A stretch of DNA of 64,000 nt from Finegoldia magna (GTDB lineage Bacteria; Bacillota; Clostridia; Tissierellales; Peptoniphilaceae): NCBI RefSeq assembly GCF_003182075.1, contig NZ_QGTH01000010.1, positions 1-64,000 of the forward strand. The letters are read 5' to 3'. Every line of letters begins with the position of its first letter. Positions within the stretch are counted from its first letter, which is position 1. A program made the position numbers and the translations under genes. Positions 1-64,000 of this stretch are shown here, piece by piece. The notes under the pieces were generated by a model. The model saw nothing but the letters and a program-made list of their open reading frames with translations, made no database searches and had not been told where the DNA came from.

Positions 1-1
1 G

Positions 2-553
2 GACGAACTATTGAAAGCTGATGACAAGAACATCCTAAATCAATTTGATCTTAACAAGATGAAAAAGCAAGAGGAACAACAAGGTAAAAAACAAGTTAAA
101 GATGAAAAAGAATTTGCAGTTTTCCAAGTAGACAAAAACTTCTATAACATTATCAACAAAGATGGTAAGACAACAGTATATATGGATGTAAAAACTTATG
201 TGGATCAAGGAAGAACTATGATTCCAGTAAGATATATTGCTTATACTCTAGGTTTTAATGTTGAGTATGACAACTCTACTCGTGAAGCTATTTTCTCCAA
301 TAAAGAGAATAATATCTTAGCTAAAAAGACATTAAGACTAAATATTGATACTGGCGTTATGAAAGATTCAGATGGAAAGGTCTACAATTCAGATGTTAAG
401 CCAGTGATTATAAATGGAAGAATTCATGCTTCAATTTCAAATATTGCTAAAGCCTTTGGAGCAAGTCATGGGGATATTAAAGATGGAAAAGATCAAACCA
501 TTGAATGGGACAAAGACAAACAAGCTGTCTATGTCTTTAAACACGTAAAGTAA
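2..553 (+). CDS. Stalk-domain (copper amine oxidase N-terminal-like) protein, 5' partial
   Basis: The frame is open from base 2 onward, so the gene starts upstream and only its C-terminal part (about 183 codons) is visible. The central part (MDVKTYVDQGRTMIPVRYIA) is the typical start of the copper amine oxidase N-terminal-like stalk repeat (PF07833 family), which is a wall or surface module in Firmicutes and not an enzyme. A second, weaker repeat follows (around PVIINGRIHASISNIAKAFG). It lies 10 bp before a CD1107-like membrane protein gene, probably in one operon with conjugation genes to the left. An exported or envelope-associated part of the conjugation machinery is inferred; the missing N-terminus prevents checking for a signal peptide. 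Confidence 0.7.
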   Translation, partial: DELLKADDKNILNQFDLNKMKKQEEQQGKKQVKDEKEFAVFQVDKNFYNIINKDGKTTVYMDVKTYVDQGRTMIPVRYIAYTLGFNVEYDNSTREAIFSNKENNILAKKTLRLNIDTGVMKDSDGKVYNSDVKPVIINGRIHASISNIAKAFGASHGDIKDGKDQTIEWDKDKQAVYVFKHVK

Positions 554-563
554 GGAGATATTT

Positions 564-1478
564 ATGAGAAGAATCAAAAAGGGAGCAAGTCTAGTCTTGC
601 TCCTTACCCTATTAATATTACCAATGAATGTTTTTGCTGGAACAGAGGGAGTAGTTAAAGAAAAAGGGCAAGAAATCTATGAACCTGAAAATCAAAAGGA
701 AGGCTTAGACCAGCTTTTACAAAAAGAAGATCTTTACAGTCCTTCAAATGAAGAAATACCCTATCAAGATGTACCTAAAGTTCCGGAAAGGAAGGAAGAA
801 AAAGTAAAGCCAGTAAACGGAGGTAATGAAAAAGCCATTAATCCCCTTGCCACAAAAGAAAATAAGGCAAGGGGGACAGTTATTGAAAATGTGGATAGAC
901 AAGATAAAGATATTACCCCTAAAAAAGAAGAAATTGTAGAAGAAAAGGAAGCAACATCCGTCAATCCTGAGCAGACAAATGAAAGTTCAAATCAGAAGTC
1001 TTTAGATATGAGACAGTTTTTAACCTTTCAAACAAAAAGCGGAAAGACCTTTCACTTAATTGTAGACCATGGAGAACACGAGGAAAATGTTCAGTTATTG
1101 ACAGAGGTGGGAGAACAGGATCTTTTAAATATGATAGAAGGAGAGTCGGATTTTAAGCCTAAAAAGGAAGAGGTAAAAAAAGTTGAACCTGAAAAAGTAG
1201 AAGAAGTTAAAGAAGAAGTCAAGGAGGAGAAAAAATCAGGAGCAGGGCTATATCTATTTGTAGGTTTGATTGTAGCAGGAGTTCTTGGAGCTGGCTACTA
1301 CTTTAAGGTTTATAAGAAAGAGGAAGATGAAGAAGACGACACCATCTATGATGAATGGGAAGATGAATATGAATACGACGGGACAGAAAAAGATGAGGAT
1401 TTCATTGACGAAAATCCTTTAGATGAAGACGAGCAAGATACCGAAATATTAGTTCCAGATGAAGATGACTTTGAATAA
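564..1478 (+). CDS. DUF4366/CD1107-like membrane-anchored acidic protein of conjugative element
   Basis: 304 residues. An N-terminal signal peptide is clear (MRRIKKGASLVLLLTLLILP, then cleavage near NVFAG). A long, very acidic and lysine-rich linker follows, then a folded segment around residues 150-195 (RQFLTFQTKSGKTFHLIVDH), which is the recognisable core of the DUF4366/CD1107 family of clostridial conjugative transposons. A transmembrane helix (about residues 228-247, GLYLFVGLIVAGVLGAGYYF) precedes a highly acidic C-terminal tail. The start has an AAGGAGATATTT ribosome site. The family is found next to type IV secretion genes of CTn-type ICEs; its role in mating is not established. The gene is 10 bp after the stalk-domain gene. 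Confidence 0.8.
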   Translation: MRRIKKGASLVLLLTLLILPMNVFAGTEGVVKEKGQEIYEPENQKEGLDQLLQKEDLYSPSNEEIPYQDVPKVPERKEEKVKPVNGGNEKAINPLATKENKARGTVIENVDRQDKDITPKKEEIVEEKEATSVNPEQTNESSNQKSLDMRQFLTFQTKSGKTFHLIVDHGEHEENVQLLTEVGEQDLLNMIEGESDFKPKKEEVKKVEPEKVEEVKEEVKEEKKSGAGLYLFVGLIVAGVLGAGYYFKVYKKEEDEEDDTIYDEWEDEYEYDGTEKDEDFIDENPLDEDEQDTEILVPDEDDFE

Positions 1479-1562
1479 AACACAGCACAGTTGTCTTTTA
1501 ATCTCGTATAGGATATAATATATGCGATAAATTAAGACTATTGTTTATAAGGCGGTGAGAAA

Positions 1563-2162
1563 ATGTCAGCTTTAAGGGAGAATATTTTAGAAACTATAAA
1601 AAGAAATGGTGGAACCATTACCATAAAAGAAGCAGAGGAAAATAATATTAGTCCAAAAAAATTACAGAGGATGGTAAAGCAAGGTAGCCTAGAGAGGGTT
1701 GCCAGAGGTCTTTATCTACATCCGGAATTTTTAGAAGATTCCTATTATATTTTTCAACATCGAGCACCTAAAGCTATTTTTTCTCATGAGACCGCCCTTT
1801 ATCTTCACAAATTAAGTGATGAAAATCCCCATAAGATTATATCAACGATTCCATCAGGATATAATACATCTATGATTAAGGAAAGAGACAAGTATCTTTT
1901 CTACTATTTGAAAGAAGATTTATGGGAAAAAGGACAAGAAAAAATCAAAAGTCCCTTTGGAAATTTGGTTTACGTATATACAAAAGAAATGACCTTAGTG
2001 CAAATGATTAGTAAGCTTAACGGCTTAGATAAAGATCTCGTTCTTACAGCATTAAAAAGAGGTTTAAAGAACGCAGAACTAGATAAACTTGAACTATTAA
2101 GATATTCTAAATACTTTAAGTGTGAAGAACAAATGAGAAACTATTTGGAGGTTCTTATATGA
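1563..2162 (+). CDS. abiEi: AbiEi-family antitoxin of type IV toxin-antitoxin system
   Basis: 199 residues. The N-terminal winged helix-turn-helix (ILETIKRNGGTITIKEAEEN, then SPKKLQRMVKQGSLERVARG) followed by the YLHPEFLEDSYYIF strand is the classic AbiEi antitoxin start. The family represses its own operon and neutralises AbiEii without a stable complex. The ribosome site GGCGGTGAGAAA precedes ATG. The stop overlaps the start of the nucleotidyltransferase gene by 4 bp (ATGA), the usual translational coupling of antitoxin and toxin. Such pairs stabilise ICEs and can act as abortive-infection systems. Length and order match the family. Confidence 0.88.
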   Translation: MSALRENILETIKRNGGTITIKEAEENNISPKKLQRMVKQGSLERVARGLYLHPEFLEDSYYIFQHRAPKAIFSHETALYLHKLSDENPHKIISTIPSGYNTSMIKERDKYLFYYLKEDLWEKGQEKIKSPFGNLVYVYTKEMTLVQMISKLNGLDKDLVLTALKRGLKNAELDKLELLRYSKYFKCEEQMRNYLEVLI

Positions 2163-3001
2163 TATTTACAAGTCCCAGACAATTAAAAGATAAAATTAGA
2201 AATGCAGAACAGAAATATAATCTTCCGGCAAATACACTTTTAAATTATTATATGATGGAACGCTTTCTTTGCAGACTCTCTAGTAGCGAATATAGTGATA
2301 ACTTTATTATTAAAGGGGGATTTCTAATCTCTTCCCTTATTGGGATAGACATGAGATCTACCATGGATATAGACACGACAATAAAAGGAATTCCTGTAAA
2401 TGAAGAGTCAATTAGGAAGATAATTGAAGGAGTTATAAAAATAGAATTAGAAGATAATATTACCTGGGCAATTGAAAAAATACGCTCCATTCACGAGGCT
2501 GGAGAATATGACGATTTTCGAATAACTCTTATTGCAACATTCTTTAATATGCAAACACCCATAAAAATTGATATTACAACGGGAGATTGTATCATTCCTA
2601 AAGAGGTAGATTATAATTATCAACTTCTTTTTACAGATAAAAGTATCGACATTAAAGCTTACCCCTTGACCACAATTTTGGCTGAAAAGATAGAAACTAT
2701 TTTATCAAGAAATGTTTTAAACACTAGAGCGAGAGATTACTATGATATATATATTTTAACAAAACTAAATCCTCAGTTAGACTATGAGGGGTTAAGGAAA
2801 GCTCTTATAATTAAGGCTGAGGAAAGGAATAGTTTGGAATATATACAAAATTCACAAAAATACCTGAAGGAGATTAAGGCAAGTAAAGAGCTTAAGGATA
2901 TATGGGATAATTATAGTAGAAAAAACCAGTATTCTAAAGAGATAGATTGGAATGATATATTAGCCACAATAAATGAAGTTCTTACCAAACTAAGTCTTTA
3001 A
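2159..3001 (+). CDS. abiEii: AbiEii/AbiGii-family nucleotidyltransferase toxin
   Basis: 280 residues. The nucleotidyltransferase motif is visible: FIIKGGFLISSLIG followed by RSTMDIDTTIKG, giving the G-G-x2-L and D-x-D signature of DNA polymerase beta-like toxins. A later K-motif region (LTTILAEKIETILSR, then RARDYYDIYIL) matches the conserved AbiEii block. The family is a nucleotidyltransferase toxin that acts on tRNA or NTP substrates and causes growth arrest. Translationally coupled to the AbiEi gene by a 4-bp overlap. No frame damage or missing motif is seen, so the pair is probably active. Confidence 0.88.
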   Translation: MIFTSPRQLKDKIRNAEQKYNLPANTLLNYYMMERFLCRLSSSEYSDNFIIKGGFLISSLIGIDMRSTMDIDTTIKGIPVNEESIRKIIEGVIKIELEDNITWAIEKIRSIHEAGEYDDFRITLIATFFNMQTPIKIDITTGDCIIPKEVDYNYQLLFTDKSIDIKAYPLTTILAEKIETILSRNVLNTRARDYYDIYILTKLNPQLDYEGLRKALIIKAEERNSLEYIQNSQKYLKEIKASKELKDIWDNYSRKNQYSKEIDWNDILATINEVLTKLSL

Positions 3002-3116
3002 AACTCGTATCAAAGAACAATAATACGAATAAAAAGGACGAAAATGGAACTTTAAATTTAGACGTTCAAGATTTAGAAATAGAAAATTCGTTTTTACAGT
3101 TTTGAAAAACTTAAAT

Positions 3117-3396
3117 TATGAGGGTAAAAGTGAGGGTTAATGTGAAGGTCAAAATGAGGGACAAAATGTCGGTCAAAGTGTCGGTTAAAATGTCGGTCAA
3201 AAATTAAAGCCTGACGATAGGCGTAAACAAATTATTAAGATTATCAAAGATAAGTCACAAATCACGGCTCTAAATTTATCAGAAATTTTCTCTGTGTCAG
3301 AACGTACCATAGAGAGATTTAAAAAGCTTAGCATATAAAAAAGCAATAGAATATATCGGCAGTGCAAAAGATGGCTATTGGGTAGTTAAAAAATAG
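3117..3396 (+). pseudogene. Decayed C-terminal end of an AlbA/RecG-like ATP-binding transcriptional regulator
   Basis: There is no intact gene between the AbiEii stop and the next terminator. Translating the frames shows the usual tail of the DUF/AlbA_2 regulator family in pieces: a GQNEGQNVGQ-type repeat (the DNA has repeated GTCGGTCAAAATG-like units around 3121-3205), then DDRRKQIIKIIKDKSQIT and SVSERTIERFKKL (a helix-turn-helix), and, in another frame, AIEYIGSAKDGYWVVK ending at TAG 3394-3396. Stops and a frame change break the reading, so this is a relic. Family assignment rests on the characteristic repeat plus HTH and the final YIGSAKDGYWVVK motif. Confidence 0.65.
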
Positions 3397-3440
3397 TATA
3401 GAAATATAAGGGTGGTTGTGTTATCTTAATAAAGGATCAA

Positions 3441-3463
3441 GCCCTTACCATCCGTGGTAGGGC
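3441..3463. repeat. Hairpin-forming inverted repeat upstream of topB
   Basis: GCCCTTACCA and TGGTAGGGC pair around a TCCG loop with one bulged T. There is no T-tract right after it, so it is not a standard terminator. It lies 37 bp before the strong terminator at 3500. It could be part of a transfer origin or an RNA element; this is not decided by the sequence. Confidence 0.4.
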
Positions 3464-3499
3464 ACTATATAGTTTACAATTAAAAAATATCATAACTTA

Positions 3500-3536
3500 G
3501 GCGATAGAGAAAAAAATTTCATCTATCGCCTTTTTT
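3500..3536 (+). terminator. Rho-independent terminator before topB
   Basis: GGCGATAGA (3500-3508) pairs with TCTATCGCC (3522-3530), followed by six T. It ends transcription from the left and sits just before the topB ribosome site. Confidence 0.8.
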
Positions 3537-3553
3537 AATGCAAAGGAGGCAAT

Positions 3554-5272
3554 ATGCAACTAGTAATAGCAGAGAAACCGAGTGTGGCAATGAGCATAGC
3601 CAAGGTTCTCGGTGTAAAGAATAGACAAAACGGATATATGGAGGGCAATGGCTACATCATAAGTTGGTGTGTAGGCCATTTAGTGGGATTAGTTTCTCCA
3701 GAATTTTACGATGAAAAATATAAGAAATGGGATATGGAGGACTTGCCCATTTTTCCTAAAGAGTTTAAATACTACGTCCTTCCCAAAGTAAAGAAACAAT
3801 TCTCCATCTTAAAAACACTAATGAACAGAAAAGACATTAATGAAGTCATAAATGCCTGCGATGCTGGAAGGGAGGGGGAACTCATTTTTCGACTTGTATA
3901 TAAGCAAGCAAAGTGCAAAAAAGACATAAAGAGATTATGGATTTCGTCCATGGAAGACAGAGCAATTAAAGAAGGCTTTGAAAAGCTAAAAGAGGGTCAG
4001 GACTACGATAATTTATTTGCTTCTGCTACGGCCAGGGCAAAGGCGGATTGGCTGGTAGGCATGAACTTAAGTAGACTTTACTCCCTTTTATATAAACAAA
4101 ATTACTCGGTAGGTAGAGTCCAAACACCAACCCTTGCCCTAATGGTAAAAAGAGAGGGAGACATTCAAAGCTTTAAAAAAGAAAAATACTATACAGTAGA
4201 GCTTGATCTAGATGACTTTTCTCTAACAACAGAAAGAATAGATAATCCAGATATCGCTGAACAGTTAAAAAACTTAGTCCCAGAGACTATAAAAATAGAT
4301 TATGTGGAAGAAAAAGAAAAAATCACAAAACCAGATCTGCCATTTGATCTAACTACACTACAAAGAGAATGTAACAGATATTTTGGCTACTCTGCCAAAC
4401 AAAGCCTTGACTATGCCCAAAGTCTCTATGAGAAAAAATTGATTACTTATCCAAGGACGGATAGCAGGTATTTAACGGAGGATATGATTACAAGCCTTGT
4501 AAATAATATATTAGGGAAAAATGAATTTGATACGGATAGAATCAAGGTCATTTTTAATACCAAGAAAGTAACAGACCACCATGCCATTATCCCCACTGCA
4601 AGTGCAAGCATTGAAGAGATTGAGAGCTTACCGGAAAGCGAAAAAAGAGTCTTTAAACTCATTAAAAATAAATTACATGCCAGCTTTTCCTATCCACTTA
4701 AAGAAAAACTCACGAAAATAATAGCTGAATTTGATGGATTTGAATTTACAACTAAAGGAAAGACAGTTATAGATGGAGGATTTACAAAATATCTAGAAGA
4801 TTACAAGCCTAAAGATAAGAAAGACAATCCCCTCCCTATAGTCAATCCAGGAGATGAGTTTAGCATAAAAGAAAAAACCATAAAAGAAAAATACACCCAG
4901 CCTCCTAAGCCCTATACAGAAGAAAGCCTTTTAAAAGCCATGGAAATAGCAGGAAAAGAGGATATAGATAAAAGTATTGAGGTAGAAAGAGTGGGGCTTG
5001 GAACACCAGCCACTAGGGCGGGGATTATAGAGAATTTAATCTATAAAAAATACATCAAAAGAGAGGGGAAAAATCTTATTCCGACGCATACAGGCTCGGC
5101 GGTAATAAGCATAGTGGCTGAAGACCTAAAAAATGCAAAACTAACATCTGATTGGGAAACGAAGCTTTATTATATATCCAAAGGAAAAGTCAAGGCAGAA
5201 GATTTTGTAAAAGAAATAGAAAACTTTATCAGTAAAGAGATAGATAAATATAAACATGTAAAAGGCCTGTAG
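3554..5272 (+). CDS. topB: DNA topoisomerase III (type IA), ICE-encoded
   Basis: 572 residues. It starts with the TOPRIM fold (MQLVIAEKPSVAMSIAKVLG). The acidic TOPRIM motif DAGREGE is at about residue 103 and the catalytic tyrosine lies in LITYPRTDSRY (Y299). Further conserved blocks are SVGRVQTPTLALMV and GLGTPATRAGII. The family relaxes and decatenates DNA through a transient 5'-phosphotyrosine link. ICE-borne copies are shorter than chromosomal TopB and help process DNA during transfer or element replication. Start chosen at ATG 3554 because AAAGGAGGC precedes it. It is followed by the giant helicase-methylase gene after 69 bp, a fixed order in CTn-type ICEs. Confidence 0.93.
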   Translation: MQLVIAEKPSVAMSIAKVLGVKNRQNGYMEGNGYIISWCVGHLVGLVSPEFYDEKYKKWDMEDLPIFPKEFKYYVLPKVKKQFSILKTLMNRKDINEVINACDAGREGELIFRLVYKQAKCKKDIKRLWISSMEDRAIKEGFEKLKEGQDYDNLFASATARAKADWLVGMNLSRLYSLLYKQNYSVGRVQTPTLALMVKREGDIQSFKKEKYYTVELDLDDFSLTTERIDNPDIAEQLKNLVPETIKIDYVEEKEKITKPDLPFDLTTLQRECNRYFGYSAKQSLDYAQSLYEKKLITYPRTDSRYLTEDMITSLVNNILGKNEFDTDRIKVIFNTKKVTDHHAIIPTASASIEEIESLPESEKRVFKLIKNKLHASFSYPLKEKLTKIIAEFDGFEFTTKGKTVIDGGFTKYLEDYKPKDKKDNPLPIVNPGDEFSIKEKTIKEKYTQPPKPYTEESLLKAMEIAGKEDIDKSIEVERVGLGTPATRAGIIENLIYKKYIKREGKNLIPTHTGSAVISIVAEDLKNAKLTSDWETKLYYISKGKVKAEDFVKEIENFISKEIDKYKHVKGL

Positions 5273-5341
5273 CCATGGTAGACAGTAAAGATGCCTTTAC
5301 TAATATACCTGAGAAAAGAAGATAACAAGGAAGGAGAAAAA

Positions 5342-8300
5342 ATGGCAAGATACAATTTCAAGGAAGTAGCAGAGATATTAAATGCCACAAGAAAAGAGAT
5401 AGCTAATCCAAGTTATTACACGGATTTTCTAAAAACCTTGGGCAATAACTATAAATATACTTATGCCCATCAACTAAGTATTTACTCTATAAGTCCCAAT
5501 GCTACAGCTTGTGCAGAGTACGACTATTGGAAAAGCATTGGAAGAAGTGTAAAAAGAGGAGAAAAGGGCATCCCAATTATAGACTTTGAAACAGGCAAGG
5601 TAAAATACCTTTTCGATGTACTACAGACGGTAAACTATCAAAACCATATTGCCGAAGTTAAGGTATGGGAATATAAAAGGAAAGACCACCTAAAAGCCTT
5701 AGATTATCTAATAGACGATACGGTTGGACTTAATAGCCTAAACTATTTATCGGAAGAGGAAAAAGTTTCTGCTCTAGCGGAAACTTATGTTAAAGGAAGC
5801 TATTATCAGATTTTAGATAGTCTATCAGAAGAAAGCTTGACCTCTTACTCAAAAGTAAATCTAATAAATTTTTTAACAGAGTCTGTAAAAGTGGCAACGA
5901 GTGCCAGGATGGGCATAGGCTATATCCCTAATATGGAGAATCTAGAACTAATAGGCAGCTTATCCAACAAGGAAGATATGGACATCCTTTTAGGAAGCAT
6001 TTCCCAAACCAACAAAAGTCTGCTCATAGATATAGGTAGAGCCATTACAAGAGAGGAATTTATTAAAAGAAACTTACAAAATGAAAATAGGGAGCAGACA
6101 AAAGGGCTTAAGGAGCGTTATAATACAATTACTCAAAATGAAATGGACCCAAATAAGGTTAAAAATATAGGAGGTAGTGAAGATGGCAGAGATGATAACC
6201 ATAGCGGGCAAAAAATACCAGAAACAAGGGGAGGAATACATTCCAACATTGAAAGAGACACCTTTCGAGAAAGAGGGAGGGACCTACCGACTGGAGATGG
6301 TAGACCAACACGAGATGATGATTCCCAATATCCAAATGCCGATAAAGCTAGACATAGGGAAGCTGAACAGCTTTGGCAGGGCAAGGTTAAAATTTCTCAA
6401 GGAACACAAGGAGAACAGCTATCAGATTATGATGATGGAAGAAAGACTAATGGACCATCTGATGGATATAGAGAATCAAGTGGAAGAATTTCTGAGACAG
6501 GAAGAAAGAAAGATGATGGAAAGCTGGGGACTGACCTTAGAAATGAAGAGTCAGAATCTGGAGAAATATTTGAAACTGAAAAAGAACATGGATATGGAAC
6601 TACAGGAGATAGCGATGAAGGAAATCGTCCTAGTATAGAAGATGAACGACAAAAAAGGGAAGCTCAGGCTTCCTTTTTTAATGAGAAAAATTCAGCAAGT
6701 CAAATTCGATTTACTAGTCCCATAAGTCAAGAAGAGATTGACCAATTTCTTATCCATGGAGGAAACATTGAAGGAGGCAGACTCCCTGTAATCGCTGAGT
6801 TTTCCAAGGGAAAGGATACTGAAAGTCAAATAGAATTTTTAAAGAAAAATTACCAAGGAGGAAATGGTCTTCTCATAGATGGCAGAGAGCTTTCAGCCTA
6901 CTTTACAGATAGAGGAATGGCCCTTTCGGAAGGAAGAAAAATTGGAGACCCTCCTGATAAAGTTCTTTCTTGGGAAGAGATGGCTACAAGGATAAATGAA
7001 CTCTTAGACAGGGGATACTTTGCAACAAATGTAGAAATAGACGAAAGCCAATCTTATGAAAGAAACCGTCTATCAGAAGCCGTTCTGTATATGTATAGGG
7101 ATATAGCTGAAGATTATGAGGGCCAATACTTCACTTTTCTTTCAGCTTTGGTTACTGGAAGCTTTCCAGATAGTATGGAAGCTCTAAGTAAAGAATTAGA
7201 GGATAAGGATTTTAGGAATACACTTGTCCAAGAATATGAGGACTTTTTAAGTGCTTATAAGCAAAATCCACAAATTCTAAGATTTCACTATCATAAGACG
7301 GAAGACTTATTAGAAAAACTTAAAGACCTTGATATTACAAGAAAAGATTATGTAAGACTATTAAGAGATATTCAAAATCCTAATGCCTTTATTACTCAAG
7401 ATGAAATTGATGATGTTTTAAGGGGAGGAAGTGGTTTCGTCCAAGGCAGGGAAAGAATATATAACTATTTTATAGAAGACCACAGTCTAAAGGAAAAGGC
7501 CGACTTTCTAAAGTCTGAATATGGGATAGGAGGCAGTTCTCCCGGGATTTCAGGAGATAGAAATAGTAACCAGTGGCATGATGGGAAAGGTATTAGATTA
7601 GAAAAAGAGTTCGCTCCTTCTATTGGTCTTAATTGGAACGAAGCAACAAAAAGGATTACTAATTTAATAGCAAAAGACCAATACCTAGAAGCGAAAAAAG
7701 AAATTGGTATAGAAAGTCAAAACCAAGAACAAGAAGTAGAGACAAAGGTTAAAAGTGAAGAAGATCTACCTGTTACAGACAACAGTTTATATATTGAACA
7801 GGGCTTTGATGGAAGCAAGACCTACTATGTAGATGGAATATCCCTAGCCTATATGGAAGAAAACGGACGACTGGTTTTCTATGATGATCAAATAGACAAC
7901 GAGTTTAAGGAAGAGTTAATAAGAATCGCTCACGAGATTCAACAGGCCTATCCTTTAGATTATATAGAGGACGGCATCGTCTTAGAAGGAATAAATGATA
8001 CCTTCTATATCAAAGATAGAGAAACGATAAATGGTATCGAATACTATCTTCTAGAAAGTCAAAGGGAATACGAGGATGTTCCTAATCTTATTGTCAATAA
8101 GGCAAGGGAAATTATAGATGATGATATTATAAATGGTTTTGATGAATTTAGAGAATTTCTTGGAGATAAAGGCCTCGAGCAAGGGGAAGAAACCCAGATA
8201 GACACTATAGCCGTAAAGGTCGGTCAATATTACGGACTTGTAGATAGGGAAGAGCTTAAAGATATTGGGCTTACCGCTGATGGCAGAAGGGTCTATCCAG

Positions 8301-11300
8301 AGGACAATCTTAAAGGTCAAGTTTACCCACTATATAAGGGAGAGACTTTTGAAGATAGCCAAAAGATTGATGCCCTATTTGATCGTCTTGTCGTAAAAAT
8401 GAAAGATACAAATCTTATGGATTTAAATGATCTTTTTTATATTGAAAACCAAGGTCTAAGGGAAATAGAGACGGATACAGTAACAAAAGAAATAGAGGGG
8501 ATAGATTTTTATATCTCATCATTTGGCCAGCAGTTTCCAGACTATTCCAATGATATTTATGTTTCCAATAAAAACCTTGAAATAAACGGAGCCTATCAGT
8601 CTATTGCCTATATTAATAAGGACAATGAAGTAAACTATAGATTTGAGCTTACAGGGGATATTAAAGAAGCTATTGAAGGCATAAGGGATAAAAAAGAAAT
8701 CATCTCAAGGCTTATTCAAAAAGAGATAGAAGATCATCAGGTCTATTCCTTTGACCCACAAGGAGAAATCTTTACTTTAGACCATGTGGATGTGGAAGAA
8801 AACTTACTCAATCCACCGAAAAGTCTTCCCCAAGAAGAACAAAAGGGAGCTTATACAGAAGATCTTGCCCTAGATATGAAAGAATTGAAGTTAAAGCAGG
8901 TCCTTAAATGGAAGGACTATATTATTTCTGAAAACACAGCTATTTCTTATGACTCCTACAAGGAGATCCTTGATAATCTGCCCTATTTATTAGATGATGA
9001 TCACAGGCAAGTCCTTCTTCAAGGCTACTTAAATGAACAAGTAGAAAAGGCTAAAGAAATGGAAGGAGATCTAGAGCCTATCTATAAGATAGGCATGGAA
9101 GTAAGCTATGACGGCAAAGAATACACCATCGCAGATATTAAAAAATATGAAGACTACAATACGATGACCTTAAAGGATAATGAAGAATATCTTGGTGGTT
9201 TTATTAAAAATAATGTTATTTTGCCCTATGGCAGAGAAAAAGATTTAAAGCTTAAAATCTTAAAAGAGCCAGAAAAGGAAATAAGTCAGTTAGATTTTAA
9301 GGACCTAATCGGACCTGGTGGGCAAGAAGTTCAAGCAAAAAGCTTTGATTCTGCGGAACGAATAAAAAGCGTAGAGAAAGAAGAAACTAGGGAAGAAAAG
9401 CCAGATAAAAATCGAGATTCTGAAAGTATTGAAGAAGTAACCGATACGAAAAACTACAAGATCCTTTCTAGTGAAGATGAAATCCCTTTACCACCGTCAA
9501 AAAGGTTAGAAAACAACATCAAAGCCATAGGCTTATTAAAGACGCTGGAAAAAGAAGATCGAATACCCAGTGATGAAGAAAAAGACATCTTAGCAGGCTA
9601 TATAGGTTGGGGCGGATTGGCAGATGTCTTTGACGAAGAAAAAGAAGGACAGTGGCTAGAGGCAAGGAACTTCTTAAAGGAAAATCTCACAGAAAAAGAA
9701 TACGAAGATGCCAGAGCTTCCACCCTTACCGCTTTTTATACACCAAATTTTGTTATAGAAAGTATTTATTCCACCCTATCCAAGATGGGCTTTAAAGAAG
9801 GAAATATATTAGAGCCATCCCTGGGCACAGGTAGATTTATAGGTAATCTTCCAGAAAGTATGGAAAAATCAAAAATCTATGGCACAGAGTTAGACCCCAT
9901 CTCAGGAAATATTGCCAAGATTCTATATCCAAAAGCTAATATAGAAATTAAAGGCTTTGAAGAAACTAATTATTCCAATAATCTATTTGATCTTGCCCTA
10001 GGCAATGTTCCCTTTGGTGAATATAAGATAAATGATCGTGACTATGAGAAAAACAACTTCTTCATCCACGATTATTTTTTTGCCAAAACTTTAGACAAGG
10101 TAAGAGATGGAGGTATAATCGCCTTTATCACTTCTTCAGGCACCATGGATAAAAAGAATGAAGATGTAAGAAGGTACATCTCAGAAAGGGCGGAATTTCT
10201 AGGGGCTATAAGACTTTCCAACACCACCTTTAAAGGAGAAGCAGGAACAGAGGTTACTTCAGACATTATCTTTTTGAAGAAAAGGGATAGGCTCTTAAAG
10301 ATAGACGAAGACTGGCAGAGTTTAGAAACAGATAACCAAGGCCTTACCTATAACAAGTATTTTGTAGAACACCCTGAAATGATTATGGGAAAAATGGAGG
10401 AAGTATCGGGACCTTTTGGCAAGACACTAAGCTGTATTGATACAGAAGACAACTTAAAAGAAAAGCTAAAAGAAGCCATTTTAAACATTGAAGGGACCTA
10501 TGAGGAAATGGAAAGGGAAGAAGTATTCCAAGAGGCAAAAACCCTACCGGCAGATGATAGGGTCAAGAATTTTTCCTATACCCTAATTGATGACAAGGTA
10601 TATTTTCGAGAGCAATCCTTGATGTTTGAAAAAAACTTAAGTGAGAAGGATAAAAATAAGGTTAAGGCTTATATAACTGTAAATGATGCTCTAAGAGAGT
10701 TAATTGACCGCCAAAAATATGACTTCACAGATGAAGAAATAAAAAAATCTCAAGCTAAGTTAAATAGGGTTTATGATGAGTTTAATAAGGACTACGGAAG
10801 ATTAAACAGTAGGGAAAACTCAAGGCTATTTAGGGAAGACAGCAATTACTCCCTCCTATCTTCCATTGAGAACCTAGATAAAGAGGGAAACTTTATCGGC
10901 AAGTCCGACATCTTTACAAAGAGGACGATAAAAAAGCAACAAGTTATTGACCATGTGGACAATAGTCAAGATGCTCTAATCCTATCTGTAAGCAATATGG
11001 GAAATATTAACTTCCCCTATATGGGAGATTTGACAGGTAAAGATCGAAAGACCCTTATAAATGATTTAAGAGGGGAAATCTTTTTAAACCTTGACAGCTA
11101 CAATCCAAAAGATCTAGACCCCTTTAAAACCGCCTTGGAAGATGATGACTTTGCTAGAGCCTATGTAACGGCAGATGAATATTTGAGTGGCAATATTAGA
11201 AAAAAGATAGACGTCTTAAATTCCTATATAGAAAATATCGAAAAAGAACTCTCTCAAGAAGAAAGAAACAAGGTTGCCATAAGTTCGGACTACACTATTT

Positions 11301-14300
11301 ACAGTCTAGAGGAAAAAGAAGCCTTAAGAGAGGAACTCAACCAGCTAAACTATCAAAAAGAAAAACTAAAAGAAGTTATGCCTAAGGCCTTGGAAGCGGG
11401 GGAAATTTCTGTTCGTTTAGGGGCTACTTGGATAGAGCCTGAAGTTTATGAAGAGTTTATGTTTCATCTTTTAAAGACACCAGGTTACGAAAGATATAAT
11501 ATCCACTTGAGATATACAGAAGTAACGGGAGAATGGAGAGTTGAGGGTAAAAGTTCGGATAAATCCAACGATCTTGCCAATCTAACCTACGGAACAAGTA
11601 GGGCTAATGCCTATCGACTGATAGAAGATACATTAAATCTAAAAGAGACAAAGATCTATGACCGCTTTGAAGAAGATGGGAAAAAGGTATCTGTTCTAAA
11701 CAAGGAAGAAACCATGCTTGCCGGACAGAAGCAGGAAATTATAAAGGAAGAATTTAAGAACTGGATTTTTGAAGAACCTAATAGGCGTAATCGATTGGTT
11801 AATAAATACAATGAACTTTTTAATTCCACAAGACTTAGGGAATACGATGGAAGCAACTTAATCATGGAGGGAATGAATCCTGAAATTGAGTTAAGAGTTC
11901 ATCAGAAGAATGCTATTGCCAGAAGTCTTTACGGAGGTAATACACTACTAGCCCACGAAGTGGGAGCAGGAAAGACCTTTGAAATGATAGGTATTGCCAT
12001 GGAAGGAAAAAGACTAGGGATTCATAATAAGTCTCTATTCGTAGTTCCCAACCATATTACAGAGCAGTTTGGCAGGGAGTTTATGCAACTTTACCCAACG
12101 GCAAATATCCTTGTAGCTACTCAGGAAGATTTTCAACCAGCTAAGAGAAAGAGATTTTGTGCTCGTATAGCGACTGGCGGTTATGACGCCATCATCATTG
12201 GCCATTCCCAATTTGAGAAAATTCCCATGTCTAAGGAAAGACAGGAATATGAAATCCAAAGTCAAATTGATGAAATATTGGACTATATAGAAGAATATAA
12301 AAGGGATCGAGACCAAAGATTTACCGTTAAGCAATTAGAAAAGACCAAGAAAAAATTAGAAACCCGACTTAAGAAATTAAATGATGACTACAAAAAAGAT
12401 AGTGTAGTTACCTTTGAAGAATTAGGTGTTGATAAGCTCTTTGTAGATGAAGCCCATGCTTATAAAAATCTCTATTTATTTTCAAAAATGCAAAATGTAG
12501 CGGGCATATCCAATACCGATGCTAAGAAGTCTTCAGATATGTTGATGAAATGTCGCTATATGGATGAAATCACCGACAATAAGGGGATTGTCTTTGCTAC
12601 AGGAACGCCAGTTAGTAATAGTATGGCCGAACTCTATACCATGCAAAGATATTTGCAATATGACAGGCTCAAAGAAATGGGCTTAAATCATTTCGACTCT
12701 TGGGCATCCACCTTTGGAGAAACTATAACCGCCATAGAACTTGCTCCTGAGGGCAACGGCTACCGAGCAAAAACTCGTTTCGCCAAGTTCTACAACCTTC
12801 CAGAACTTATGAATACGGTAAAGGAATTTGCAGATATTAAGACTTCAGATGTTTTAAATTTACCAGTACCAAAAGCCCACTATGAAACCATTAAGACGGA
12901 GCCAAGCCAAGAACAAAAGCTTATATTGGAAAGCCTTTCTGAAAGGGCTGACAAGGTAAGAAACAAGCAGGTGGATTCAACTGTTGACAATATGTTAAAA
13001 ATAACGGGAGATGGGAAAAAACTAGCCTTAGACCAAAGGCTTATGAATCCATTACTACCAGACGATGAACATTCAAAAGTAAATACCTGTGTGAAAAACA
13101 CCTTTAGCATCTGGGATAAATATAAGGATCAAAGATCAACTCAGCTTATTTTTTGCGATATGTCCACACCAAGGTCTGATGAGTTTAATGTTTATGATGA
13201 TATTAAGAAAAAGCTAATGGATATGGGTGTACCTGAAAGAGAGATAGAATATATACACTCTGCAAAAAACAACAAAGAAAAGGACGCTATTTTTGACAAG
13301 GTAAGAAAGGGAGAAATAAGAGTCCTTCTTGGCTCAACTCAAAAAATGGGTTCAGGAACCAATGCCCAAAACAAGCTTATCGCCATTCATGACCTTGATA
13401 TACCATGGAGACCCGCTGATTTACAGCAAAGAGCGGGAAGAATAGTAAGGCAGGGCAATGAAAATAAAGAAGTGCATATCTTTCGTTATGTTACAGAAAA
13501 TACTTTTGATGCCTATCTATTCCAAACTCTAGAAAATAAACAAAAATATATTTCTCAAATCATGACCAGTAAAACCCCTGTTAGAGTGGCAGAAGATGTA
13601 GATGAGGCAACCCTAAATTACGCTGAAATCAAAGCTCTTGCTACAGGCAATCCTCTAATTAGGGAAAAGATGGATTTAGATAATGAAGTATCTAAGTTAA
13701 AGATTTTGGAATCCAATTTTAAAACCAATAGATACAAGCTTGAAGATAAGGTCTATAAAGACTATCCCAAGGAGATAGAAAAACTAAAAATTCAAATAGA
13801 ACATATTAACAAGGACATCTCAAACACAGAGAAATTAAATGAAGATGAAAATAAGTTTACTTCTATTATGGTAGATGGGGTCAAAGAAAGTGACAAGAAA
13901 CGAGCTGGGGAGTTACTTTTACAGAAAATAAAATCTCTAAAAGTGGGAGAAGACAAGGAAGAAAAGTTAGCGGATTATCGAAACTTTGAGATCTATGGTA
14001 GGTATAATTCCTTCTTTAATTCCTATACAGCGATTGTTAAAGGACAAGGAAAGTATTATGGAGAATTTGGTACGGATACCCTGGGAAATATAACCAGACT
14101 AGACAATATCTTGGATAAGCTTCCTGAAAGACTGGAAGACACAAAGACCAAGCTAGATACTGTTGAAAAGCAACTTGAAACGGCGAAACTTGAAATCCAG
14201 AAAGACTTTCCACAAAAAGATTTGCTCATGGAGAAAAACCTTAGACTCTTGGAAGTTAATAAATTATTAGACCTAGGTCAAAGGGAGGCAGAGGTACAGG

Positions 14301-14923
14301 CAGATCCTTTGCTTGATGAAATAAAGGGAGAAATAATAAACTTTCTTAACAGAGAATATCAAGAGGAAAACACAGTAGAAGATTTTGATAGGCTCTTTCC
14401 TGACATAGAAAATATTGGCCTAGCCTATACGACTACACCAGATGAAAATCATGAAATACAAACAACCCTTGACCTTAAAAACTACAAACTAAATCAATAT
14501 GTAGACAACACATTAATTAACAGCCAAGCCTTTACTTTTGACCCAGAAGATGCCAGTAGCACTAAGGAATTAGCCCAAATAGCTGCCCATATTAGCCTAT
14601 GGGACTTTCAAGAACTTGTTTATGTCGATGAAGAAAACCTAAAAAGTGCATTAGGTCTTGAAATAGATGACGAAGGTAACTTTTATGATCCTCTTTCTAA
14701 GGATATGGACTTAGATGGCGTTGTAGATAGAAACGATGCAGACTTTCGAGATAACACAGTTCTAGAAATTGGTGACATAGAGGAAAGAGATAAGGAAAAA
14801 CATTCTATCTTAGACAAAATTAATGAGTATAAAGAACGAATTGAGCACGGAAATAATAAAAAAGAAAAATCACAAAATTTAGAATCCCAACTCAGAGAGG
14901 AGGGCGTTCATGGAGCCTTGTAA
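5342..14923 (+). CDS. Giant N6-adenine methylase/SNF2 helicase protein of conjugative element (ArdC-like N-terminus)
   Basis: 3193 residues from ATG 5342, chosen because AAGGAGAAAAA precedes it. Order of parts: an ArdC/antirestriction-like N-terminus (about 1-270); a hydrophilic low-complexity stretch (about 275-440); several LPD/YodL-like modules, including two copies of an [27 protein letters not shown] motif; an N6-adenine methylase ([17 protein letters not shown], catalytic NVPFG in place of NPPF); then an SNF2-like helicase with Walker [11 protein letters not shown], box [12 protein letters not shown] and a C-terminal lobe with [16 protein letters not shown]. The C-terminus has a calcium-site-like [17 protein letters not shown]. 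Such proteins are typical of CTn-type ICEs; protecting or remodelling incoming DNA is inferred. The low-complexity part overlaps an out-of-frame TnpV-like gene, suggesting that separate genes became fused. Confidence 0.85.
6183..6638 (+). CDS. TnpV-like transposon protein, overprinted inside the helicase gene
   Basis: 151 residues in a different frame from the giant helicase gene. ATG 6183 has a perfect AGGAGG (6169-6174) at 8 bp spacing. The product looks like a real family member: an EGGTY-like N-terminal motif, then [20 protein letters not shown], then [20 protein letters not shown], and an end of the form [16 protein letters not shown]...EIVLV. This is the TnpV (PF14198) pattern of a conserved G-R-x-R-x2-FLKEH block followed by LNxHLxxID. 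In the same bases the giant protein is low-complexity and charged ([16 protein letters not shown] onward), which suggests the TnpV frame is the older one. TnpV has no firmly established function. The assignment is from memory of the family and was not searched. Confidence 0.7.
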
Positions 14924-15019
14924 AGAAGATGTAGGAATTAATAAAGGAGAAAAAAATTTCAAAAATTCAAACAAGAAATTAAAAAATTAGATAGGAGCAA
15001 TAAGAAGGTTTTTAAAGAT

Positions 15020-15166
15020 ATGGACCTTAAGCTAGTAATAGCTAAGGTTCTAAATGAAGAGAGTTTTAAAATAATACAGGATATTTGGATTGAATTAGAA
15101 AATAAAAACCTTATTCATGAAATTTGCAAGGATATAGAAATAAGGATTAATGAAATCAACCAGTAA
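15020..15166 (+). CDS. Small ORF of unknown function between helicase and SSB genes
   Basis: 48 residues from ATG 15020. The frame is open back to about 14945 with protein-like content (KFQKFKQEIKKLDRSNKKVF), and a good AAAGGAG (14944-14950) lies at the start of that open stretch, but no start codon follows it in frame. Either the start codon was lost by mutation or translation begins at the weaker ATG 15020. The visible part is amphipathic and acidic-basic mixed. No family is recognised. It sits 23 bp before the SSB gene, in the same direction. Confidence 0.35.
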   Translation: MDLKLVIAKVLNEESFKIIQDIWIELENKNLIHEICKDIEIRINEINQ

Positions 15167-15189
15167 AGAAATCAAAAGAGGAGGAAATA

Positions 15190-16110
15190 ATGAACTTACA
15201 GAAAGGCGATACGATAAGGACCAGTTTATCTGATAACACTATTGTTTTAGATATTGAAGACAATCGAGCCACACTATTTACAGGCAATCAGTTTGTAGTG
15301 GTAGGAGGTATAGACTTTAATGAAAAGAAAGGTATCTTTGAATGGCAGGGAGGAAGATATGCCGATTCAATAGATAAAGTACCTTTAGTCAAGATTGACG
15401 ACTTTAGAAAAATGAAAGACTTGCTTTCTGATTTAATGGACAATAGCTATGAGAATTTTGTAAAGGCCATGGTTTCAATTGAAAGCGGGATTGAAAACAA
15501 AGAAGTCCTACAAAACGCTTATGACAATTATATGAACGATGACATTATGGGATTAATTGACGATAATTTTGCAAAATATCTTGATGATTATTCACTAGAA
15601 AGTGAGCAAAGTCAAGAGATAGAAAAAGAAGAAAGGGTTAGTAGTCCTATAAACAAAGAGGATAATAAAGATTCAAAGGAGAAAGAGAATATGCCAGATG
15701 GAAAAAAAGAAAAAGAAAACCAAAGTATTACAGGGAATTTGACAGCTGACCCCAAAATTTCAGAACATACTAGTAAAGATGGGAGGGACTTTAAAGTGGC
15801 CTCCTTTTCTATAGCCAGTAATGACAAAGATGGGAATGTAAAATATACTAACTGCTATGCTTATGATAATAAAATTGAAAAAGTTGAAAATCTTAAGAAG
15901 GGAGACTTTGTTTCTCTTTTAGGAAAGATGCAAGCGTCACAATCTAAAGAAGGAAAAAGCTATGAAAACTTTAAAGTTTATGGAGTGAAAATTTTAAAAG
16001 AAAAGAAGAAAGAATCGGTGATTGGAAATATGAATAAATTTAAAGAAAAATCCAAGGTAAATAATAAAGACAGGGAAAGAAAAAATAAGGTAAAAGAAAA
16101 TGAAATCTGA
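15190..16110 (+). CDS. Single-stranded DNA-binding protein with an ICE-specific N-terminal domain
   Basis: 306 residues. Residues 1-140 are an ICE-type N-terminal domain of unknown fold (MNLQKGDTIRTSLSDNTIVL, WQGGRYADSIDK) of the kind found in 'DUF'-plus-SSB proteins of these elements. Residues about 175-275 are an OB-fold with SSB features: SITGNLTADPKISEHTSKDG, then RDFKVASFSIASND, and a GDFVSLLGKMQ strand. The tail is strongly basic and lacks the acidic C-terminus of chromosomal SSB, so interaction with host replication proteins may differ. A GAGGAGG ribosome site precedes ATG. Role inferred: coating single-stranded DNA during conjugation or element replication. Confidence 0.75.
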   Translation: MNLQKGDTIRTSLSDNTIVLDIEDNRATLFTGNQFVVVGGIDFNEKKGIFEWQGGRYADSIDKVPLVKIDDFRKMKDLLSDLMDNSYENFVKAMVSIESGIENKEVLQNAYDNYMNDDIMGLIDDNFAKYLDDYSLESEQSQEIEKEERVSSPINKEDNKDSKEKENMPDGKKEKENQSITGNLTADPKISEHTSKDGRDFKVASFSIASNDKDGNVKYTNCYAYDNKIEKVENLKKGDFVSLLGKMQASQSKEGKSYENFKVYGVKILKEKKKESVIGNMNKFKEKSKVNNKDRERKNKVKENEI

Positions 16111-16204
16111 TAAAATATATCTTAAGGCTCAGATATATAATCATAATAATTGAAATAAAACTATAATATCATGTATATTTGAATTTTGAGAGGAGGGGTT
16201 CTCA

Positions 16205-16576
16205 ATAGTACACAGGGAATTTGCAGAAGAAAATTATCTAGAGGCAATTTACATTTTATATAAAAATCATAGAGAAGTTAGAAGCATTGATATTGCAAAC
16301 TATCTAGAGGTTGCCAGATCAACTGTTCATAAGATGTTAAGAAAGCTGGTAGACAAGGGCTATATCCTTTATGAAGAAGATAAAATAGTACGATTTACAG
16401 AAGAAGGAGAAAAGATAGCTAAGAGCATATACGAAAGGCATCTTTATTTGAAAAAACTGTTAATTGAAATTGGCATCGAGCAAAAACGAGCGGAGGAAGA
16501 AGCGTGTCAAATCGAGCATATAATCTCTGAAGATAGCTTTCAAAAAATTAAAAAATATTTTGGCAACAAAATTTAA
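16205..16576 (+). CDS. DtxR/MntR-family metal-dependent transcriptional regulator (non-standard start)
   Basis: About 123 residues. It has the DtxR/MntR winged-helix start (REFAEENYLEAIYILYKNHR), recognition helices (SIDIANYLEVARSTVHKMLR, KLVDKGYILYEEDKIVRFTE) and a dimerisation/metal region with ERHLYLKKLLIEIG and an EEEACQIEHIISED segment, where the conserved E-x2-C-x2-E-H metal ligands of MntR/DtxR appear. The family represses metal uptake or siderophore genes when Fe2+ or Mn2+ is bound. The first in-frame ATG (16334) would remove the DNA-binding helices. The best-placed start is ATA 16205, 8 bp after AGGAGG (16191-16196); a stop lies in frame at 16187. The regulator stands directly before the siderophore-like operon, as EqbA does in the equibactin locus of Streptococcus equi. 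Confidence 0.75.
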   Translation: MVHREFAEENYLEAIYILYKNHREVRSIDIANYLEVARSTVHKMLRKLVDKGYILYEEDKIVRFTEEGEKIAKSIYERHLYLKKLLIEIGIEQKRAEEEACQIEHIISEDSFQKIKKYFGNKI

Positions 16577-16587
16577 GGACTTTAAAC

Positions 16588-16630
16588 CAAGGCACATGTG
16601 AGGAAATCTTCACGTGTGCCTTGTTTTTTT
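16588..16630 (+). terminator. Rho-independent terminator after the DtxR-like gene
   Basis: CAAGGCACATGTGA (16588-16601) pairs with TCACGTGTGCCTTG (16610-16623) with one G-T pair, followed by seven T. It separates the regulator from the biosynthetic operon, so the operon needs its own promoter. Confidence 0.88.
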
Positions 16631-16766
16631 ATTGAAAGAAAATAAAAAATATAAAAAATTAATAAAAGCATAAAAAAGCGAAAGCTATTGATGCAAGTTA
16701 CTGTATGCAAACCTACTCATAACTACTACACATAATGAAAGTAGAAAAAGCCTCTGTACCTAATCA

Positions 16767-16791
16767 AAAGATTATTTATCAAATAATCTTT
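16767..16791. promoter_or_regulatory. Perfect 11-bp inverted repeat upstream of the operon promoter
   Basis: AAAGATTATTT (16767-16777) and AAATAATCTTT (16781-16791) are exact inverted copies with a 3-bp spacer. It lies about 110 bp upstream of the -10 of the biosynthetic promoter in a 400-bp gene-free region. No T-tract terminator pattern follows on the plus strand. A protein-binding site is possible but not shown. Confidence 0.45.
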
Positions 16792-16873
16792 CAATATAAA
16801 TCTGAAATATTAGATATTCTACTTGTAAATTTTAGAAAATGAAAAAGTTTTAGTGAGAGTACAACAAAACAAA

Positions 16874-16906
16874 GTATTGATATTAAGTATCAATACATGG
16901 TATAAT
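16874..16906 (+). promoter_or_regulatory. Promoter of the metallophore operon with a palindromic operator over -35 and spacer
   Basis: A -35 TTGATA (16877-16882) and a perfect -10 TATAAT (16901-16906) are 18 bp apart. A perfect 9-bp inverted repeat, GTATTGATA (16874-16882) and TATCAATAC (16888-16896) with a TTAAG centre, covers the -35 and half of the spacer. A dimeric repressor bound there would block RNA polymerase. The adjacent DtxR-like regulator is the obvious candidate; the site is unlike the textbook DtxR box, so this link is inferred. The first gene begins at 16988, giving a leader of about 75 nt. Confidence 0.75.
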
Positions 16907-16987
16907 ATGATTGAGTTAGACACAGCTAACACAAAACAAACAAAAACTCCTTTTAACAGAGAGTTAATTTTTGCAAAGAGGTGTGAT

Positions 16988-17743
16988 ATGTCAAAGTGGT
17001 TTGAATGCATTAATAAAGATACATATAAGGAGAACAAAAAAGCTAATCTTTTTATCTTTCCTTTTGCTGGAGGTGGTGTCTCTGTCTTTAGAAAATGGGG
17101 AGATCAATTTAACAATATAGGAGTTTATGTTGCTCAATACCCTGGGAGAGAATCTAGATTCGGAGAAAGAGCAATAGACAACATAGATGAGTTAGTGTAC
17201 GAGCTATTTTACAGTTTAAGAGAAAACCTGGATACCCAAACACCATACTATCTATTTGGTCATAGCATGGGTACAAAGATTGTTTATGAACTGACATTAA
17301 GGATAAAAGAAAGCGACTTACCCAACCCCAAAGGAATAATTATATCTGCTGGTCGTGCGCCTTGTTACAAGGAACCAAACCCTATATATCACCTTGATGA
17401 TGAAGGATTTATAGAAGGATTAAGAAGATATGACGGAACACCAGATGAAATTTTAGATAACAAAGATCTAATTAGCATATTTCTTCCGACTCTAAGAGCA
17501 GATTTTATTATAGATGAGGATTATCAAGATAAAAAATATGAAAAAGTTGATAGCAACATCCTTGGTTTGATGGGGGACATTGACGAAGAAATGAAGTTGG
17601 ATGAGTTATTGAAATGGTCGGAATATACAACTAAAAGCTTTTCGTATAAATATATTCCAGGTAAGCATATGTTTGTTAATACTTCCGAGAATAACGTAAT
17701 AGAAGCTATAAAAGAATTTGTTGGCTTAGATGAAAGTTTATAA
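16988..17743 (+). CDS. Type II thioesterase (YbtT/GrsT-like) of the NRPS cluster
   Basis: 251 residues from ATG 16988, which has AGAGGTG before it; the open frame extends upstream over the promoter, so the longer start is rejected. It is an alpha/beta hydrolase with the early LFIFPFAGGGVSVFRKW oxyanion motif, the nucleophile elbow GHSMG (Ser93), an R-A-D-F region (LRADFIIDEDY) and a late GKHMFV histidine. Type II thioesterases remove wrong or acetyl groups from carrier proteins. It is the first gene of the operon, as in yersiniabactin and equibactin-type loci. The next gene overlaps it by 14 bp. Confidence 0.88.
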   Translation: MSKWFECINKDTYKENKKANLFIFPFAGGGVSVFRKWGDQFNNIGVYVAQYPGRESRFGERAIDNIDELVYELFYSLRENLDTQTPYYLFGHSMGTKIVYELTLRIKESDLPNPKGIIISAGRAPCYKEPNPIYHLDDEGFIEGLRRYDGTPDEILDNKDLISIFLPTLRADFIIDEDYQDKKYEKVDSNILGLMGDIDEEMKLDELLKWSEYTTKSFSYKYIPGKHMFVNTSENNVIEAIKEFVGLDESL

Positions 17744-18425
17744 GATTGAACTTTTAACGAAAGATGACTTTTATAAGTTTGAAAAATTAGATGAAAGATT
17801 CTATTTTTATGACGTCATGTTAGTTGTGGCTAACATGAATGAAATTAAAATTAGAGATCTTGAGAGATGGCTAAGTAAGAGCGAAATAAAAAGATCGAAA
17901 TCTTACGTATCTGAAATTGCAAAGATAAATTTTGTGATATCCAGAGTCATTGTAAACATCGTCTTTAAAGAAATTCTTAAAACCGACATTGAAAATCTTA
18001 ACTTTCAAAGAGACAGTAACAACAAGCCTTTCATAGAAAATCCGCAAGGGATTAAATTTAATATATCTCATACAGATGGATGTGTGATAGCGGGATTTTC
18101 AAAAAGAGAAATAGGTGTAGATGTAGAAAAAATCAATAAAAGATTTAGCTTTCAAGATATTTTAAAAGAGTGTTTTGTGGAAAAAGAAATAAATCTAATT
18201 AGAAATAAACATACACTGTTTTTTAAGTATTGGACTGCAAAAGAAGCATACTTGAAATGGGAAGGCAGCGGTCTATTAAGAAATCCAAAAGAAATAGAAA
18301 TACTTTATGTGGATGAGAGTTTGATAAAAATCAGAGATAAAAACATGAAAAAAGCAAAGACATTAAAACCTATTAAATTATCTAAAAATTATGTAGGTGC
18401 ACTTTGCATATCGGAGGAAATATGA
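17730..18425 (+). CDS. 4'-phosphopantetheinyl transferase (Sfp type)
   Basis: 231 residues. The Sfp-type motifs are present: KFNISHTDGCVIAGF, then the Mg-binding IGVDVEKI and the W-x-K-E-A motif as FKYWTAKEAYLKWEGSGL. The enzyme transfers phosphopantetheine from CoA to the serine of carrier domains. Having it within the operon makes the cargo independent of the host's NRPS-activating enzyme, which suits a mobile element. It overlaps the thioesterase gene by 14 bp and the adenylating enzyme gene by 4 bp (ATGA). Confidence 0.9.
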   Translation: MKVYKIELLTKDDFYKFEKLDERFYFYDVMLVVANMNEIKIRDLERWLSKSEIKRSKSYVSEIAKINFVISRVIVNIVFKEILKTDIENLNFQRDSNNKPFIENPQGIKFNISHTDGCVIAGFSKREIGVDVEKINKRFSFQDILKECFVEKEINLIRNKHTLFFKYWTAKEAYLKWEGSGLLRNPKEIEILYVDESLIKIRDKNMKKAKTLKPIKLSKNYVGALCISEEI

Positions 18426-20008
18426 ATATAGAGTTAAAAGAAAAATTAGAAAAATTCTATGATGAAAATGTTTGGGAGCATAGGACACTGGGCGAATTTA
18501 TAAGTGACTGTGCAAAAAAATATGGAGATAAAATAGCTGTTATAGATGATGGAAAGAAATATTCATACAAAGATCTGGAGGCAGATTCCATTAAATATGC
18601 AAACGGACTTTTGAAGGCGGGCTTTAAGCCTGGAGATAAAATCGTTTTGCAACTTCCTAATTGTTATGAATTTATAGTGATAGCTTTTGCTATGTTCAAA
18701 GTTGGAATTATTCCTGCGTTAAGTTTACCGGCTCATAGAGAAAATGAAATGAAGGGAATTATTGAAAAATCAGAGGCGAAAGCTTACATATCGAAGGATA
18801 AGTATTTAGGGTTTTCTTATGCGGACATGATTCGTGACATAAAAAGAGAATTACATCATAGCATTGAGGTTTATATTCTTGGTGATAGTCAAGAGTATAA
18901 AAATTTTTCAGATCTTGTTGATAATGATTATAATTACAAATTGCCTGAAGTAGATTATAAAAACATTGGTCTACTACTATTATCTGGTGGCACAACAGGA
19001 ATTCCGAAGTTAATTCCAAGAAGACATTGCGATTATATTTATGTTGCAAAACGCACGGCGCTAAAATGCAAGATGGATGAACAAAGCATTTATTTAGCAG
19101 CTCTTCCTATAGCTCATAACTTTCCTTTATGCTGTCCTGGTATTTTAGGAACATTTTCAGTGGGCGGAAAGGTTGTTTTATGTAGAGTAACAAGTCCAGA
19201 TGAGATTCTCCCCCTCATAGAAGAAGAAAAAGTGACCATAACAGGCTTAGTGCCTGCTGTAGCGAATATTTGTCTGGAATTTTTAAAAGATGGTGATTAC
19301 GATATATCCTCATTAGAAATCTTACAAATAGGCGGATCGGTATTGGAAGCCTCACTTGCAGAAAAAATTGAAAAAGAATTTAAGGCAAAATTGCAACAGA
19401 TTTTTGGCATTGCTGAAGGGTTGATATTGGTCACAGACATACAAGACAATTACGATATTAGAATGCATACCCAAGGCAAACCAATAAGTAAATACGACGA
19501 CATAAGAATTGTTGAAGAAAATGGCGATGATGCACTAAATGAAGACTTTGGCGAACTTATTGTACGAGGACCATACACGATTTATGGATATTATAATTTA
19601 CCTGAAATCAACAAGAATTGCATGACGGCAGATTGCTATTTCAGAACAGGGGATAAGGCTAGAAGGCTTAAAGATGGGAATTATCAAATAGTCGGTAGAA
19701 TTAAAGAAACAATAAACAGAGCTGGCGAGAAGATAACACCGCTAGAGCTTGAAGATATTCTCCTTACTCATAAAGACATAGATGGCGTCCAAGTAGTGGG
19801 AATTCCTGATGAACTTTTAGGAGAAGCCATAGCAGTTTTTGTCTTAAAGACGAATGAAAAAGAATTAAAACTTGATGAAATCAGACACTTTTTATCTGAC
19901 AAAAACTTAGCAGAATTTAAATTGCCGGACAGTGTCAGGTATATTGATGATTGGCCATTAACAGCCTTAGGTAAAATAGACAGAAATAAGTTAAGAGAAA
20001 TGATATGA
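18422..20008 (+). CDS. Aryl acid-AMP ligase (salicylate or 2,3-dihydroxybenzoate; YbtE/DhbE/EntE-like)
   Basis: 528 residues from ATG 18422 (GGAGGAAAT before it). Adenylate-forming motifs are complete: LLLLSGGTTGIPKLIPR, FGIAEGL, YFRTGDKARR, RAGEKITPLELE and the catalytic lysine in LGKIDRNKL. The aryl-binding loop reads AHNFPLCCPG. From memory of DhbE studies, the second cysteine sits where 2,3-DHB enzymes have serine and salicylate enzymes have cysteine, and GLI stands where DHB enzymes have GLV. This favours salicylate, but it is a two-residue argument. The product would be passed to the N-terminal carrier of the next protein. Same operon position as ybtE or the corresponding equibactin gene. 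Confidence 0.88.
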   Translation: MNIELKEKLEKFYDENVWEHRTLGEFISDCAKKYGDKIAVIDDGKKYSYKDLEADSIKYANGLLKAGFKPGDKIVLQLPNCYEFIVIAFAMFKVGIIPALSLPAHRENEMKGIIEKSEAKAYISKDKYLGFSYADMIRDIKRELHHSIEVYILGDSQEYKNFSDLVDNDYNYKLPEVDYKNIGLLLLSGGTTGIPKLIPRRHCDYIYVAKRTALKCKMDEQSIYLAALPIAHNFPLCCPGILGTFSVGGKVVLCRVTSPDEILPLIEEEKVTITGLVPAVANICLEFLKDGDYDISSLEILQIGGSVLEASLAEKIEKEFKAKLQQIFGIAEGLILVTDIQDNYDIRMHTQGKPISKYDDIRIVEENGDDALNEDFGELIVRGPYTIYGYYNLPEINKNCMTADCYFRTGDKARRLKDGNYQIVGRIKETINRAGEKITPLELEDILLTHKDIDGVQVVGIPDELLGEAIAVFVLKTNEKELKLDEIRHFLSDKNLAEFKLPDSVRYIDDWPLTALGKIDRNKLREMI

Positions 20009-20020
20009 GAGGAGTTTGAA

Positions 20021-23000
20021 GTGGAGTCTAATACAATAAAAGGAAAAGCAAAAATAATAATAGAGAGATGGTTAAGTGATATTATTGATGGCTCTAAAAT
20101 TGACGCTTCTGATAATTTAATCGAAAAAGGACTAAGCTCTATTCAAATAATGCAACTTTCGGGAAAGTTAAAGAAAAATGGAATCATTGTACCCTTTGCT
20201 AAATTGATTGAGAACCCATCTAAGGAAAAATGGTTTTCACTGGTAGATACTGCAAAAATCAAAGAAGTTAATCAGGTTAAAAAAGATAGCAAGAAGATTA
20301 GTGAAGCATTTCCTCTTACTGATGTTCAGTATTCTTACTTTATAGGAAGAGAAGACGATCAAACCCTAGGGGGTATAGGTTGCCACGCCTATTTAGAGAT
20401 AGATGGGGAAGGTATAAATCCCGATAGGTTAAATAAAGCTTGGAACATTTTGCAATACAGGCACCCAATGCTTAGAGCTAGATTTATAGACGATGGAAAT
20501 CAAGAAATTTTAGAAGAACCATATAGTGACAGCATAGAAATTTTTAACTTGTCAGAAAAAGATAAAAAAGAAGTAGAAGTTCAACTCAAAAACATAAGAA
20601 ATAATATATCTCACAGAAAACTAAAAGTCAAAGAAGGGCAGGTTGCTGATATCAAACTGGCTTTACTCCCTAGTGGTAAACATAGGATATTCTTTGATAT
20701 AGATTTACTTGTTGCTGATGTAATGAGTATGAGTATTTTGCTTAGAGAATTATCTGAGATTTATGCTGGATTTGAAGAAGAAAAGGCAAGCAAATACACT
20801 TTCGCTGATTATATTTATAGTTTAGAAAGTACAGCTGAAGATGACACTAAGGATAAAGAGTTTTGGGAAGCTAAAATTAATTCCTTTGAAATAGAGAGAC
20901 CAAATCTTCCTATCAAAACACAACCTGAACAAATTAAAGAAACAAGATTTACAAGAAGAAAAAGAATTATTGATAGAGAAGATTGGAAGAAAATTAAAGA
21001 AATAGCAGCCACATATAAAACCACTCCATCAATGGTACTTTTAACCTGTTATACATTAGTCTTAGAAAGATGGTGTAATCAAGATAAATTTTTTATAAAC
21101 ATTCCTCTATTCAATAGAGATCTTGAAAATGAAAACCTTAAAAACATGGTTGCGGATTTCACAACATTATTATTGGTTGAGCATGAAACATTAAAGGATG
21201 ATTCTTTCATAGAAACATTAAAAAGAACTAACAAAACATTTTTAGAAAATGCTTCCCATAGTTTATATAATGGCGTTCAGGTTCAAAGAGATATATCAAA
21301 AATCCAAGGATCAAGTGCCAATGTGGCACCTGTTGTTTTTGCGTGCAATATTGACTATCCCCTTGAAACAGAAATATTGAGAAACAATTTAGGCAGGATA
21401 GAGTACATGATTTCTCAAACGCCAGGAGTATGGCTGGATTTTCAAAGCTACATAAATGATGGTAATTTGATTCTTTGTTGGGATTCAGTAGATGAGCTTT
21501 TCCCAGAAGGAGTACTTGATGATATGTTTGAGTCATTGAATGCTCTTCTGAAATCTTTAACAGATGAATCAAGTTGGAGCAATAAGGTAGATGTACTTCC
21601 TGATAATCAGAAAAAAATAAGAAAGCAGGATGTAGAAGGCATTTTACCTCTAAAGTTTCCTGATGAAACTCTATATGACGGTTTTGTAAAAAATGTAAAT
21701 AGAAATCCTGGTAAAGTCGCTGTTATAGATTCTGAAACCGGAGAGGAGCTAACATACAAACATCTTTACGAGATGTCTTTAAAAATAGCGCATTATTTGA
21801 TTAAAAATGGAGTAAAAAAAGGGGACTATATAGGAATAACACTTACAAGGGGAAGCAGACAAATTGTAGCTATATTTGGGATTCTTTTTGCTGGGGCGGC
21901 TTATGTCCCTATTGGAATTACACAGCCAAACGAAAGAAGAAGTAAAATCTACTCTCAAATTGGAATTAAACATATTATTAGTGATTTAAGAACTAGCGAA
22001 GAATGCTCCTTAAAAGAAGAAGACGTAATAGTTTTAGATTTTGACCAAGGAATATCTAATGAAGGAATGTTAGAAAAGATAGTAACTATAAGTCCTTATG
22101 ATAGTGCTTATATTATCATGACATCAGGAACGACAGGAGTCCCTAAAGGTGTTGAGATAATGCACACCAGTGCCATAAATACATGTGTAGATTTGAATGA
22201 AAAATATAAAATAAATGACAAAGATACAGTGCTTATGGTATCAGCCATTGATTTCGATCTTTCAGTTTATGACATTTTCGGCATACTCCATGCAGGTGGC
22301 ACTATAGTAACAACAAGTGAAGATAATTATAGAAATCCAGATGAATGGATAAAATTGATTGATGCATACAAGGTGACAATATGGGATTCTGTTCCTATAC
22401 TATTTGACATGCTCGTAACTATGGCAGAAGGCAAAAATATGAACTTGCCATTTAGAGTTGTTATGCTTTCAGGCGATTGGATTACCATAAATCTACCTGA
22501 AAGATTTTACAAAATAAGTGAGTATAAAAATTCTTTTGTTGTGGCCATGGGTGGTGCAACAGAAGCCTCTATTTGGTCAAATCACCTAGATGTTCCAAGA
22601 ATAATTCCTAAAGAATGGATTTCCATACCATACGGGAAGTCACTTAAAAATCAAGTTTATCGAGTAGTAGATGAGATAGGCAGAATTTGCCCCAACTATG
22701 TGAAAGGTGAACTCTTAATTGGCGGAGTTGGAGTAGCTAAATGCTACCATGGCGATGAAGAGCTAACTAAGAAAAAATATTTTGAAGAAGACGGGATTAG
22801 ATGGTATAGAACTGGAGATAATGGAAGAACTTGGAACGATGGTACAATTGAATTTTTAGGCAGAAAAGACACTCAAGTCAAGATTAAAGGGCATCGTATA
22901 GAATTAGGAGAAATTGAGGATGCTATTAGAAAATATGATGGGGTCGACAAGGTAATTGTTGATTTTGTTGAAAGAGGCTGGAGTAAGCATCTAGTCGCTT

Positions 23001-26000
23001 TTGTAAAAAGTGATTTAAGTGCATATGAGGCAGTTGGTTATTCAAATCTTATAAACAATGATTTCTCTTTCATAGTAAAGCCGGAAACATCTTTAATAAA
23101 TAAGACAGAACTACAAAACAAGGAAATAGACAAAATTGTCGTTAAGGCTGTTATAGACATTTTCAGAGAATATGATGTTGATTTCTCAAAGGGAAGTTAT
23201 TCCATTGAGGAAATATGTCGAATAATAGATTGCTCAGACTCAAACAAGGTTGTAATCGAAAAATGGATTAGAGAACTTGAAAAACTCAATTATTTAATAA
23301 GCAGCAATGGAAGATACAAAAAGAACGAATCTGTTTCGGAATTGACTGTAAACTCAGAGTATGCACGAGCAATTGAACGATTTGCAAAGGAGTTAGAACC
23401 TGAGCTTTTGGATATTTTAAAAGGCAAAAAAGACCCTATAGAGGTTTTCTATAGAGAAGATGATAAGTTTTCTTTATCAAAACTAGTTAGAAACCTTACA
23501 GGTTACGAGGAGTCCATAAAAAGCATAATAAAAACTTTAAAAAATTATATAGAGAAGAATTCGAATAAGAAATTAAGAGTTTTAGAATATTCCACAAGGA
23601 ACGAGGAAATAACAGAGGAATTGTTTAATGAGTGCAAAGATTTTATTGATGAATATGTTTATGTTGATAATTCCATCTATTTTGAAAAAGAGCTCTTGAG
23701 TCTTAAAGAAAATAGTAAATTCAAGCACGTAACCTTTAAAGGTGATCTAAAAGAAGCTTTAGAAAATGACTATTTTGATATTGTAATAGCATTAAACTCA
23801 ATCCACAGAAGTGATAATCCTCAGAAAAAATTAAAAGCTTTAGTTGGTTTATTAAAGCCCAATGGATTACTATTTGGCAATGAAATTAATCAATTGAATC
23901 TACTGCCTTTAATTACAGCGAATATCTTAGAAAAAAACTTTGAAACTGACAAAGAAGTTAATATAAAGGTTAATAATAGCGAAGTTTTATATCAAAGTGC
24001 TACAAAAGACTTAGCTGAAACAAATTTTAACACATTTTTCATTAGAAAATTGCAAAGCAGTGTTGTTTCTTTTGATAATCTTAGAGATTATTTGCTTAAA
24101 GAAGTTCCAAGCTATATGGTCCCAACTCATTTTTACCATGTAGATGAAATTCCATTAAATAAAAACGGTAAAGCAGATAGAAAAAGATTGAAAAAGAATT
24201 TATATAAAGATCAAGAAAGCTTGAAGACAAGCACAGAAGCAAAAACACAAGCCAGAAGCGATAGAGAGGAATTGCTTTTAAATATATGGAAAGAATCTTT
24301 AAACAAAGAAGACATAGGCATAAATGATAATTATTTCTCTTTAGGAGGAGATTCCTTAGTAGCAACAACTATCGTTGGAAAAGTTAGAAATAAACTTGGA
24401 ATAGTAATCTCCATTAAAGATATTTTTGAAAACTCATCTGTAGTTTCTCTATCAAAATATATTGATGAAAATAAAACAGATGGAAACGGTAACAATTTTC
24501 AAAGTATAGTTCCAGACAAAGAAAATTTATATAAACCATTTCCGTTAACGGATGTACAAATGGCTTATTGGATTGGAAGGCAAGGTGTATTTGATTTAGG
24601 CAATGTATCGACTCATTGTTATTTCGAGTTCAATTGTCTTGATTTAAATATCAAAAAACTCCAAAAGTCATTAAATGAATCCATTGTATATAATCCTGCT
24701 TTAAGAACAATAATATTAAAGAGTGGGGAACAGCAAATTTTAAAGGAAACACCATATGTTTTAGTAGACGTAAATGATGTAAGTGAGTTAAGAAATAAGG
24801 ATCGAGAAGATGCTCTGCTTAAAATAAGAGAAAATTTGTCACATAGAGTTATAGACTTGAGCGTGTTTCCAACGATTGACTTCAAAGTGGCCAAGCTGAC
24901 GGAGAATGAATTTAGAGTATTTATAGGCATTGACAATACAATACTTGATGGATGGAGCATGTTTGAATTCTTAAGAGAAATTAAGCTTAGATATGAAGGA
25001 AGATTTATCGAAGAGAAGATAGAGATTACTTTCAGAGATTATGTCTTAAATAAAAAGCAAGAAAACAAAAGGAATTATGAAGAAGACAAAGCGTACTGGT
25101 TAAATAGACTAGACTCATTTCCTCATGTTCCAAACCTTTCTTTTATGAACAAAGAAAATAGTAATATTGTTCAAAAGTTCAATAGAAAAGAAGCGGTAAT
25201 TGAAGAAGAAGTTTGGTCAGATGTTAAAAGTATTGCAATAAAGAATGATTTAACACCAACCTCATTACTTCTTACTTTATTCTCACTTATCTTAAATAAG
25301 TATAGTGATGATGAAAAATTTGCAATTAATGTGACTCAATTCATGAAGGAGGAGATTCATCCACAAATTCATAAGATAATGGGTGATTTTACAGAATTAA
25401 ATTTACTTGAGGTGCAGCTGGATAAAAAGAATACTATTATCGAGAATGCAAAGAAATTACAAAATCAACTCATTTCTGATAGGGAACATTCTTCATATAG
25501 CTCTTTAGAATTTTTAAGAGAGTTACGAAATGATAAACAACTAGACATTGTTGCTCCAATAGTATTTACAAGCGGATTAGGAATAATGGAAAATGAAAGC
25601 AAAGAATTTTTAGCCACTTACAATTACGGAATAAGCCAGACTCCACAAATATGGCTAGATCATCAGGTTTTAGAAATTGATGGAAAGCTATTATTAGTTT
25701 GGGATTATGTAAAGGAACTTTTTGATAGCGCACAATTGAACAATTGTTTTGTGGATTATGTAAATATGGTTAAAGAGTTTTCTATTAATAAAGAAAAGCA
25801 AATTAAAGATTTTACTAAATTGAATGGAAACCTACAATTAAACAACGAGCGTAAAAATGACAAGAATGAGAAAAGGACTGAATTCGGACACATAGAAGAA
25901 AACTCTAATGAGAAGATAGATACAGATAAAACAAACGATAAACATTCTTATAGCGCCGAACTGGAGGAAGAAATAAAAGATTTATGGAGAGAGGTTTTAG

Positions 26001-26185
26001 AATTAGAAGAGATAGGGATAGAAGATAACTTTTTCTCTTTAGGTGGAAACTCTCTAAATATGATTCAGCTATCAAACAAAATGTTAGAGAAATATAATTA
26101 TCAGCTTGACTTTAGTGAATTCTTAGAAAATTCAACGGTATACTATACTTTATTAAAAGTTGATGAATATTTAAGGAAAATATAA
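20021..26185 (+). CDS. HMWP2-like nonribosomal peptide synthetase: ArCP-Cy-A(MT/E-like insert)-PCP-Cy-PCP
   Basis: 2054 residues from GTG 20021 (GAGAGGAG before it); yersiniabactin HMWP2 has nearly the same length and the same order. Aryl carrier: Ser40 in EKGLSSIQI. Cy1 (about 93-520): D228-x4-D233 and SQTPGVWLD. Adenylation (about 540-1000, end at 1380): YIIMTSGTTGVPKG, FDLSVYDIFG, GGATEASIWS, KIKGHRIELGE and NKNGKADRKR. The specificity residues that can be read (D-L-Y ... I-W) fit cysteine. A methyltransferase-like insert (about 1000-1345) splits it, with the SAM motif decayed to VLEYSTRNEE, as in the epimerase-type inserts of PchE and HMWP2. PCP1: Ser1445 (GGDSL). Cy2: D1638-x4-D1643. PCP2: Ser2011 (GGNSL). 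It should make aryl-thiazolinyl-thiazolinyl-S-carrier. Confidence 0.92.
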   Translation: MESNTIKGKAKIIIERWLSDIIDGSKIDASDNLIEKGLSSIQIMQLSGKLKKNGIIVPFAKLIENPSKEKWFSLVDTAKIKEVNQVKKDSKKISEAFPLTDVQYSYFIGREDDQTLGGIGCHAYLEIDGEGINPDRLNKAWNILQYRHPMLRARFIDDGNQEILEEPYSDSIEIFNLSEKDKKEVEVQLKNIRNNISHRKLKVKEGQVADIKLALLPSGKHRIFFDIDLLVADVMSMSILLRELSEIYAGFEEEKASKYTFADYIYSLESTAEDDTKDKEFWEAKINSFEIERPNLPIKTQPEQIKETRFTRRKRIIDREDWKKIKEIAATYKTTPSMVLLTCYTLVLERWCNQDKFFINIPLFNRDLENENLKNMVADFTTLLLVEHETLKDDSFIETLKRTNKTFLENASHSLYNGVQVQRDISKIQGSSANVAPVVFACNIDYPLETEILRNNLGRIEYMISQTPGVWLDFQSYINDGNLILCWDSVDELFPEGVLDDMFESLNALLKSLTDESSWSNKVDVLPDNQKKIRKQDVEGILPLKFPDETLYDGFVKNVNRNPGKVAVIDSETGEELTYKHLYEMSLKIAHYLIKNGVKKGDYIGITLTRGSRQIVAIFGILFAGAAYVPIGITQPNERRSKIYSQIGIKHIISDLRTSEECSLKEEDVIVLDFDQGISNEGMLEKIVTISPYDSAYIIMTSGTTGVPKGVEIMHTSAINTCVDLNEKYKINDKDTVLMVSAIDFDLSVYDIFGILHAGGTIVTTSEDNYRNPDEWIKLIDAYKVTIWDSVPILFDMLVTMAEGKNMNLPFRVVMLSGDWITINLPERFYKISEYKNSFVVAMGGATEASIWSNHLDVPRIIPKEWISIPYGKSLKNQVYRVVDEIGRICPNYVKGELLIGGVGVAKCYHGDEELTKKKYFEEDGIRWYRTGDNGRTWNDGTIEFLGRKDTQVKIKGHRIELGEIEDAIRKYDGVDKVIVDFVERGWSKHLVAFVKSDLSAYEAVGYSNLINNDFSFIVKPETSLINKTELQNKEIDKIVVKAVIDIFREYDVDFSKGSYSIEEICRIIDCSDSNKVVIEKWIRELEKLNYLISSNGRYKKNESVSELTVNSEYARAIERFAKELEPELLDILKGKKDPIEVFYREDDKFSLSKLVRNLTGYEESIKSIIKTLKNYIEKNSNKKLRVLEYSTRNEEITEELFNECKDFIDEYVYVDNSIYFEKELLSLKENSKFKHVTFKGDLKEALENDYFDIVIALNSIHRSDNPQKKLKALVGLLKPNGLLFGNEINQLNLLPLITANILEKNFETDKEVNIKVNNSEVLYQSATKDLAETNFNTFFIRKLQSSVVSFDNLRDYLLKEVPSYMVPTHFYHVDEIPLNKNGKADRKRLKKNLYKDQESLKTSTEAKTQARSDREELLLNIWKESLNKEDIGINDNYFSLGGDSLVATTIVGKVRNKLGIVISIKDIFENSSVVSLSKYIDENKTDGNGNNFQSIVPDKENLYKPFPLTDVQMAYWIGRQGVFDLGNVSTHCYFEFNCLDLNIKKLQKSLNESIVYNPALRTIILKSGEQQILKETPYVLVDVNDVSELRNKDREDALLKIRENLSHRVIDLSVFPTIDFKVAKLTENEFRVFIGIDNTILDGWSMFEFLREIKLRYEGRFIEEKIEITFRDYVLNKKQENKRNYEEDKAYWLNRLDSFPHVPNLSFMNKENSNIVQKFNRKEAVIEEEVWSDVKSIAIKNDLTPTSLLLTLFSLILNKYSDDEKFAINVTQFMKEEIHPQIHKIMGDFTELNLLEVQLDKKNTIIENAKKLQNQLISDREHSSYSSLEFLRELRNDKQLDIVAPIVFTSGLGIMENESKEFLATYNYGISQTPQIWLDHQVLEIDGKLLLVWDYVKELFDSAQLNNCFVDYVNMVKEFSINKEKQIKDFTKLNGNLQLNNERKNDKNEKRTEFGHIEENSNEKIDTDKTNDKHSYSAELEEEIKDLWREVLELEEIGIEDNFFSLGGNSLNMIQLSNKMLEKYNYQLDFSEFLENSTVYYTLLKVDEYLRKI

Positions 26186-26198
26186 AGAAGGAGAAGGC

Positions 26199-27272
26199 AT
26201 GAGACTAAAAGTAATAGTGTGTGGAACTACATTTGGACAATCTTATATGAGAGCAATAAGTATGAGTGATAGCCTTGAACTGGTTGGTATATATGCAAAA
26301 GGAAGCAAACGCTCTATGGATTGTTCAAAAATTTATAATGTGCCTTTATTTTCCGATTTGGATACTATTCCTGATAGTGTTGATATTGCGTTTGTGATAA
26401 TTAAATCTGGAGTTCTTGGGGGAGAAGGCACGGAGATATCTAAGCACCTTTTAAAAAAAGGAATAAATGTAATGCAGGAACATCCTATCAACCATAGTGA
26501 AATTTCCGAATGTTTTAAAATAGCTAGAGAAAATAATGTTTTTTACAAAGTTGGAAACTTATATCCTTATTTAGAAAATGTTCAAATTTTTTGCAATGCA
26601 AGTCGATATCTGAGTTCTCACGATGCATTTCAATATGGAAGTGTTATGTCATCTTCACAAGGATTATATGGGCTTTCGTCTATACTAATCAAATCACTTA
26701 ACAACCCCCGTAGTTATATGATAAATAAGAGCGAAACAGTTCAGAGATATCCCTTTAGCAATATAAGAATTTCTAATGGACAATCAGACGTTTTTTTACA
26801 AATTCACAATGAAATCTCAGACAAGGATGGCAACAATCACATGCATTTACTACACAGGATCATATATTTCTTTAATTCTGGAAGATTAGAACTTAATGAT
26901 ACCTTTGGTTCGGTTATTTGGAGAAGCAGGATGAATGTTTCAGATGCTTCTGCATATAGAAACGAAAATAATCGAAGTGACACATCGAGTTTGATGGAAT
27001 GTATTCTAGCTGATGAAAATGAAGAAACGTACTCGGGGTTACTAGAAAAAAAATTTCCTTCTTCAATAAAAATGCAAATAGATAATTTTATTGAAGAAAT
27101 AAGAAATAAAAACATGAATGGAATAGAATTGCAAAGAGAACTATTAATTTCAAAAAAATGGAGCGATATAACTCATGAAATAAGCTTTCCTAGATTGACT
27201 AAATTTCATGAAAATTATAATGATTATACTAGAGGTTTGAAAGCTTTGAGGAATACAAATGAAAAATGTTAA
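26199..27272 (+). CDS. Thiazolinyl imide reductase (Irp3/YbtU/PchG-like), first copy
   Basis: 357 residues with an AGAAGGAG site. It has a Gfo/Idh/MocA-type Rossmann start (LKVIVCGTTFGQSYMRAISM) and the family's VMQEHPINHSE motif, plus a GRLELNDTFGSVIWRSR strand typical of thiazolinyl imide reductases. The enzyme reduces one carrier-bound thiazoline to thiazolidine with NADPH. It follows the HMWP2-like gene by 13 bp and overlaps the next gene by 14 bp. The window has a second intact copy (31219) and a decayed third (36197), so more than one ring could be reduced. Confidence 0.88.
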   Translation: MRLKVIVCGTTFGQSYMRAISMSDSLELVGIYAKGSKRSMDCSKIYNVPLFSDLDTIPDSVDIAFVIIKSGVLGGEGTEISKHLLKKGINVMQEHPINHSEISECFKIARENNVFYKVGNLYPYLENVQIFCNASRYLSSHDAFQYGSVMSSSQGLYGLSSILIKSLNNPRSYMINKSETVQRYPFSNIRISNGQSDVFLQIHNEISDKDGNNHMHLLHRIIYFFNSGRLELNDTFGSVIWRSRMNVSDASAYRNENNRSDTSSLMECILADENEETYSGLLEKKFPSSIKMQIDNFIEEIRNKNMNGIELQRELLISKKWSDITHEISFPRLTKFHENYNDYTRGLKALRNTNEKC

Positions 27273-28728
27273 AAACTTTAATAGCTTAAAAGTATTTGAA
27301 TATCTAAAAAGTTTAAAATCAAAAGGTATTTATCTGTATGTGGAAGAAGGAATTCTTAAATATAAGGCGAAAAACAATGTACTGTTAAAAGAAATCTTAA
27401 ATGATATAAAAAGCAACAAGGAAGATATTACAAAATTCCTTATGCTTGCAAAAGACAACTATGTAGACTTAAGTTCGCTTCAATTGGCATATATGGCAGG
27501 GCAGTCAAAAACTCAAGTGTTAAATAAAGTGAACGCACACTACTATATAGAATACTCAAAAGAGAATATAGATGTATCAAAATTAGAGAATGCGCTAAAT
27601 ATTTTAATAAGGGAAAATGATGCATTGAGAATGATAATTTTATCATCTGGGCATGGATTAATAATAGATGAGATGCCTAGATATAGAATTCAAACATATA
27701 ATTTAGTTAATGGGACTGATAGATTATCTACTAGAGAAAATTTATCCCACAAACGTTATTTTTATGATTCTTGGCCAATGTTTACTATTGTAGTTGGCAA
27801 AAGCGATAAGTTTGAAGATGTTTTTCATTTTAGCTTTGATTGCTCTATATTGGATGCTTGGTGTGCAGGCAAAATGGTGAATAATCTTTTTAAAATTTAT
27901 TCAGGGCAAAAACCAAAACAAACAGAATATACTTACAAAGATTATACCTATGATCTTAAGGGCTACAAAGAAAAGAATAAAAAAATAATTCAAAAAGCTG
28001 AACAGTATTGGGAAAATCGAATTTTAGCTATCAGCGACAGTCCCGAATTAAAATACAATAAAAGTTTTAATGAATTGCAGACGACCACCTTTAGTAGACA
28101 AGAATTTTCTTTTGAAAAAGGCGTTGTAAAAGCATTAGAAAAATATTCAAAATTACATAAAGTTACTTTAACATCTATTGTAATGACCATATATATGATT
28201 ACACTATCGAATATTAGCTCAAGAAAAAACATATCCATAAATATTACGGTTTTTGGGAAACTGCCTTTAAACAAAAATGTTGATGAAATTCTCGGGGAAT
28301 TTACAAATAATGGATTAATAGAATATAAAGATGAGAATGATGATTTTGTAGAAGCTGTAAAAAGTACTCAGAAACAAATATTTAAATTGTTAGAATTTAG
28401 AGCTTATGATGGTGTAAATATATTGAACAAAGCGAAAATATCAAGTTTAGGAAAACAAAGATATTTTCCTATCGTTATGACTTGTATGATTGGTGAAAAT
28501 TATAATTCTGTAATAAATGGATTTAAGGAAGAATATTCCTTAAGTCAAACACCACAAGTTGCGTTAGATCATCACGTAAGAATAATTGATGGAACCATGA
28601 AAATAACGTTTGATTATATCGAGGAGTTGTTTAACAAGAATCAAATACAAGAATTGATATATGCATACAAAGAAAAGATTGATTCTATATGCAAAGGAAA
28701 TATGGGAGGTAGCAAAGATAATGAGTGA
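27259..28728 (+). CDS. Free-standing cyclization (Cy) domain with TubC-type docking domain
   Basis: 489 residues. Residues about 10-65 look like a TubC N-terminal docking domain (FEYLKSLKSKGIYLYVEEGI, LKYKAKN, then LLKEILNDIKSNKEDI). The rest is a condensation-like cyclization domain: SLQLAYMAGQ, active D194-x4-D199 in FDCSILDAW, and SQTPQVALDHH. No adenylation or carrier domain follows; the next gene supplies the carrier. In yersiniabactin and pyochelin enzymes this domain is always part of a larger chain, so a stand-alone Cy with docking domain is unusual. It would condense and cyclise cysteine as ring three. Eight-bp overlap with the next gene. Confidence 0.85.
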   Translation: MKNVKNFNSLKVFEYLKSLKSKGIYLYVEEGILKYKAKNNVLLKEILNDIKSNKEDITKFLMLAKDNYVDLSSLQLAYMAGQSKTQVLNKVNAHYYIEYSKENIDVSKLENALNILIRENDALRMIILSSGHGLIIDEMPRYRIQTYNLVNGTDRLSTRENLSHKRYFYDSWPMFTIVVGKSDKFEDVFHFSFDCSILDAWCAGKMVNNLFKIYSGQKPKQTEYTYKDYTYDLKGYKEKNKKIIQKAEQYWENRILAISDSPELKYNKSFNELQTTTFSRQEFSFEKGVVKALEKYSKLHKVTLTSIVMTIYMITLSNISSRKNISINITVFGKLPLNKNVDEILGEFTNNGLIEYKDENDDFVEAVKSTQKQIFKLLEFRAYDGVNILNKAKISSLGKQRYFPIVMTCMIGENYNSVINGFKEEYSLSQTPQVALDHHVRIIDGTMKITFDYIEELFNKNQIQELIYAYKEKIDSICKGNMGGSKDNE

Positions 28729-30148
28729 ATTAGTCGAAAATAATAAACTGGATATCAAAAAGTTTAGGGAAAAAGTTCTCATCGCAACGAATATCGAAAA
28801 TGATAGAAAACATTTTTTAAAAACAAAAGTTGTCAATAAAGTTAATGAAAAAGAAATAAAAAAAAGAACATATACAGTAAAAAAAATTATAAAAAAGATT
28901 TTAGCAGAAATAGATAATGGAAATATAAGCGTCGATAGAGAAAATATGCATATAATCACATACTGGAGAAACTACACAAAAAATTTTAGCGAAGATGCGA
29001 TGCTGAACAAACAAACAGATGATGATTTATTCAACTTATTAAACGACAAAAAAGAGTTATTTATTTATGCATTAGAAAAAAGGGAAAATAAGAATTATTT
29101 ATTAATGGATAAAAAAATCTCCCCTGAAATATTAAGCTTTAGGGATGAAGATGTTTGCAAGTCTTATAGGAATATAATACTTAATATCAAAAATTATACA
29201 AGTGGTGATTTTATAAGCGTTGGTATAGTAAATCCAGGACAAGGCTTATTTTTGAATCACCTATTAAAAAACATACAAAACATAAAGGAGGTAGACTTAA
29301 TAGGACAAACAACTCTATCTATTAAAGATTTAAGAAAAGAATATAACAATATAAAGTTTACAAAATGGAAGATGGATGAAAATTATATACTAGGAGAGCA
29401 TGTGGGGAAATTCAACTACTTATTTATGCCAAATGTTGTCCATCATTTTAAAAACATTCAAAAAGAGTTAGAGCTTTTGAGTATGACTTTAAAGAAAAGC
29501 GGGATGCTATATTTAACAGATTTTGTAGACGTTGATCCAGTGTCAAGATTAGTAGCTATATTTTTTGAAGATAAAAAGGCAAGTATAAATGATGATAAGA
29601 AAAATGGATTCTTCTATAAGAATGATTACCTTGAAAAAGTAATCAACTCTTTAGTTACAAAACCACATGACTCGTATATTATTCGACGTGGGAACGTATT
29701 TGAGGCTTGCCTTATGAATAATCTTAATTACAAAGACGAGATAGATTTATTTGCAAAAGAAAATGAAATATCTAAGTGTAATATCAAACTTATCTATGAT
29801 AAGGAAAATACTCTAATAAAAGAAAATATAGAAAAACTCAATGATGGTTTAGATATATTAAAACATGAGTATGGCATGGGAACAGATTCAAAGACTGCAA
29901 ACATTCAAAAATTGACAAATTTATGGAAAAAGAATTTAGGAATTGACGATGAAAATTTTGGGAAGTCTAACTATTTCGAACTTGGCGGAGATAGCTTATT
30001 AGCTACTAAACTAGTTGTGGCTATTAATAAGGAATTTCACTGCGAATTGTCGCTTACTGATATTTTTTCCAATGCATATTTTCAAGAGATGTTGAAGTTA
30101 ATAGAAGACAAAAAGGATAATTTATCTATCATAGAAGGTGAAATATGA
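28721..30148 (+). CDS. Degenerate methyltransferase-like (epimerase-type?) domain plus peptidyl carrier
   Basis: 475 residues from ATG 28721 (GGGAGGTAGC before it, overlapping the Cy gene stop). About residues 150-300 fold like a class I methyltransferase: FISVGIVNPGQGLFLNHLL where the SAM-binding G-x-G-x-G should be, and NVVHHFKNIQKELELLSM further on. The SAM motif is poor, like the insert of the HMWP2-like protein, so epimerisation or a scaffold role is as likely as methylation. Residues about 395-475 are a carrier domain with Ser425 in FELGGDSLLATKL. With the preceding Cy gene it makes a split Cy-MT*-PCP module without adenylation domain; cysteine must be loaded in trans. Confidence 0.78.
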   Translation: MSELVENNKLDIKKFREKVLIATNIENDRKHFLKTKVVNKVNEKEIKKRTYTVKKIIKKILAEIDNGNISVDRENMHIITYWRNYTKNFSEDAMLNKQTDDDLFNLLNDKKELFIYALEKRENKNYLLMDKKISPEILSFRDEDVCKSYRNIILNIKNYTSGDFISVGIVNPGQGLFLNHLLKNIQNIKEVDLIGQTTLSIKDLRKEYNNIKFTKWKMDENYILGEHVGKFNYLFMPNVVHHFKNIQKELELLSMTLKKSGMLYLTDFVDVDPVSRLVAIFFEDKKASINDDKKNGFFYKNDYLEKVINSLVTKPHDSYIIRRGNVFEACLMNNLNYKDEIDLFAKENEISKCNIKLIYDKENTLIKENIEKLNDGLDILKHEYGMGTDSKTANIQKLTNLWKKNLGIDDENFGKSNYFELGGDSLLATKLVVAINKEFHCELSLTDIFSNAYFQEMLKLIEDKKDNLSIIEGEI

Positions 30149-31218
30149 TTGGTATTGTTGGTGCAAATGGAGAAATAGGAAATCTATGTATTAAGTTTTT
30201 AAAAGATTACGGGATAAATAATATAAAGGCAGGCATAAGAAATAGAAATTTATTAGAAGAAAATTCTAATTTTAGTTACGATTACATAGATTTATCAAAT
30301 AAAGAATCATGTATTTCTTTTGCTAAAAACTGTGATTGTGTTATAAATTGTGCCACAGCTAATAAAGAAGGAATTAAAAATTTAGTAGAAGCAGTTGAAC
30401 TTGGCAAAACCAAGCTGGTTGATCTGACGTATTATAGGAATATTGAATTGCCAAAAGTTAAAAATTCATTAATTTGTCATGGCGTTGGAGTTTCTCCTGG
30501 TTTAACTGAATCTCTTCCAAAAATAATTACGAAGCATTTTGATGAAGTAGAGTCTCTGAACTTATATTACGTTACAATAGATAAATTCACCTATTCGTCT
30601 GCAAAGTCATATTTGGAATATTTGGATAGCTCGAATATCTATCCAATGACAGAGATAAATGACTGGAAACTTCAGGCGACTTCCTATAACGGTGAAGCTA
30701 TTAGTTTGAAAAACCTGTCAGTGAAACTAAAACAAATCCCTTATATGGACAACAGATCTATTTCTATTTGTAGAAATTTAGGGATAAAAAATGCTAAGTT
30801 TAATATATGTATGCCTGACGGAGAAACATATAAGCTGTTAATGAACCCAAATTTTCGTAAATTTGACAAATCTGAAAAAATTCGCAAATTGATTATAGCT
30901 TCCAGACTTGATGTACAGATCTTTGATTCCTACTGTGCCATGTTAGTTGAATCCAAAGGGCAATTAAGAAACAATGAGGTATTTCATAGATTTTTAATTG
31001 AAGAAAAATCATCTGCGAACTTAACGGCAATTATTTCAGTTGCTGTTGCAGTAAAAATATTGAAAAATACATACGACGTAGGTATATATGAAATGGCAAA
31101 CTTGGAATATAGTAGTAAATTTTTAAGCTTAATTTTAGATATAGACAAAAAAGCAAATATTATTTTGGAAAATGGAGAAAATACTTTGTTCAAGAATTCA
31201 ATTGGTGGGGAAATATAA
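30145..31218 (+). CDS. Saccharopine dehydrogenase-like NAD(P)-dependent oxidoreductase
   Basis: 357 residues. The N-terminal Rossmann motif is MIGIVGANGEIGNLCIKFL, followed by DCDCVINCATANKEGIKNLV and HGVGVSPGLTESLPKI, which resemble the saccharopine dehydrogenase/trans-acting enoyl reductase NADP-binding family. Its substrate is unknown. Yersiniabactin and pyochelin loci lack such a gene; here it overlaps the carrier gene by 4 bp (ATGA) and abuts the second imide reductase gene, so it probably acts on a carrier-bound intermediate or on the released product. A role in an extra reduction is inferred only from this position. Confidence 0.6.
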   Translation: MIGIVGANGEIGNLCIKFLKDYGINNIKAGIRNRNLLEENSNFSYDYIDLSNKESCISFAKNCDCVINCATANKEGIKNLVEAVELGKTKLVDLTYYRNIELPKVKNSLICHGVGVSPGLTESLPKIITKHFDEVESLNLYYVTIDKFTYSSAKSYLEYLDSSNIYPMTEINDWKLQATSYNGEAISLKNLSVKLKQIPYMDNRSISICRNLGIKNAKFNICMPDGETYKLLMNPNFRKFDKSEKIRKLIIASRLDVQIFDSYCAMLVESKGQLRNNEVFHRFLIEEKSSANLTAIISVAVAVKILKNTYDVGIYEMANLEYSSKFLSLILDIDKKANIILENGENTLFKNSIGGEI

Positions 31219-32292
31219 ATGAAAAGATTAAATGTCATAGTATGCGGTTCTACTTTTGGCGAATACTATGTTCGAGCCATACAAAAAAATACAGATAAAT
31301 TTAACCTAACAGGTTTATTGGCAAAAGGTAGCGCAAGATCTCATCGTTTATCCGAAAAATATAACATACCTTTGTACTCTAATATTGAATCGCTTCCAAA
31401 AGACACTGATGTTGCATGTGTAATAATTCGATCAGAAGGTGCTGGAGGTCAAGGGACACTAATATGTAACAAATTAATACAGAAAGGGATACATGTTATT
31501 CAAGAACAGCCGACTCATAGTATATATTTAAAAGAAAGTTACAGACTAGCAAGAATTAACGATGTAATATATATGACTTCTAATTTATATAATCATTTGC
31601 CAGCGATAGAAACATTTAAATTATATAATGAAAAATTAAAATCACTTTCAAAACTTGAGTACGTGAATTTATCTTTTTCAACTCAAGTTTCATATACGGT
31701 TTTTGATATCATTTCTAAGTTAGGGATGCATGGAAAATTATCTTTGAATAAAAAAGTTATAAAAAATGAAGGTCCATTTGACATAATCAGCGTCAGACTT
31801 GATGAATTACCCATTTTAATAGAATTCAATAATAGAATAAACCCCAACCATTCAGACAAGAACATGTCTATTATGTATAACTTTAGGTTTTATTATGAAG
31901 ACGGAATATTATCTTTAGAGGATATATTTGGTCCCGTTACGTGGCGACCCAGAAAATATATAGAATCAAGGGATAGTGTTTCAGAGGTTGAAAATCAATT
32001 ACCTTTCCAGATAATTTATTCTAACGATTTAAATATGGAAGAATGTTTTGAGGAAACCTGGACTACTGCAATCTTAAAAGAATTAGAAGAAATGTATCAT
32101 TACATTGCACAAGGTTGCATAAATCAACAAAGAGCTAATGGAGAAATAGCTGCAGCTATAAACTGGGAAACCTTATCCGAATTCGCTGGTTATGCCGAAT
32201 TAGTTAACACATATAGAGAATGCGAAGTAATACTAGATACTTTCAGAAATAATGTAAGGAGAATAAAATGCAAAAAACTAAAAAACTGGTAA
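31219..32292 (+). CDS. Thiazolinyl imide reductase (Irp3/YbtU/PchG-like), second copy
   Basis: 357 residues, the same length as the first copy at 26199 and plainly a paralog: LNVIVCGSTFGEYYVRAIQK start, VIQEQPTHSIY where the first has QEHP, and GILSLEDIFGPVTWRPR. The two differ throughout, so the duplication is not recent. Each copy is next to a set of carrier and cyclization genes, which suggests that each reduces a different ring. It overlaps the following Cy gene by 25 bp. Confidence 0.85.
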   Translation: MKRLNVIVCGSTFGEYYVRAIQKNTDKFNLTGLLAKGSARSHRLSEKYNIPLYSNIESLPKDTDVACVIIRSEGAGGQGTLICNKLIQKGIHVIQEQPTHSIYLKESYRLARINDVIYMTSNLYNHLPAIETFKLYNEKLKSLSKLEYVNLSFSTQVSYTVFDIISKLGMHGKLSLNKKVIKNEGPFDIISVRLDELPILIEFNNRINPNHSDKNMSIMYNFRFYYEDGILSLEDIFGPVTWRPRKYIESRDSVSEVENQLPFQIIYSNDLNMEECFEETWTTAILKELEEMYHYIAQGCINQQRANGEIAAAINWETLSEFAGYAELVNTYRECEVILDTFRNNVRRIKCKKLKNW

Positions 32293-33686
32293 ATCATTGT
32301 AGAACAAATGGTATTGAACTGTATGTCGTAAATAAAAAATTAAGATATAAATCATTAAAAGGTAAAATAACTAAAGAATTATTAAATGAATTAAAAGAAC
32401 ATAAAAATGAAATTATAGAATATTTAGAGCAAGAAAAAGAGAGTGATGGGAAAATAGATATTAACATGTCTTTTCCGCTAACTCCAGTACAATCAGCTTA
32501 CGTATTAGGAAGAAGTGATTCGTATTCTCTAGGAGGTGTATCTTGTCACATCTACCAGGAATTTATTTATGAAAAGTTGGATGTTAATAGAGTAGAAAAA
32601 ATATGGAATAAAATAATAAATAAAAACCCCATGCTTAGAGCTGTAGTAAACCCAAACTCCACTCAAAAAGTTATTGAAAAAACTCCGAGGTATAGAGTTA
32701 TGGAAGGGAAAAGAAAAACCCTAAGAAATAAACTAGAAAACAAACATTATATACTGGGTGAATGGCCGATGTTTGATATAGGTATATCTCAGGAAAGAAA
32801 ATACAGCGTTTTGCATTTTTCAATGGATTTTTTAATAGCTGATTGGCTGAGTATATGGAATTTATTAAAAGAGTTTGAGGATATGTACTTTAATTGCGAA
32901 GACATCCAAATAATGGATAACAGTAAATATACCTATGCGGACTATATAAAAAGTATCCAGATTAAGAGTAGAAGCAATAAATATTTCAAGGATAAAGAAT
33001 TTTGGAAAAATCATAAAAATGAAATAAAAGCAGCTCCGCATTTGCCTTTACTTGAGGAAAAATCATACACTGATGATTTTATCAGGCATTCATTGTTGCT
33101 GAGGAGAGAAGATTGGGAGTTTTTTAATAAAACTTCACGAGAAAATGGTTTAACACCTACAGCCGCTATACTATCTATCTACAACGAAACCTTAAAAAGA
33201 TTTAGCATTAATAAAGATTTTAGCATTATTCTTACTACATTTAACTTAGAAGAAAGAAAAAAGTTTGGGAACATAGTAGGAGATTTTACCAACACATCAA
33301 TTATATCAACAACCTCAACGAACTGCCCATTTAAAGACGCAACACAAAGCATTAATAAACAAATATTTAGAAACTTGGATCACAGTAGTTATTCTGGAGT
33401 TGAAGTTTTAAGAGACTTATCAAAAAGTATTGGCAGTAAGGAGTTTTTATTACCTTTTGTATTTACTAGCGCAATTGGATTAAACAATAGAGACATGATT
33501 GGAAAGTATGATTACGGAATTTCTCAAACGCCTCAAGTACTGATAGATTGTCAAACAATTGATACACCAGAAGGTCTTAGAATTAATTGGGATGTTAGAA
33601 AAAACAAATTAAGCGAGATGTTAGTAAAAGACATGTTTAATTATTTTGAAAAAAATTTAATTAAATTGTCACAAAAAAACCTCTGA
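32268..33686 (+). CDS. Second TubC-docked cyclization (Cy) domain, C-terminus cut by a frameshift
   Basis: 472 residues, AAGGAGAATAAA before ATG 32268. A TubC-like docking domain (LVNHCRTNGIELYVVNKKLR, then LLNELKEHKNEIIEYL) precedes a full Cy domain: FPLTPVQSAYVLGRSDSY, D187-x4-D192 in MDFLIADWL, GISQTPQVLIDCQ. The frame stops at TGA 33684-33686 directly after a run of seven A (33673-33679). With six A the frame would run on into the next methyltransferase-carrier-thioesterase ORF, giving one chain of about 1300 residues with the order of the HMWP1 C-terminus (Cy-MT-PCP-TE). See the next entry. Confidence 0.85.
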   Translation: MQKTKKLVNHCRTNGIELYVVNKKLRYKSLKGKITKELLNELKEHKNEIIEYLEQEKESDGKIDINMSFPLTPVQSAYVLGRSDSYSLGGVSCHIYQEFIYEKLDVNRVEKIWNKIINKNPMLRAVVNPNSTQKVIEKTPRYRVMEGKRKTLRNKLENKHYILGEWPMFDIGISQERKYSVLHFSMDFLIADWLSIWNLLKEFEDMYFNCEDIQIMDNSKYTYADYIKSIQIKSRSNKYFKDKEFWKNHKNEIKAAPHLPLLEEKSYTDDFIRHSLLLRREDWEFFNKTSRENGLTPTAAILSIYNETLKRFSINKDFSIILTTFNLEERKKFGNIVGDFTNTSIISTTSTNCPFKDATQSINKQIFRNLDHSSYSGVEVLRDLSKSIGSKEFLLPFVFTSAIGLNNRDMIGKYDYGISQTPQVLIDCQTIDTPEGLRINWDVRKNKLSEMLVKDMFNYFEKNLIKLSQKNL

Positions 33687-33777
33687 ATGGAATAAAAATA
33701 CAGGGCATTACCTTTCTCCATTAGAAATTAATTATTTATATGGTGCTGAGAATTTAAATAAATATTCGCCAATTAAA

Positions 33778-36177
33778 TTGTTGGACAAAATAGAACATTC
33801 AACCGTTTTGCATTGTAGTGATTACTCATATATTCGAAATTGTACAATGAGAGATGAACTATGCCTTGGTATAATGCTAAAAACGCTGATAAATTTAGGA
33901 GTTTTTAAGGAAACAGAAAAGAATAAATATAAACTAGCGGAGCAGTATAACCAAAGAGATGATCAAAAATACAGCTGGGTAATACATAGGTGGATTGATC
34001 AATTAAATGTTATGGGGATTATCGAAAAAAATTCATTGAGTAAAGAGTATGAGGCGGAACTAGAACACGATGAGCATTTTTATATTATAACATGGGAAAG
34101 ATTATTTTCTCGATGGGTTGAAACACATGGAGATTTAAATGTACTTAAATATATAAAATCAAATTTAGAGAATTTAGAAAAAATAATAAAAGGCGAAATA
34201 GATCCAATTAGCTTATTATACCCTAATGGGTCTACTGTTTACACAAAAGCATTATACGAAAATAGTTATAGTGCATCTGTTATAAATGATTGTATTTCTA
34301 GCGTTGTTGAAAAAATTATAAAAGAAAAAAGACAAAATAAAATAAGAATATTAGAGATAGGAGCTGGAACAGGGGCTACAACTAAAGAAATTCTAAAGAA
34401 ACTAGAAAATGTAAATTATGAATACTTTTTTACGGATTCACAGAAATATTTTTTTCCAGAAGCAAAAAAAACTTATAGAAACAACAAAAACATTAAAATC
34501 AAAAAATTAAACATAGACTTATCTCCTGTTGATCAAGGATTTGATGAAAAATATTTTGATATTATCATAGCTGCTTACGTATTAGACAACACTAAGGATG
34601 TACCTAAAACTTTGGAACATATTTCAGAAATAATAGCTCCAGATGGTTATTTGTTGTTCTCAGAGCCTTCAAGAAATGAGCCGTGGTTAATGGCATCCCA
34701 AGCTTTATTAATGGAGGAACCCCTAGATGAATATAGAAATGATTGTTTTTTCCTAACTGTTGAACAATGGGTCAGAATGTTAAATAGCATGGATGGGAAG
34801 TACCAGACAAAGATTTTTCCTGAAGATAGCGTAATTAGAGAAAGACTTAGTGCTACATTATTTGTAAAAAAGATATCAAATATGAACAGTATACGCTCAT
34901 CATATAGAGATTCTAATAATGAAAAAAGATCGGGAAAAAGTGATATCCAAGATGAGAACAACTTTGAAATACCAATGACATCTCTCGAATTAAAAATAAA
35001 AAATATTTGTAAAAATACATTTGATGTGAAAGAAATTAAAAAGAATACAAATTTTTATGATATTGGTGTAGATTCTTTAATGATGGCAAAATTTGTAACA
35101 GAATTGAAGGATGATATAATAACGGACTTACCTTTTGAGTATTTGTTACGAGAGTGTATAAAAAACCCTACTATTGATGGTGTAGCAGAAATTATTAAAT
35201 CAGGTAATAATTTAGAAAATGTAGAAACCAATGAAAATGATTATTCAATTGTATCACAAAGGCTAATTGAATCAGATTGCAATACTAAAGATAAGGTTTT
35301 AAGAGTTTTAATAAATGGTGCGTTTGGAAATGTAAGTGATCTCGAAAAATTAGGAATCCAGCTCGTAAATCAAAACAAAGGGGATGTTTTAATTTTAGGT
35401 GTTTCAAACAAGGATTTATATTTAAGTACACAAAATGATAAACTAATTTCACGCCTCATTAGTCAATACTATGAGTGTATTGTACGTCAAGATTATAAAG
35501 ACGTTCAATTGATAGGATATAGCTCAAGCGGAACAATGGCTATAGAAGTAGCGAGACGTTTGTTAGAATCAGGTATTAACATAAAGAATCTCTCTATTAT
35601 AGAAGGTGGTATATTGCCCGACATAAAATATGATGAAATCATTTTAGAATTTATCTTTTTAAGAGCTTTTAATATTGATCTTGGTGACTTTGAAGTAAAA
35701 GATAGAAATGTTATTGATGGTTTAATTAAACAAAATGTAAATTATCTTTTAAACCTAGAAGTCAAGGACGTTATAAAAAATTTAAAGGATCAACAAGATG
35801 TAAGGATTTTAAAAGCCTTACAGAATAAAGAACAAGACGAAAGGTTTCATGAATATTTTAAATTAATTAAGGATAAACAAGAAAAACATATTACGGAAAA
35901 GTCTTTTTCAGAATTATATAAAATCTTCAAAAAATCTATTGAAATTCAGAAGTTTGTTCCTGATCCATACTTTGGAAATATTGATTATTATATAGCATCC
36001 GATAATATTGGAATATATAAACATTTTGAAAAACTAATGGGCAATCTTTCTGAGATAATAATAGGAGATATAAATAGATATGACATACCAGGGAACCACT
36101 ATAGTTCAGTACAATCTCTAAACAATGCCAAGATTTTGGCAAAGAAATTAGAGATAAAAGTAATGTCCAAGCATTAA
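33778..36177 (+). CDS. Methyltransferase-carrier-thioesterase protein (HMWP1 C-terminal-like), probably second half of a frameshifted gene
   Basis: 799 residues when counted from TTG 33778, but no ribosome site stands before any start and the frame is open back through 33661, overlapping the Cy gene. The upstream residues (SEWNKNTGHYLSPLEINYLY) look like a natural interdomain linker, so this is best seen as the continuation of the 32268 gene. Methyltransferase: intact SAM motif ILEIGAGTGATTKEIL (about 191) and AAYVLDNTKDVPKTL. Carrier: Ser433 in DIGVDSLMMAK. Thioesterase: GYSSSGTMAIEVA with nucleophile Ser582, where the second glycine of G-x-S-x-G is serine, and a late GNHYSSVQS histidine. 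It would methylate the last ring and release the product. No adenylation domain. Confidence 0.8.
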   Translation: MLDKIEHSTVLHCSDYSYIRNCTMRDELCLGIMLKTLINLGVFKETEKNKYKLAEQYNQRDDQKYSWVIHRWIDQLNVMGIIEKNSLSKEYEAELEHDEHFYIITWERLFSRWVETHGDLNVLKYIKSNLENLEKIIKGEIDPISLLYPNGSTVYTKALYENSYSASVINDCISSVVEKIIKEKRQNKIRILEIGAGTGATTKEILKKLENVNYEYFFTDSQKYFFPEAKKTYRNNKNIKIKKLNIDLSPVDQGFDEKYFDIIIAAYVLDNTKDVPKTLEHISEIIAPDGYLLFSEPSRNEPWLMASQALLMEEPLDEYRNDCFFLTVEQWVRMLNSMDGKYQTKIFPEDSVIRERLSATLFVKKISNMNSIRSSYRDSNNEKRSGKSDIQDENNFEIPMTSLELKIKNICKNTFDVKEIKKNTNFYDIGVDSLMMAKFVTELKDDIITDLPFEYLLRECIKNPTIDGVAEIIKSGNNLENVETNENDYSIVSQRLIESDCNTKDKVLRVLINGAFGNVSDLEKLGIQLVNQNKGDVLILGVSNKDLYLSTQNDKLISRLISQYYECIVRQDYKDVQLIGYSSSGTMAIEVARRLLESGINIKNLSIIEGGILPDIKYDEIILEFIFLRAFNIDLGDFEVKDRNVIDGLIKQNVNYLLNLEVKDVIKNLKDQQDVRILKALQNKEQDERFHEYFKLIKDKQEKHITEKSFSELYKIFKKSIEIQKFVPDPYFGNIDYYIASDNIGIYKHFEKLMGNLSEIIIGDINRYDIPGNHYSSVQSLNNAKILAKKLEIKVMSKH

Positions 36178-36196
36178 TTACGTTGGAGGAATAACA

Positions 36197-38323
36197 ATGA
36201 GAAAGAACTTAATCGTTTGTGGGTATTTACCAGAACATCATTACTTTTACAATTTAATCGAAACATCTAATAAAATAAATTTGGTAGGGATATTAGATTC
36301 GTATAATGAATTAGCCCTTAAAAATGCATATAATAATAATGTTTCATGCTTTAACAGCCTAGATGAAATATTGGAGAATTTTGGGAAAATAGATTTAGCA
36401 TATATTCCAAAAGCTTCATTTATAGCTTCTGAAGATAACAGATTAAGCATCTCTTTATTAGAAAGGCAAATATCTGTTCTAGATGAGAATTCATGCAATT
36501 CAGAATTATTAATAGAGAATTTAAGAAAAGCAAATCAAAAAAATGAATTTTATTACGCTTATAGACACATAATTGATACTGCTTTTTTTAACAGAATGAT
36601 TGGTATAATTAAAGATTTATCAAGAAAAATGGAAATTATTTTAATAGATGCCACTTTCGAACAGAAAAACTTAATTCTAATCTCAAGAATTATATGTGAC
36701 TCTTTAAAAATAAATACAACTATAAAGGTAAAGAATAACGATGTTTATAGCTATTATTATTTGATAACAGGAGAAATAGGTTCGTATGATTATATGTTTA
36801 AAATTTATAATATTGACAATCGAAGCATGTACAATAACCAAAAACATATTAATGCATTAACCTTAATAACCAACGAAGGATCCCTAACAATAGATTTAAC
36901 ATTCAAAAATATTTGTTGGCATGGAAATAATCTAAAACCATCAAAAACAATTTTAAAAAATCATGAAATAAGTGATTGCGAAAGCAAAGTTCTTGACAAT
37001 TTTATAAGTAAAAGAATTATACAGAGGGATGTGCAAGCAATACTCAATGATGCTGTTAAAATAAAAGAGATAGATGGGCTATTAAGTGGAGGGGGTAAAA
37101 AAAATAATGCAAAACAATTAAAGGGAAAAATTAAAACAAGTGTTCACCTTAGCCTGTACAATCAAATTACTTCGAGTGATACAGGGGGTGCAATAGATAG
37201 GGACCTTAAGACTATTAAATCCAACATTTATAAAAAGTATTTATATTATAAAAATGATTTTCTAGATGACTATTTTCAATCAATGAATAATTATGTGGGA
37301 ATGGAAATTATGCTATTTCTTAATTCTAAAAATATCTTCAACAAACCGTACAAGAAATATAATTGCAATGAAATTATGAACAAAGTTACTTCACGAAAAA
37401 CTAAAAGGAATGAAAGTATTATAAAATTATGGCTTTCTCAATTATCTAACACAGGATTTATAAATTCTGATTATGACAATTATTATTGGGCATCAAATGT
37501 AGTTTTAAAAACCGAACGAGATAGGATATATGATCATTTGAGTTTTCTTTGGAATTGGAAATTGGGAAATCCTCTTTCTCTTAAATATTTAAAGAAAAAT
37601 ATTAAAGAAATGGACAAACTCTTTAACGGTGAAATTAATTGCAATGAGATATTGTTTCCTCAAGGGAAAATAGATTATGCTGAAGCATTATACAAGGAAA
37701 ATACAATTTACAAGATGCTAAACGAACTACTTGCGTTAAAAGTAGCCGAATATATCTTGGGCAATTGTGAAGAAGATAGATTATCGGTATTAGAAGTAGG
37801 TGCAGGAATTGGAGCAACGACAAGTGCAATTTTCACTATGTTGGAAAAAATGAATTTACAAAGAAGATGCGAATATATATATTCGGATATATCGGATTTC
37901 TTTTTGCAAATCGGTAGAGAGAAATTCACAGGAGTAAGTGATATTAATTACAAAAAAATTGACTTAAATAATTATAGGCAATTAAAGATATTACCACAGG
38001 CAGACATAATCGTAGCTGCTGGAGTTTTAAATAATGTAAAGGATGTCGACATAACGCTGGAACTATTATACAAAAAGATAAAACCCAAAGGTTTGTTGCT
38101 TATTACAGAACCTGTTGGAAATCAAATTGAAATGCTTGTATCACAAGTATTCATGATGGAATCTATATTGAAAAATGATGAAGATGATAACAATTTGTTT
38201 GCAAGTGAAGTTTTATGGATAGAGAAACTAAAAAAAACAGGCTTTAACAACATAGAATCCTTTCCGAGCGATAGTCATAAATATAAAGAATTCGGCCAAA
38301 GGTTATTTGTTGCCGAGAAATAA
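36197..38323 (+). CDS. Fusion of a degenerate imide reductase-like domain and a SAM methyltransferase domain
   Basis: 708 residues, TTGGAGGAATAAC before ATG. Residues 1-300 follow the thiazolinyl imide reductase plan (LIVCGYLPEHHYFYNLIETS, then NEGSLTIDLTFKNICWHG) but lack the QEHP/QEQP motif (LDENSCNSE instead) and a clean cofactor loop, so catalysis is doubtful. Residues about 340-708 are homologous to the methyltransferase part of the 33778 product, with an intact VLEVGAGIGATTSAIF motif (about 530) and IIVAAGVLNNVKDVDITLEL. There is no carrier domain. This fusion has no counterpart in yersiniabactin or pyochelin loci; the reductase-like part might now dock the methyltransferase to its substrate carrier. 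Confidence 0.72.
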   Translation: MRKNLIVCGYLPEHHYFYNLIETSNKINLVGILDSYNELALKNAYNNNVSCFNSLDEILENFGKIDLAYIPKASFIASEDNRLSISLLERQISVLDENSCNSELLIENLRKANQKNEFYYAYRHIIDTAFFNRMIGIIKDLSRKMEIILIDATFEQKNLILISRIICDSLKINTTIKVKNNDVYSYYYLITGEIGSYDYMFKIYNIDNRSMYNNQKHINALTLITNEGSLTIDLTFKNICWHGNNLKPSKTILKNHEISDCESKVLDNFISKRIIQRDVQAILNDAVKIKEIDGLLSGGGKKNNAKQLKGKIKTSVHLSLYNQITSSDTGGAIDRDLKTIKSNIYKKYLYYKNDFLDDYFQSMNNYVGMEIMLFLNSKNIFNKPYKKYNCNEIMNKVTSRKTKRNESIIKLWLSQLSNTGFINSDYDNYYWASNVVLKTERDRIYDHLSFLWNWKLGNPLSLKYLKKNIKEMDKLFNGEINCNEILFPQGKIDYAEALYKENTIYKMLNELLALKVAEYILGNCEEDRLSVLEVGAGIGATTSAIFTMLEKMNLQRRCEYIYSDISDFFLQIGREKFTGVSDINYKKIDLNNYRQLKILPQADIIVAAGVLNNVKDVDITLELLYKKIKPKGLLLITEPVGNQIEMLVSQVFMMESILKNDEDDNNLFASEVLWIEKLKKTGFNNIESFPSDSHKYKEFGQRLFVAEK

Positions 38324-38347
38324 GAAAATAAGAAAATAGGAATTAAA

Positions 38348-39001
38348 ATGGAAAATAAAACTATAATTTTTGTATGCGGGGCTTTTCACGGCGAGTGGTG
38401 TTGGAATGAAAACTTTGTACCATTTTTCAAGAACAGAGGATATGAAATAAAAATTCATGTTCTTTCAGACGGTGCGAAAAATGTAGAAGAATCTATTGAA
38501 AAACTTAAAGAGATAACATCTAAAATCAAAGGTGAGTTTACGATAATATCTCATTCAATTGGGAATCTATTTGTCAATGAATATTTAATGAAAGGACATA
38601 GAAAACCAGCTTCTTTAGTAATCCTAAATCCGTATCCTGTGAATAAAAAATTTATAAATGCCGTAAGAATAGCTAAACGATTTTTTTGCCTAAAAAATAA
38701 AGAGCTATATTTTTCAAATACAAAGAAAGATGTAAACAAATATATAGATTTATTAAAAAAAGAAGAACCTTCAGGGATTAAATCTCTTACAGTATGTCAC
38801 AAATATAATAAAAGCTGCGTTAGAGGAATACCAGTCTTGATTATAGGATCATTAAATGATAAGTGTATCCCATTAAACTCACTATTGGATACAATGAAAC
38901 TTTATGATGGAAAATTAATAATTTATAGGAATGTTTGCCATGACAGCATGTTAGATTCTGAATGGGAATCTATAGCTGGAGATATAGCTGAATTTATATA
39001 A
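38348..39001 (+). CDS. Small alpha/beta hydrolase at the end of the NRPS operon
   Basis: 217 residues. The fold is shown by IIFVCGAFHGEWCWNENF (oxyanion region), the nucleophile in SHSIGNLFVNEY, a late GSLNDKCIPLNSL acid and a NVCHDSML histidine. This is the short alpha/beta hydrolase type rather than the RedJ-like type II thioesterase of 16988. It may hydrolyse an intermediate or act as an intracellular release esterase for the metal complex; neither can be decided. Last gene of the operon, 24 bp after the fusion protein gene; its ribosome site (ATAGGAATT) is weak. Confidence 0.75.
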   Translation: MENKTIIFVCGAFHGEWCWNENFVPFFKNRGYEIKIHVLSDGAKNVEESIEKLKEITSKIKGEFTIISHSIGNLFVNEYLMKGHRKPASLVILNPYPVNKKFINAVRIAKRFFCLKNKELYFSNTKKDVNKYIDLLKKEEPSGIKSLTVCHKYNKSCVRGIPVLIIGSLNDKCIPLNSLLDTMKLYDGKLIIYRNVCHDSMLDSEWESIAGDIAEFI

Positions 39002-39625
39002 TATCTAAAATTCCGAGCATTAATATTATAAAATTGAATTTAGTGTTTCATTAATCAGCAGCAATAGTTTTCAATAAATAAGTTGACTTTTTATTATTAG
39101 CTCTTCTCTATAGCCCCTCTATTGCTTCTTAAGATATATGGCTTATCAAACATTTGTGCATATACAGCTGGATAAATCATCATATAAATGATAGTCGTTG
39201 ATGGTTCCTCAAGTTAGAATATTTGTTCAATATCTAGAGAAGAGTATTGATTATTTAGAAATTTATCTTTAACATATGCGTGAAGTATTGGATTCTCAAA
39301 TTTTAAGTATTTTCTTCCATCTAGTATTTGGTGCTAGTATTTGGTGGCATTTATTATTTGTGCAAACAAGAAAATATTTACAGGAGGCTTGCTTCTATTA
39401 AGGTCCCTTGAAAATGTTAATTTATTTCAGAACAATTTTGCGCAATTTAAATTGCTCAATAACCAATGTGTGATTTTTCGGGATAATTTTATGAACTTGC
39501 ACAGTGGTAATTAATAACGCACACCCCTTATATATAAATAACCAATAACTTTTAAAAGGTTATAGCAGTAGGAGCATCAAAAACCTAGCATGGTAGTTTC
39601 TACAAGTCTATTATGATAATGGTTA
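39002..39625. other. Gene-free region between the NRPS operon and the TetR gene
   Basis: About 620 bp with no intact ORF. The minus strand between about 39100 and 39180 reads MIYPAVYAQMFDKPYIL and RSNRGAIEKS, which looks protein-like and may be a relic of a gene I do not recognise. A 13-bp unit (CTAGTATTTGGTG) stands twice in tandem at 39321-39346. No clear terminator with a T-tract was found after the last NRPS gene. Confidence 0.4.
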
Positions 39626-39672
39626 TTGACAAAAGAATTAGTCAGTGGTAACATTATGATAACAGCGTTATC
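39626..39672 (+). promoter_or_regulatory. tetR promoter with GATAAC-N3-GTTATC operator
   Basis: -35 TTGACA (39626-39631) and -10 TAACAT (39649-39654) are 17 bp apart. GATAAC AGC GTTATC (39658-39672) starts at about +1. The same 15-bp site, with GGC in the centre, occurs at 40324-40338 before the transporter operon. A site placed over the transcription start fits autorepression by the TetR-family protein. Confidence 0.8.
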
Positions 39673-39694
39673 TTTTTAGGGGGGAATGCAAGTG

Positions 39695-40303
39695 ATGAAT
39701 TTTGGAACACGTGAAAGAATATTAAGATGTGGGAAAGAGTTGTTTTTAGAAAAGGGATTCGAACAAGCCAGTCTGCGAGAGATATCAAAGATGGCTGGTG
39801 TTACTACGGGGGCTTTTTATCGAAATTTTAGTGACAAAGAGGAACTTTTTTCAGAATTAGTAGATCCGCTGGTAGAAGCTGTATTTACAAAGTATAAAGA
39901 ATTTGAAGAGAAAAATTTTCAAAATTCAGGAGATAATCACGAGAACTTAAATTCAAAAGTGAATATAGAGGGAACGATAGAGGTCAGCCTTTTTCTTTTT
40001 GAAAATAAAGAGATTTTAGAACTGCTAATTAATTGTTCAGGTGAAACAAAGTATAGCAACTTCATAGAGCAATTAACCTTAATGCAAGATGAAAGTCAAA
40101 AAAAAATAAAGAATAGAACAGGATCTAAAAATGTTATTGTTGAAAAAAGAGCGAGCATAGGAATTCATGCATTGAACCATGCAAGATTTTCTGCATTGAT
40201 AGAAATAGTTTTACATTCTGATAGTGAAGAGGAGTTAATTATAAATTCAAAGCTGATTGCTATTTTCTTCGAAGAAGGTTGGAAAAAAATAAAGAGTTAC
40301 TAA
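39695..40303 (+). CDS. TetR-family transcriptional regulator of the transporter operon
   Basis: 202 residues from ATG 39695, which is 10 bp from AGGGGGG; the earlier ATG 39686 is too close to that site. The N-terminal HTH is clear: RILRCGKELFLEKGFEQASL, REISKMAGVTTGAFYRNFSD. The ligand domain (VEGTIEVSLFLFENKEILEL region) is not recognised as a known subfamily. Identical half-sites GATAAC/GTTATC stand before its own gene and before the ECF transporter gene, so it probably represses both. The inducer could be the metallophore or its metal complex, but this is inferred from position only. Confidence 0.88.
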   Translation: MNFGTRERILRCGKELFLEKGFEQASLREISKMAGVTTGAFYRNFSDKEELFSELVDPLVEAVFTKYKEFEEKNFQNSGDNHENLNSKVNIEGTIEVSLFLFENKEILELLINCSGETKYSNFIEQLTLMQDESQKKIKNRTGSKNVIVEKRASIGIHALNHARFSALIEIVLHSDSEEELIINSKLIAIFFEEGWKKIKSY

Positions 40304-40323
40304 ATGCTCTTTTTTACCCAGAC

Positions 40324-40338
40324 GATAACGGCGTTATC
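40324..40338 (+). promoter_or_regulatory. Second TetR operator, before the ECF/ABC transporter operon
   Basis: GATAAC GGC GTTATC, the same half-sites as at 39658-39672, 21 bp after the tetR stop and 136 bp before the first transporter start. A -10-like TATATT lies just after it. Confidence 0.75.
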
Positions 40339-40384
40339 AAATATATTAAATTAATTTAGGAATACGATAATGGGGAGGAAAATT

Positions 40385-40411
40385 ATGGTGAAAATAAATC
40401 TTAGTGGATAA
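40385..40411 (+). CDS. Eight-codon leader ORF before the ECF transporter genes
   Basis: MVKINLSG followed by TAA, with a very strong GGGGAGGAAAATT ribosome site. It lies between the operator and the S-component start. It may be a leader peptide or the remaining start of a deleted gene. No attenuator hairpin was found after it. Confidence 0.3.
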   Translation: MVKINLSG

Positions 40412-40473
40412 ACAAAACTTAATAAATTAGAACAAGAAAAGAAAAACAAAAATATTAAATAAGGAGCGTTGTT

Positions 40474-41055
40474 ATGAAATTAAAAGATATTGTTCAAATT
40501 GCAGTATTAACTGTTATAGGTTTTGCTATTGGAATGGTTGTTTCAATGTTCACTGGAACATTAGGTACGATCTCACTTTATGCTTCAGCGGGATTTGCAG
40601 CCTTTGTTGTTGGACCAGTTTTTGTAATTATGGCAAAAAGGGTTCGAAAGAAAGGCGCTGCTTTTCTTTTTTGGATAGTTTACGGATTGCTGTATGCTGC
40701 TATGGGTTACTGGATCATGATTCCAATTTGTCTGATCTCTGCGATTTTATCTGAACTTATAGCTGGAGACTATTCTTCCAATACAAAAGTAGGAATAGCA
40801 TTTACAGTTGGAATGTTTATTGTGGCTATGCACCCAATCATATTTGTCAAGATTTTAGGTGTTGAAGGAATTGTAAAGTTTGCAGCTTCAATTGGTAGGG
40901 AACAAGCAGAATGGATGGCTAATTTTTACACTACTAAAAATATTTTGATAGCTGTTGCTAGTAATATCGTTTTAGAATTTTTAGCTGGTAAGTTTGGAAT
41001 CTACATCAATAATAAATTCTTTGAAAAGAGAACGGATGGGGCAATCTTGAAATGA
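40474..41055 (+). CDS. ECF transporter substrate-binding (S) component, MptD/Trep_Strep family
   Basis: 193 residues, AAGGAGCG site before ATG. About five hydrophobic helices (IVQIAVLTVIGFAIGMVVSM, GFAAFVVGPVFVIMAKRVRK, YGLLYAAMGYWIMIPICLIS). The pattern and length fit the MptD/Trep_Strep putative S components that co-occur with CbiQ and double ATPases. The S component captures the substrate; here a metal chelate is inferred from the neighbouring NRPS operon, because the family's substrates are poorly known. The stop overlaps the T-component start by 4 bp. Confidence 0.78.
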   Translation: MKLKDIVQIAVLTVIGFAIGMVVSMFTGTLGTISLYASAGFAAFVVGPVFVIMAKRVRKKGAAFLFWIVYGLLYAAMGYWIMIPICLISAILSELIAGDYSSNTKVGIAFTVGMFIVAMHPIIFVKILGVEGIVKFAASIGREQAEWMANFYTTKNILIAVASNIVLEFLAGKFGIYINNKFFEKRTDGAILK

Positions 41056-41738
41056 TAAGCTTTAAGAAAATCCAAGAAAATAATGTAAATCCTATAACTT
41101 TGTTTGTTTTAATAATTTTTACATCATTCTTGATTTTTCTTGTAAATGATAGGTTGTTTCTTTATATCTTAGTTGCAAGTTTTGCTTTACTGTTATTTTT
41201 CTCTTTTAAGGAATTTATCAAGAGGATTATTATCTATTTAGTCATGATTGGCTTGGTTAAATTAATTTCCATGACCAATATAGGACTAACCACAAATGCA
41301 TTAATAGCTCTATTGGCATTAGGATTAAGGCTATACCCTATATTCAATATAGGGTTAGCCCTAATTTTAACGAGTCCCCTAAAAATAATGAGTGCTTTAA
41401 GAAAAATAAAAGTCACTAACAATATAAGCATTGCTCTTGTGACAGCCTTAAGATATTTAGGTGAACTGAGATTAAGAATGAAAGAAATTAAGAATGGCAT
41501 GAAGGTACGTGGATTTAGAGCAAATGTTTTTCGACCAGTATATTCATTTGAATTATACTTGATTCCTTTAATTTACAAATGCCTCCATATAAGTGAAACC
41601 TTAACTTCTTCAATTATTTCACGAGGAATTGAGTATGAAGGGGATAAAACAAGCTATAGATCAATAAGATTTGGTTTGATAGACCTTGTCTTCATAGGAA
41701 TATTCACAGGGATATTAATTGCATGGAGGTTGACATGA
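41052..41738 (+). CDS. ECF transporter transmembrane (T) component, CbiQ family
   Basis: 228 residues with four to five hydrophobic helices and the cytoplasmic coupling motifs MKVRGFRAN and IISRGIEYEG, the two X-R-G signatures by which T components contact the ATPases. Overlaps both neighbours by 4 bp (ATGA), so S, T and AA' are made together. Confidence 0.85.
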   Translation: MISFKKIQENNVNPITLFVLIIFTSFLIFLVNDRLFLYILVASFALLLFFSFKEFIKRIIIYLVMIGLVKLISMTNIGLTTNALIALLALGLRLYPIFNIGLALILTSPLKIMSALRKIKVTNNISIALVTALRYLGELRLRMKEIKNGMKVRGFRANVFRPVYSFELYLIPLIYKCLHISETLTSSIISRGIEYEGDKTSYRSIRFGLIDLVFIGIFTGILIAWRLT

Positions 41739-43195
41739 AAGTAATAGAAGCAACTATAAAAAGTTTTAAATACGAAAACGATACTAAAGAGACATTGAAG
41801 GAGATCAATTTAAATATTGAAGAAGGAGAACTTGTTGTAATAACAGGTTTGTCAGGTTGTGGAAAAACTACTCTCACCAGAGTTTTAAATGGTCTTGTCC
41901 CTCATCATTATGGCGGTAATTTAATTGGTGAAGTTAAGCTTCTTGGCCAGAATATTCTAGACTATAGAAAAGGTGAAATTGCAAAGCATATTGGTAATGT
42001 TTTTCAAAACCCTAGTGATCAGTTTTTTGCCACTGTTGCAGAAGACGAAGTCGCTTTTGTAGGTGAAAATCTTGGCATGGAGTATGAAGTTTTAAAGGAG
42101 AGAACGAAACAAGCCTTTCGAGAAATGAAAATAGATAATTTGCTGGACAAAAAACTATCAGAGCTATCAGGAGGGCAGAAACAAAAAGTTGCCATAGCTT
42201 CTACATTAATTTACGACACGAAGATTATTTTCTTTGATGAACCCTCATCGAATTTAGACTTCCAAGGCATTGCTCAATTTGTGGAAATCATAAAAGATCT
42301 TAAGAAGATGGGAAAAACACTTGTTATTGTAGAGCATAGACTTTTTTATTTAAGAGACCTTTATGACAGATTACTTTATATGAAAAACGGAAGAGTAGTT
42401 AAAGAATTTGGAAAGGGCAGATTAACTGAAGTAGATTGTAAGGAAAACAACCTAAGGAGTATTAATTACGAAAATCTTGTTAGTGAGAATGCAACCTCTT
42501 TTAAAGAAAAAACTGAAGAGATTAACAAATTAAATATATCTATAGGAAAAAGAACTTTGATTGAGAATCTTTCCTTTGAATTGCATAGAAATGAAATCAT
42601 GGCTATTGTCGGTGCGAACGGCATTGGAAAAACAACGTTAGCAAGAACTTTAGCTGGTTTAATTAAGTCGAAAGGTTCTATAAGCTTTGGGGCTTATAGA
42701 AGGGAAAGACTAAAGAATGCTTATTACATGATGCAAGATGTAGACTATCAAATATTCTTTGATACAGTGGAGAATGAACTAATACCAAAAAATAGATTAC
42801 AAGATGATAATTATCTAGTGCAAGTTAAAAATTATTTAGAGCAAATTGATTTATGGGATAAAAGATTGGAGCATCCACAAAACTTATCTGGAGGCGAGAA
42901 ACAAAGGTTATCGTTAGCGACTTCTTTTTTGAGTGAAAGAAAAGTAATAATCTTAGATGAACCAACATCGGGGCTTGATTATAAACGAATGGCGGAAATA
43001 TCCACATCAATAAGAGATTACGCTAAATATCACCCTGTTATTATAATAACGCATGACCTAGAGCTTATATTTAAGACTTGCAACACAATTTTAATGTTAA
43101 ATAAAGATTCATTTAAAAAGATTAAGACTTATGGTAACGAAAAAGCCATATTAAATTTTTTAACTAATGAATCCTTATATGAGGAGGTTATTTAA
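41735..43195 (+). CDS. ECF-type transporter, two ABC ATPase domains fused (A-A')
   Basis: 486 residues from ATG 41735, which has GGAGG six bases upstream; the ATG at 41723 lies inside that ribosome site and is rejected. First ATPase: GLSGCGKTTLTRVL, VFQNPSDQFF, LSGGQKQKVAIAS, IIFFDEPSSNLD. Second: GANGIGKTTLARTL, MMQDVDYQIF, LSGGEKQRLSLAT, VIILDEPTSGLD. The fused arrangement is common for MptD/CbiQ-type systems of anaerobes. It drives uptake with the S and T components. Confidence 0.9.
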   Translation: MKVIEATIKSFKYENDTKETLKEINLNIEEGELVVITGLSGCGKTTLTRVLNGLVPHHYGGNLIGEVKLLGQNILDYRKGEIAKHIGNVFQNPSDQFFATVAEDEVAFVGENLGMEYEVLKERTKQAFREMKIDNLLDKKLSELSGGQKQKVAIASTLIYDTKIIFFDEPSSNLDFQGIAQFVEIIKDLKKMGKTLVIVEHRLFYLRDLYDRLLYMKNGRVVKEFGKGRLTEVDCKENNLRSINYENLVSENATSFKEKTEEINKLNISIGKRTLIENLSFELHRNEIMAIVGANGIGKTTLARTLAGLIKSKGSISFGAYRRERLKNAYYMMQDVDYQIFFDTVENELIPKNRLQDDNYLVQVKNYLEQIDLWDKRLEHPQNLSGGEKQRLSLATSFLSERKVIILDEPTSGLDYKRMAEISTSIRDYAKYHPVIIITHDLELIFKTCNTILMLNKDSFKKIKTYGNEKAILNFLTNESLYEEVI

Positions 43196-44911
43196 ATGGG
43201 CTTAATTAAGCAATATGTAAAAAAAAGAAAGGGAAGTTATTTCGCTTCCATTTTACTAGCTATCATAGGCGTGGTTGCTAGCCTTTTTTCCTACATTTAC
43301 ATGGCCGAAATTATAGTTAGCCTAATAGGTGGTAATGGAACAACAAAATATTATCTAAATACATGTTTAATGATTCTTCTAATGTTTGTCATTAAAGAGA
43401 TTGCTTCATGTGTCTCTACGATGATATCTCATACAGCAACATTCCAAGCACTTGGAGAAATCAGAAGGGACATTTCAAACAAGTTATTTAAGATGCCCTT
43501 GGGCGATGTGATGTCCAGATCATCTGGAGAATTAAAAAATATTATGGTGGAACAGGTAGATAGCATGGAAACATCCCTTGCCCACCTAGTGCCAGAGTTT
43601 ACAGCTAATTTAGTAGGACCTGTCGTACTCTTAGTCTACATGTTTATCCTAGATTGGAGGTTGGCTCTCTTATCACTCGTGCCCTTTGTCATTGGCATGT
43701 CCATTATGATGAGTGTTATGAATGATAGTTACAAGGAAATGTTTGGAAAATCCGTAGCTATTGGACAAAGAATGAATAACTCAATTGTGGAATATATCAA
43801 TGGGATTGAAGTTATTAAAACTTTTAACCAAGGCGATAATTCATATGAGAAATATTCCGATGCAGTTTATGACAACGCCCAGTTTTATTATGACTGGATG
43901 GGTCAAACCATGACTAAGGTGGCCATCGGTCGATTACTATCGCCTATGGGTATTCTAACCATTATTCCCTTTGGAATTCTTTTCTATCTTCATGGAAGCA
44001 TTGCTCTACCAAGTTTAATCACCTTGATTGTCTTATCTTTTGCAACAGTATCAAGCATCGTAAAGATTATGAACTATATGGATGACTTATCTAGAATATC
44101 AACCATAACAGGAGAAATTGGAAAGATATTAGACTCCAGAGAGTTAGAAAACAGGGAGCAAAGCAAAGAGATCAAGGGATATGACATTGAACTTAAAAAT
44201 GTAGACTTCTCCTATGATGGAGAAAAGAAAGTCATTGATGATATCTCTTTAAAAATTGAAGAAGGAAGCACTTCAGCTCTCGTTGGGCCGTCTGGTTCGG
44301 GCAAATCTACTTTGGCAAAACTGATTGCAGGATTCTGGAATGTGGACAAAGGGATAATAAAAATAGGTGGTGTGGAAACAAGAGATATGTCACTAGAAAA
44401 ACTCTCTTCATTAATTTCCTATGTATCTCAAGACAACTTCCTCTTTGATATGTCTGTAAGAGAAAATATACGTACAGGTAGAAAAGATGCAAGTGATAAA
44501 GAAGTAGAAGAAATTGCCAAGAAATCAGGTTGCCATGACTTTATTATAAACCTAACTGATGGTTATGACACCATCGTTGGGGAAGGTGGAGGACACTTAT
44601 CTGGTGGAGAAAGACAAAGAATATCTATTGCAAGAGCAATGCTTAAAGATGCTCCTATCGTTATCTTAGATGAAGCCACTTCCTATATTGACCCAGAAAA
44701 TGAAGCGGTTATTCAAGAGGCCATTAGAAACCTAGTTAAAGGTAAAACCCTTCTTATCATTGCTCATAGGTTAAAAACGATTACAGATTCCGACCGAATT
44801 TTTGTCATCAAAGACGGAAAACTGGACAGCTTTGGCACCCAAGAAGAACTGGTTCAAAAATCTGAAGTGTACAAACAAATGGTCGAAGCAAGTCGAAAGG
44901 GGGAAGAATAA
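43196..44911 (+). CDS. ABC transporter permease-ATPase, half of a YbtP/YbtQ-like pair
   Basis: 571 residues. Six-helix type IV (exporter-fold) membrane domain (about 1-310, e.g. YFASILLAIIGVVASLFSYI) and an ATPase domain with GPSGSGKSTLAKLIAG, YVSQDNFLFD, LSGGERQRISIARAML, VILDEATSYID and AHRLKTI. In yersiniabactin (YbtPQ) and mycobactin (IrtAB) systems, exporter-fold ABC pairs import the ferric siderophore. This pair lies next to an NRPS metallophore operon and an ECF system, so import is the favoured guess; export is not excluded. One-base overlap with the partner gene (AATGA). Confidence 0.85.
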   Translation: MGLIKQYVKKRKGSYFASILLAIIGVVASLFSYIYMAEIIVSLIGGNGTTKYYLNTCLMILLMFVIKEIASCVSTMISHTATFQALGEIRRDISNKLFKMPLGDVMSRSSGELKNIMVEQVDSMETSLAHLVPEFTANLVGPVVLLVYMFILDWRLALLSLVPFVIGMSIMMSVMNDSYKEMFGKSVAIGQRMNNSIVEYINGIEVIKTFNQGDNSYEKYSDAVYDNAQFYYDWMGQTMTKVAIGRLLSPMGILTIIPFGILFYLHGSIALPSLITLIVLSFATVSSIVKIMNYMDDLSRISTITGEIGKILDSRELENREQSKEIKGYDIELKNVDFSYDGEKKVIDDISLKIEEGSTSALVGPSGSGKSTLAKLIAGFWNVDKGIIKIGGVETRDMSLEKLSSLISYVSQDNFLFDMSVRENIRTGRKDASDKEVEEIAKKSGCHDFIINLTDGYDTIVGEGGGHLSGGERQRISIARAMLKDAPIVILDEATSYIDPENEAVIQEAIRNLVKGKTLLIIAHRLKTITDSDRIFVIKDGKLDSFGTQEELVQKSEVYKQMVEASRKGEE

Positions 44912-46647
44912 TGATTAAAGTATTTAAAAAGATATGGAATTTTTCCCAAGAAGAACAAGGTTATATCCGAAGATCCATTATTGCAGGCTTCTTCCATGCT
45001 ATCTTTAATGCCCTTCAATTTGGTGCCATTTACTATATGCTGATTGCTATATTCAGCCAAAGGGTAAGTACACAAACTATTTGGATTTGTTTAGGTATAT
45101 TACTTGTTTCACTGATTGGGAAAATTGCTACACAAAAGATTTCACAAATGAATCAAACCCATGCGGGCTATTTTATGGCTGCTCATAAGAGAATTGAAAT
45201 TGGGGAAAAGATTAAAAAAGTACCGATGGGATTTTTCTCAAGCTACAGTCTTGGCAGATTAACAACCATCGCAACAACAAGCTTAAGTCAGGCGGAACAA
45301 TGGATTCCTATGCTTTTGGTTTTAGTACTCGGTGGCATTCTCAACACCTTGATATTTGTCCTCGGTACTTTCATTTTCAATCAAAAGATTGGTCTTGTGG
45401 CGGTGGTTGGTGTTATTGTGTTCTTCATTGTAACTTCTCTAATGGAAAAGAAGTCTACAAAAAATGCAAAGAAGATGACCGAAACACAAACAGAATTAAC
45501 AAAGCAAGTTTTAGCAGCCATTCAAGGCATGCAGGTGATTAAGTCCTATAATTTAGCAGGTACAAACAATAGAAAGCTTGAAAAATCGATTAAGGACACC
45601 TCATCTCTTTTATTGAAGCTTGAAAAAAGTGTTCAGCCCTATATTGTTACACAAAGAATCGTTATGGGCATTACAACCGTTGCTATGACTTATCTTTCTA
45701 TCAAATTGAATTTAGCTGGAGACTTGCCATTGGCAGAAACCATCCTTATGATTATTGCCAGCTTTATCATCTTTGAAGGCTTAGTTGGAGCAGGTTCAAA
45801 TATGGCCATTTTAAGGGCAGCAGAAAATGCTATAGATTCCGTAGATTTTGTCAATGAAATTCCAGACATGAAAGAGGGAACAGAACGCACACCCATTCAA
45901 AATCACAATATTGAATTTAAAGACGTATCTTTCTCCTATGACCAAAGACCGATTCTTAAAAATGTGTCTTGTGCAATCAAAGAAAATACAATGACGGCTA
46001 TTGTTGGACCATCTGGTTCAGGTAAAACGACCTTCTGCAACCTCATTGCTCGTTTCTGGGATGTAGATTCTGGACAAATTAGCATTGGTGGTAAGAATAT
46101 CAAAGACTACACCATTGAAAACTTAATGAACAATATTTCTATGGTGTTCCAAAATGTCTATCTCTTTGAAGATACCATCGAAAACAATATTAAATTTGGC
46201 AAACAAGATGCAACGAAAGATGAAATCATTGAAGCAGCTAAAAAAGCACAATGCCACGACCTCATTATGACACTTCCTCAAGGTTATCAAACCATGATTG
46301 GAGAAGGTGGAGCAAGTCTATCAGGTGGTGAAAAGCAAAGAATATCCATCGCCAGAGCTATGCTAAAAGATGCACCAATTATTATCTTTGACGAAGCTAC
46401 AGCCAACATTGACCCAGAAAACGAAGACAAGTTAAAAGAAGCCATAGAGTCTTTAACAAAAGATAAGACCGTTATTATGATTGCCCACAGACTAAAAACC
46501 ATTAGAAATGCGGATCAAATTCTGGTCTTAAATCAAGGCAATATTGTCGAACGAGGAGACCATGAAACTCTTATGGCATATGGTGGACTCTATAAAGACT
46601 TGATTAAAGCCAAGAAGGTATCTGAAAGTTGGAAATTGAATAATTAG
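44911..46647 (+). CDS. ABC transporter permease-ATPase, second half of a YbtP/YbtQ-like pair
   Basis: 578 residues, same layout as its neighbour: membrane domain (about 1-320; IIAGFFHAIFNALQFGAIYY, LVLVLGGILNTLIFVLGTFI) and ATPase with GPSGSGKTTFCNLIAR, VFQNVYLFED, LSGGEKQRISIARAML, IIFDEATANID and AHRLKTI. Both ATP sites look complete in sequence. GGGGGAAGAATA ribosome site. Forms a heterodimer with the preceding product by analogy with YbtP/YbtQ and IrtA/IrtB. Confidence 0.85.
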   Translation: MIKVFKKIWNFSQEEQGYIRRSIIAGFFHAIFNALQFGAIYYMLIAIFSQRVSTQTIWICLGILLVSLIGKIATQKISQMNQTHAGYFMAAHKRIEIGEKIKKVPMGFFSSYSLGRLTTIATTSLSQAEQWIPMLLVLVLGGILNTLIFVLGTFIFNQKIGLVAVVGVIVFFIVTSLMEKKSTKNAKKMTETQTELTKQVLAAIQGMQVIKSYNLAGTNNRKLEKSIKDTSSLLLKLEKSVQPYIVTQRIVMGITTVAMTYLSIKLNLAGDLPLAETILMIIASFIIFEGLVGAGSNMAILRAAENAIDSVDFVNEIPDMKEGTERTPIQNHNIEFKDVSFSYDQRPILKNVSCAIKENTMTAIVGPSGSGKTTFCNLIARFWDVDSGQISIGGKNIKDYTIENLMNNISMVFQNVYLFEDTIENNIKFGKQDATKDEIIEAAKKAQCHDLIMTLPQGYQTMIGEGGASLSGGEKQRISIARAMLKDAPIIIFDEATANIDPENEDKLKEAIESLTKDKTVIMIAHRLKTIRNADQILVLNQGNIVERGDHETLMAYGGLYKDLIKAKKVSESWKLNN

Positions 46648-46659
46648 GAGAGTGACCTA

Positions 46660-47997
46660 ATGAAGGAAAAAGAAGATAAATTATTAAAAGAAAAACCCTT
46701 TAAGCTTATGTTGGAGCTTTCAGTCCCTGCCATTATAGGTATGGTGATTATTGGCTTATATCCCTTAATGGATGGGATTTTTGCGGGACAAATTCTAGGA
46801 AATCAAGCAATGACAGCAGTCGGCATAGCTATGCCTATGACCTTTATTAACTCGGGTATATCTACGCTGATAGGAGTTGGTTCTGCATCAATACTGTCCA
46901 GAGCTATTGGACGTAAAGATCAACAAACAATAGATAAGATAATGAATAATCTCTTGTTTTGGGTGGTTTTATTATCAGCCATTGTTACTGTACTGGGACT
47001 TGTATTTACCGACCAGTTACTCTCTATTATGGGAGCAACACCAGACATACAGGCTCTTGCAGTAAGGTATATGAAAATTATTTTCATAGGCTCATTCTTT
47101 GTCAACTTTACACAAGCTTCTAATATGGTTATTCGTGGTGAAGGATTGATGAAAGATGCCATGATAATAATGGGAACAGGAGCTTTAATAAACATTATAT
47201 TAGACCCTATTCTCATGAAAGCAATGGGTGATAAAGGAATAGAAGGAGCAGCAATTGCTACGGTTACTGCACAAATACTCCAAGCCATAATGACAATTTT
47301 CCACTTTAAAAAGAAAAGTAAGATTGTACAGATAAAGGGAATAAAAGCGGATAGAACACTTTATAAAGAGATGTTTGCTATTGGAGTATCTGCAATGTTA
47401 ATGCAGGTATTATCTATCATACAACAGACTCTTTTATATAATTCCGCTTTTGCAAATGGTGGGGAAAGTGCTGGATCAATTATGGCCGCATCTCTTAGAG
47501 TATTCTCTTTCTCATTTATCCCATTATGGGGTATGAGCCAAGGTTTACAACCAGCGATAGGAGCGAACATTGGAGCTAAAAACTATGATAGGGTAAAAAG
47601 AGTATTTAAGGTATTCTCTCTAAGTTCAGTAGTATTAGCAGCTTTGTTTTGGATACCGTCCTTAATATTTTCAGAAAAGCTTCTAGGATTATTTGGGATA
47701 GAGGGACAAACTTTAATCCAAGGTATACCAAGTTTTAGAATTTTCTATAGTGTCTATATAACCTACGGAATTATGATTATGTGTATTACATTTTTCCAAG
47801 CTATAGGAGATGGAAAATCAGCAGGGCTACTCGTTATGCTGAGACAAATCATATTGTTTGTGCCTGCAATCTTTATACTTCCTAAATTGCTTGGACTTAC
47901 AGGTGTATGGTTAGCCGAGCCAATCACAGACTTTATTGTTTTTGTATTAGGCGTTTGGAGATATAAAAAAACAGTAGCAAAGCTTCAACAGGAATAG
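46660..47997 (+). CDS. MATE-family efflux transporter
   Basis: 445 residues with about twelve hydrophobic helices; start LKEKPFKLMLELSVPAIIGM and GVGSASILSRAIGRKD are typical of the NorM/DinF MATE family, and the internal repeat shows in GMSQGLQPAIGANIGAKNYD. MATE pumps exchange Na+ or H+ for organic cations or natural products. Being in the same operon as the metallophore importers, it may export the metallophore or its by-products. Twelve bp after the ABC gene. Confidence 0.88.
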   Translation: MKEKEDKLLKEKPFKLMLELSVPAIIGMVIIGLYPLMDGIFAGQILGNQAMTAVGIAMPMTFINSGISTLIGVGSASILSRAIGRKDQQTIDKIMNNLLFWVVLLSAIVTVLGLVFTDQLLSIMGATPDIQALAVRYMKIIFIGSFFVNFTQASNMVIRGEGLMKDAMIIMGTGALINIILDPILMKAMGDKGIEGAAIATVTAQILQAIMTIFHFKKKSKIVQIKGIKADRTLYKEMFAIGVSAMLMQVLSIIQQTLLYNSAFANGGESAGSIMAASLRVFSFSFIPLWGMSQGLQPAIGANIGAKNYDRVKRVFKVFSLSSVVLAALFWIPSLIFSEKLLGLFGIEGQTLIQGIPSFRIFYSVYITYGIMIMCITFFQAIGDGKSAGLLVMLRQIILFVPAIFILPKLLGLTGVWLAEPITDFIVFVLGVWRYKKTVAKLQQE

Positions 47998-48017
47998 TAA
48001 TAACTGAGGAGGAAATA

Positions 48018-48116
48018 ATGACAAGAAAAAATCTTATGATAGGAATAACGGCATTGGGACTTGTGTTAGTTTTGGCAGGTAAAAAGGTGATAGATTGCAA
48101 AAGAACGAGAGTTTAA
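48018..48116 (+). CDS. Small single-span membrane protein
   Basis: 32 residues: MTRKNLMIGITALGLVLVLA forms one helix, followed by a basic tail (GKKVIDCKRTRV). GAGGAGGAAATA is an excellent ribosome site. It follows the MATE gene by 20 bp and lies before the operon's terminator, so it is probably its last gene. No family recognised; a small transporter-associated subunit is possible. Confidence 0.55.
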   Translation: MTRKNLMIGITALGLVLVLAGKKVIDCKRTRV

Positions 48117-48152
48117 GATAGATAAATTTTCTGAAAATATTAAAATCAATAG

Positions 48153-48190
48153 AACTTGGCAGAGAGTTTTTTCAGCCAAGTTTTATTTTA
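48153..48190 (+). terminator. Terminator at the end of the transporter operon
   Basis: AACTTGGC (48153-48160) and GCCAAGTT (48175-48182) with a T-rich tail. A near copy lies at 49201-49239. Confidence 0.75.
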
Positions 48191-48214
48191 AATAAGAAAG
48201 AAGAAGAGGCAGAT

Positions 48215-48633
48215 ATGAAAAAAAGAAGACTAGATAAAAGTACAAAAAAACGAAAAATCTGTGAAGCTTCGAAAAAATGTTTGTAGAAAAGGGATTTAAA
48301 AATACTGTAATCACCGATATTATGAACGATTCAAGACTTTCTACTGGTGGCATATATCATCATTATAAAAGTACAGATGAAATCTTATATGACATCATCG
48401 AAGAAGACTACAAGAAACTAGAAGATTATTTAGATGAACTATTAAGCGTCAACAAAAATACCATGGAGCCTAAAAGGCTGGCAGAAATTATTGCCGAGAA
48501 GGTACTAGAAGGTATCGCCTACATTCCAATATACACGATGTTTTTGTGTGAACTTAATGAAAGCGAAAAATTAAAAAAATTGTTTTATGAATTAAAAAAG
48601 AAGACAATTCAAAAGCTTAGAGAATATATATAA
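48215..48633 (+). pseudogene. Frameshifted and C-terminally short TetR-family regulator
   Basis: From ATG 48215 the frame gives MKKRRLDKSTKKRKICEASK and stops at TAG after a run of six A (48271-48276). One more A would give KKMFVEKGFKNTVITDIMND, the standard TetR helix-turn-helix, and the frame then continues to TAA 48631-48633. The total would be about 140 residues, while TetR proteins usually have about 190, so the ligand domain is also cut (ends at KLREYI). Either a decayed gene or a homopolymer miscall plus a real truncation. It is not linked to the intact TetR at 39695 by close similarity beyond the HTH. Confidence 0.75.
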
Positions 48634-49200
48634 GAAAGAAAAGCAATAAAACTCTTTCAGAAGGAGTTTTTAACTTTCCTATATATTTAATCAATTCTAC
48701 TCTGCTTGGATGTGAAATTTTAGATGATAGATTAACTTTTATAGAAAAAAATGCGTTTTGAATAGCTTGGAACTCTATTTAAAAAAAGTAGAAAATTAAA
48801 AAACTTCTGAGAAGTAGTTTTCTATAACAACGTTTTATTTTTTCTATACTTTGTTACTTTTCGTAGAGAGTTTTATTGATTGAGCATTCCAACAATGCAA
48901 ATGAATAATTATATTAAATAAACCGATAATTTGTTTGTGATTTTCAAGATATTAGATAATGAATAGTTAGCTACGCTGAGATAAGGAATTTTGTTTTACT
49001 ATAAATATTCATACTTTTGGGAAATTTTTAAAAATATAACAATATTCGAAGGATGATAATTGTAAGGAAAAACTTAGCAATATTAATAACAGAATTAAGC
49101 CTTGCATTACAATTTTATTAGTGAAAAATAATATATCATAAAAGACTAAGTGTTTAGAAATTATACGAATAGGGTTTGGGAGAATCCCAAAAATTAATAA
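48634..49200. other. Gene-free AT-rich region before the IS110 element
   Basis: No ORF with support. AAAACTC and GAGTTTT pair at about 48648-48674 and may end the TetR relic transcript. Further imperfect AT-rich hairpins follow near 48780-48840. Nothing else is recognised. Confidence 0.4.
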
Positions 49201-49239
49201 AACTTGGCAGAGAATTTTTTCTTGCCAAGTTTATTTTTT
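49201..49239 (+). terminator. Second copy of the AACTTGGC/GCCAAGTT terminator
   Basis: AACTTGGC (49201-49208) and GCCAAGTT (49224-49231) followed by a T-rich tail. Nearly identical in stem and loop (GCAGAGA then T6) to the terminator at 48153, which suggests a duplicated segment or a remnant of the same original terminator. Confidence 0.75.
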
Positions 49240-49240
49240 C

Positions 49241-49260
49241 GTAAGTGCATATGCACTTAC
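49241..49260. repeat. Perfect 20-bp palindrome touching the IS110 target
   Basis: GTAAGTGCAT (49241-49250) followed directly by its exact inverse ATGCACTTAC (49251-49260). The IS110 target sequence TGTGCTTGCT begins at the next base (49261). Confidence 0.85.
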
Positions 49261-49289
49261 TGTGCTTGCTCATATACTAATAGTATAAG

Positions 49290-49520
49290 AACAGCTTTAA
49301 GCATAGTTCTTAAAAATGAACCTAATCATCTATGATAAAATTATAGATATTAGGGATGAAATGGGATTGTTTTATGTGCTTGCTGGGTTTCCAATTTAGG
49401 AATTACTCATTTGGTAGACTCCACCCTCATTCCATTGCCTTTCATCTTTTCGGTTGGTTAGGTTCATTTATTGATTACCTGTATAACTCGTGAGCCTGTT
49501 GTGGTTTTGGATTAACAGGG
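49290..49520 (+). ncRNA. Predicted IS110 bridge RNA
   Basis: The non-coding stretch before the transposase should form a structured RNA. ATGAACCTAA (49316-49325) pairs exactly with TTAGGTTCAT (49458-49467), closing a large loop. Inside, ATCTAT/ATAGAT (49328-49347 area) forms a hairpin, and GATGAAA (49355 on) can pair with TTTCATC (49440-49446). Left target guide: TGTGCTTGCT (49375-49384), identical to the flank. A possible right target guide is CCAATTTAG (49391-49399), which pairs with CTTAGTTGG (50942-50950) except one wobble and one mismatch. Left donor guide: TATTGATTACCT (49469-49480). A weak right donor guide is GTGAG (49490-49494). Ends of the RNA are estimates. Confidence 0.75.
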
Positions 49521-49545
49521 CATCCCAAATTATAGGAGGTATATT

Positions 49546-50823
49546 ATGTCAGAAAAAATTGTTGTAGGAATTGATGTGAGTAAAGCTTTCAGTGATATCT
49601 GTATTCTATCACCTAATAATGACATCATCAAAAGACTTAAAATTTCTAATGATATTACTGGTATGAGGTCGCTCATATATGTACTTGAAAAGGTAGAAGA
49701 TGAGTACAAAGACAGAGCAGTAATTATCATGGAAGCTACTGCACACTATCATCAAATTTTAGCTAATTTTTTCCGTAAGCATAATTACGAAGTCATTGTA
49801 ATTAATCCGATTCAAAGTGGAGCATTGAAAAATATCAATATCCGAAAAATTAAATCAGATAAAACAGATGCATATAATATAGCGTTGCTATATCGTATTA
49901 GGAATTACAACGAAACAATTACACACTCAGATACCGTTAACAGTATCAAAAAGCTTTGCAGACAGCATAAAGAATTGACGGATGAAATTGTGGAACACAT
50001 CAACCGACTAATCGCTTTTTTAGATATTTCCTTTCCAGATTTCAAGAAAGTATTTGCGGATTTGCAAGGGAAAACACCTTTGTCTTTGCTTGAAAAATAT
50101 CCTACTATACAGGAAGTCTTATCTCCTGAAAATAAGCAAGATATTATTCAACTGATAAAAGAAAATTCACATAAAAGCAGCTCCTATGCCGAAGCAAAAT
50201 ATGAAAAACTATTTAAAGCTGCTGAAAAATCTATTGAAGTTTGTATAGTAAGCCTTAGTTCAGCAGTACTTATTCAAACAACTGTGAGGGTTATTTTCAG
50301 TTTACAGGAAGCTTTGAAAGCAATTGATGATGAAATTAAAAGACTATCTCTTTTAGATGAAAAGTTTCATAAAGAAATAGTGCTTTTACAAAGTATTCCA
50401 GGCGTTGGAGAGTATACAGCATGTGTCGTTTTATCAGAACTTGGAGATATTTCCAATTTCTCGAAACCGAAAGAATTAGTTGCCTTCTTTGGATTGGATC
50501 CAGGAGTATCCCAAAGTGGAACATACAATAGGAAAAACAATAAAATCTCTAAAAGAGGATCACCTCATGTTCGCTCAATTCTCCATATGCTGGCTAAATC
50601 TAATGTGTATCCAAATCGCAACAGAGAGTATTTAAATCCTGTTATGCGAGCTTATTTTGAAAAGAAAATAGCTGAAAAACCATACAAAGTTGTAATGTGT
50701 GCAATAATGCGAAAGATGGTTCAAATTATTTTTGCTGTTCTCAGAAACCAAAAATCATTTGAATTAAGAACACCCGAAGAACATCAAAAACTAATTCGAG
50801 AAAAAAGTAAGTTAGTCGCATAA
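49546..50823 (+). CDS. IS110-family transposase (DEDD recombinase)
   Basis: 425 residues, TAGGAGGTATATT before ATG. N-terminal RuvC-like DEDD domain: KIVVGIDVSKAFSDICIL (first Asp), EATAHYHQILANFF, and IKSDKTDAYNIALLYR (last acidic pair). C-terminal Transposase_20 domain: LLQSIPGVGEYTACVVLSEL, VAFFGLDPGVSQSG, SKRGSPHVRSILHML with the candidate catalytic serine. The enzyme excises and inserts the element guided by the bridge RNA. The frame is intact, so the element may still be active. Confidence 0.95.
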   Translation: MSEKIVVGIDVSKAFSDICILSPNNDIIKRLKISNDITGMRSLIYVLEKVEDEYKDRAVIIMEATAHYHQILANFFRKHNYEVIVINPIQSGALKNINIRKIKSDKTDAYNIALLYRIRNYNETITHSDTVNSIKKLCRQHKELTDEIVEHINRLIAFLDISFPDFKKVFADLQGKTPLSLLEKYPTIQEVLSPENKQDIIQLIKENSHKSSSYAEAKYEKLFKAAEKSIEVCIVSLSSAVLIQTTVRVIFSLQEALKAIDDEIKRLSLLDEKFHKEIVLLQSIPGVGEYTACVVLSELGDISNFSKPKELVAFFGLDPGVSQSGTYNRKNNKISKRGSPHVRSILHMLAKSNVYPNRNREYLNPVMRAYFEKKIAEKPYKVVMCAIMRKMVQIIFAVLRNQKSFELRTPEEHQKLIREKSKLVA

Positions 50824-50980
50824 ACTATTAAAAGTGTTGCCTCAAAAAATGAAAATATATGAGGTTTATTTGCTATGCACATTTTTAAGTTCTTCGACTG
50901 AAAAAATTTTCAAAAAAATTTTTAAAATAACTATTGACTTCCTTAGTTGGTCTACAAATGAGAGATTAGTAAAAGATGCT

Positions 50981-52336
50981 TCAGAACCTTTCCTTATTTA
51001 TTTCCTGATATTGTTCAATAGTCTTCTTTAAAGAATAGCATTCGTTTATTTTAGCGTTTAGCACTTCATAATCCTTCATCTTTTTAGACTTGTCTGAAGA
51101 TAATTTTTTAGACCTTTCTGAAAGAGAATGGATATTAAAATTAACTATCCCCTTTTCTAATAAATTTTTATAAGCCTTTTCATATAAGGTAATTTGATAT
51201 TTATAGGTTTCATAAAAATCTTTATCGTTGGGATCAGACTGGTAGGCATCATAAGTTTTTTTGTAAATTTTTAAGAGATGGAGTTCTTCTACTACTTCTT
51301 TAATATCATCCATTTCCTTTTCAATTTTTTTGATTTCTATTAAGGTATTTTGTCTCTCTGACGCTTGATTTTGGATAAGACTTTCTAATTCGGAATAGTC
51401 CTTAATATTATTTTTTCTAAGTTCATTTAATGTTTCAGCAGTAAGTTTCATATTAAATCTATTAGCCCATACTTCATAGCCTATAGACTTTTTAACTTTG
51501 GGATTTTTATTTATGCTTACTAGGTTTCTATGTCTTAAAGATTTCTTTTCAAGATTATAAGTTGAATTATGAATTTTATTTTTATCAAGACTCTTGATAC
51601 GCTTTTTGATTTCTTCTTCGGTATAATCAGGTCCAATGGTTTTTGATCTGGTAAATCTAGTTTGATTTTTGTGCTTAAAAGAGATATATTTCCCAAACTT
51701 AATTTCGTAGTTGAATGACTCCATAATCTTTAAAAAATTGTCATAAGAGTTTGACATTAAAACAGCCTTATCTATAGCTACTTGTAATTTATATTTCCAG
51801 GAATTACCTTTCTTAAATTCCATATACTCCTTATATGATTTACCTTTGGTAGAGTAAAGCTTTTTAAACTGTCTATACTCTTCATCAATAACACTGAGAT
51901 GATATTTTTCACATAGCTCATCACTTATATTTCTAATTTGGTGATAAGACTTCTTATTACTTTGATAGGCCTTGCCAGTTTTGAAATTGACATTACTAAA
52001 AAGTATATGATTATGAATATGGCCCTTATCAATGTGAGTGGTTAGAACATATTCATATTCTCCTTTTAAAATTTCTTCACAAAGTTGTATTCCAATTTCA
52101 TGAGCAAGATCTGGTGTAACTTCACCAGGAAGAAAAGCTTGTATTAAATGTCTTGCTAGGACTTTTGTTTTTGAATTACACTCAGCTCTAGTCTGCTCAA
52201 ATTCTAAATGAGCAGTATCAGGATTGCACAAAAAAGAAGAGATTAAAATTTGTTCATCTGTTTTATCTTTATCCATTATATAATCCAAGGCCAAATTAAG
52301 GGTGGATTTAATAGGGTGTATTTTTGTAACCGCCAT
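50981..52336 (-). CDS. Relaxase/mobilization nuclease (MobA/VirD2-type, MOBP-like)
   Basis: 451 residues. N-terminal relaxase domain: MAVTKIHPIKSTLNLALDYI, and the three-histidine metal motif in HIDKGHIHNHILFSNV. The middle has GNSWKYKLQVAIDKAVLMSN and a C-terminal coiled-coil (ERQNTLIEIKKIEKEMDDIK). It nicks the transfer origin and stays on the DNA 5' end. Its start overlaps the stop of the mobC gene by one base on the minus strand. The gene's 3' end lies 38 bp from the IS110 right end, so the IS did not break it. Confidence 0.9.
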   Translation of the reverse strand: MAVTKIHPIKSTLNLALDYIMDKDKTDEQILISSFLCNPDTAHLEFEQTRAECNSKTKVLARHLIQAFLPGEVTPDLAHEIGIQLCEEILKGEYEYVLTTHIDKGHIHNHILFSNVNFKTGKAYQSNKKSYHQIRNISDELCEKYHLSVIDEEYRQFKKLYSTKGKSYKEYMEFKKGNSWKYKLQVAIDKAVLMSNSYDNFLKIMESFNYEIKFGKYISFKHKNQTRFTRSKTIGPDYTEEEIKKRIKSLDKNKIHNSTYNLEKKSLRHRNLVSINKNPKVKKSIGYEVWANRFNMKLTAETLNELRKNNIKDYSELESLIQNQASERQNTLIEIKKIEKEMDDIKEVVEELHLLKIYKKTYDAYQSDPNDKDFYETYKYQITLYEKAYKNLLEKGIVNFNIHSLSERSKKLSSDKSKKMKDYEVLNAKINECYSLKKTIEQYQEINKERF

Positions 52337-52704
52337 TATTTTTCCTCCAAAGATTTAGTGGAAGGGAAAGAGGTATTGAAGAGTTTCTTTCTCATCTCTA
52401 TAATCATTTTATTTTGCTCTTTAAGTAATTTCTTTAAGTCGTCTATATCCTCTTTATAAATCATACCAGTTTGATTTGTGCGTTTAGCAATTTGATTAAT
52501 TGATCCCGTAGTCCTACCTATAGAAGAAGACATTTCTCTAAAAGGATTCATATCCAAAACAAATATCTCTTTTTCTAGGATACATTTTAAAATAAATTGT
52601 CTTAGGGATTTACATTCTGACAACTTATATTTTTCATTCAAAATTTCTTTTTCTTCATCTGATAGCATGATATAAATACCATTAGGTCTTTCTCGATTTG
52701 TCAT
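52336..52704 (-). CDS. mobC: MobC-type relaxosome protein
   Basis: 122 residues; a ribbon-helix-helix-like N-terminus (ERPNGIYIMLSDEEKEILNE) and the MobC motif MSSSIGRTTGSINQIAKRTN. It helps the relaxase melt the transfer origin. AAGGAGATGATTATATG (on the minus strand) gives a strong start. The group II intron lies 56 bp upstream, in the region where a transfer origin would be expected. Confidence 0.85.
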   Translation of the reverse strand: MTNRERPNGIYIMLSDEEKEILNEKYKLSECKSLRQFILKCILEKEIFVLDMNPFREMSSSIGRTTGSINQIAKRTNQTGMIYKEDIDDLKKLLKEQNKMIIEMRKKLFNTSFPSTKSLEEK

Positions 52705-52759
52705 ATAATCATCTCCTTATAAATTAGTTGTTTTTTTAATTCTTAAATTTCTATAGTAA

Positions 52760-54588
52760 ATCGAATAGGGGCTAAGATCTAGCCCCTTTCACACCACCGT
52801 ACGTGCCGTTCGGCATACGGCGGTTCAATTTAATTTACACATGACCTGCTTATGTAGTAATCATAAGGGTCAATTAAGCCTGTTTTACTTAATCTTTCTT
52901 TTGTGATTGCTCTTACTAAGCAGGTTTTTGTTGCTACAAAGTAGTATCTGTTTCCACAATAGGATGTTAATCTTGCTAGGTCTTTTACTATTCCCATTTT
53001 TCTTAACGCCCATTGTCTTTTCTTTGGTACTTTCCACATTTTCCAGCATATTATTCTGAGTCTGGTTCTTAGGTGCTCGCTAAAACTTTTTAGTTTGCTT
53101 TTCATGCTTGCTATTTTAAAGTAGTTTATCCAGCCTCTTATTACTTCATTTATCTTTTTGATTCTGTATTCTAGGGATACTGGCCATTTTCTTGTGGTTA
53201 GTTTCTTTATTTTATCCTTGAATCTTTTAAATGATGTTTCATGGACTCGTGCTTTCCATTGATTTGTTTTGTTGTCTTTCCAGTAGCCAAATCCAAGATA
53301 TTTTATTTTGTTTGGTCTTGTTATTTTGCTTTTTTCTGCATTTACTTTTAAGCCAAGTTTGTTTTCTATGAATCTTGTTACTGAATGCATTACTCTTGTT
53401 GCTGCTGCTTTACTTCCTACAAATATTAGACAATCATCTGCATATCTTGTGTATCTAAGCTTTCTTGCTTCTAGCTCTTTGTCTAGTTTGTCTAGCATGA
53501 TGTTGCTTAGGAGTGGTGATAGGTTTCCTCCCTGAGGCGTTCCTATTTCACTTTTTTCGTATATACCTTTGTTCATTATTCCCACTTTTAAGTATTTTCT
53601 GATTAGTGACTCTGTGTCTGGTGCTTTGATATGCTCATGGACTATGCTCATTAGTTTATCTTGTGGCACTTTGTCGAAGAATTTTTCTAGGTCTATGTCT
53701 ACTACCCATTCAAATCCATCATTTAAGTATTCTAGGCTTTTGGTTATTGCCATTTGACAGTTTCTTCCTGGTCTGAAGCCATAGCTTGTTTCAGAAAATC
53801 TTTTATCTATTATTGGGGTTAGTACTTGTACGATTGCTTGTTGGATTATTCTGTCCATTACTGTTGGTATTCCGAGTTTTCTTTTTCCTCCGTTTGGTTT
53901 TGGGATTTCTACTCGGAGTACTGGTTGTGGTTTGTAGCGTCTTTCGATTATTTCTTGTCTTATCCTTGCCCAATTTTCTTTGATGTATTCATCTATTTCT
54001 TCTACACTTATTCCGTCTGTTCCAGCTGCTCCTTTATTGGAGATAACTTTTACTTTGGCTTGGTGCATATTTTCTGGGTTTAGGATTTGATTTATTAAAT
54101 TATCTTCCATGTGTGCACTTGCTCCTTTCCGCTTACATAACTTTTTCTTAGGTGTGAGATTTTGAGTTCATTTACGTTTCTTCTACTTTCTCTGTCAGAT
54201 TTGTTATGCTACATACATTTTGCTTATGCTGTTAAATTGTTCGGTCCTTCGGTGTTTCCACCTACTATGACTTCTGCTGACTTCTCATAGTTCGTTGTTA
54301 CTACTGCGTCGTCTATGAGACCTCACGGGATAAGTCCTAATACTTTCATCGTTTACTTGCAGAATTTACGCTTTGGGTTTACGGTTACCTTTTGGGTCTT
54401 TGCTATCTCTTGCTAGCTTGCCCACCTGTTACGCCTTATATTCTGTTTCTGTTCGTCAAGCCACGATTTCGCTACCCGTTCTTCTCTCCTAGATGTCGCC
54501 ACCTAAAACTTCGGGGTCGCTATTAGATTCGTTGGTAACTACGCTCTGTAGGGAATTTCACCCCAGCCTTAGGACATGCCCGTCATAC
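52760..54588 (-). mobile_element. Group II intron (class C-like) with reverse transcriptase
   Basis: On the minus strand it begins GTATGACGGGCATGTCC (complement of 54588 downward) and ends with the domain V hairpin (CCGTATGCCGAACGGCACG, plus coordinates 52793-52826) and a domain VI-like stem GGGGCTAGATCTTAGCCCC before CTATTCGAT at 52760. Length about 1.83 kb with a 426-residue ORF lacking an endonuclease, as in bacterial class C introns. The base before the 5' end follows a terminator hairpin with a T-rich tail, the favoured target of class C. The exact ends are estimated from consensus. Confidence 0.85.
52830..54110 (-). CDS. ltrA: Group II intron reverse transcriptase/maturase
   Basis: 426 residues. 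Reverse transcriptase blocks: KGAAGTDGISVEEIDEYI, RKLGIPTVMDRIIQQAIVQV, TSYGFRPGRNCQMAI, GTPQGGNLSPLLSNIMLD and the catalytic RYADDCLIF. The maturase (GIIM) region is RGWINYFKIASMKSKLK. There is no C-terminal HNH endonuclease (ends YISRSCVN), so it relies on target structure or single-stranded DNA for mobility. No frame damage. Confidence 0.96.
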   Translation of the reverse strand: MEDNLINQILNPENMHQAKVKVISNKGAAGTDGISVEEIDEYIKENWARIRQEIIERRYKPQPVLRVEIPKPNGGKRKLGIPTVMDRIIQQAIVQVLTPIIDKRFSETSYGFRPGRNCQMAITKSLEYLNDGFEWVVDIDLEKFFDKVPQDKLMSIVHEHIKAPDTESLIRKYLKVGIMNKGIYEKSEIGTPQGGNLSPLLSNIMLDKLDKELEARKLRYTRYADDCLIFVGSKAAATRVMHSVTRFIENKLGLKVNAEKSKITRPNKIKYLGFGYWKDNKTNQWKARVHETSFKRFKDKIKKLTTRKWPVSLEYRIKKINEVIRGWINYFKIASMKSKLKSFSEHLRTRLRIICWKMWKVPKKRQWALRKMGIVKDLARLTSYCGNRYYFVATKTCLVRAITKERLSKTGLIDPYDYYISRSCVN

Positions 54589-54590
54589 AA

Positions 54591-54623
54591 GAAAACAGAG
54601 CAACCATAGATTTGGCTGCTCTG
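54591..54623 (-). terminator. Terminator hairpin used as the intron's upstream exon
   Basis: CAGAGCA (54596-54602) pairs with TGCTCTG (54617-54623), extended by CC/GG; on the minus strand TTTTCTT follows, then the intron begins. It may also serve as the end of transcripts from the right or as part of the transfer region before mobC. Confidence 0.7.
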
Positions 54624-54732
54624 CTTTTAAATGTGACTGTTTTTTTTCAATCCTCAGCTATATTAGATTATAATATCTTTTCTTTTATATTACCAGTTAA
54701 CAAATCATGTTTAAAAACAAATTGAAAAATAG

Positions 54733-54738
54733 TATAAT
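54733..54738 (+). promoter_or_regulatory. -10 element of the two-component system genes
   Basis: TATAAT with a poor -35 (TGTTTA at 54709-54714, 18 bp spacing). It lies 45 bp before the response regulator start. Confidence 0.5.
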
Positions 54739-54782
54739 TGTAACTAATAATAAGCAAGAAAAAATTTTGGCGGTGATTAACA

Positions 54783-55460
54783 ATGAGTAAAATAGCGATT
54801 ATAGATGATGATATTTCAATCGTTGAACTTCTAACAGCCTGTTTAGTACGTGAAGATTATGAAGTTGTATCTTTTGTAGATTCGAAAAAAGGATTGGAAT
54901 ATCTATTAAGAAATCCTGTAGATGGCCTTATTTTGGACATCATGATGCCACAAGTAGACGGACTATCTATTCTAAAAATTTTAAAAGAAAAATATGACTA
55001 TCCTATTATCTTACTTACAGCTAAAACAGAACAAAATGACGTTTTGACAGGATTATATTCTGGAGCAAGTGATTATGTAAAAAAACCTTTTGACATAGCC
55101 GAATTGGTACAAAGGTTAAAAATTCATTTGATGAATAAAGAAGTTCACGAAAACGTGCTACAATCAATCACTTATAGAAATTTAAACATAAATGAATCCA
55201 CTCATGAATTTTCAATCAATAATCATTGCCTTTGTCTTACTCCTATAGAGTTTAAAATCATGAAGATATTGATGGAGAAAACAAACCAAATTATTTCCTC
55301 TGAAAATATTTTTGAAAGTGTATGGGGGGAAGAGTATCTTGAAAAAGACTCAAATACTGTGAGTGTGCATATTAGAAACATAAGAACAAAAATAAAACAA
55401 TTAGGAGAGGATTGTAGTTTTTTAAAAACTATATGGGGAGTAGGGTATAAAATTGAATAA
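54783..55460 (+). CDS. Response regulator, OmpR/PhoB family
   Basis: 225 residues. Receiver domain with acidic pocket (IIDDD), phosphate acceptor Asp52 (LILDIMMPQVDG), and KKPFD lysine; C-terminal winged helix with LCLTPIEFKIMKILME and HIRNIRTKI. GGCGGTGATT ribosome site. The stop overlaps the kinase start by 8 bp. It probably controls the RiPP genes just downstream; direct evidence is lacking. Confidence 0.93.
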   Translation: MSKIAIIDDDISIVELLTACLVREDYEVVSFVDSKKGLEYLLRNPVDGLILDIMMPQVDGLSILKILKEKYDYPIILLTAKTEQNDVLTGLYSGASDYVKKPFDIAELVQRLKIHLMNKEVHENVLQSITYRNLNINESTHEFSINNHCLCLTPIEFKIMKILMEKTNQIISSENIFESVWGEEYLEKDSNTVSVHIRNIRTKIKQLGEDCSFLKTIWGVGYKIE

Positions 55461-56580
55461 GAAAAAATGGTTAAAAAAATTAGCAATAATTATCTTTGTA
55501 ATGTCAATAATAATTATTATTTTGAAAGCGATTAATTATACAGCATCATTTGAATTAGGAAATAAATTTATAAGCATATATATGAAGGATTCTTATGTTA
55601 ATGATAATATTGAAGGAATTAGTGGAATTCTTTTATGGGGTAAGCTAAAATCTGATATTTTAATTTTTATTTGCCTAATTCTTATTATATTAGTTTTAAC
55701 ATATATAATAACAGGCTATTTTATAGAAAAGAACACAAAATTAAATATTGAAAAAAATTGTATAAGGATTATGAAATGTTATATTAATCATATAGATTTG
55801 TCAGAAGAAGATAAAAGAGAGGAGTTCTATGAAGCTCTTACTGAATTGAGCACAAAATACTTAATAGTAAATAGATATAGTAACAATTACTTAATTAAAG
55901 ATGAAATGATTGCTGATTTTGCACACGATATTAGAACACCCTTATCATCAATCATAGGATTCTTGACTCTTATAAAAAATGATAATGATATGTCTGAAAA
56001 ATCACGTGATAAATATATAAACACTTTGTTAGAAAAATCTTACGAAGTACAATCACAACTAGAAGATTTATTTTATATCTCAAAATATAATTTTGAACAT
56101 AAAAACAAATCTAAAAAAGAAGAGAATTTAAAATTATTCTTAGATCAAATTTCAGACGAATTATATCCAGAGTACTCAAACAAAGGTCTAATTATTGATA
56201 TAAATGTGGATGATAGTATTAGAATAATAGCAAATCTAGAAGAACTGGCGAAAGCATTAGTAAATATTATTACTAATGCAGTGAAGTATACAAAAGAATT
56301 TTCGACTATTAAAATTAAAGCAAAAATTACTGATGGATTACTGAATATAGAGATATCAAATAAATCTGAATATATTTCTGAAAAAGATTTAAGTAGAGTG
56401 TTTAATAGATTTTATAGAGTAGACCAATCTAGAAATCCCAATATAGGCGGAAGTGGTCTTGGTTTAGCTATTAGTAAAGCTATAATTGAAAATATGGGTG
56501 GAACAATTAAAGCAGAATATCAAGGTGGAAACTTTATAATAAAAATTTTCCTACCAAATTTAATATCTTGCGACTACTAA
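55453..56580 (+). CDS. Sensor histidine kinase with two membrane helices
   Basis: 375 residues. Helix one at about 8-28 (LAIIIFVMSIIIIILKAINY), helix two at about 70-92 (IFICLILIILVLTYIITGYF), a short outside loop of about 40 residues. HisKA: MIADFAHDIRTPLSSIIGFL with His158. ATPase: VNIITNAVKYT, FYRVDQSRN and GGSGLGLAISKAI. The small extracytoplasmic loop is typical of kinases that sense membrane stress or a peptide close to the membrane (BceS-like size), which fits a bacteriocin or RiPP cassette. Confidence 0.92.
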   Translation: MNKKKWLKKLAIIIFVMSIIIIILKAINYTASFELGNKFISIYMKDSYVNDNIEGISGILLWGKLKSDILIFICLILIILVLTYIITGYFIEKNTKLNIEKNCIRIMKCYINHIDLSEEDKREEFYEALTELSTKYLIVNRYSNNYLIKDEMIADFAHDIRTPLSSIIGFLTLIKNDNDMSEKSRDKYINTLLEKSYEVQSQLEDLFYISKYNFEHKNKSKKEENLKLFLDQISDELYPEYSNKGLIIDINVDDSIRIIANLEELAKALVNIITNAVKYTKEFSTIKIKAKITDGLLNIEISNKSEYISEKDLSRVFNRFYRVDQSRNPNIGGSGLGLAISKAIIENMGGTIKAEYQGGNFIIKIFLPNLISCDY

Positions 56581-56581
56581 A

Positions 56582-56648
56582 ACTTCATAAAATATTCATT
56601 TTTTCTTGCGGATTTATGAACAAACGTCTTCATGCAAAGTTATATAAT
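56582..56648 (+). promoter_or_regulatory. Promoter of the RiPP operon, weak -35, repeated TTCAT
   Basis: -10 TATAAT at 56643-56648, but the -35 position (ACAAAC) is poor. TTCAT occurs at 56584, 56595 and 56630, and its inverse ATGAA at 56616. A promoter that needs a regulator fits control by the two-component system upstream; binding sites are not proven. Confidence 0.5.
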
Positions 56649-56691
56649 AATTTATAACAAGCATGGAGATTTTTTATATTAGGAGGCAGCA

Positions 56692-58230
56692 ATGATAAAG
56701 GAAGACATATTGAATAAAATTAAAAGTAAAATTCAATGTAGGAACTATAAACGATTAGGCCGCTGCTTTGAAAGCAATAATAAAAAATATTTTTATGACT
56801 TAGGTACTGGGAAAATATTTCTAGTCGAGCCTGAAGTATTTGATTTATTAAATTTAATTCTTGATAATAAATGGGATGAAGCTGTAAAAATTAGTAGTCA
56901 GTCGAAATCAGACGTTTACGAATCTATTATTAACGAAAATATATTACTAGCTCCAGAATTAAATTCTTATATAGGAGTTCAGATTAGCGATTTGGAAAAT
57001 CAACTACTTAGAAACAGGGCTCAAATCACTCTTGAATTAACTGAAAAGTGTAATATGAGATGTAAGTATTGCATTTATCAGGAAGGGCAGGGTGGATATA
57101 GAGAATTTGGAAATCATGATATGACTTTTGAAGTCGCAAAATTAGCAATAGATGATTTAATCGAACACAGTCAAGATGAAAAGGTGATTTTTGTAAGCTT
57201 TTATGGCGGCGAGCCACTTTTAAAGTTTGATTTATTGAAACAATGTATAGATTATTGTGAAACAATTAAGGGGAAAAATATATCTTACGCTTTGACCACT
57301 AACGGAACACTAGTGGATAGAGATATGGCTAACTATTTTTCAAGGTTAGGAGAAAGAATACATATTACCATAAGTTTGGATGGTCCTAAATATATGAATG
57401 ATAAATACAGAGTTTATGGTGATGGCAAGGGAACATTTGATGATGCTGTAAGGGGAGCAAAACTGATTATAAATGAATTTAGCAAAAATGGAAGTAAATT
57501 ATCTTTAGGAATAAATTCAGTTTTACCAGAATATCATGAACATGACTTGAACAGTATAGAGCATTATTTTGAAAGTCAAGAATGGTTACCAAGTGATGTA
57601 GTCTTCACATCTTCTTTTGTTGCAACCAAGGATAAAGAAATGGATTATTTAGGTATCGATAGTCCTATTGAAGAAGAAATAATTTGCAACAGTAAAAAAA
57701 TCAAAGGATACTTTGATCCGTTATTTGACTGGGCAAGTCCTAGTGAAAATGAGAATATTACATCAAAAATAATAGCCAAGGATAATGTTATTAAAGAGCT
57801 AGCAATGATACATCGAAGGTTGTTATTTGATAGTCCTATGGAGTCTTATTATATGTGCGGATGTTGTGTACCAGGAGCAAGAAGGGTGTATGTTACAACA
57901 AAAGGAGAATATTTAATATGCGAGAAACTTGGAGAAGCACCAGACATAGGAAATGTTTATGAAGGTTTAGATTTAGGCAAAATAAAAAAACATTATGTAA
58001 CAGATTATTGTGAGCAAACTATTCCATATTGCAATGATTGTTGGGCGGTGCATTTATGTGGGATGTGCTATATGAATTGTTATGATCATGAAGGTATAAA
58101 TCTAAAATTAAGGCACAGTAAGTGCATAATGAATAGGATATATATAGAAAAAAATCTTGAATTATATCATAAAATCTTAGAATTAAATTCAGAAGCTTTA
58201 TCAATATTGGATGATTATGACTTTAGTTAA
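56692..58230 (+). CDS. Radical SAM/SPASM peptide maturase (Cys-rich peptide, CcpM/CLI_3235-type)
   Basis: 512 residues, TAGGAGGCAGC site. Residues about 10-90 look like a PqqD-like recognition region (LGRCFESNNKKYFYDLGTGK, IFLVEPEVFDLLNLIL). Radical SAM core has the C-x3-C-x2-C cluster at C120, C124 and C127 (EKCNMRCKYCIYQ), then FVSFYGGEPLLKFDLL and ALTTNGTLVDRD. The SPASM region is rich in cysteine (MCGCCVPGARRVYVTT, YCNDCWAVHLCGMCYMNC) and would bind extra iron-sulfur clusters. Such enzymes make thioether cross-links from Cys to other residues (sactipeptide or ranthipeptide type). The precursor gene follows after 53 bp. Confidence 0.88.
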   Translation: MIKEDILNKIKSKIQCRNYKRLGRCFESNNKKYFYDLGTGKIFLVEPEVFDLLNLILDNKWDEAVKISSQSKSDVYESIINENILLAPELNSYIGVQISDLENQLLRNRAQITLELTEKCNMRCKYCIYQEGQGGYREFGNHDMTFEVAKLAIDDLIEHSQDEKVIFVSFYGGEPLLKFDLLKQCIDYCETIKGKNISYALTTNGTLVDRDMANYFSRLGERIHITISLDGPKYMNDKYRVYGDGKGTFDDAVRGAKLIINEFSKNGSKLSLGINSVLPEYHEHDLNSIEHYFESQEWLPSDVVFTSSFVATKDKEMDYLGIDSPIEEEIICNSKKIKGYFDPLFDWASPSENENITSKIIAKDNVIKELAMIHRRLLFDSPMESYYMCGCCVPGARRVYVTTKGEYLICEKLGEAPDIGNVYEGLDLGKIKKHYVTDYCEQTIPYCNDCWAVHLCGMCYMNCYDHEGINLKLRHSKCIMNRIYIEKNLELYHKILELNSEALSILDDYDFS

Positions 58231-58283
58231 GTCAATAATCATAAATTGTAATTGGAAAAACTAAAATATGAGGAGGTGAGACA

Positions 58284-58505
58284 ATGAAACTAGTAAATCC
58301 ATTAGGAAGAAAACCTAGCGAAGTTTTTGACAATGGCGGTGCAACTCCAATGGCTTGTATGTGTTCAGGAGAAAAAGCGTACGCTACAGCAAGAGGTACA
58401 GACAAGTGTTTCAAGTGCGGATGTTCTTGTTCTTCTACTAAATATAGTGCTAATAATTCAAAAAAATCATTTTGGACTATAAGAGGATCTGGAGATATAG
58501 AGTAG
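58284..58505 (+). CDS. Six-cysteine RiPP precursor peptide
   Basis: 73 residues, GAGGAGGTGAGAC before ATG. Leader MKLVNPLGRKPSEVFDNGG shows a VNPLGR motif like the leaders of CLI_3235-type clostridial precursors. The rest has Cys25, Cys27, Cys42, Cys45, Cys47 and Cys49, with a C-M-C pair and a C-x2-C-G-C-S-C cluster, and a Ser/Thr/Lys-rich tail ending GSGDIE. The maturase is next to it and a partial terminator follows, as is common for highly expressed precursors. The leader/core boundary and cleavage site cannot be read with certainty. Confidence 0.82.
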   Translation: MKLVNPLGRKPSEVFDNGGATPMACMCSGEKAYATARGTDKCFKCGCSCSSTKYSANNSKKSFWTIRGSGDIE

Positions 58506-58530
58506 TTGTAACTTAATAGGAAAAAAACAG

Positions 58531-58581
58531 ATATCAGCAAGCCATTATCAAAATTTTTTGCTATTGCTTGCTGATATTTTT
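58531..58581 (+). terminator. Hairpin terminator between precursor and transporter genes
   Basis: ATATCAGCAAGC (58531-58542) pairs with GCTTGCTGATAT (58566-58577), with a T-run after it. It lies 11 bp before the next gene's ATG and probably lets the precursor be transcribed more than the transporters. Confidence 0.8.
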
Positions 58582-58591
58582 AGGTGAAAAT

Positions 58592-59464
58592 ATGAATTTA
58601 AAAAAAATATCAAAACAATACGGTAAAAAGACAGTCTTAAAAGAGATAAATACGGAAATAGGACATGGAATCTATGGTTTGTTAGGAGCTAATGGGGCAG
58701 GTAAAAGCACCTTAATGAAAATTATGATTGGGGAGGTAAAAGAAAGTTCAGGAAAAATTATTTATGAAAATGAAAATAATAGCCAGGAGAGCTTTTTCTC
58801 TACTTTAGGCTATCTTCCTCAAAATTTCAGAGCACCAAAAGAAATGAAAGTATTTGATTATTTACGATATATAGCTGTATATAAAGGGATTAAGGATGAA
58901 AAGATAAAAGCAAACATTCAAGAGCTTTGTCAAGATTTAAACCTAAGCGAATACATTCAAAATAGGATTGGAGACCTTTCAGGGGGAACTTTGCAAAGAG
59001 TGGGTATAGCTCAAGCTTTCTTGGGAAACCCAAGTTTTATTATCCTAGATGAACCATCAAGTGGCTTAGATATAAGCGAGAGAAGAAATCTTAAAGAGTT
59101 TATTTCGAGAAAATCTAGAGATAAATCCATTATTATTTCAACTCATATAATATCGGATATTGAGTACATTGTAGATCATCTTTTAATTATTAAAGCAGGA
59201 AGAATTTTACAAGATATTAGCTATAAGGAAGCTATTAAGTCTTTAGATGGATGTGTATGGGAAGATTATTTAAATAATGAACAGATAACACATGGAGAAA
59301 AATTAATTCAATCCATGGGTGGTGTTACTACAAATCTTGATAGAGAAGATAATAGTCGAAATCACATTCGATATGTTGGAAAAGAAAAATTAACGAACAA
59401 TTCCGTTTATAAAGAGCCTGAACTGAATGATTTTTATCTATGGACAATAGAAGGGGGCAGATAA
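58592..59464 (+). CDS. ABC transporter ATP-binding protein of the RiPP cassette
   Basis: 290 residues from ATG 58592 (AGGTGAAAAT before it); the longer start lies in the terminator stem and is rejected. Walker A GANGAGKSTLMKIM, LSGGTLQRVGIAQ signature, Walker B FIILDEPSSGLD and ISTHIISD switch. This is the two-component (separate permease) type used for lantibiotic-like export or immunity. Its stop shares one base with the permease start. Confidence 0.9.
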   Translation: MNLKKISKQYGKKTVLKEINTEIGHGIYGLLGANGAGKSTLMKIMIGEVKESSGKIIYENENNSQESFFSTLGYLPQNFRAPKEMKVFDYLRYIAVYKGIKDEKIKANIQELCQDLNLSEYIQNRIGDLSGGTLQRVGIAQAFLGNPSFIILDEPSSGLDISERRNLKEFISRKSRDKSIIISTHIISDIEYIVDHLLIIKAGRILQDISYKEAIKSLDGCVWEDYLNNEQITHGEKLIQSMGGVTTNLDREDNSRNHIRYVGKEKLTNNSVYKEPELNDFYLWTIEGGR

Positions 59465-60672
59465 TGAAAACTTTAAAATTGGAATTAAAAAACATATTTT
59501 GTAAAAAGATCAATCTGCTCTTTTTAGTATTTGTACTAGGAATAGGCATAGTAACGGCTTTCTTCTTTTTAAAGGGAGTCAGTGCAGATAAAGTTTTAGA
59601 AGATGGAAGCATACAAATTGTAAAAGGCAAAGAAGCCATTGAACTTATTAATGAATATGATAAAGAGATTGCAGGAGAGATAACAGAAGATAAGCTTATG
59701 ATGGCTAGGGATATCTTTAACAGCACTTGGGACTCAGAGAAAGAAAAAAGAAACATAACAAAAGAACTTCTAGAAATAGAAAGTTTAATAGGTCCTATGG
59801 ACTCTTTACGCTTTCCCATTAAAGATAAAATGACCATCGTAAAATGGGATGATGTAGACATACCTATTGAATATGCCAGAGACTACTATAGCCTTCGTCA
59901 AGATATGCTTAAGAAATATACGGATGATATAAAGGATCAAAAAATAGTTGAGAAAATTTGGAAGATGGAGGAGAAAGTAGACAAACCCTTTGTTATGGGG
60001 ATTAATCACAATGTTTGGGGAGACAGCATTGAATGGCTTTCCATGCTGATCATTATCTGTCTCATTCTTATTATCTTTGTTTCCGCCACAATTTTTACAG
60101 AGGCGAAGGAAAATGGATTGTATGAGATTGTGGCAAGGACAGCTTTAGGACAAAAGAAGTTTCACTCTTCTAAACTAATAGCAGGCACTATTTTCAATGC
60201 ACTAATCTATCTTTTAATGATGCTTTCATATTTAGCTATAGTATATCTAGCATTAGGTGGAGATGGATTAAAGACAAGCTTCCAAATTGACATGGCTTTT
60301 TCTCCAGGAAATTTAACTTATAAAAAGGTTATTCTAATTCAAATAATTGGGGGATTTATTGGTAGTTTAGCTTTGGGATCTTTAGCCATGCTGGTCTCTT
60401 CAAAATCAAAGAAATCAAAAATAGCTTTAACGATTATGATATCAAGTTTTGCAATTTATGGATTACTAGCTATTTTCATAAGGCCAGAATCAAAATTAAT
60501 TCAATATATTATGAACCTAAGTCCCTGTGGTATAAGCCAAGTGTTTTTCCAACTACCATTTCCTAATTATATCCATTTAGGGTTGGTAATGTGGTTGCCT
60601 TATGTCATGTTAATATTTGGATTAGTACAATTAATTATATATGACTATTTAACGGTCAAATTAAATAGATAA
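59464..60672 (+). CDS. ABC transporter permease of the RiPP cassette
   Basis: 402 residues from ATG 59464. One helix near the N-terminus (INLLFLVFVLGIGIVTAFFF), a large outside domain of about 150 residues, and five further helices from about residue 195 (LSMLIIICLILIIFVSATIF, LIYLLMMLSYLAIVYLALGG). ABC-2-like layout. Works with the preceding ATPase; export of the peptide or self-protection is inferred from position. Confidence 0.8.
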   Translation: MKTLKLELKNIFCKKINLLFLVFVLGIGIVTAFFFLKGVSADKVLEDGSIQIVKGKEAIELINEYDKEIAGEITEDKLMMARDIFNSTWDSEKEKRNITKELLEIESLIGPMDSLRFPIKDKMTIVKWDDVDIPIEYARDYYSLRQDMLKKYTDDIKDQKIVEKIWKMEEKVDKPFVMGINHNVWGDSIEWLSMLIIICLILIIFVSATIFTEAKENGLYEIVARTALGQKKFHSSKLIAGTIFNALIYLLMMLSYLAIVYLALGGDGLKTSFQIDMAFSPGNLTYKKVILIQIIGGFIGSLALGSLAMLVSSKSKKSKIALTIMISSFAIYGLLAIFIRPESKLIQYIMNLSPCGISQVFFQLPFPNYIHLGLVMWLPYVMLIFGLVQLIIYDYLTVKLNR

Positions 60673-60687
60673 TGATGTGTAAATGAT

Positions 60688-62418
60688 ATGATAAAGACAC
60701 TTTGTAGGTCACTAGCAACAGTATTTAGCAACTCTAAACTTTTATTTATTTTAAACTTTATTATTATAATTATTTCTGGAATAATTTCTGGAATTAATGT
60801 CTATTCAATCCAACAATTAGTAAATGGAATACAAGATGCGATAATTAAAGGGACGAGTATAAGTAAAAACATAATGTTGTTTATCAGCGTTAATCTGATA
60901 ATTATTATTGTGCAAAATATTAGATCTTACACTAATCAAATGATTGCTATTAATCTCGATTATAACTTGGATAATGAATACTTAATAAAATGTTCAACCT
61001 TAGACCTTAAAGATTTTGAAAATGAAGATGTATATACTACCATAACAAAGGCCTATAGCTTAGGAAAATTAAAAGTTCAAGATATCTATTTTAATTTTTT
61101 GCAGCTGGTTGAAAGTATAATCTCAATGATTTCAGTTATTTTTGCTGTTAGGTCTATAGATAGTTATCTTTTAGGGGTTATCATTATAATTCCAATATTT
61201 TCTACTATTTCAAGTATTAAGATTGGAAAATATGCTTATGATAAAGAAAAAGAAAATATTAAGCATCAAAGGAAGAGCGATTATTTTAGCTATTTATTGA
61301 CAAATAATATTGCTATCAAAGAAATCATCAGCTTTAATATTGCTAACTATTTAATAGAAAAGTTTAAAAGGCACAAAGACATTGTAAAGAACACCAATAA
61401 ATCTATATTAAAATTGCACATTACAAAAAATATATTAGTTTCGATTTTAGAAATTACAATCAAAGTATTTTTGATAGTTACAGTTATTATCAAATCTATC
61501 AATAATAATGGAAAAATTGGTAACATAATGGGATATATTTATTCATTAGATTTAATTGAGAACAAACTCAACAATCTACTTTCTAGCATCACAGAAATAT
61601 ATAAGAGCAAATTATATGTGGACAATTATTATGAATTTCTAGACACAAATGTTGGCAATGTTTGCAAAGGAAAGAATCTAGTTTACAAAAAAATAGCTAG
61701 CATAGAAATTAAAAACTTATCATTTGGATATAATGGGTTAAAAAAAGATTTATCTAATATAGATTTAAATATAAAAAAGGACAGACCAATTGTAATTTTA
61801 GGAACAAATGGTTCTGGCAAAAGCACATTAATCAAAATATTAGCTGGTTTATATGATGATTTTGAAGGAGAGATTTTTGTTAATGGTATGTCGTTAAGAA
61901 AAATTAATAAAAACAATTATAGAGAAAAAATTACTGTAATATTTCAAGATTTCAACCAATACGAGCTTTCTCTAAGGGAAAATATTGCTTTTTCAAAGAT
62001 AAGTCATATAAATAATAGTAAAAAAATCAGTAGAGCTATAAACAAAGTAGGGTTGAGTGATGTAGTGGATAGTTTTGAACATAGACTAGACACACAAATG
62101 GGATGCTGGTTTGGAGGTAGAGAATTGTCAAAGGGCCAATGGCAAAGAATAGCACTAGCAAGAGTATTATTCAGAGATGCGGACATTGTAATATTAGATG
62201 AACCAACCTCAGCACTTGATCCAATAATTGAAAAAGAAATTTTTTCTTTGATTAATGATATAGCTAAAGATAAAATATTGATATTAGTTACTCACAGGGT
62301 TGAAAACATAAAAAAATATGATCCATGGTATGTCTTTATGGAAAAAGGAAGAATAGTGAATCAAGGGCTATATGAAGATATAAAAGATACTTCTGCATAT
62401 AAGAAACTTACTGTATAA
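60688..62418 (+). CDS. ABC transporter, fused permease-ATPase, RiPP cassette
   Basis: 576 residues. Exporter-fold membrane domain (FILNFIIIIISGIISGINVY start, about six helices) and ATPase: GTNGSGKSTLIKILAG, VIFQDFNQYE, ELSKGQWQRIALARVL (signature glycine changed), VILDEPTSALD, THRVENIKKYD. No C39 peptidase domain at the N-terminus, so leader removal needs another enzyme; none is seen in the window. Last gene of the cassette. The signature LSKGQ in place of LSGGQ is seen in several peptide exporters. Confidence 0.87.
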   Translation: MIKTLCRSLATVFSNSKLLFILNFIIIIISGIISGINVYSIQQLVNGIQDAIIKGTSISKNIMLFISVNLIIIIVQNIRSYTNQMIAINLDYNLDNEYLIKCSTLDLKDFENEDVYTTITKAYSLGKLKVQDIYFNFLQLVESIISMISVIFAVRSIDSYLLGVIIIIPIFSTISSIKIGKYAYDKEKENIKHQRKSDYFSYLLTNNIAIKEIISFNIANYLIEKFKRHKDIVKNTNKSILKLHITKNILVSILEITIKVFLIVTVIIKSINNNGKIGNIMGYIYSLDLIENKLNNLLSSITEIYKSKLYVDNYYEFLDTNVGNVCKGKNLVYKKIASIEIKNLSFGYNGLKKDLSNIDLNIKKDRPIVILGTNGSGKSTLIKILAGLYDDFEGEIFVNGMSLRKINKNNYREKITVIFQDFNQYELSLRENIAFSKISHINNSKKISRAINKVGLSDVVDSFEHRLDTQMGCWFGGRELSKGQWQRIALARVLFRDADIVILDEPTSALDPIIEKEIFSLINDIAKDKILILVTHRVENIKKYDPWYVFMEKGRIVNQGLYEDIKDTSAYKKLTV

Positions 62419-62499
62419 TATATAATGATAAAAAATAAAAGCAAGATTGATGAAACACTTCGAATCATACTTGGAGAATTGGTGATTATTGCGAGATAA

Positions 62500-62967
62500 C
62501 TATTCTAAACACTCTTCTCTTTTTCTCCAGGGGAATATTGCAAGAACACCAATCAAAATATAATTAACAATGTTATTAAGTGTTTCATTATTCAAGAGTG
62601 GAATAAAATATTTATCTCCACCTCGTATAGCAACAATCAGAAGACAATATACAGTCATTACTCCTAGATAAGAGATGATAAAATTTAGTATACTGCCTAA
62701 CAGCGGAAATAATGAATAAATTTTATTGAATATAAAGGTATAGACAGCAGCCGCAACAAGTCCTGACAATATATCCCAGAAATAAACAAAGTAACCAGAA
62801 CTATGAATGATGGAGAAATGATTATGCACAAGATAAGCAATAAAAACAAAGATCACTAATTTATCTAAAGCAAAAACAGCAAATTTAGCAATAGACATAC
62901 CAACAGTAAGCCAAAAGAAAAAGTATAAAATTGGCAATGCAACCAACAATAAATAAACTAAAAACAT
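62500..62967 (-). CDS. Small integral membrane protein, unknown function
   Basis: 155 residues with about four hydrophobic segments (MFLVYLLLVALPILYFFFWL, ILSGLVAAAVYTFIFNKIYS, ILNFIISYLGVMTVYCLLIV, IVNYILIGVLAIFPW). No family recognised. It is translationally coupled to the upstream XRE regulator gene (one shared base), which suggests a regulator-effector or toxin-like pair, but there is no other sign of this. Convergent with the ABC transporter gene. Confidence 0.65.
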   Translation of the reverse strand: MFLVYLLLVALPILYFFFWLTVGMSIAKFAVFALDKLVIFVFIAYLVHNHFSIIHSSGYFVYFWDILSGLVAAAVYTFIFNKIYSLFPLLGSILNFIISYLGVMTVYCLLIVAIRGGDKYFIPLLNNETLNNIVNYILIGVLAIFPWRKREECLE

Positions 62968-63368
62968 TAAAATTCACCTTCTTTCTCAAACTTATAATTT
63001 ATCAATTTAATATTCAGATACATTTTTTCAACTTTTTCCTCCAAAAATAATCTCTCTTTCATAGAGAGATTATTTGCTTTAAAAACAAAATACAAATCAG
63101 AAACGGCATCTAATCCTTTAGTAACAGATTCTTTTGCCTGAATTGCCTTTTCTATATCATCATCATTCGAAATACCTAACAACAAATAATCCAATGAAAC
63201 AGAAAACACCTTTGTGAGTTCTAAATAAACCCTTAAGTCCCTAGGAATACTTTCCCCTTTTTCCCAAGAAATATAACTTCTGTTAGATACCCTTAGCCGT
63301 TTAGAAAGTTCCTCTTGGGTCAATCCCTTTTCAGATCTCAATAATTTAATCTTTTCGTGGAATTTCAA
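62967..63368 (-). CDS. XRE-family transcriptional regulator
   Basis: 133 residues. Cro/CI-type HTH at the N-terminus (KIKLLRSEKGLTQEELSKRL, RVSNRSYISWEKGESIPRDL), followed by an LDYLLLG motif and a helical C-terminus. ICE control regions often have such a repressor divergently placed from the sigma-like or excision genes, as here. It may also control the membrane protein gene with which it is coupled. Confidence 0.88.
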   Translation of the reverse strand: MKFHEKIKLLRSEKGLTQEELSKRLRVSNRSYISWEKGESIPRDLRVYLELTKVFSVSLDYLLLGISNDDDIEKAIQAKESVTKGLDAVSDLYFVFKANNLSMKERLFLEEKVEKMYLNIKLINYKFEKEGEF

Positions 63369-63475
63369 AATACCTCTCCTCTTACCATTTAAATAAATAA
63401 TAACTTCTATTATAATAAAAATATGAAGTAAAAGCTATAAAAATATAAAAAAACATGAATTAAAAGCAAGTTTAT

Positions 63476-63619
63476 ATGCAGCTCGACGCAGAAGCGTTTA
63501 GAAAAGCTGTCAAGGGCATGCATCACTTTCTAAAAGATAGGCGACGAGTCTATCTTTTTTTTGCTAAAAGGGAAGTGAGTATGTCATATATCAGAGGCCC
63601 TCCTCAAGCTATCTATTGA
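63476..63619 (+). CDS. Possible leader ORF across a terminator hairpin
   Basis: 47 codons starting MQLDAEAFRKAVKGMHHFLK, with no ribosome site. Base composition is richer in G+C than the neighbours. It runs through the terminator hairpin at 63532-63562. It may be a short leader peptide or simply a small RNA region; non-coding is at least as likely. Confidence 0.25.
   Translation: MQLDAEAFRKAVKGMHHFLKDRRRVYLFFAKREVSMSYIRGPPQAIY
63532..63562 (+). terminator. Terminator or attenuator before the sigma-like gene
   Basis: AAAAGATAG (63532-63540) pairs with CTATCTTTT (63550-63558) around a 9-base loop, with eight T in total after CTATC. No protein gene on the plus strand ends before it, so it probably ends a short RNA or attenuates the downstream gene. 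Confidence 0.7.
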
Positions 63620-63655
63620 TAACAATTACTAATATCAAGGCCTGAAGGAGGAAAA

Positions 63656-64000
63656 ATGAATACGAATAATAAAAATGGATATTACCATGGAAAATACTAT
63701 ATAGAGGGTAAAGAAGTGGAACTTCCTGATAATATAAAGGAAATTTTTGAAGAAGCAAGAAAGGCTGAACAAAGAATATTAAGACAAGAAAGAAGGTATG
63801 GTGTTTACTCATCGTCAAACTATATGCTAAAGAGTAGTGAACAAAATGGAAGCCCGCAGGAAGACTACATTGAAAGTTTAGAAGATAAGACATCCAATAT
63901 AGAAGAAAAAATCTTGAAGAATGAAGAAATTTTGAGGGTCAAAGAATCGTTTTCAGAGCTAGATAAAGAAGAATTAAGGCTAATTAAACTTCTTATAGAA
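63656..64000 (+). CDS. Sigma-70-like/ICE regulatory protein, 3' partial
   Basis: 115 codons visible, running off the window. GAAGGAGGAAAA precedes ATG 63656. Sequence features: YYHGKYYIEGKEVELPDNIK start, RILRQERRYGVYSSSNYML, and IESLEDKTSNIEEKILKNEE followed by SELDKEELRLIKLLIE, which resembles the linker to region 4 of the short sigma-70-like proteins in CTn-type ICEs. The DNA-binding region is outside the window. Divergent from the XRE gene, as expected for an ICE control region near the recombination genes. Confidence 0.65.
   Translation, partial: MNTNNKNGYYHGKYYIEGKEVELPDNIKEIFEEARKAEQRILRQERRYGVYSSSNYMLKSSEQNGSPQEDYIESLEDKTSNIEEKILKNEEILRVKESFSELDKEELRLIKLLIE

Follow-up and report, generated by a model that had tools for sequence, protein, structure and literature searches.

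An equibactin-type locus with four modules on a mobile-looking element of Finegoldia magna

The window, by which we mean the whole stretch of 64,000 nucleotides that was analysed, contains an eqb-type operon that spans a DtxR-type regulator gene at 16205 to an exporter gene ending at 47997 (Table 1) and is therefore longer than the region (16988–39001) given by a first-pass annotation made from the letters alone. The regulator frame comprises 123 codons and is without ATG, GTG or TTG at its start, and the ORF listing shows only its C-terminal part (16334–16576); the homologue on plasmid pAPRE01 is of equal length (372 nt) and is annotated as a metal-dependent transcriptional regulator. An operator-like palindrome, GTTAGACACAGCTAAC, lies 5' of the thioesterase gene, the start of which at 16988 aligns with that of the C1 copy. 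The pattern GTTAGN6CTAAC occurs twice in the window (0.07 expected), the second time at 17819 within the PPTase gene, and by coordinates the palindrome is also found just upstream of the thioesterase gene in loci L005, L015, L018, L021, L023, L047 and L076. Overall, the operon is probably regulated by its own DtxR-type regulator. The aryl-AMP ligase scored 518 bits against TIGR02275, under the cut-off of 724, and its pocket code is the same as that given for EqbD in Table 1 of PMC3672683.

Table 1. Features of the locus and its surroundings, with window coordinates.
Feature	Position	Strand	Basis
Element backbone genes: CD1107-like protein, topoisomerase, 3210-aa helicase/methylase protein among others	564..14923	+	
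DtxR-type metal-dependent repressor (eqbA-like)	16205..16576	+	open frame; Pfam Fe_dep_repr_C
Operator-like palindrome	16915..16930	.	5' of thioesterase gene
Type II thioesterase (eqbB-like)	16988..17743	+	Pfam Thioesterase 7e-39; 71% to C1 copy
4'-Phosphopantetheinyl transferase, PPTase (eqbC-like)	17730..18425	+	Pfam ACPS
Aryl-AMP ligase (eqbD-like), pocket code NFCGQGII	18404..20008	+	TIGR02275; alignments to 1md9 and 5wm2
NRPS, EqbE/HMWP2 layout: ArCP(S40)-Cy1-A-PCP1(S1445)-Cy2-PCP2(S2011)	20021..26185	+	domains, motifs, alignments
Thiazolinyl imine reductase TIR1 (eqbF-like)	26199..27272	+	TIGR01761 203 bits, over cut-off; Irp3-like_C
Module 3 part a: TubC_N docking domain + Cy3	27259..28728	+	Pfam, motifs; own clade in tree
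Module 3 part b: PchE-type epimerase-like domain + PCP3 (Ser425)	28721..30148	+	profile, structure comparisons
EqbM-like oxidoreductase, saccharopine-reductase/carboxyspermidine-dehydrogenase fold	30145..31218	+	structure model
Thiazolinyl imine reductase TIR2	31219..32292	+	TIGR01761 198 bits, over cut-off
Module 4 part a: TubC_N docking domain + Cy4	32268..33686	+	Pfam, motifs
Module 4 part b: methyltransferase (ILEIGAGTG)-PCP4 (Ser433)-thioesterase (GYSSSG)	33778..36177	+	Pfam, motifs
Degenerate TIR-like domain + methyltransferase with SAM motif (VLEVGAGIG)	36197..38323	+	Pfam, motifs
Alpha/beta-hydrolase-like protein (SHSIG elbow), candidate EqbN counterpart	38348..39001	+	weak Pfam, E 0.008-0.02
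ECF-type transporter: Trep_Strep S component, CbiQ-like T component, double ATPase	40474..43195	+	Pfam
Two ABC membrane-ATPase proteins (eqbK/eqbL position)	43196..46647	+	Pfam
MatE exporter	46660..47997	+	Pfam
Relaxase + NikA-like mobilization protein	50981..52704	-	56% and 65% to pair next to C1 copy

The assembly line proper comprises four Cy domains and five carriers distributed over five genes, as the first-pass annotation had described it. D-x4-D was located in all four Cy domains (Cy1 D228–D233 and Cy2 D1638–D1643 in the 20021 product, Cy3 D194–D199 in the 27259 product and Cy4 D187–D192 in the 32268 product), and the Asp and Thr of SQTPxVxxD are likewise intact in 4/4, the catalytic residues being those named in PMC8807600 and PMC9547227. 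The carrier serine is kept in 5/5: Ser40 of the aryl carrier, which is without a Pfam listing, was placed by motif and by alignment to PchE, and the four peptidyl carrier serines (Ser1445 and Ser2011 of the 20021 product, Ser425 of the 28721 product, or Ser445 if numbering starts at 28661, and Ser433 of the 33778 product) by motif and Pfam PP-binding. E-values were 2e-75 (two stretches), 5e-37 and 4e-23 for Pfam Condensation and 5e-34 (two stretches), 1e-13 and 3e-6 for PP-binding. In a tree of Cy domains, Cy1, Cy2, Cy3 and Cy4 formed four separate supported clades, each of which held rows from the window, C1, A. vaginalis, A. coli and C. kluyveri. Pfam scans of the 13 proteins from 16853 to 39001 detected no polyketide domains, in agreement with the earlier claim that a polyketide module is absent. 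The A domain of the 20021 product carries an epimerase-like insert and the Cys code DLYDMSMI, which is the EqbE code in Table 1 of PMC3672683. The window is thus a real four-module variant of the eqb-type locus.

The module that distinguishes it is encoded by 27259 and 28721, a split that is conserved among relatives. The epimerase-like domain of the 28721 product has a methyltransferase fold with no SAM motif, a motif that is also absent from the 20021 insert and is kept only in 33778 and 36197, and its His241 aligns with PchE H1204. The best PDB match of the 28721 profile was PchE, at the inserted epimerase and PCP; with the AlphaFold model, which is of low confidence (pLDDT 63), Foldseek ranked PchE first and VIA-align placed C-methyltransferases (Z up to 15.8) slightly over PchE (Z 14.5). 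Overall, 28721 appears to encode a free-standing epimerase of the PchE type with a carrier, and not a methyltransferase. The first-pass annotation had likened the product to tantazole and thiangazole, which are runs of 2-methylthiazolines. This analogy proved weak because a SAM-motif methyltransferase is present in one module only and module 3 is epimerase-like instead; a poly-2-methylthiazoline would carry C-methyl groups on most of its rings, whereas the one other SAM-motif methyltransferase here (36197) stands in trans.

The 28721-type gene is present in 8/130 genomes of the family, and the extra module is kept in a further copy of the locus that this genome carries, in a chromosome assigned to Clostridium kluyveri and in seven named bacteria. 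In vibriobactin-type tandem Cy systems the Cy count need not equal the ring count, and we considered whether only three rings are made here, one Cy domain acting in condensation only or one module being skipped, to give an equibactin- or yersiniabactin-sized product. Cy3 departs from consensus at two active-site positions in both the window and C1 copies (C for S in DxxxxDxxS and H for Q two residues past the catalytic Asp), the 28721-type gene is weakly constrained (pN/pS raised, 0.57) and equibactin itself has three Cy domains according to PMC3672683. Yet the Asp/Thr pair and D-x4-D of Cy3 are intact, its pN/pS among five near-identical loci (0.088, from 46 synonymous and 18 other differences, pooled from 10 pairs that are not independent) was the lowest of six genes tested, every Cy domain has its own Ser-bearing PCP, and G515, a three-Cy relative without Cy2 and PCP2, retains Cy3 and a 28721-like gene; we regard a three-ring product as unlikely. 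Related loci hold two, three or four Cy domains, and in the shorter relatives G515, pAPRE01 and G412 a missing Cy domain goes with a missing carrier.

Module 4 is also divided between two genes, but this break has a different character. The two frames overlap at an A-rich tract, only a TTG start, which is uncertain, is given in the ORF listing for 33778, and the module is a single frame in C1, A. vaginalis, A. coli and C. kluyveri. Of the split parts described earlier, the separation of Cy3 from 28721 is a conserved trait, whereas that of Cy4 from 33778 may be a frameshift in the window copy. The adenylation core is absent from module 4 of the window copy, and these features together could mean that the window copy is decaying and makes no full product, the second genomic copy doing the work. 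We consider this improbable: the remaining genes are open and motif-complete, in module 3 the Cy domain and its carrier are encoded apart in every case, the fused module 4 of C1 has no A core either, and a draft-assembly error would look alike. Homologues of the 38348 gene occupy an equal place in relatives, that of pAPRE01 being annotated as an alpha/beta hydrolase, and its product is a candidate for a role in release or editing.

Domains, residues, their order and their conservation are given by the sequence. What we say of substrates, of the number and states of the rings, of regulation and of the metal is inferred, as is the making of a product. Up to four rings are predicted because there are four Cy/carrier pairs, and together with the ligase and A codes this supports the aryl-capped, cysteine-based compound first suggested. 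We put the probability of a four-ring metallophore built from salicylate and cysteine by the following route at about 0.63. The ligase (18404) would load an aryl acid, most likely external salicylate, on the ArCP of the 20021 protein, the single Cys A domain of which would load all four PCPs. Cy1-PCP1 and Cy2-PCP2 would form rings 1 and 2, ring 1 being epimerised, after which the separately encoded Cy3 (27259) and epimerase-PCP (28721) proteins would take over the chain, adding and epimerising ring 3. Cy4 (32268) and the MT-PCP-TE protein (33778) would then form a C-methylated ring 4 and release the acid, perhaps with help from the hydrolase encoded at 38348. With the C-methyl group and no other modification, this acid would have a calculated [M+H]+ of 493.0491, the three-ring counterpart one of 408.0505. 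Reduction of at least one ring would fall to TIR1, TIR2 and the EqbM-like oxidoreductase (30145; model pLDDT 85, Foldseek 4.5e-18 to 8h4z, VIA Z 29.3 to 8deb), an extra methyl group may come from the 36197 methyltransferase, and the ECF transporter (40474–43195) would bring in the metal complex.

A genome search for chorismate-binding genes found no own salicylate synthase among these; it returned one chorismate-binding gene followed by a second short gene, which we take to be PabB/PabC. Equibactin in defined medium needed supplied salicylate, as reported in PMC3672683. By position and homology, mapped through C. kluyveri genes with the same source, the 40474–43195 genes appear to encode an eqbH-J-like importer, and eqbH-J are described there as required for equibactin-associated iron import. 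That match, and the identity of the window ligase and A codes to those of equibactin (PMC3672683), argue against the alternatives to an iron siderophore, namely a metallophore that binds some other metal or a thiazoline of antibiotic-like type. A DtxR-family gene and a palindrome cannot tell iron from manganese or zinc, and the C1 ligase code is unusual (NFCQIGSI), but we consider such a product very improbable.

The operon sits on an integrative-element backbone with ICE features and is mobile-looking, as the first-pass annotation had proposed. Relaxase, NikA-like, topoisomerase and helicase protein genes were found in the window and a Tn916-type integrase gene outside it (C10:65090-66325), which makes the element a possible integrative and conjugative element; relatives of the relaxase/NikA-like pair (56% and 65%) adjoin the C1 copy. 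The occurrence of near-identical relatives (98.2–99.8% DNA identity) in Anaerococcus, Aedoeadaptatus, Peptoniphilus and Peptostreptococcus suggests that spread among anaerobes, of which several are human-associated, was recent, and aryl-starter units have apparently been exchanged among related loci. We tentatively suggest, at somewhat less than even odds, that a mobile siderophore factory of mosaic make-up is common to anaerobic cocci, in which block recombination between related elements yields two, three or four Cys-derived rings with different aryl caps, and that its four-ring members, including the window, make an uncharacterised kind of product. The blocks swapped in such a mosaic would be regulator-TE-PPTase, aryl ligase with ArCP, Cy1-A and the later modules. 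If so, these loci would constitute a natural combinatorial metallophore system, and the natural two-, three- and four-module series with exchanged starter blocks would offer comparisons for NRPS lengthening and re-capping. A four-ring salicyl-thiazoline would be one ring beyond yersiniabactin or the proposed equibactin, which could shift metal choice and competition.

The gene set of the window is not new, and the closest found is C. kluyveri NRPS cluster 1 (CKL_1504-1517; G693), reportedly described in 2008. The two share the order TE, ligase, E, TIR, TubC_N-Cy3, epimerase-like-PCP, EqbM-like, TIR2, module 4, ABC pair, ECF transporter and MatE, including, after the first TIR, a stand-alone TubC_N-Cy gene and then epimerase-like-PCP, with the EqbM-like gene next. 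The first-pass annotation would have been refuted by a closely related, fully characterised locus carrying this gene set; half of that is seen, the gene set occurring elsewhere, but no characterised product was found. In C. kluyveri, module 4 is a single protein of 1791 aa and, unlike that of the window and C1, includes a Cys A domain of its own (code DLYNLSLI); its ligase code is KFCAQGLI versus NFCGQGII, and no homologues of DtxR, PPTase, 36197 or 38348 are listed in the 38-kb C. kluyveri stretch. The gene order agrees with the CKL numbers in PMC3672683.

The first-pass annotation had named the equibactin locus of Streptococcus equi ICESe2 as closest relative; the likeness in codes and genes stands, although C. 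kluyveri is closer in gene set. In the gene list of PMC3672683, eqbA-N has DtxR, TE, PPTase, ligase, EqbE layout, TIR, EqbM, alpha/beta hydrolase and ABC transporter genes in common with the window, where the order DtxR-TE-PPTase-ligase-HMWP2-like NRPS-TIR, the EqbM-like oxidoreductase and transporters are all present, and it is carried by an ICE. The earlier doubt that equibactin has the same split parts was justified: its two synthetases are described as having three Cy domains and four carriers between them, against four and five in the window, EqbG is a fused Cy-MT-PCP-TE of 1272 aa whose TE has Ala for Ser, and no Cy3/epimerase-PCP module appears in the sections of the description that were compared. 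The C. difficile RT023 island 023_CTn1 is described as carrying an equibactin/C. kluyveri-like cluster on a mobile island (PMC6814731). With yersiniabactin (HMWP2/HMWP1, Irp3) the window shares ArCP-Cy1-A-PCP-Cy2-PCP, the terminal MT-PCP-TE and Irp3-type reductases, but it is without the polyketide module between the second and third ring and has one extra Cy/PCP pair. Pyochelin (PchD/E/F/G), with two rings, has the salicyl-Cys chemistry in common, its PchE-type epimerase lying within the A domain and occurring in the window again as a stand-alone form; the pyochelin-like layout in this group is the locus of A. prevotii plasmid pAPRE01.

The first-pass annotation described four cyclization domains, each with D-x4-D, and four peptidyl carriers following an aryl carrier, and the motifs bear this out: D-x4-D is present in all four heterocyclization (Cy) domains, and the carrier Ser in the four peptidyl carriers (PCPs) and the aryl carrier (ArCP). 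By Pfam and NCBIfam families, the operon, which lies in a 2.02-Mb draft genome, encodes in order a thioesterase, PPTase, aryl-AMP ligase, 2054-aa HMWP2-like synthetase, thiazolinyl imine reductase (TIR1), TubC_N-Cy protein (Cy3) and carrier protein (the 28721 product, named by gene start), then a Rossmann protein (EqbM-like), TIR2, a second TubC_N-Cy protein (Cy4), a methyltransferase-PCP-thioesterase protein (33778), a TIR-like/methyltransferase fusion (36197) and a small unknown protein; 3' of these lie genes for a TetR regulator, an ECF-type transporter, two ABC proteins and a MatE exporter. When the Cy domains were judged by the residues named for PchE and HMWP2-Cy2 in the accessible parts of PMC8807600 and PMC9547227, Cy2 and Cy4 had the complete set, Cy1 had Ala at the FTS position, as does PchE, and in Cy3 His replaces the helper Gln and Cys the motif Ser, a position at which Cy3 of Aedoeadaptatus coli has Ser. 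The predicted product has four rings, a reading that is unproven and to which we give a probability of roughly 0.6. Given a salicyl cap and a single C-methyl group, the computed [M+H]+ is 493.0491 with four rings, 495.0648 if one of these is reduced, and 408.0505 with three rings; no characterised four-ring product was found in the accessible parts of the open-licence literature on these siderophores.

Read via the alignment to PchE, the A domain has the code DLYDMSMI; that of the ligase is NFCGQGII. Salicylate synthesis within the host was rejected: the genome has only one chorismate-binding gene, presumably pabB. Module 4 is devoid of an A core both in the window and in a second, colinear cluster on contig C1 of the same genome (58% identity over the 2054-aa protein), in which module 4 is fused. 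The break between the Cy4 and 33778 frames in the window may be genuine, may come from a frameshift in this copy or may reflect an error of assembly. The Ser of the thioesterase is retained in the window (GYSSSG), in C1 (GYSFGG) and, as GYSFSG, in A. coli, Anaerococcus vaginalis, Clostridium kluyveri and genome G515; the Anaerococcus prevotii plasmid pAPRE01 has GHCIGG. The cofactor and QExP motifs are retained by TIR1 and TIR2 and missing from the TIR-like part of 36197.

Coordinates of features in the window and in related loci
Feature	Location	Context	Detail
AbiEi/AbiEii-like toxin-antitoxin pair	window 1563-3001	on the putative element	
DtxR-type frame	window, open from 16205	5' of operon	without ATG/GTG/TTG start
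Palindrome GTTAGN6CTAAC	window 16915-16930	5' of thioesterase gene	2 in window versus 0.07 expected by chance
Second palindrome match	window 17819	within PPTase gene	
Stop of Cy4 frame	window 33686	33778 frame open from just before, at A-rich tract	TTG the only listed start of 33778 frame
ECF-type transporter (Trep_Strep, CbiQ-like)	window 40474-43195	position expected for eqbH-J	
Group II intron with reverse transcriptase	window 52760-54505, minus strand	adjoins relaxase genes	
Two-component system, radical SAM protein, ABC transporter genes	window 54783-62418		possibly peptide modification or immunity
Second four-Cy cluster	C1:14000-53999 (L005, L006)	same genome	ligase code NFCQIGSI, unlike that of the window
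Identity drop over ligase C-part and ArCP	L005 12400-13800	versus L047 and L021	flanking blocks about 90-95%
Two-module locus of pAPRE01	L047 16407-38449	ArCP-Cy-A-E-PCP, TIR-methyltransferase, Cy-PCP-TE	dipeptide/nickel-type ABC importer
Two versions of 3' genes (TIR-methyltransferase, hydrolase)	about 15-17.5 kb to locus end	L025/L028 versus L026/L027/L029/L031/L032	rest of clusters near-identical

The start of the 28721 gene is supported by homology and by its overlap, at ATGA, with the stop codon of Cy3. Pfam gave its product only PP-binding at 1e-3 and weak methyltransferase matches (best 0.018). With a profile of eight members of this type PchE ranked first (1.4e-11 for the whole chain), matching over its epimerase (1088-1250, i-E 0.00013) and PCP (1355-1415, i-E 0.0015); His241 is aligned with PchE H1204, and the partner E1234 is matched to Asp when aligned through the module-1 insert and to a neighbouring residue in the profile alignment. 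The structural model, of low confidence (pLDDT 63), has a methyltransferase fold, for which Foldseek placed PchE first (3.1e-7) and VIA-align gave Z up to 15.8 for C-methyltransferases and 14.5 for PchE. Because PchE tops both the profile match and Foldseek and a SAM motif is absent, we rejected a methyltransferase role as first choice and regard epimerase as the better, though unproven, reading; a methyltransferase is a possible alternative that we keep open, C-methyltransferase folds scoring equally high against the model.

Within the family of the window, the 28721-type profile had matches in 8 of 130 genomes (own genome included), and in a Clostridiaceae sample 1 of 206 strongly, a second match being to the carrier only. 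The strong match is to a genome that we take to be C. kluyveri. This genome carries the same set, in a gene order that fits the CKL numbers in the accessible part of PMC3672683. Plasmid carriage of the 28721 gene was rejected, 72,556 plasmid records giving no match at 1e-8. The EqbM-like profile A1 was confined to the window's own genome in a broad phylum sample (1/398) and reached 7 of 101 relatives, own genome included and three of them weak; viral carriage was also rejected, no relative turning up in viral contigs, where 95 stretches fitted a pattern and none was confirmed. In named genomes the EqbM-like profile found 22 loci, of which 17 were annotated, together with L029 via its genome; L039, L042, L044 and L045 lay outside the annotation. 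The Cy3/28721-type pair, with a module 4 that has its own A domain, occurs in seven of the 22: A. vaginalis, A. coli, Anaerococcus sp. Marseille-P3625, A. degeneri, A. porci, Peptoniphilus harei (L031, with several broken genes, including module 4) and Peptostreptococcus sp. MV1 (a locus that begins within the large synthetase). The pair was found in none of the ten distant annotated loci (L033-L038, L040, L041, L043, L046), all of which encode a protein containing A and PCP domains immediately 5' of the EqbM-like gene; this protein weakly matches the 28721-type profile in four (L037, L040, L041, L046), so that the 28721 type may derive from an A-epimerase-PCP protein through loss of A. Excluded from comparisons was L030, a 5984-bp P. 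harei contig with head-to-head inverted broken copies of the 28721-type, EqbM-like and TIR2 genes; an Undibacterium plasmid locus (L079), a possible HMWP2-like comparison, lay outside those made. A larger relative in Clostridiaceae bacterium M8S5 (L019/L020) combines an EqbM-like gene and a TIR with a module-4-like protein, a TubC_N-Cy protein that stands alone and an NRPS frame as long as 5318 aa.

In a 40-row tree, Cy1, Cy2, Cy3 and Cy4 formed separate clades (supports 100/99 to 100/100), Cy1 and Cy4 additionally including rows from shorter loci. The four-Cy set is old and co-inherited, since every clade includes the window, C1, A. vaginalis, A. coli and C. kluyveri; recent duplication as the source of Cy3 or Cy4 was rejected, since each Cy keeps to a separate clade even in distant hosts. 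Seven loci from four genera share 98.2-99.8% DNA identity over 10.7-21 kb (21 pairs). In five A. vaginalis-type loci (L031 and L032 excluded), pN/pS summed over non-independent pairs was 0.30 for the synthetase (without its first residues), 0.50 for TIR1 (few changes), 0.088 for Cy3, 0.165 for the EqbM-like protein, 0.174 for TIR2 and 0.57 for the 28721 type, a value that speaks against strict constraint on the latter.

Module number varies among relatives: G515 has three Cy domains (types Cy1, Cy3 and Cy4), and pAPRE01, G412 and G452 have two each, the second carrier of pAPRE01 being under the detection threshold with its GADSL motif present. Between C1 and pAPRE01, DNA identity is 94.7% across 2783 bases that hold DtxR, TE, PPTase and the start of the ligase, and 90.6% across 2702 bases of Cy1-A; between these blocks, over the rest of the ligase and the ArCP, it falls to 47-59% in 200-base windows (70% at the edge), and the two diverge again 3' of the A domain. 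G412 shows the same pattern, and its placements in seven-row trees agree with it: with A. coli and C. kluyveri for the ligase part (99/99; C1 a long branch), and with C1 and pAPRE01 for the Cy1-A part (100/100). The ligase codes are NFCGQGII (window and pAPRE01), NFCQIGSI (C1), KFCAQGLI (A. coli and C. kluyveri), NFGGQGII (G515) and KFSAQGLV (G412). Together these data look like an exchange of starter-unit blocks between loci, in which the window is not itself the recombinant. Two four-Cy clusters with different ligase codes in one genome also suggest that one cell could produce two differently capped products.

Genes for a CD1107-like protein, a topoisomerase, a giant helicase/methylase protein, a relaxase and a NikA-like protein in the window, and for a Tn916-type integrase just outside it, suggest that an integrative element carries the operon. 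Contig C1 starts with a 3289-aa ORF; this and a related relaxase lie 5' of the C1 copy. Eight plasmid records matched DNA from the right side of the element, the best listed places being pieces of ~70 bases, one of them falling under the annotation of a group II intron reverse transcriptase. By coordinates, the palindrome stands directly 5' of the same thioesterase gene in L005, L015, L018, L021, L023, L047 and L076, the last with an additional match elsewhere in the locus. It is absent from 71 of the 78 loci, in many of which the promoter lies outside the locus, and among which is that of C. kluyveri (L073), although the start of the thioesterase gene is included there.

Siderophore import by an ECF transporter would be unusual. 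For Streptococcus equi, the accessible part of PMC3672683 states that eqbH-J are needed for iron import. The pAPRE01 locus has a pyochelin-like layout, and a two-ring product with one ring reduced and N-methylated has a computed mass equal to that of the pyochelin formula. For equibactin, expression has been carried out in E. coli BL21. The window's A-domain and ligase codes are the same as those printed for EqbE and EqbD in the accessible part of PMC3672683, where EqbG has Ala for the thioesterase Ser, in contrast to the window, which keeps Ser. The earlier metallophore interpretation is partly right: the cluster would act like equibactin/yersiniabactin biosynthesis plus one more module. Because it has four Cy domains, however, it is not equibactin proper and groups with the C. 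kluyveri type.
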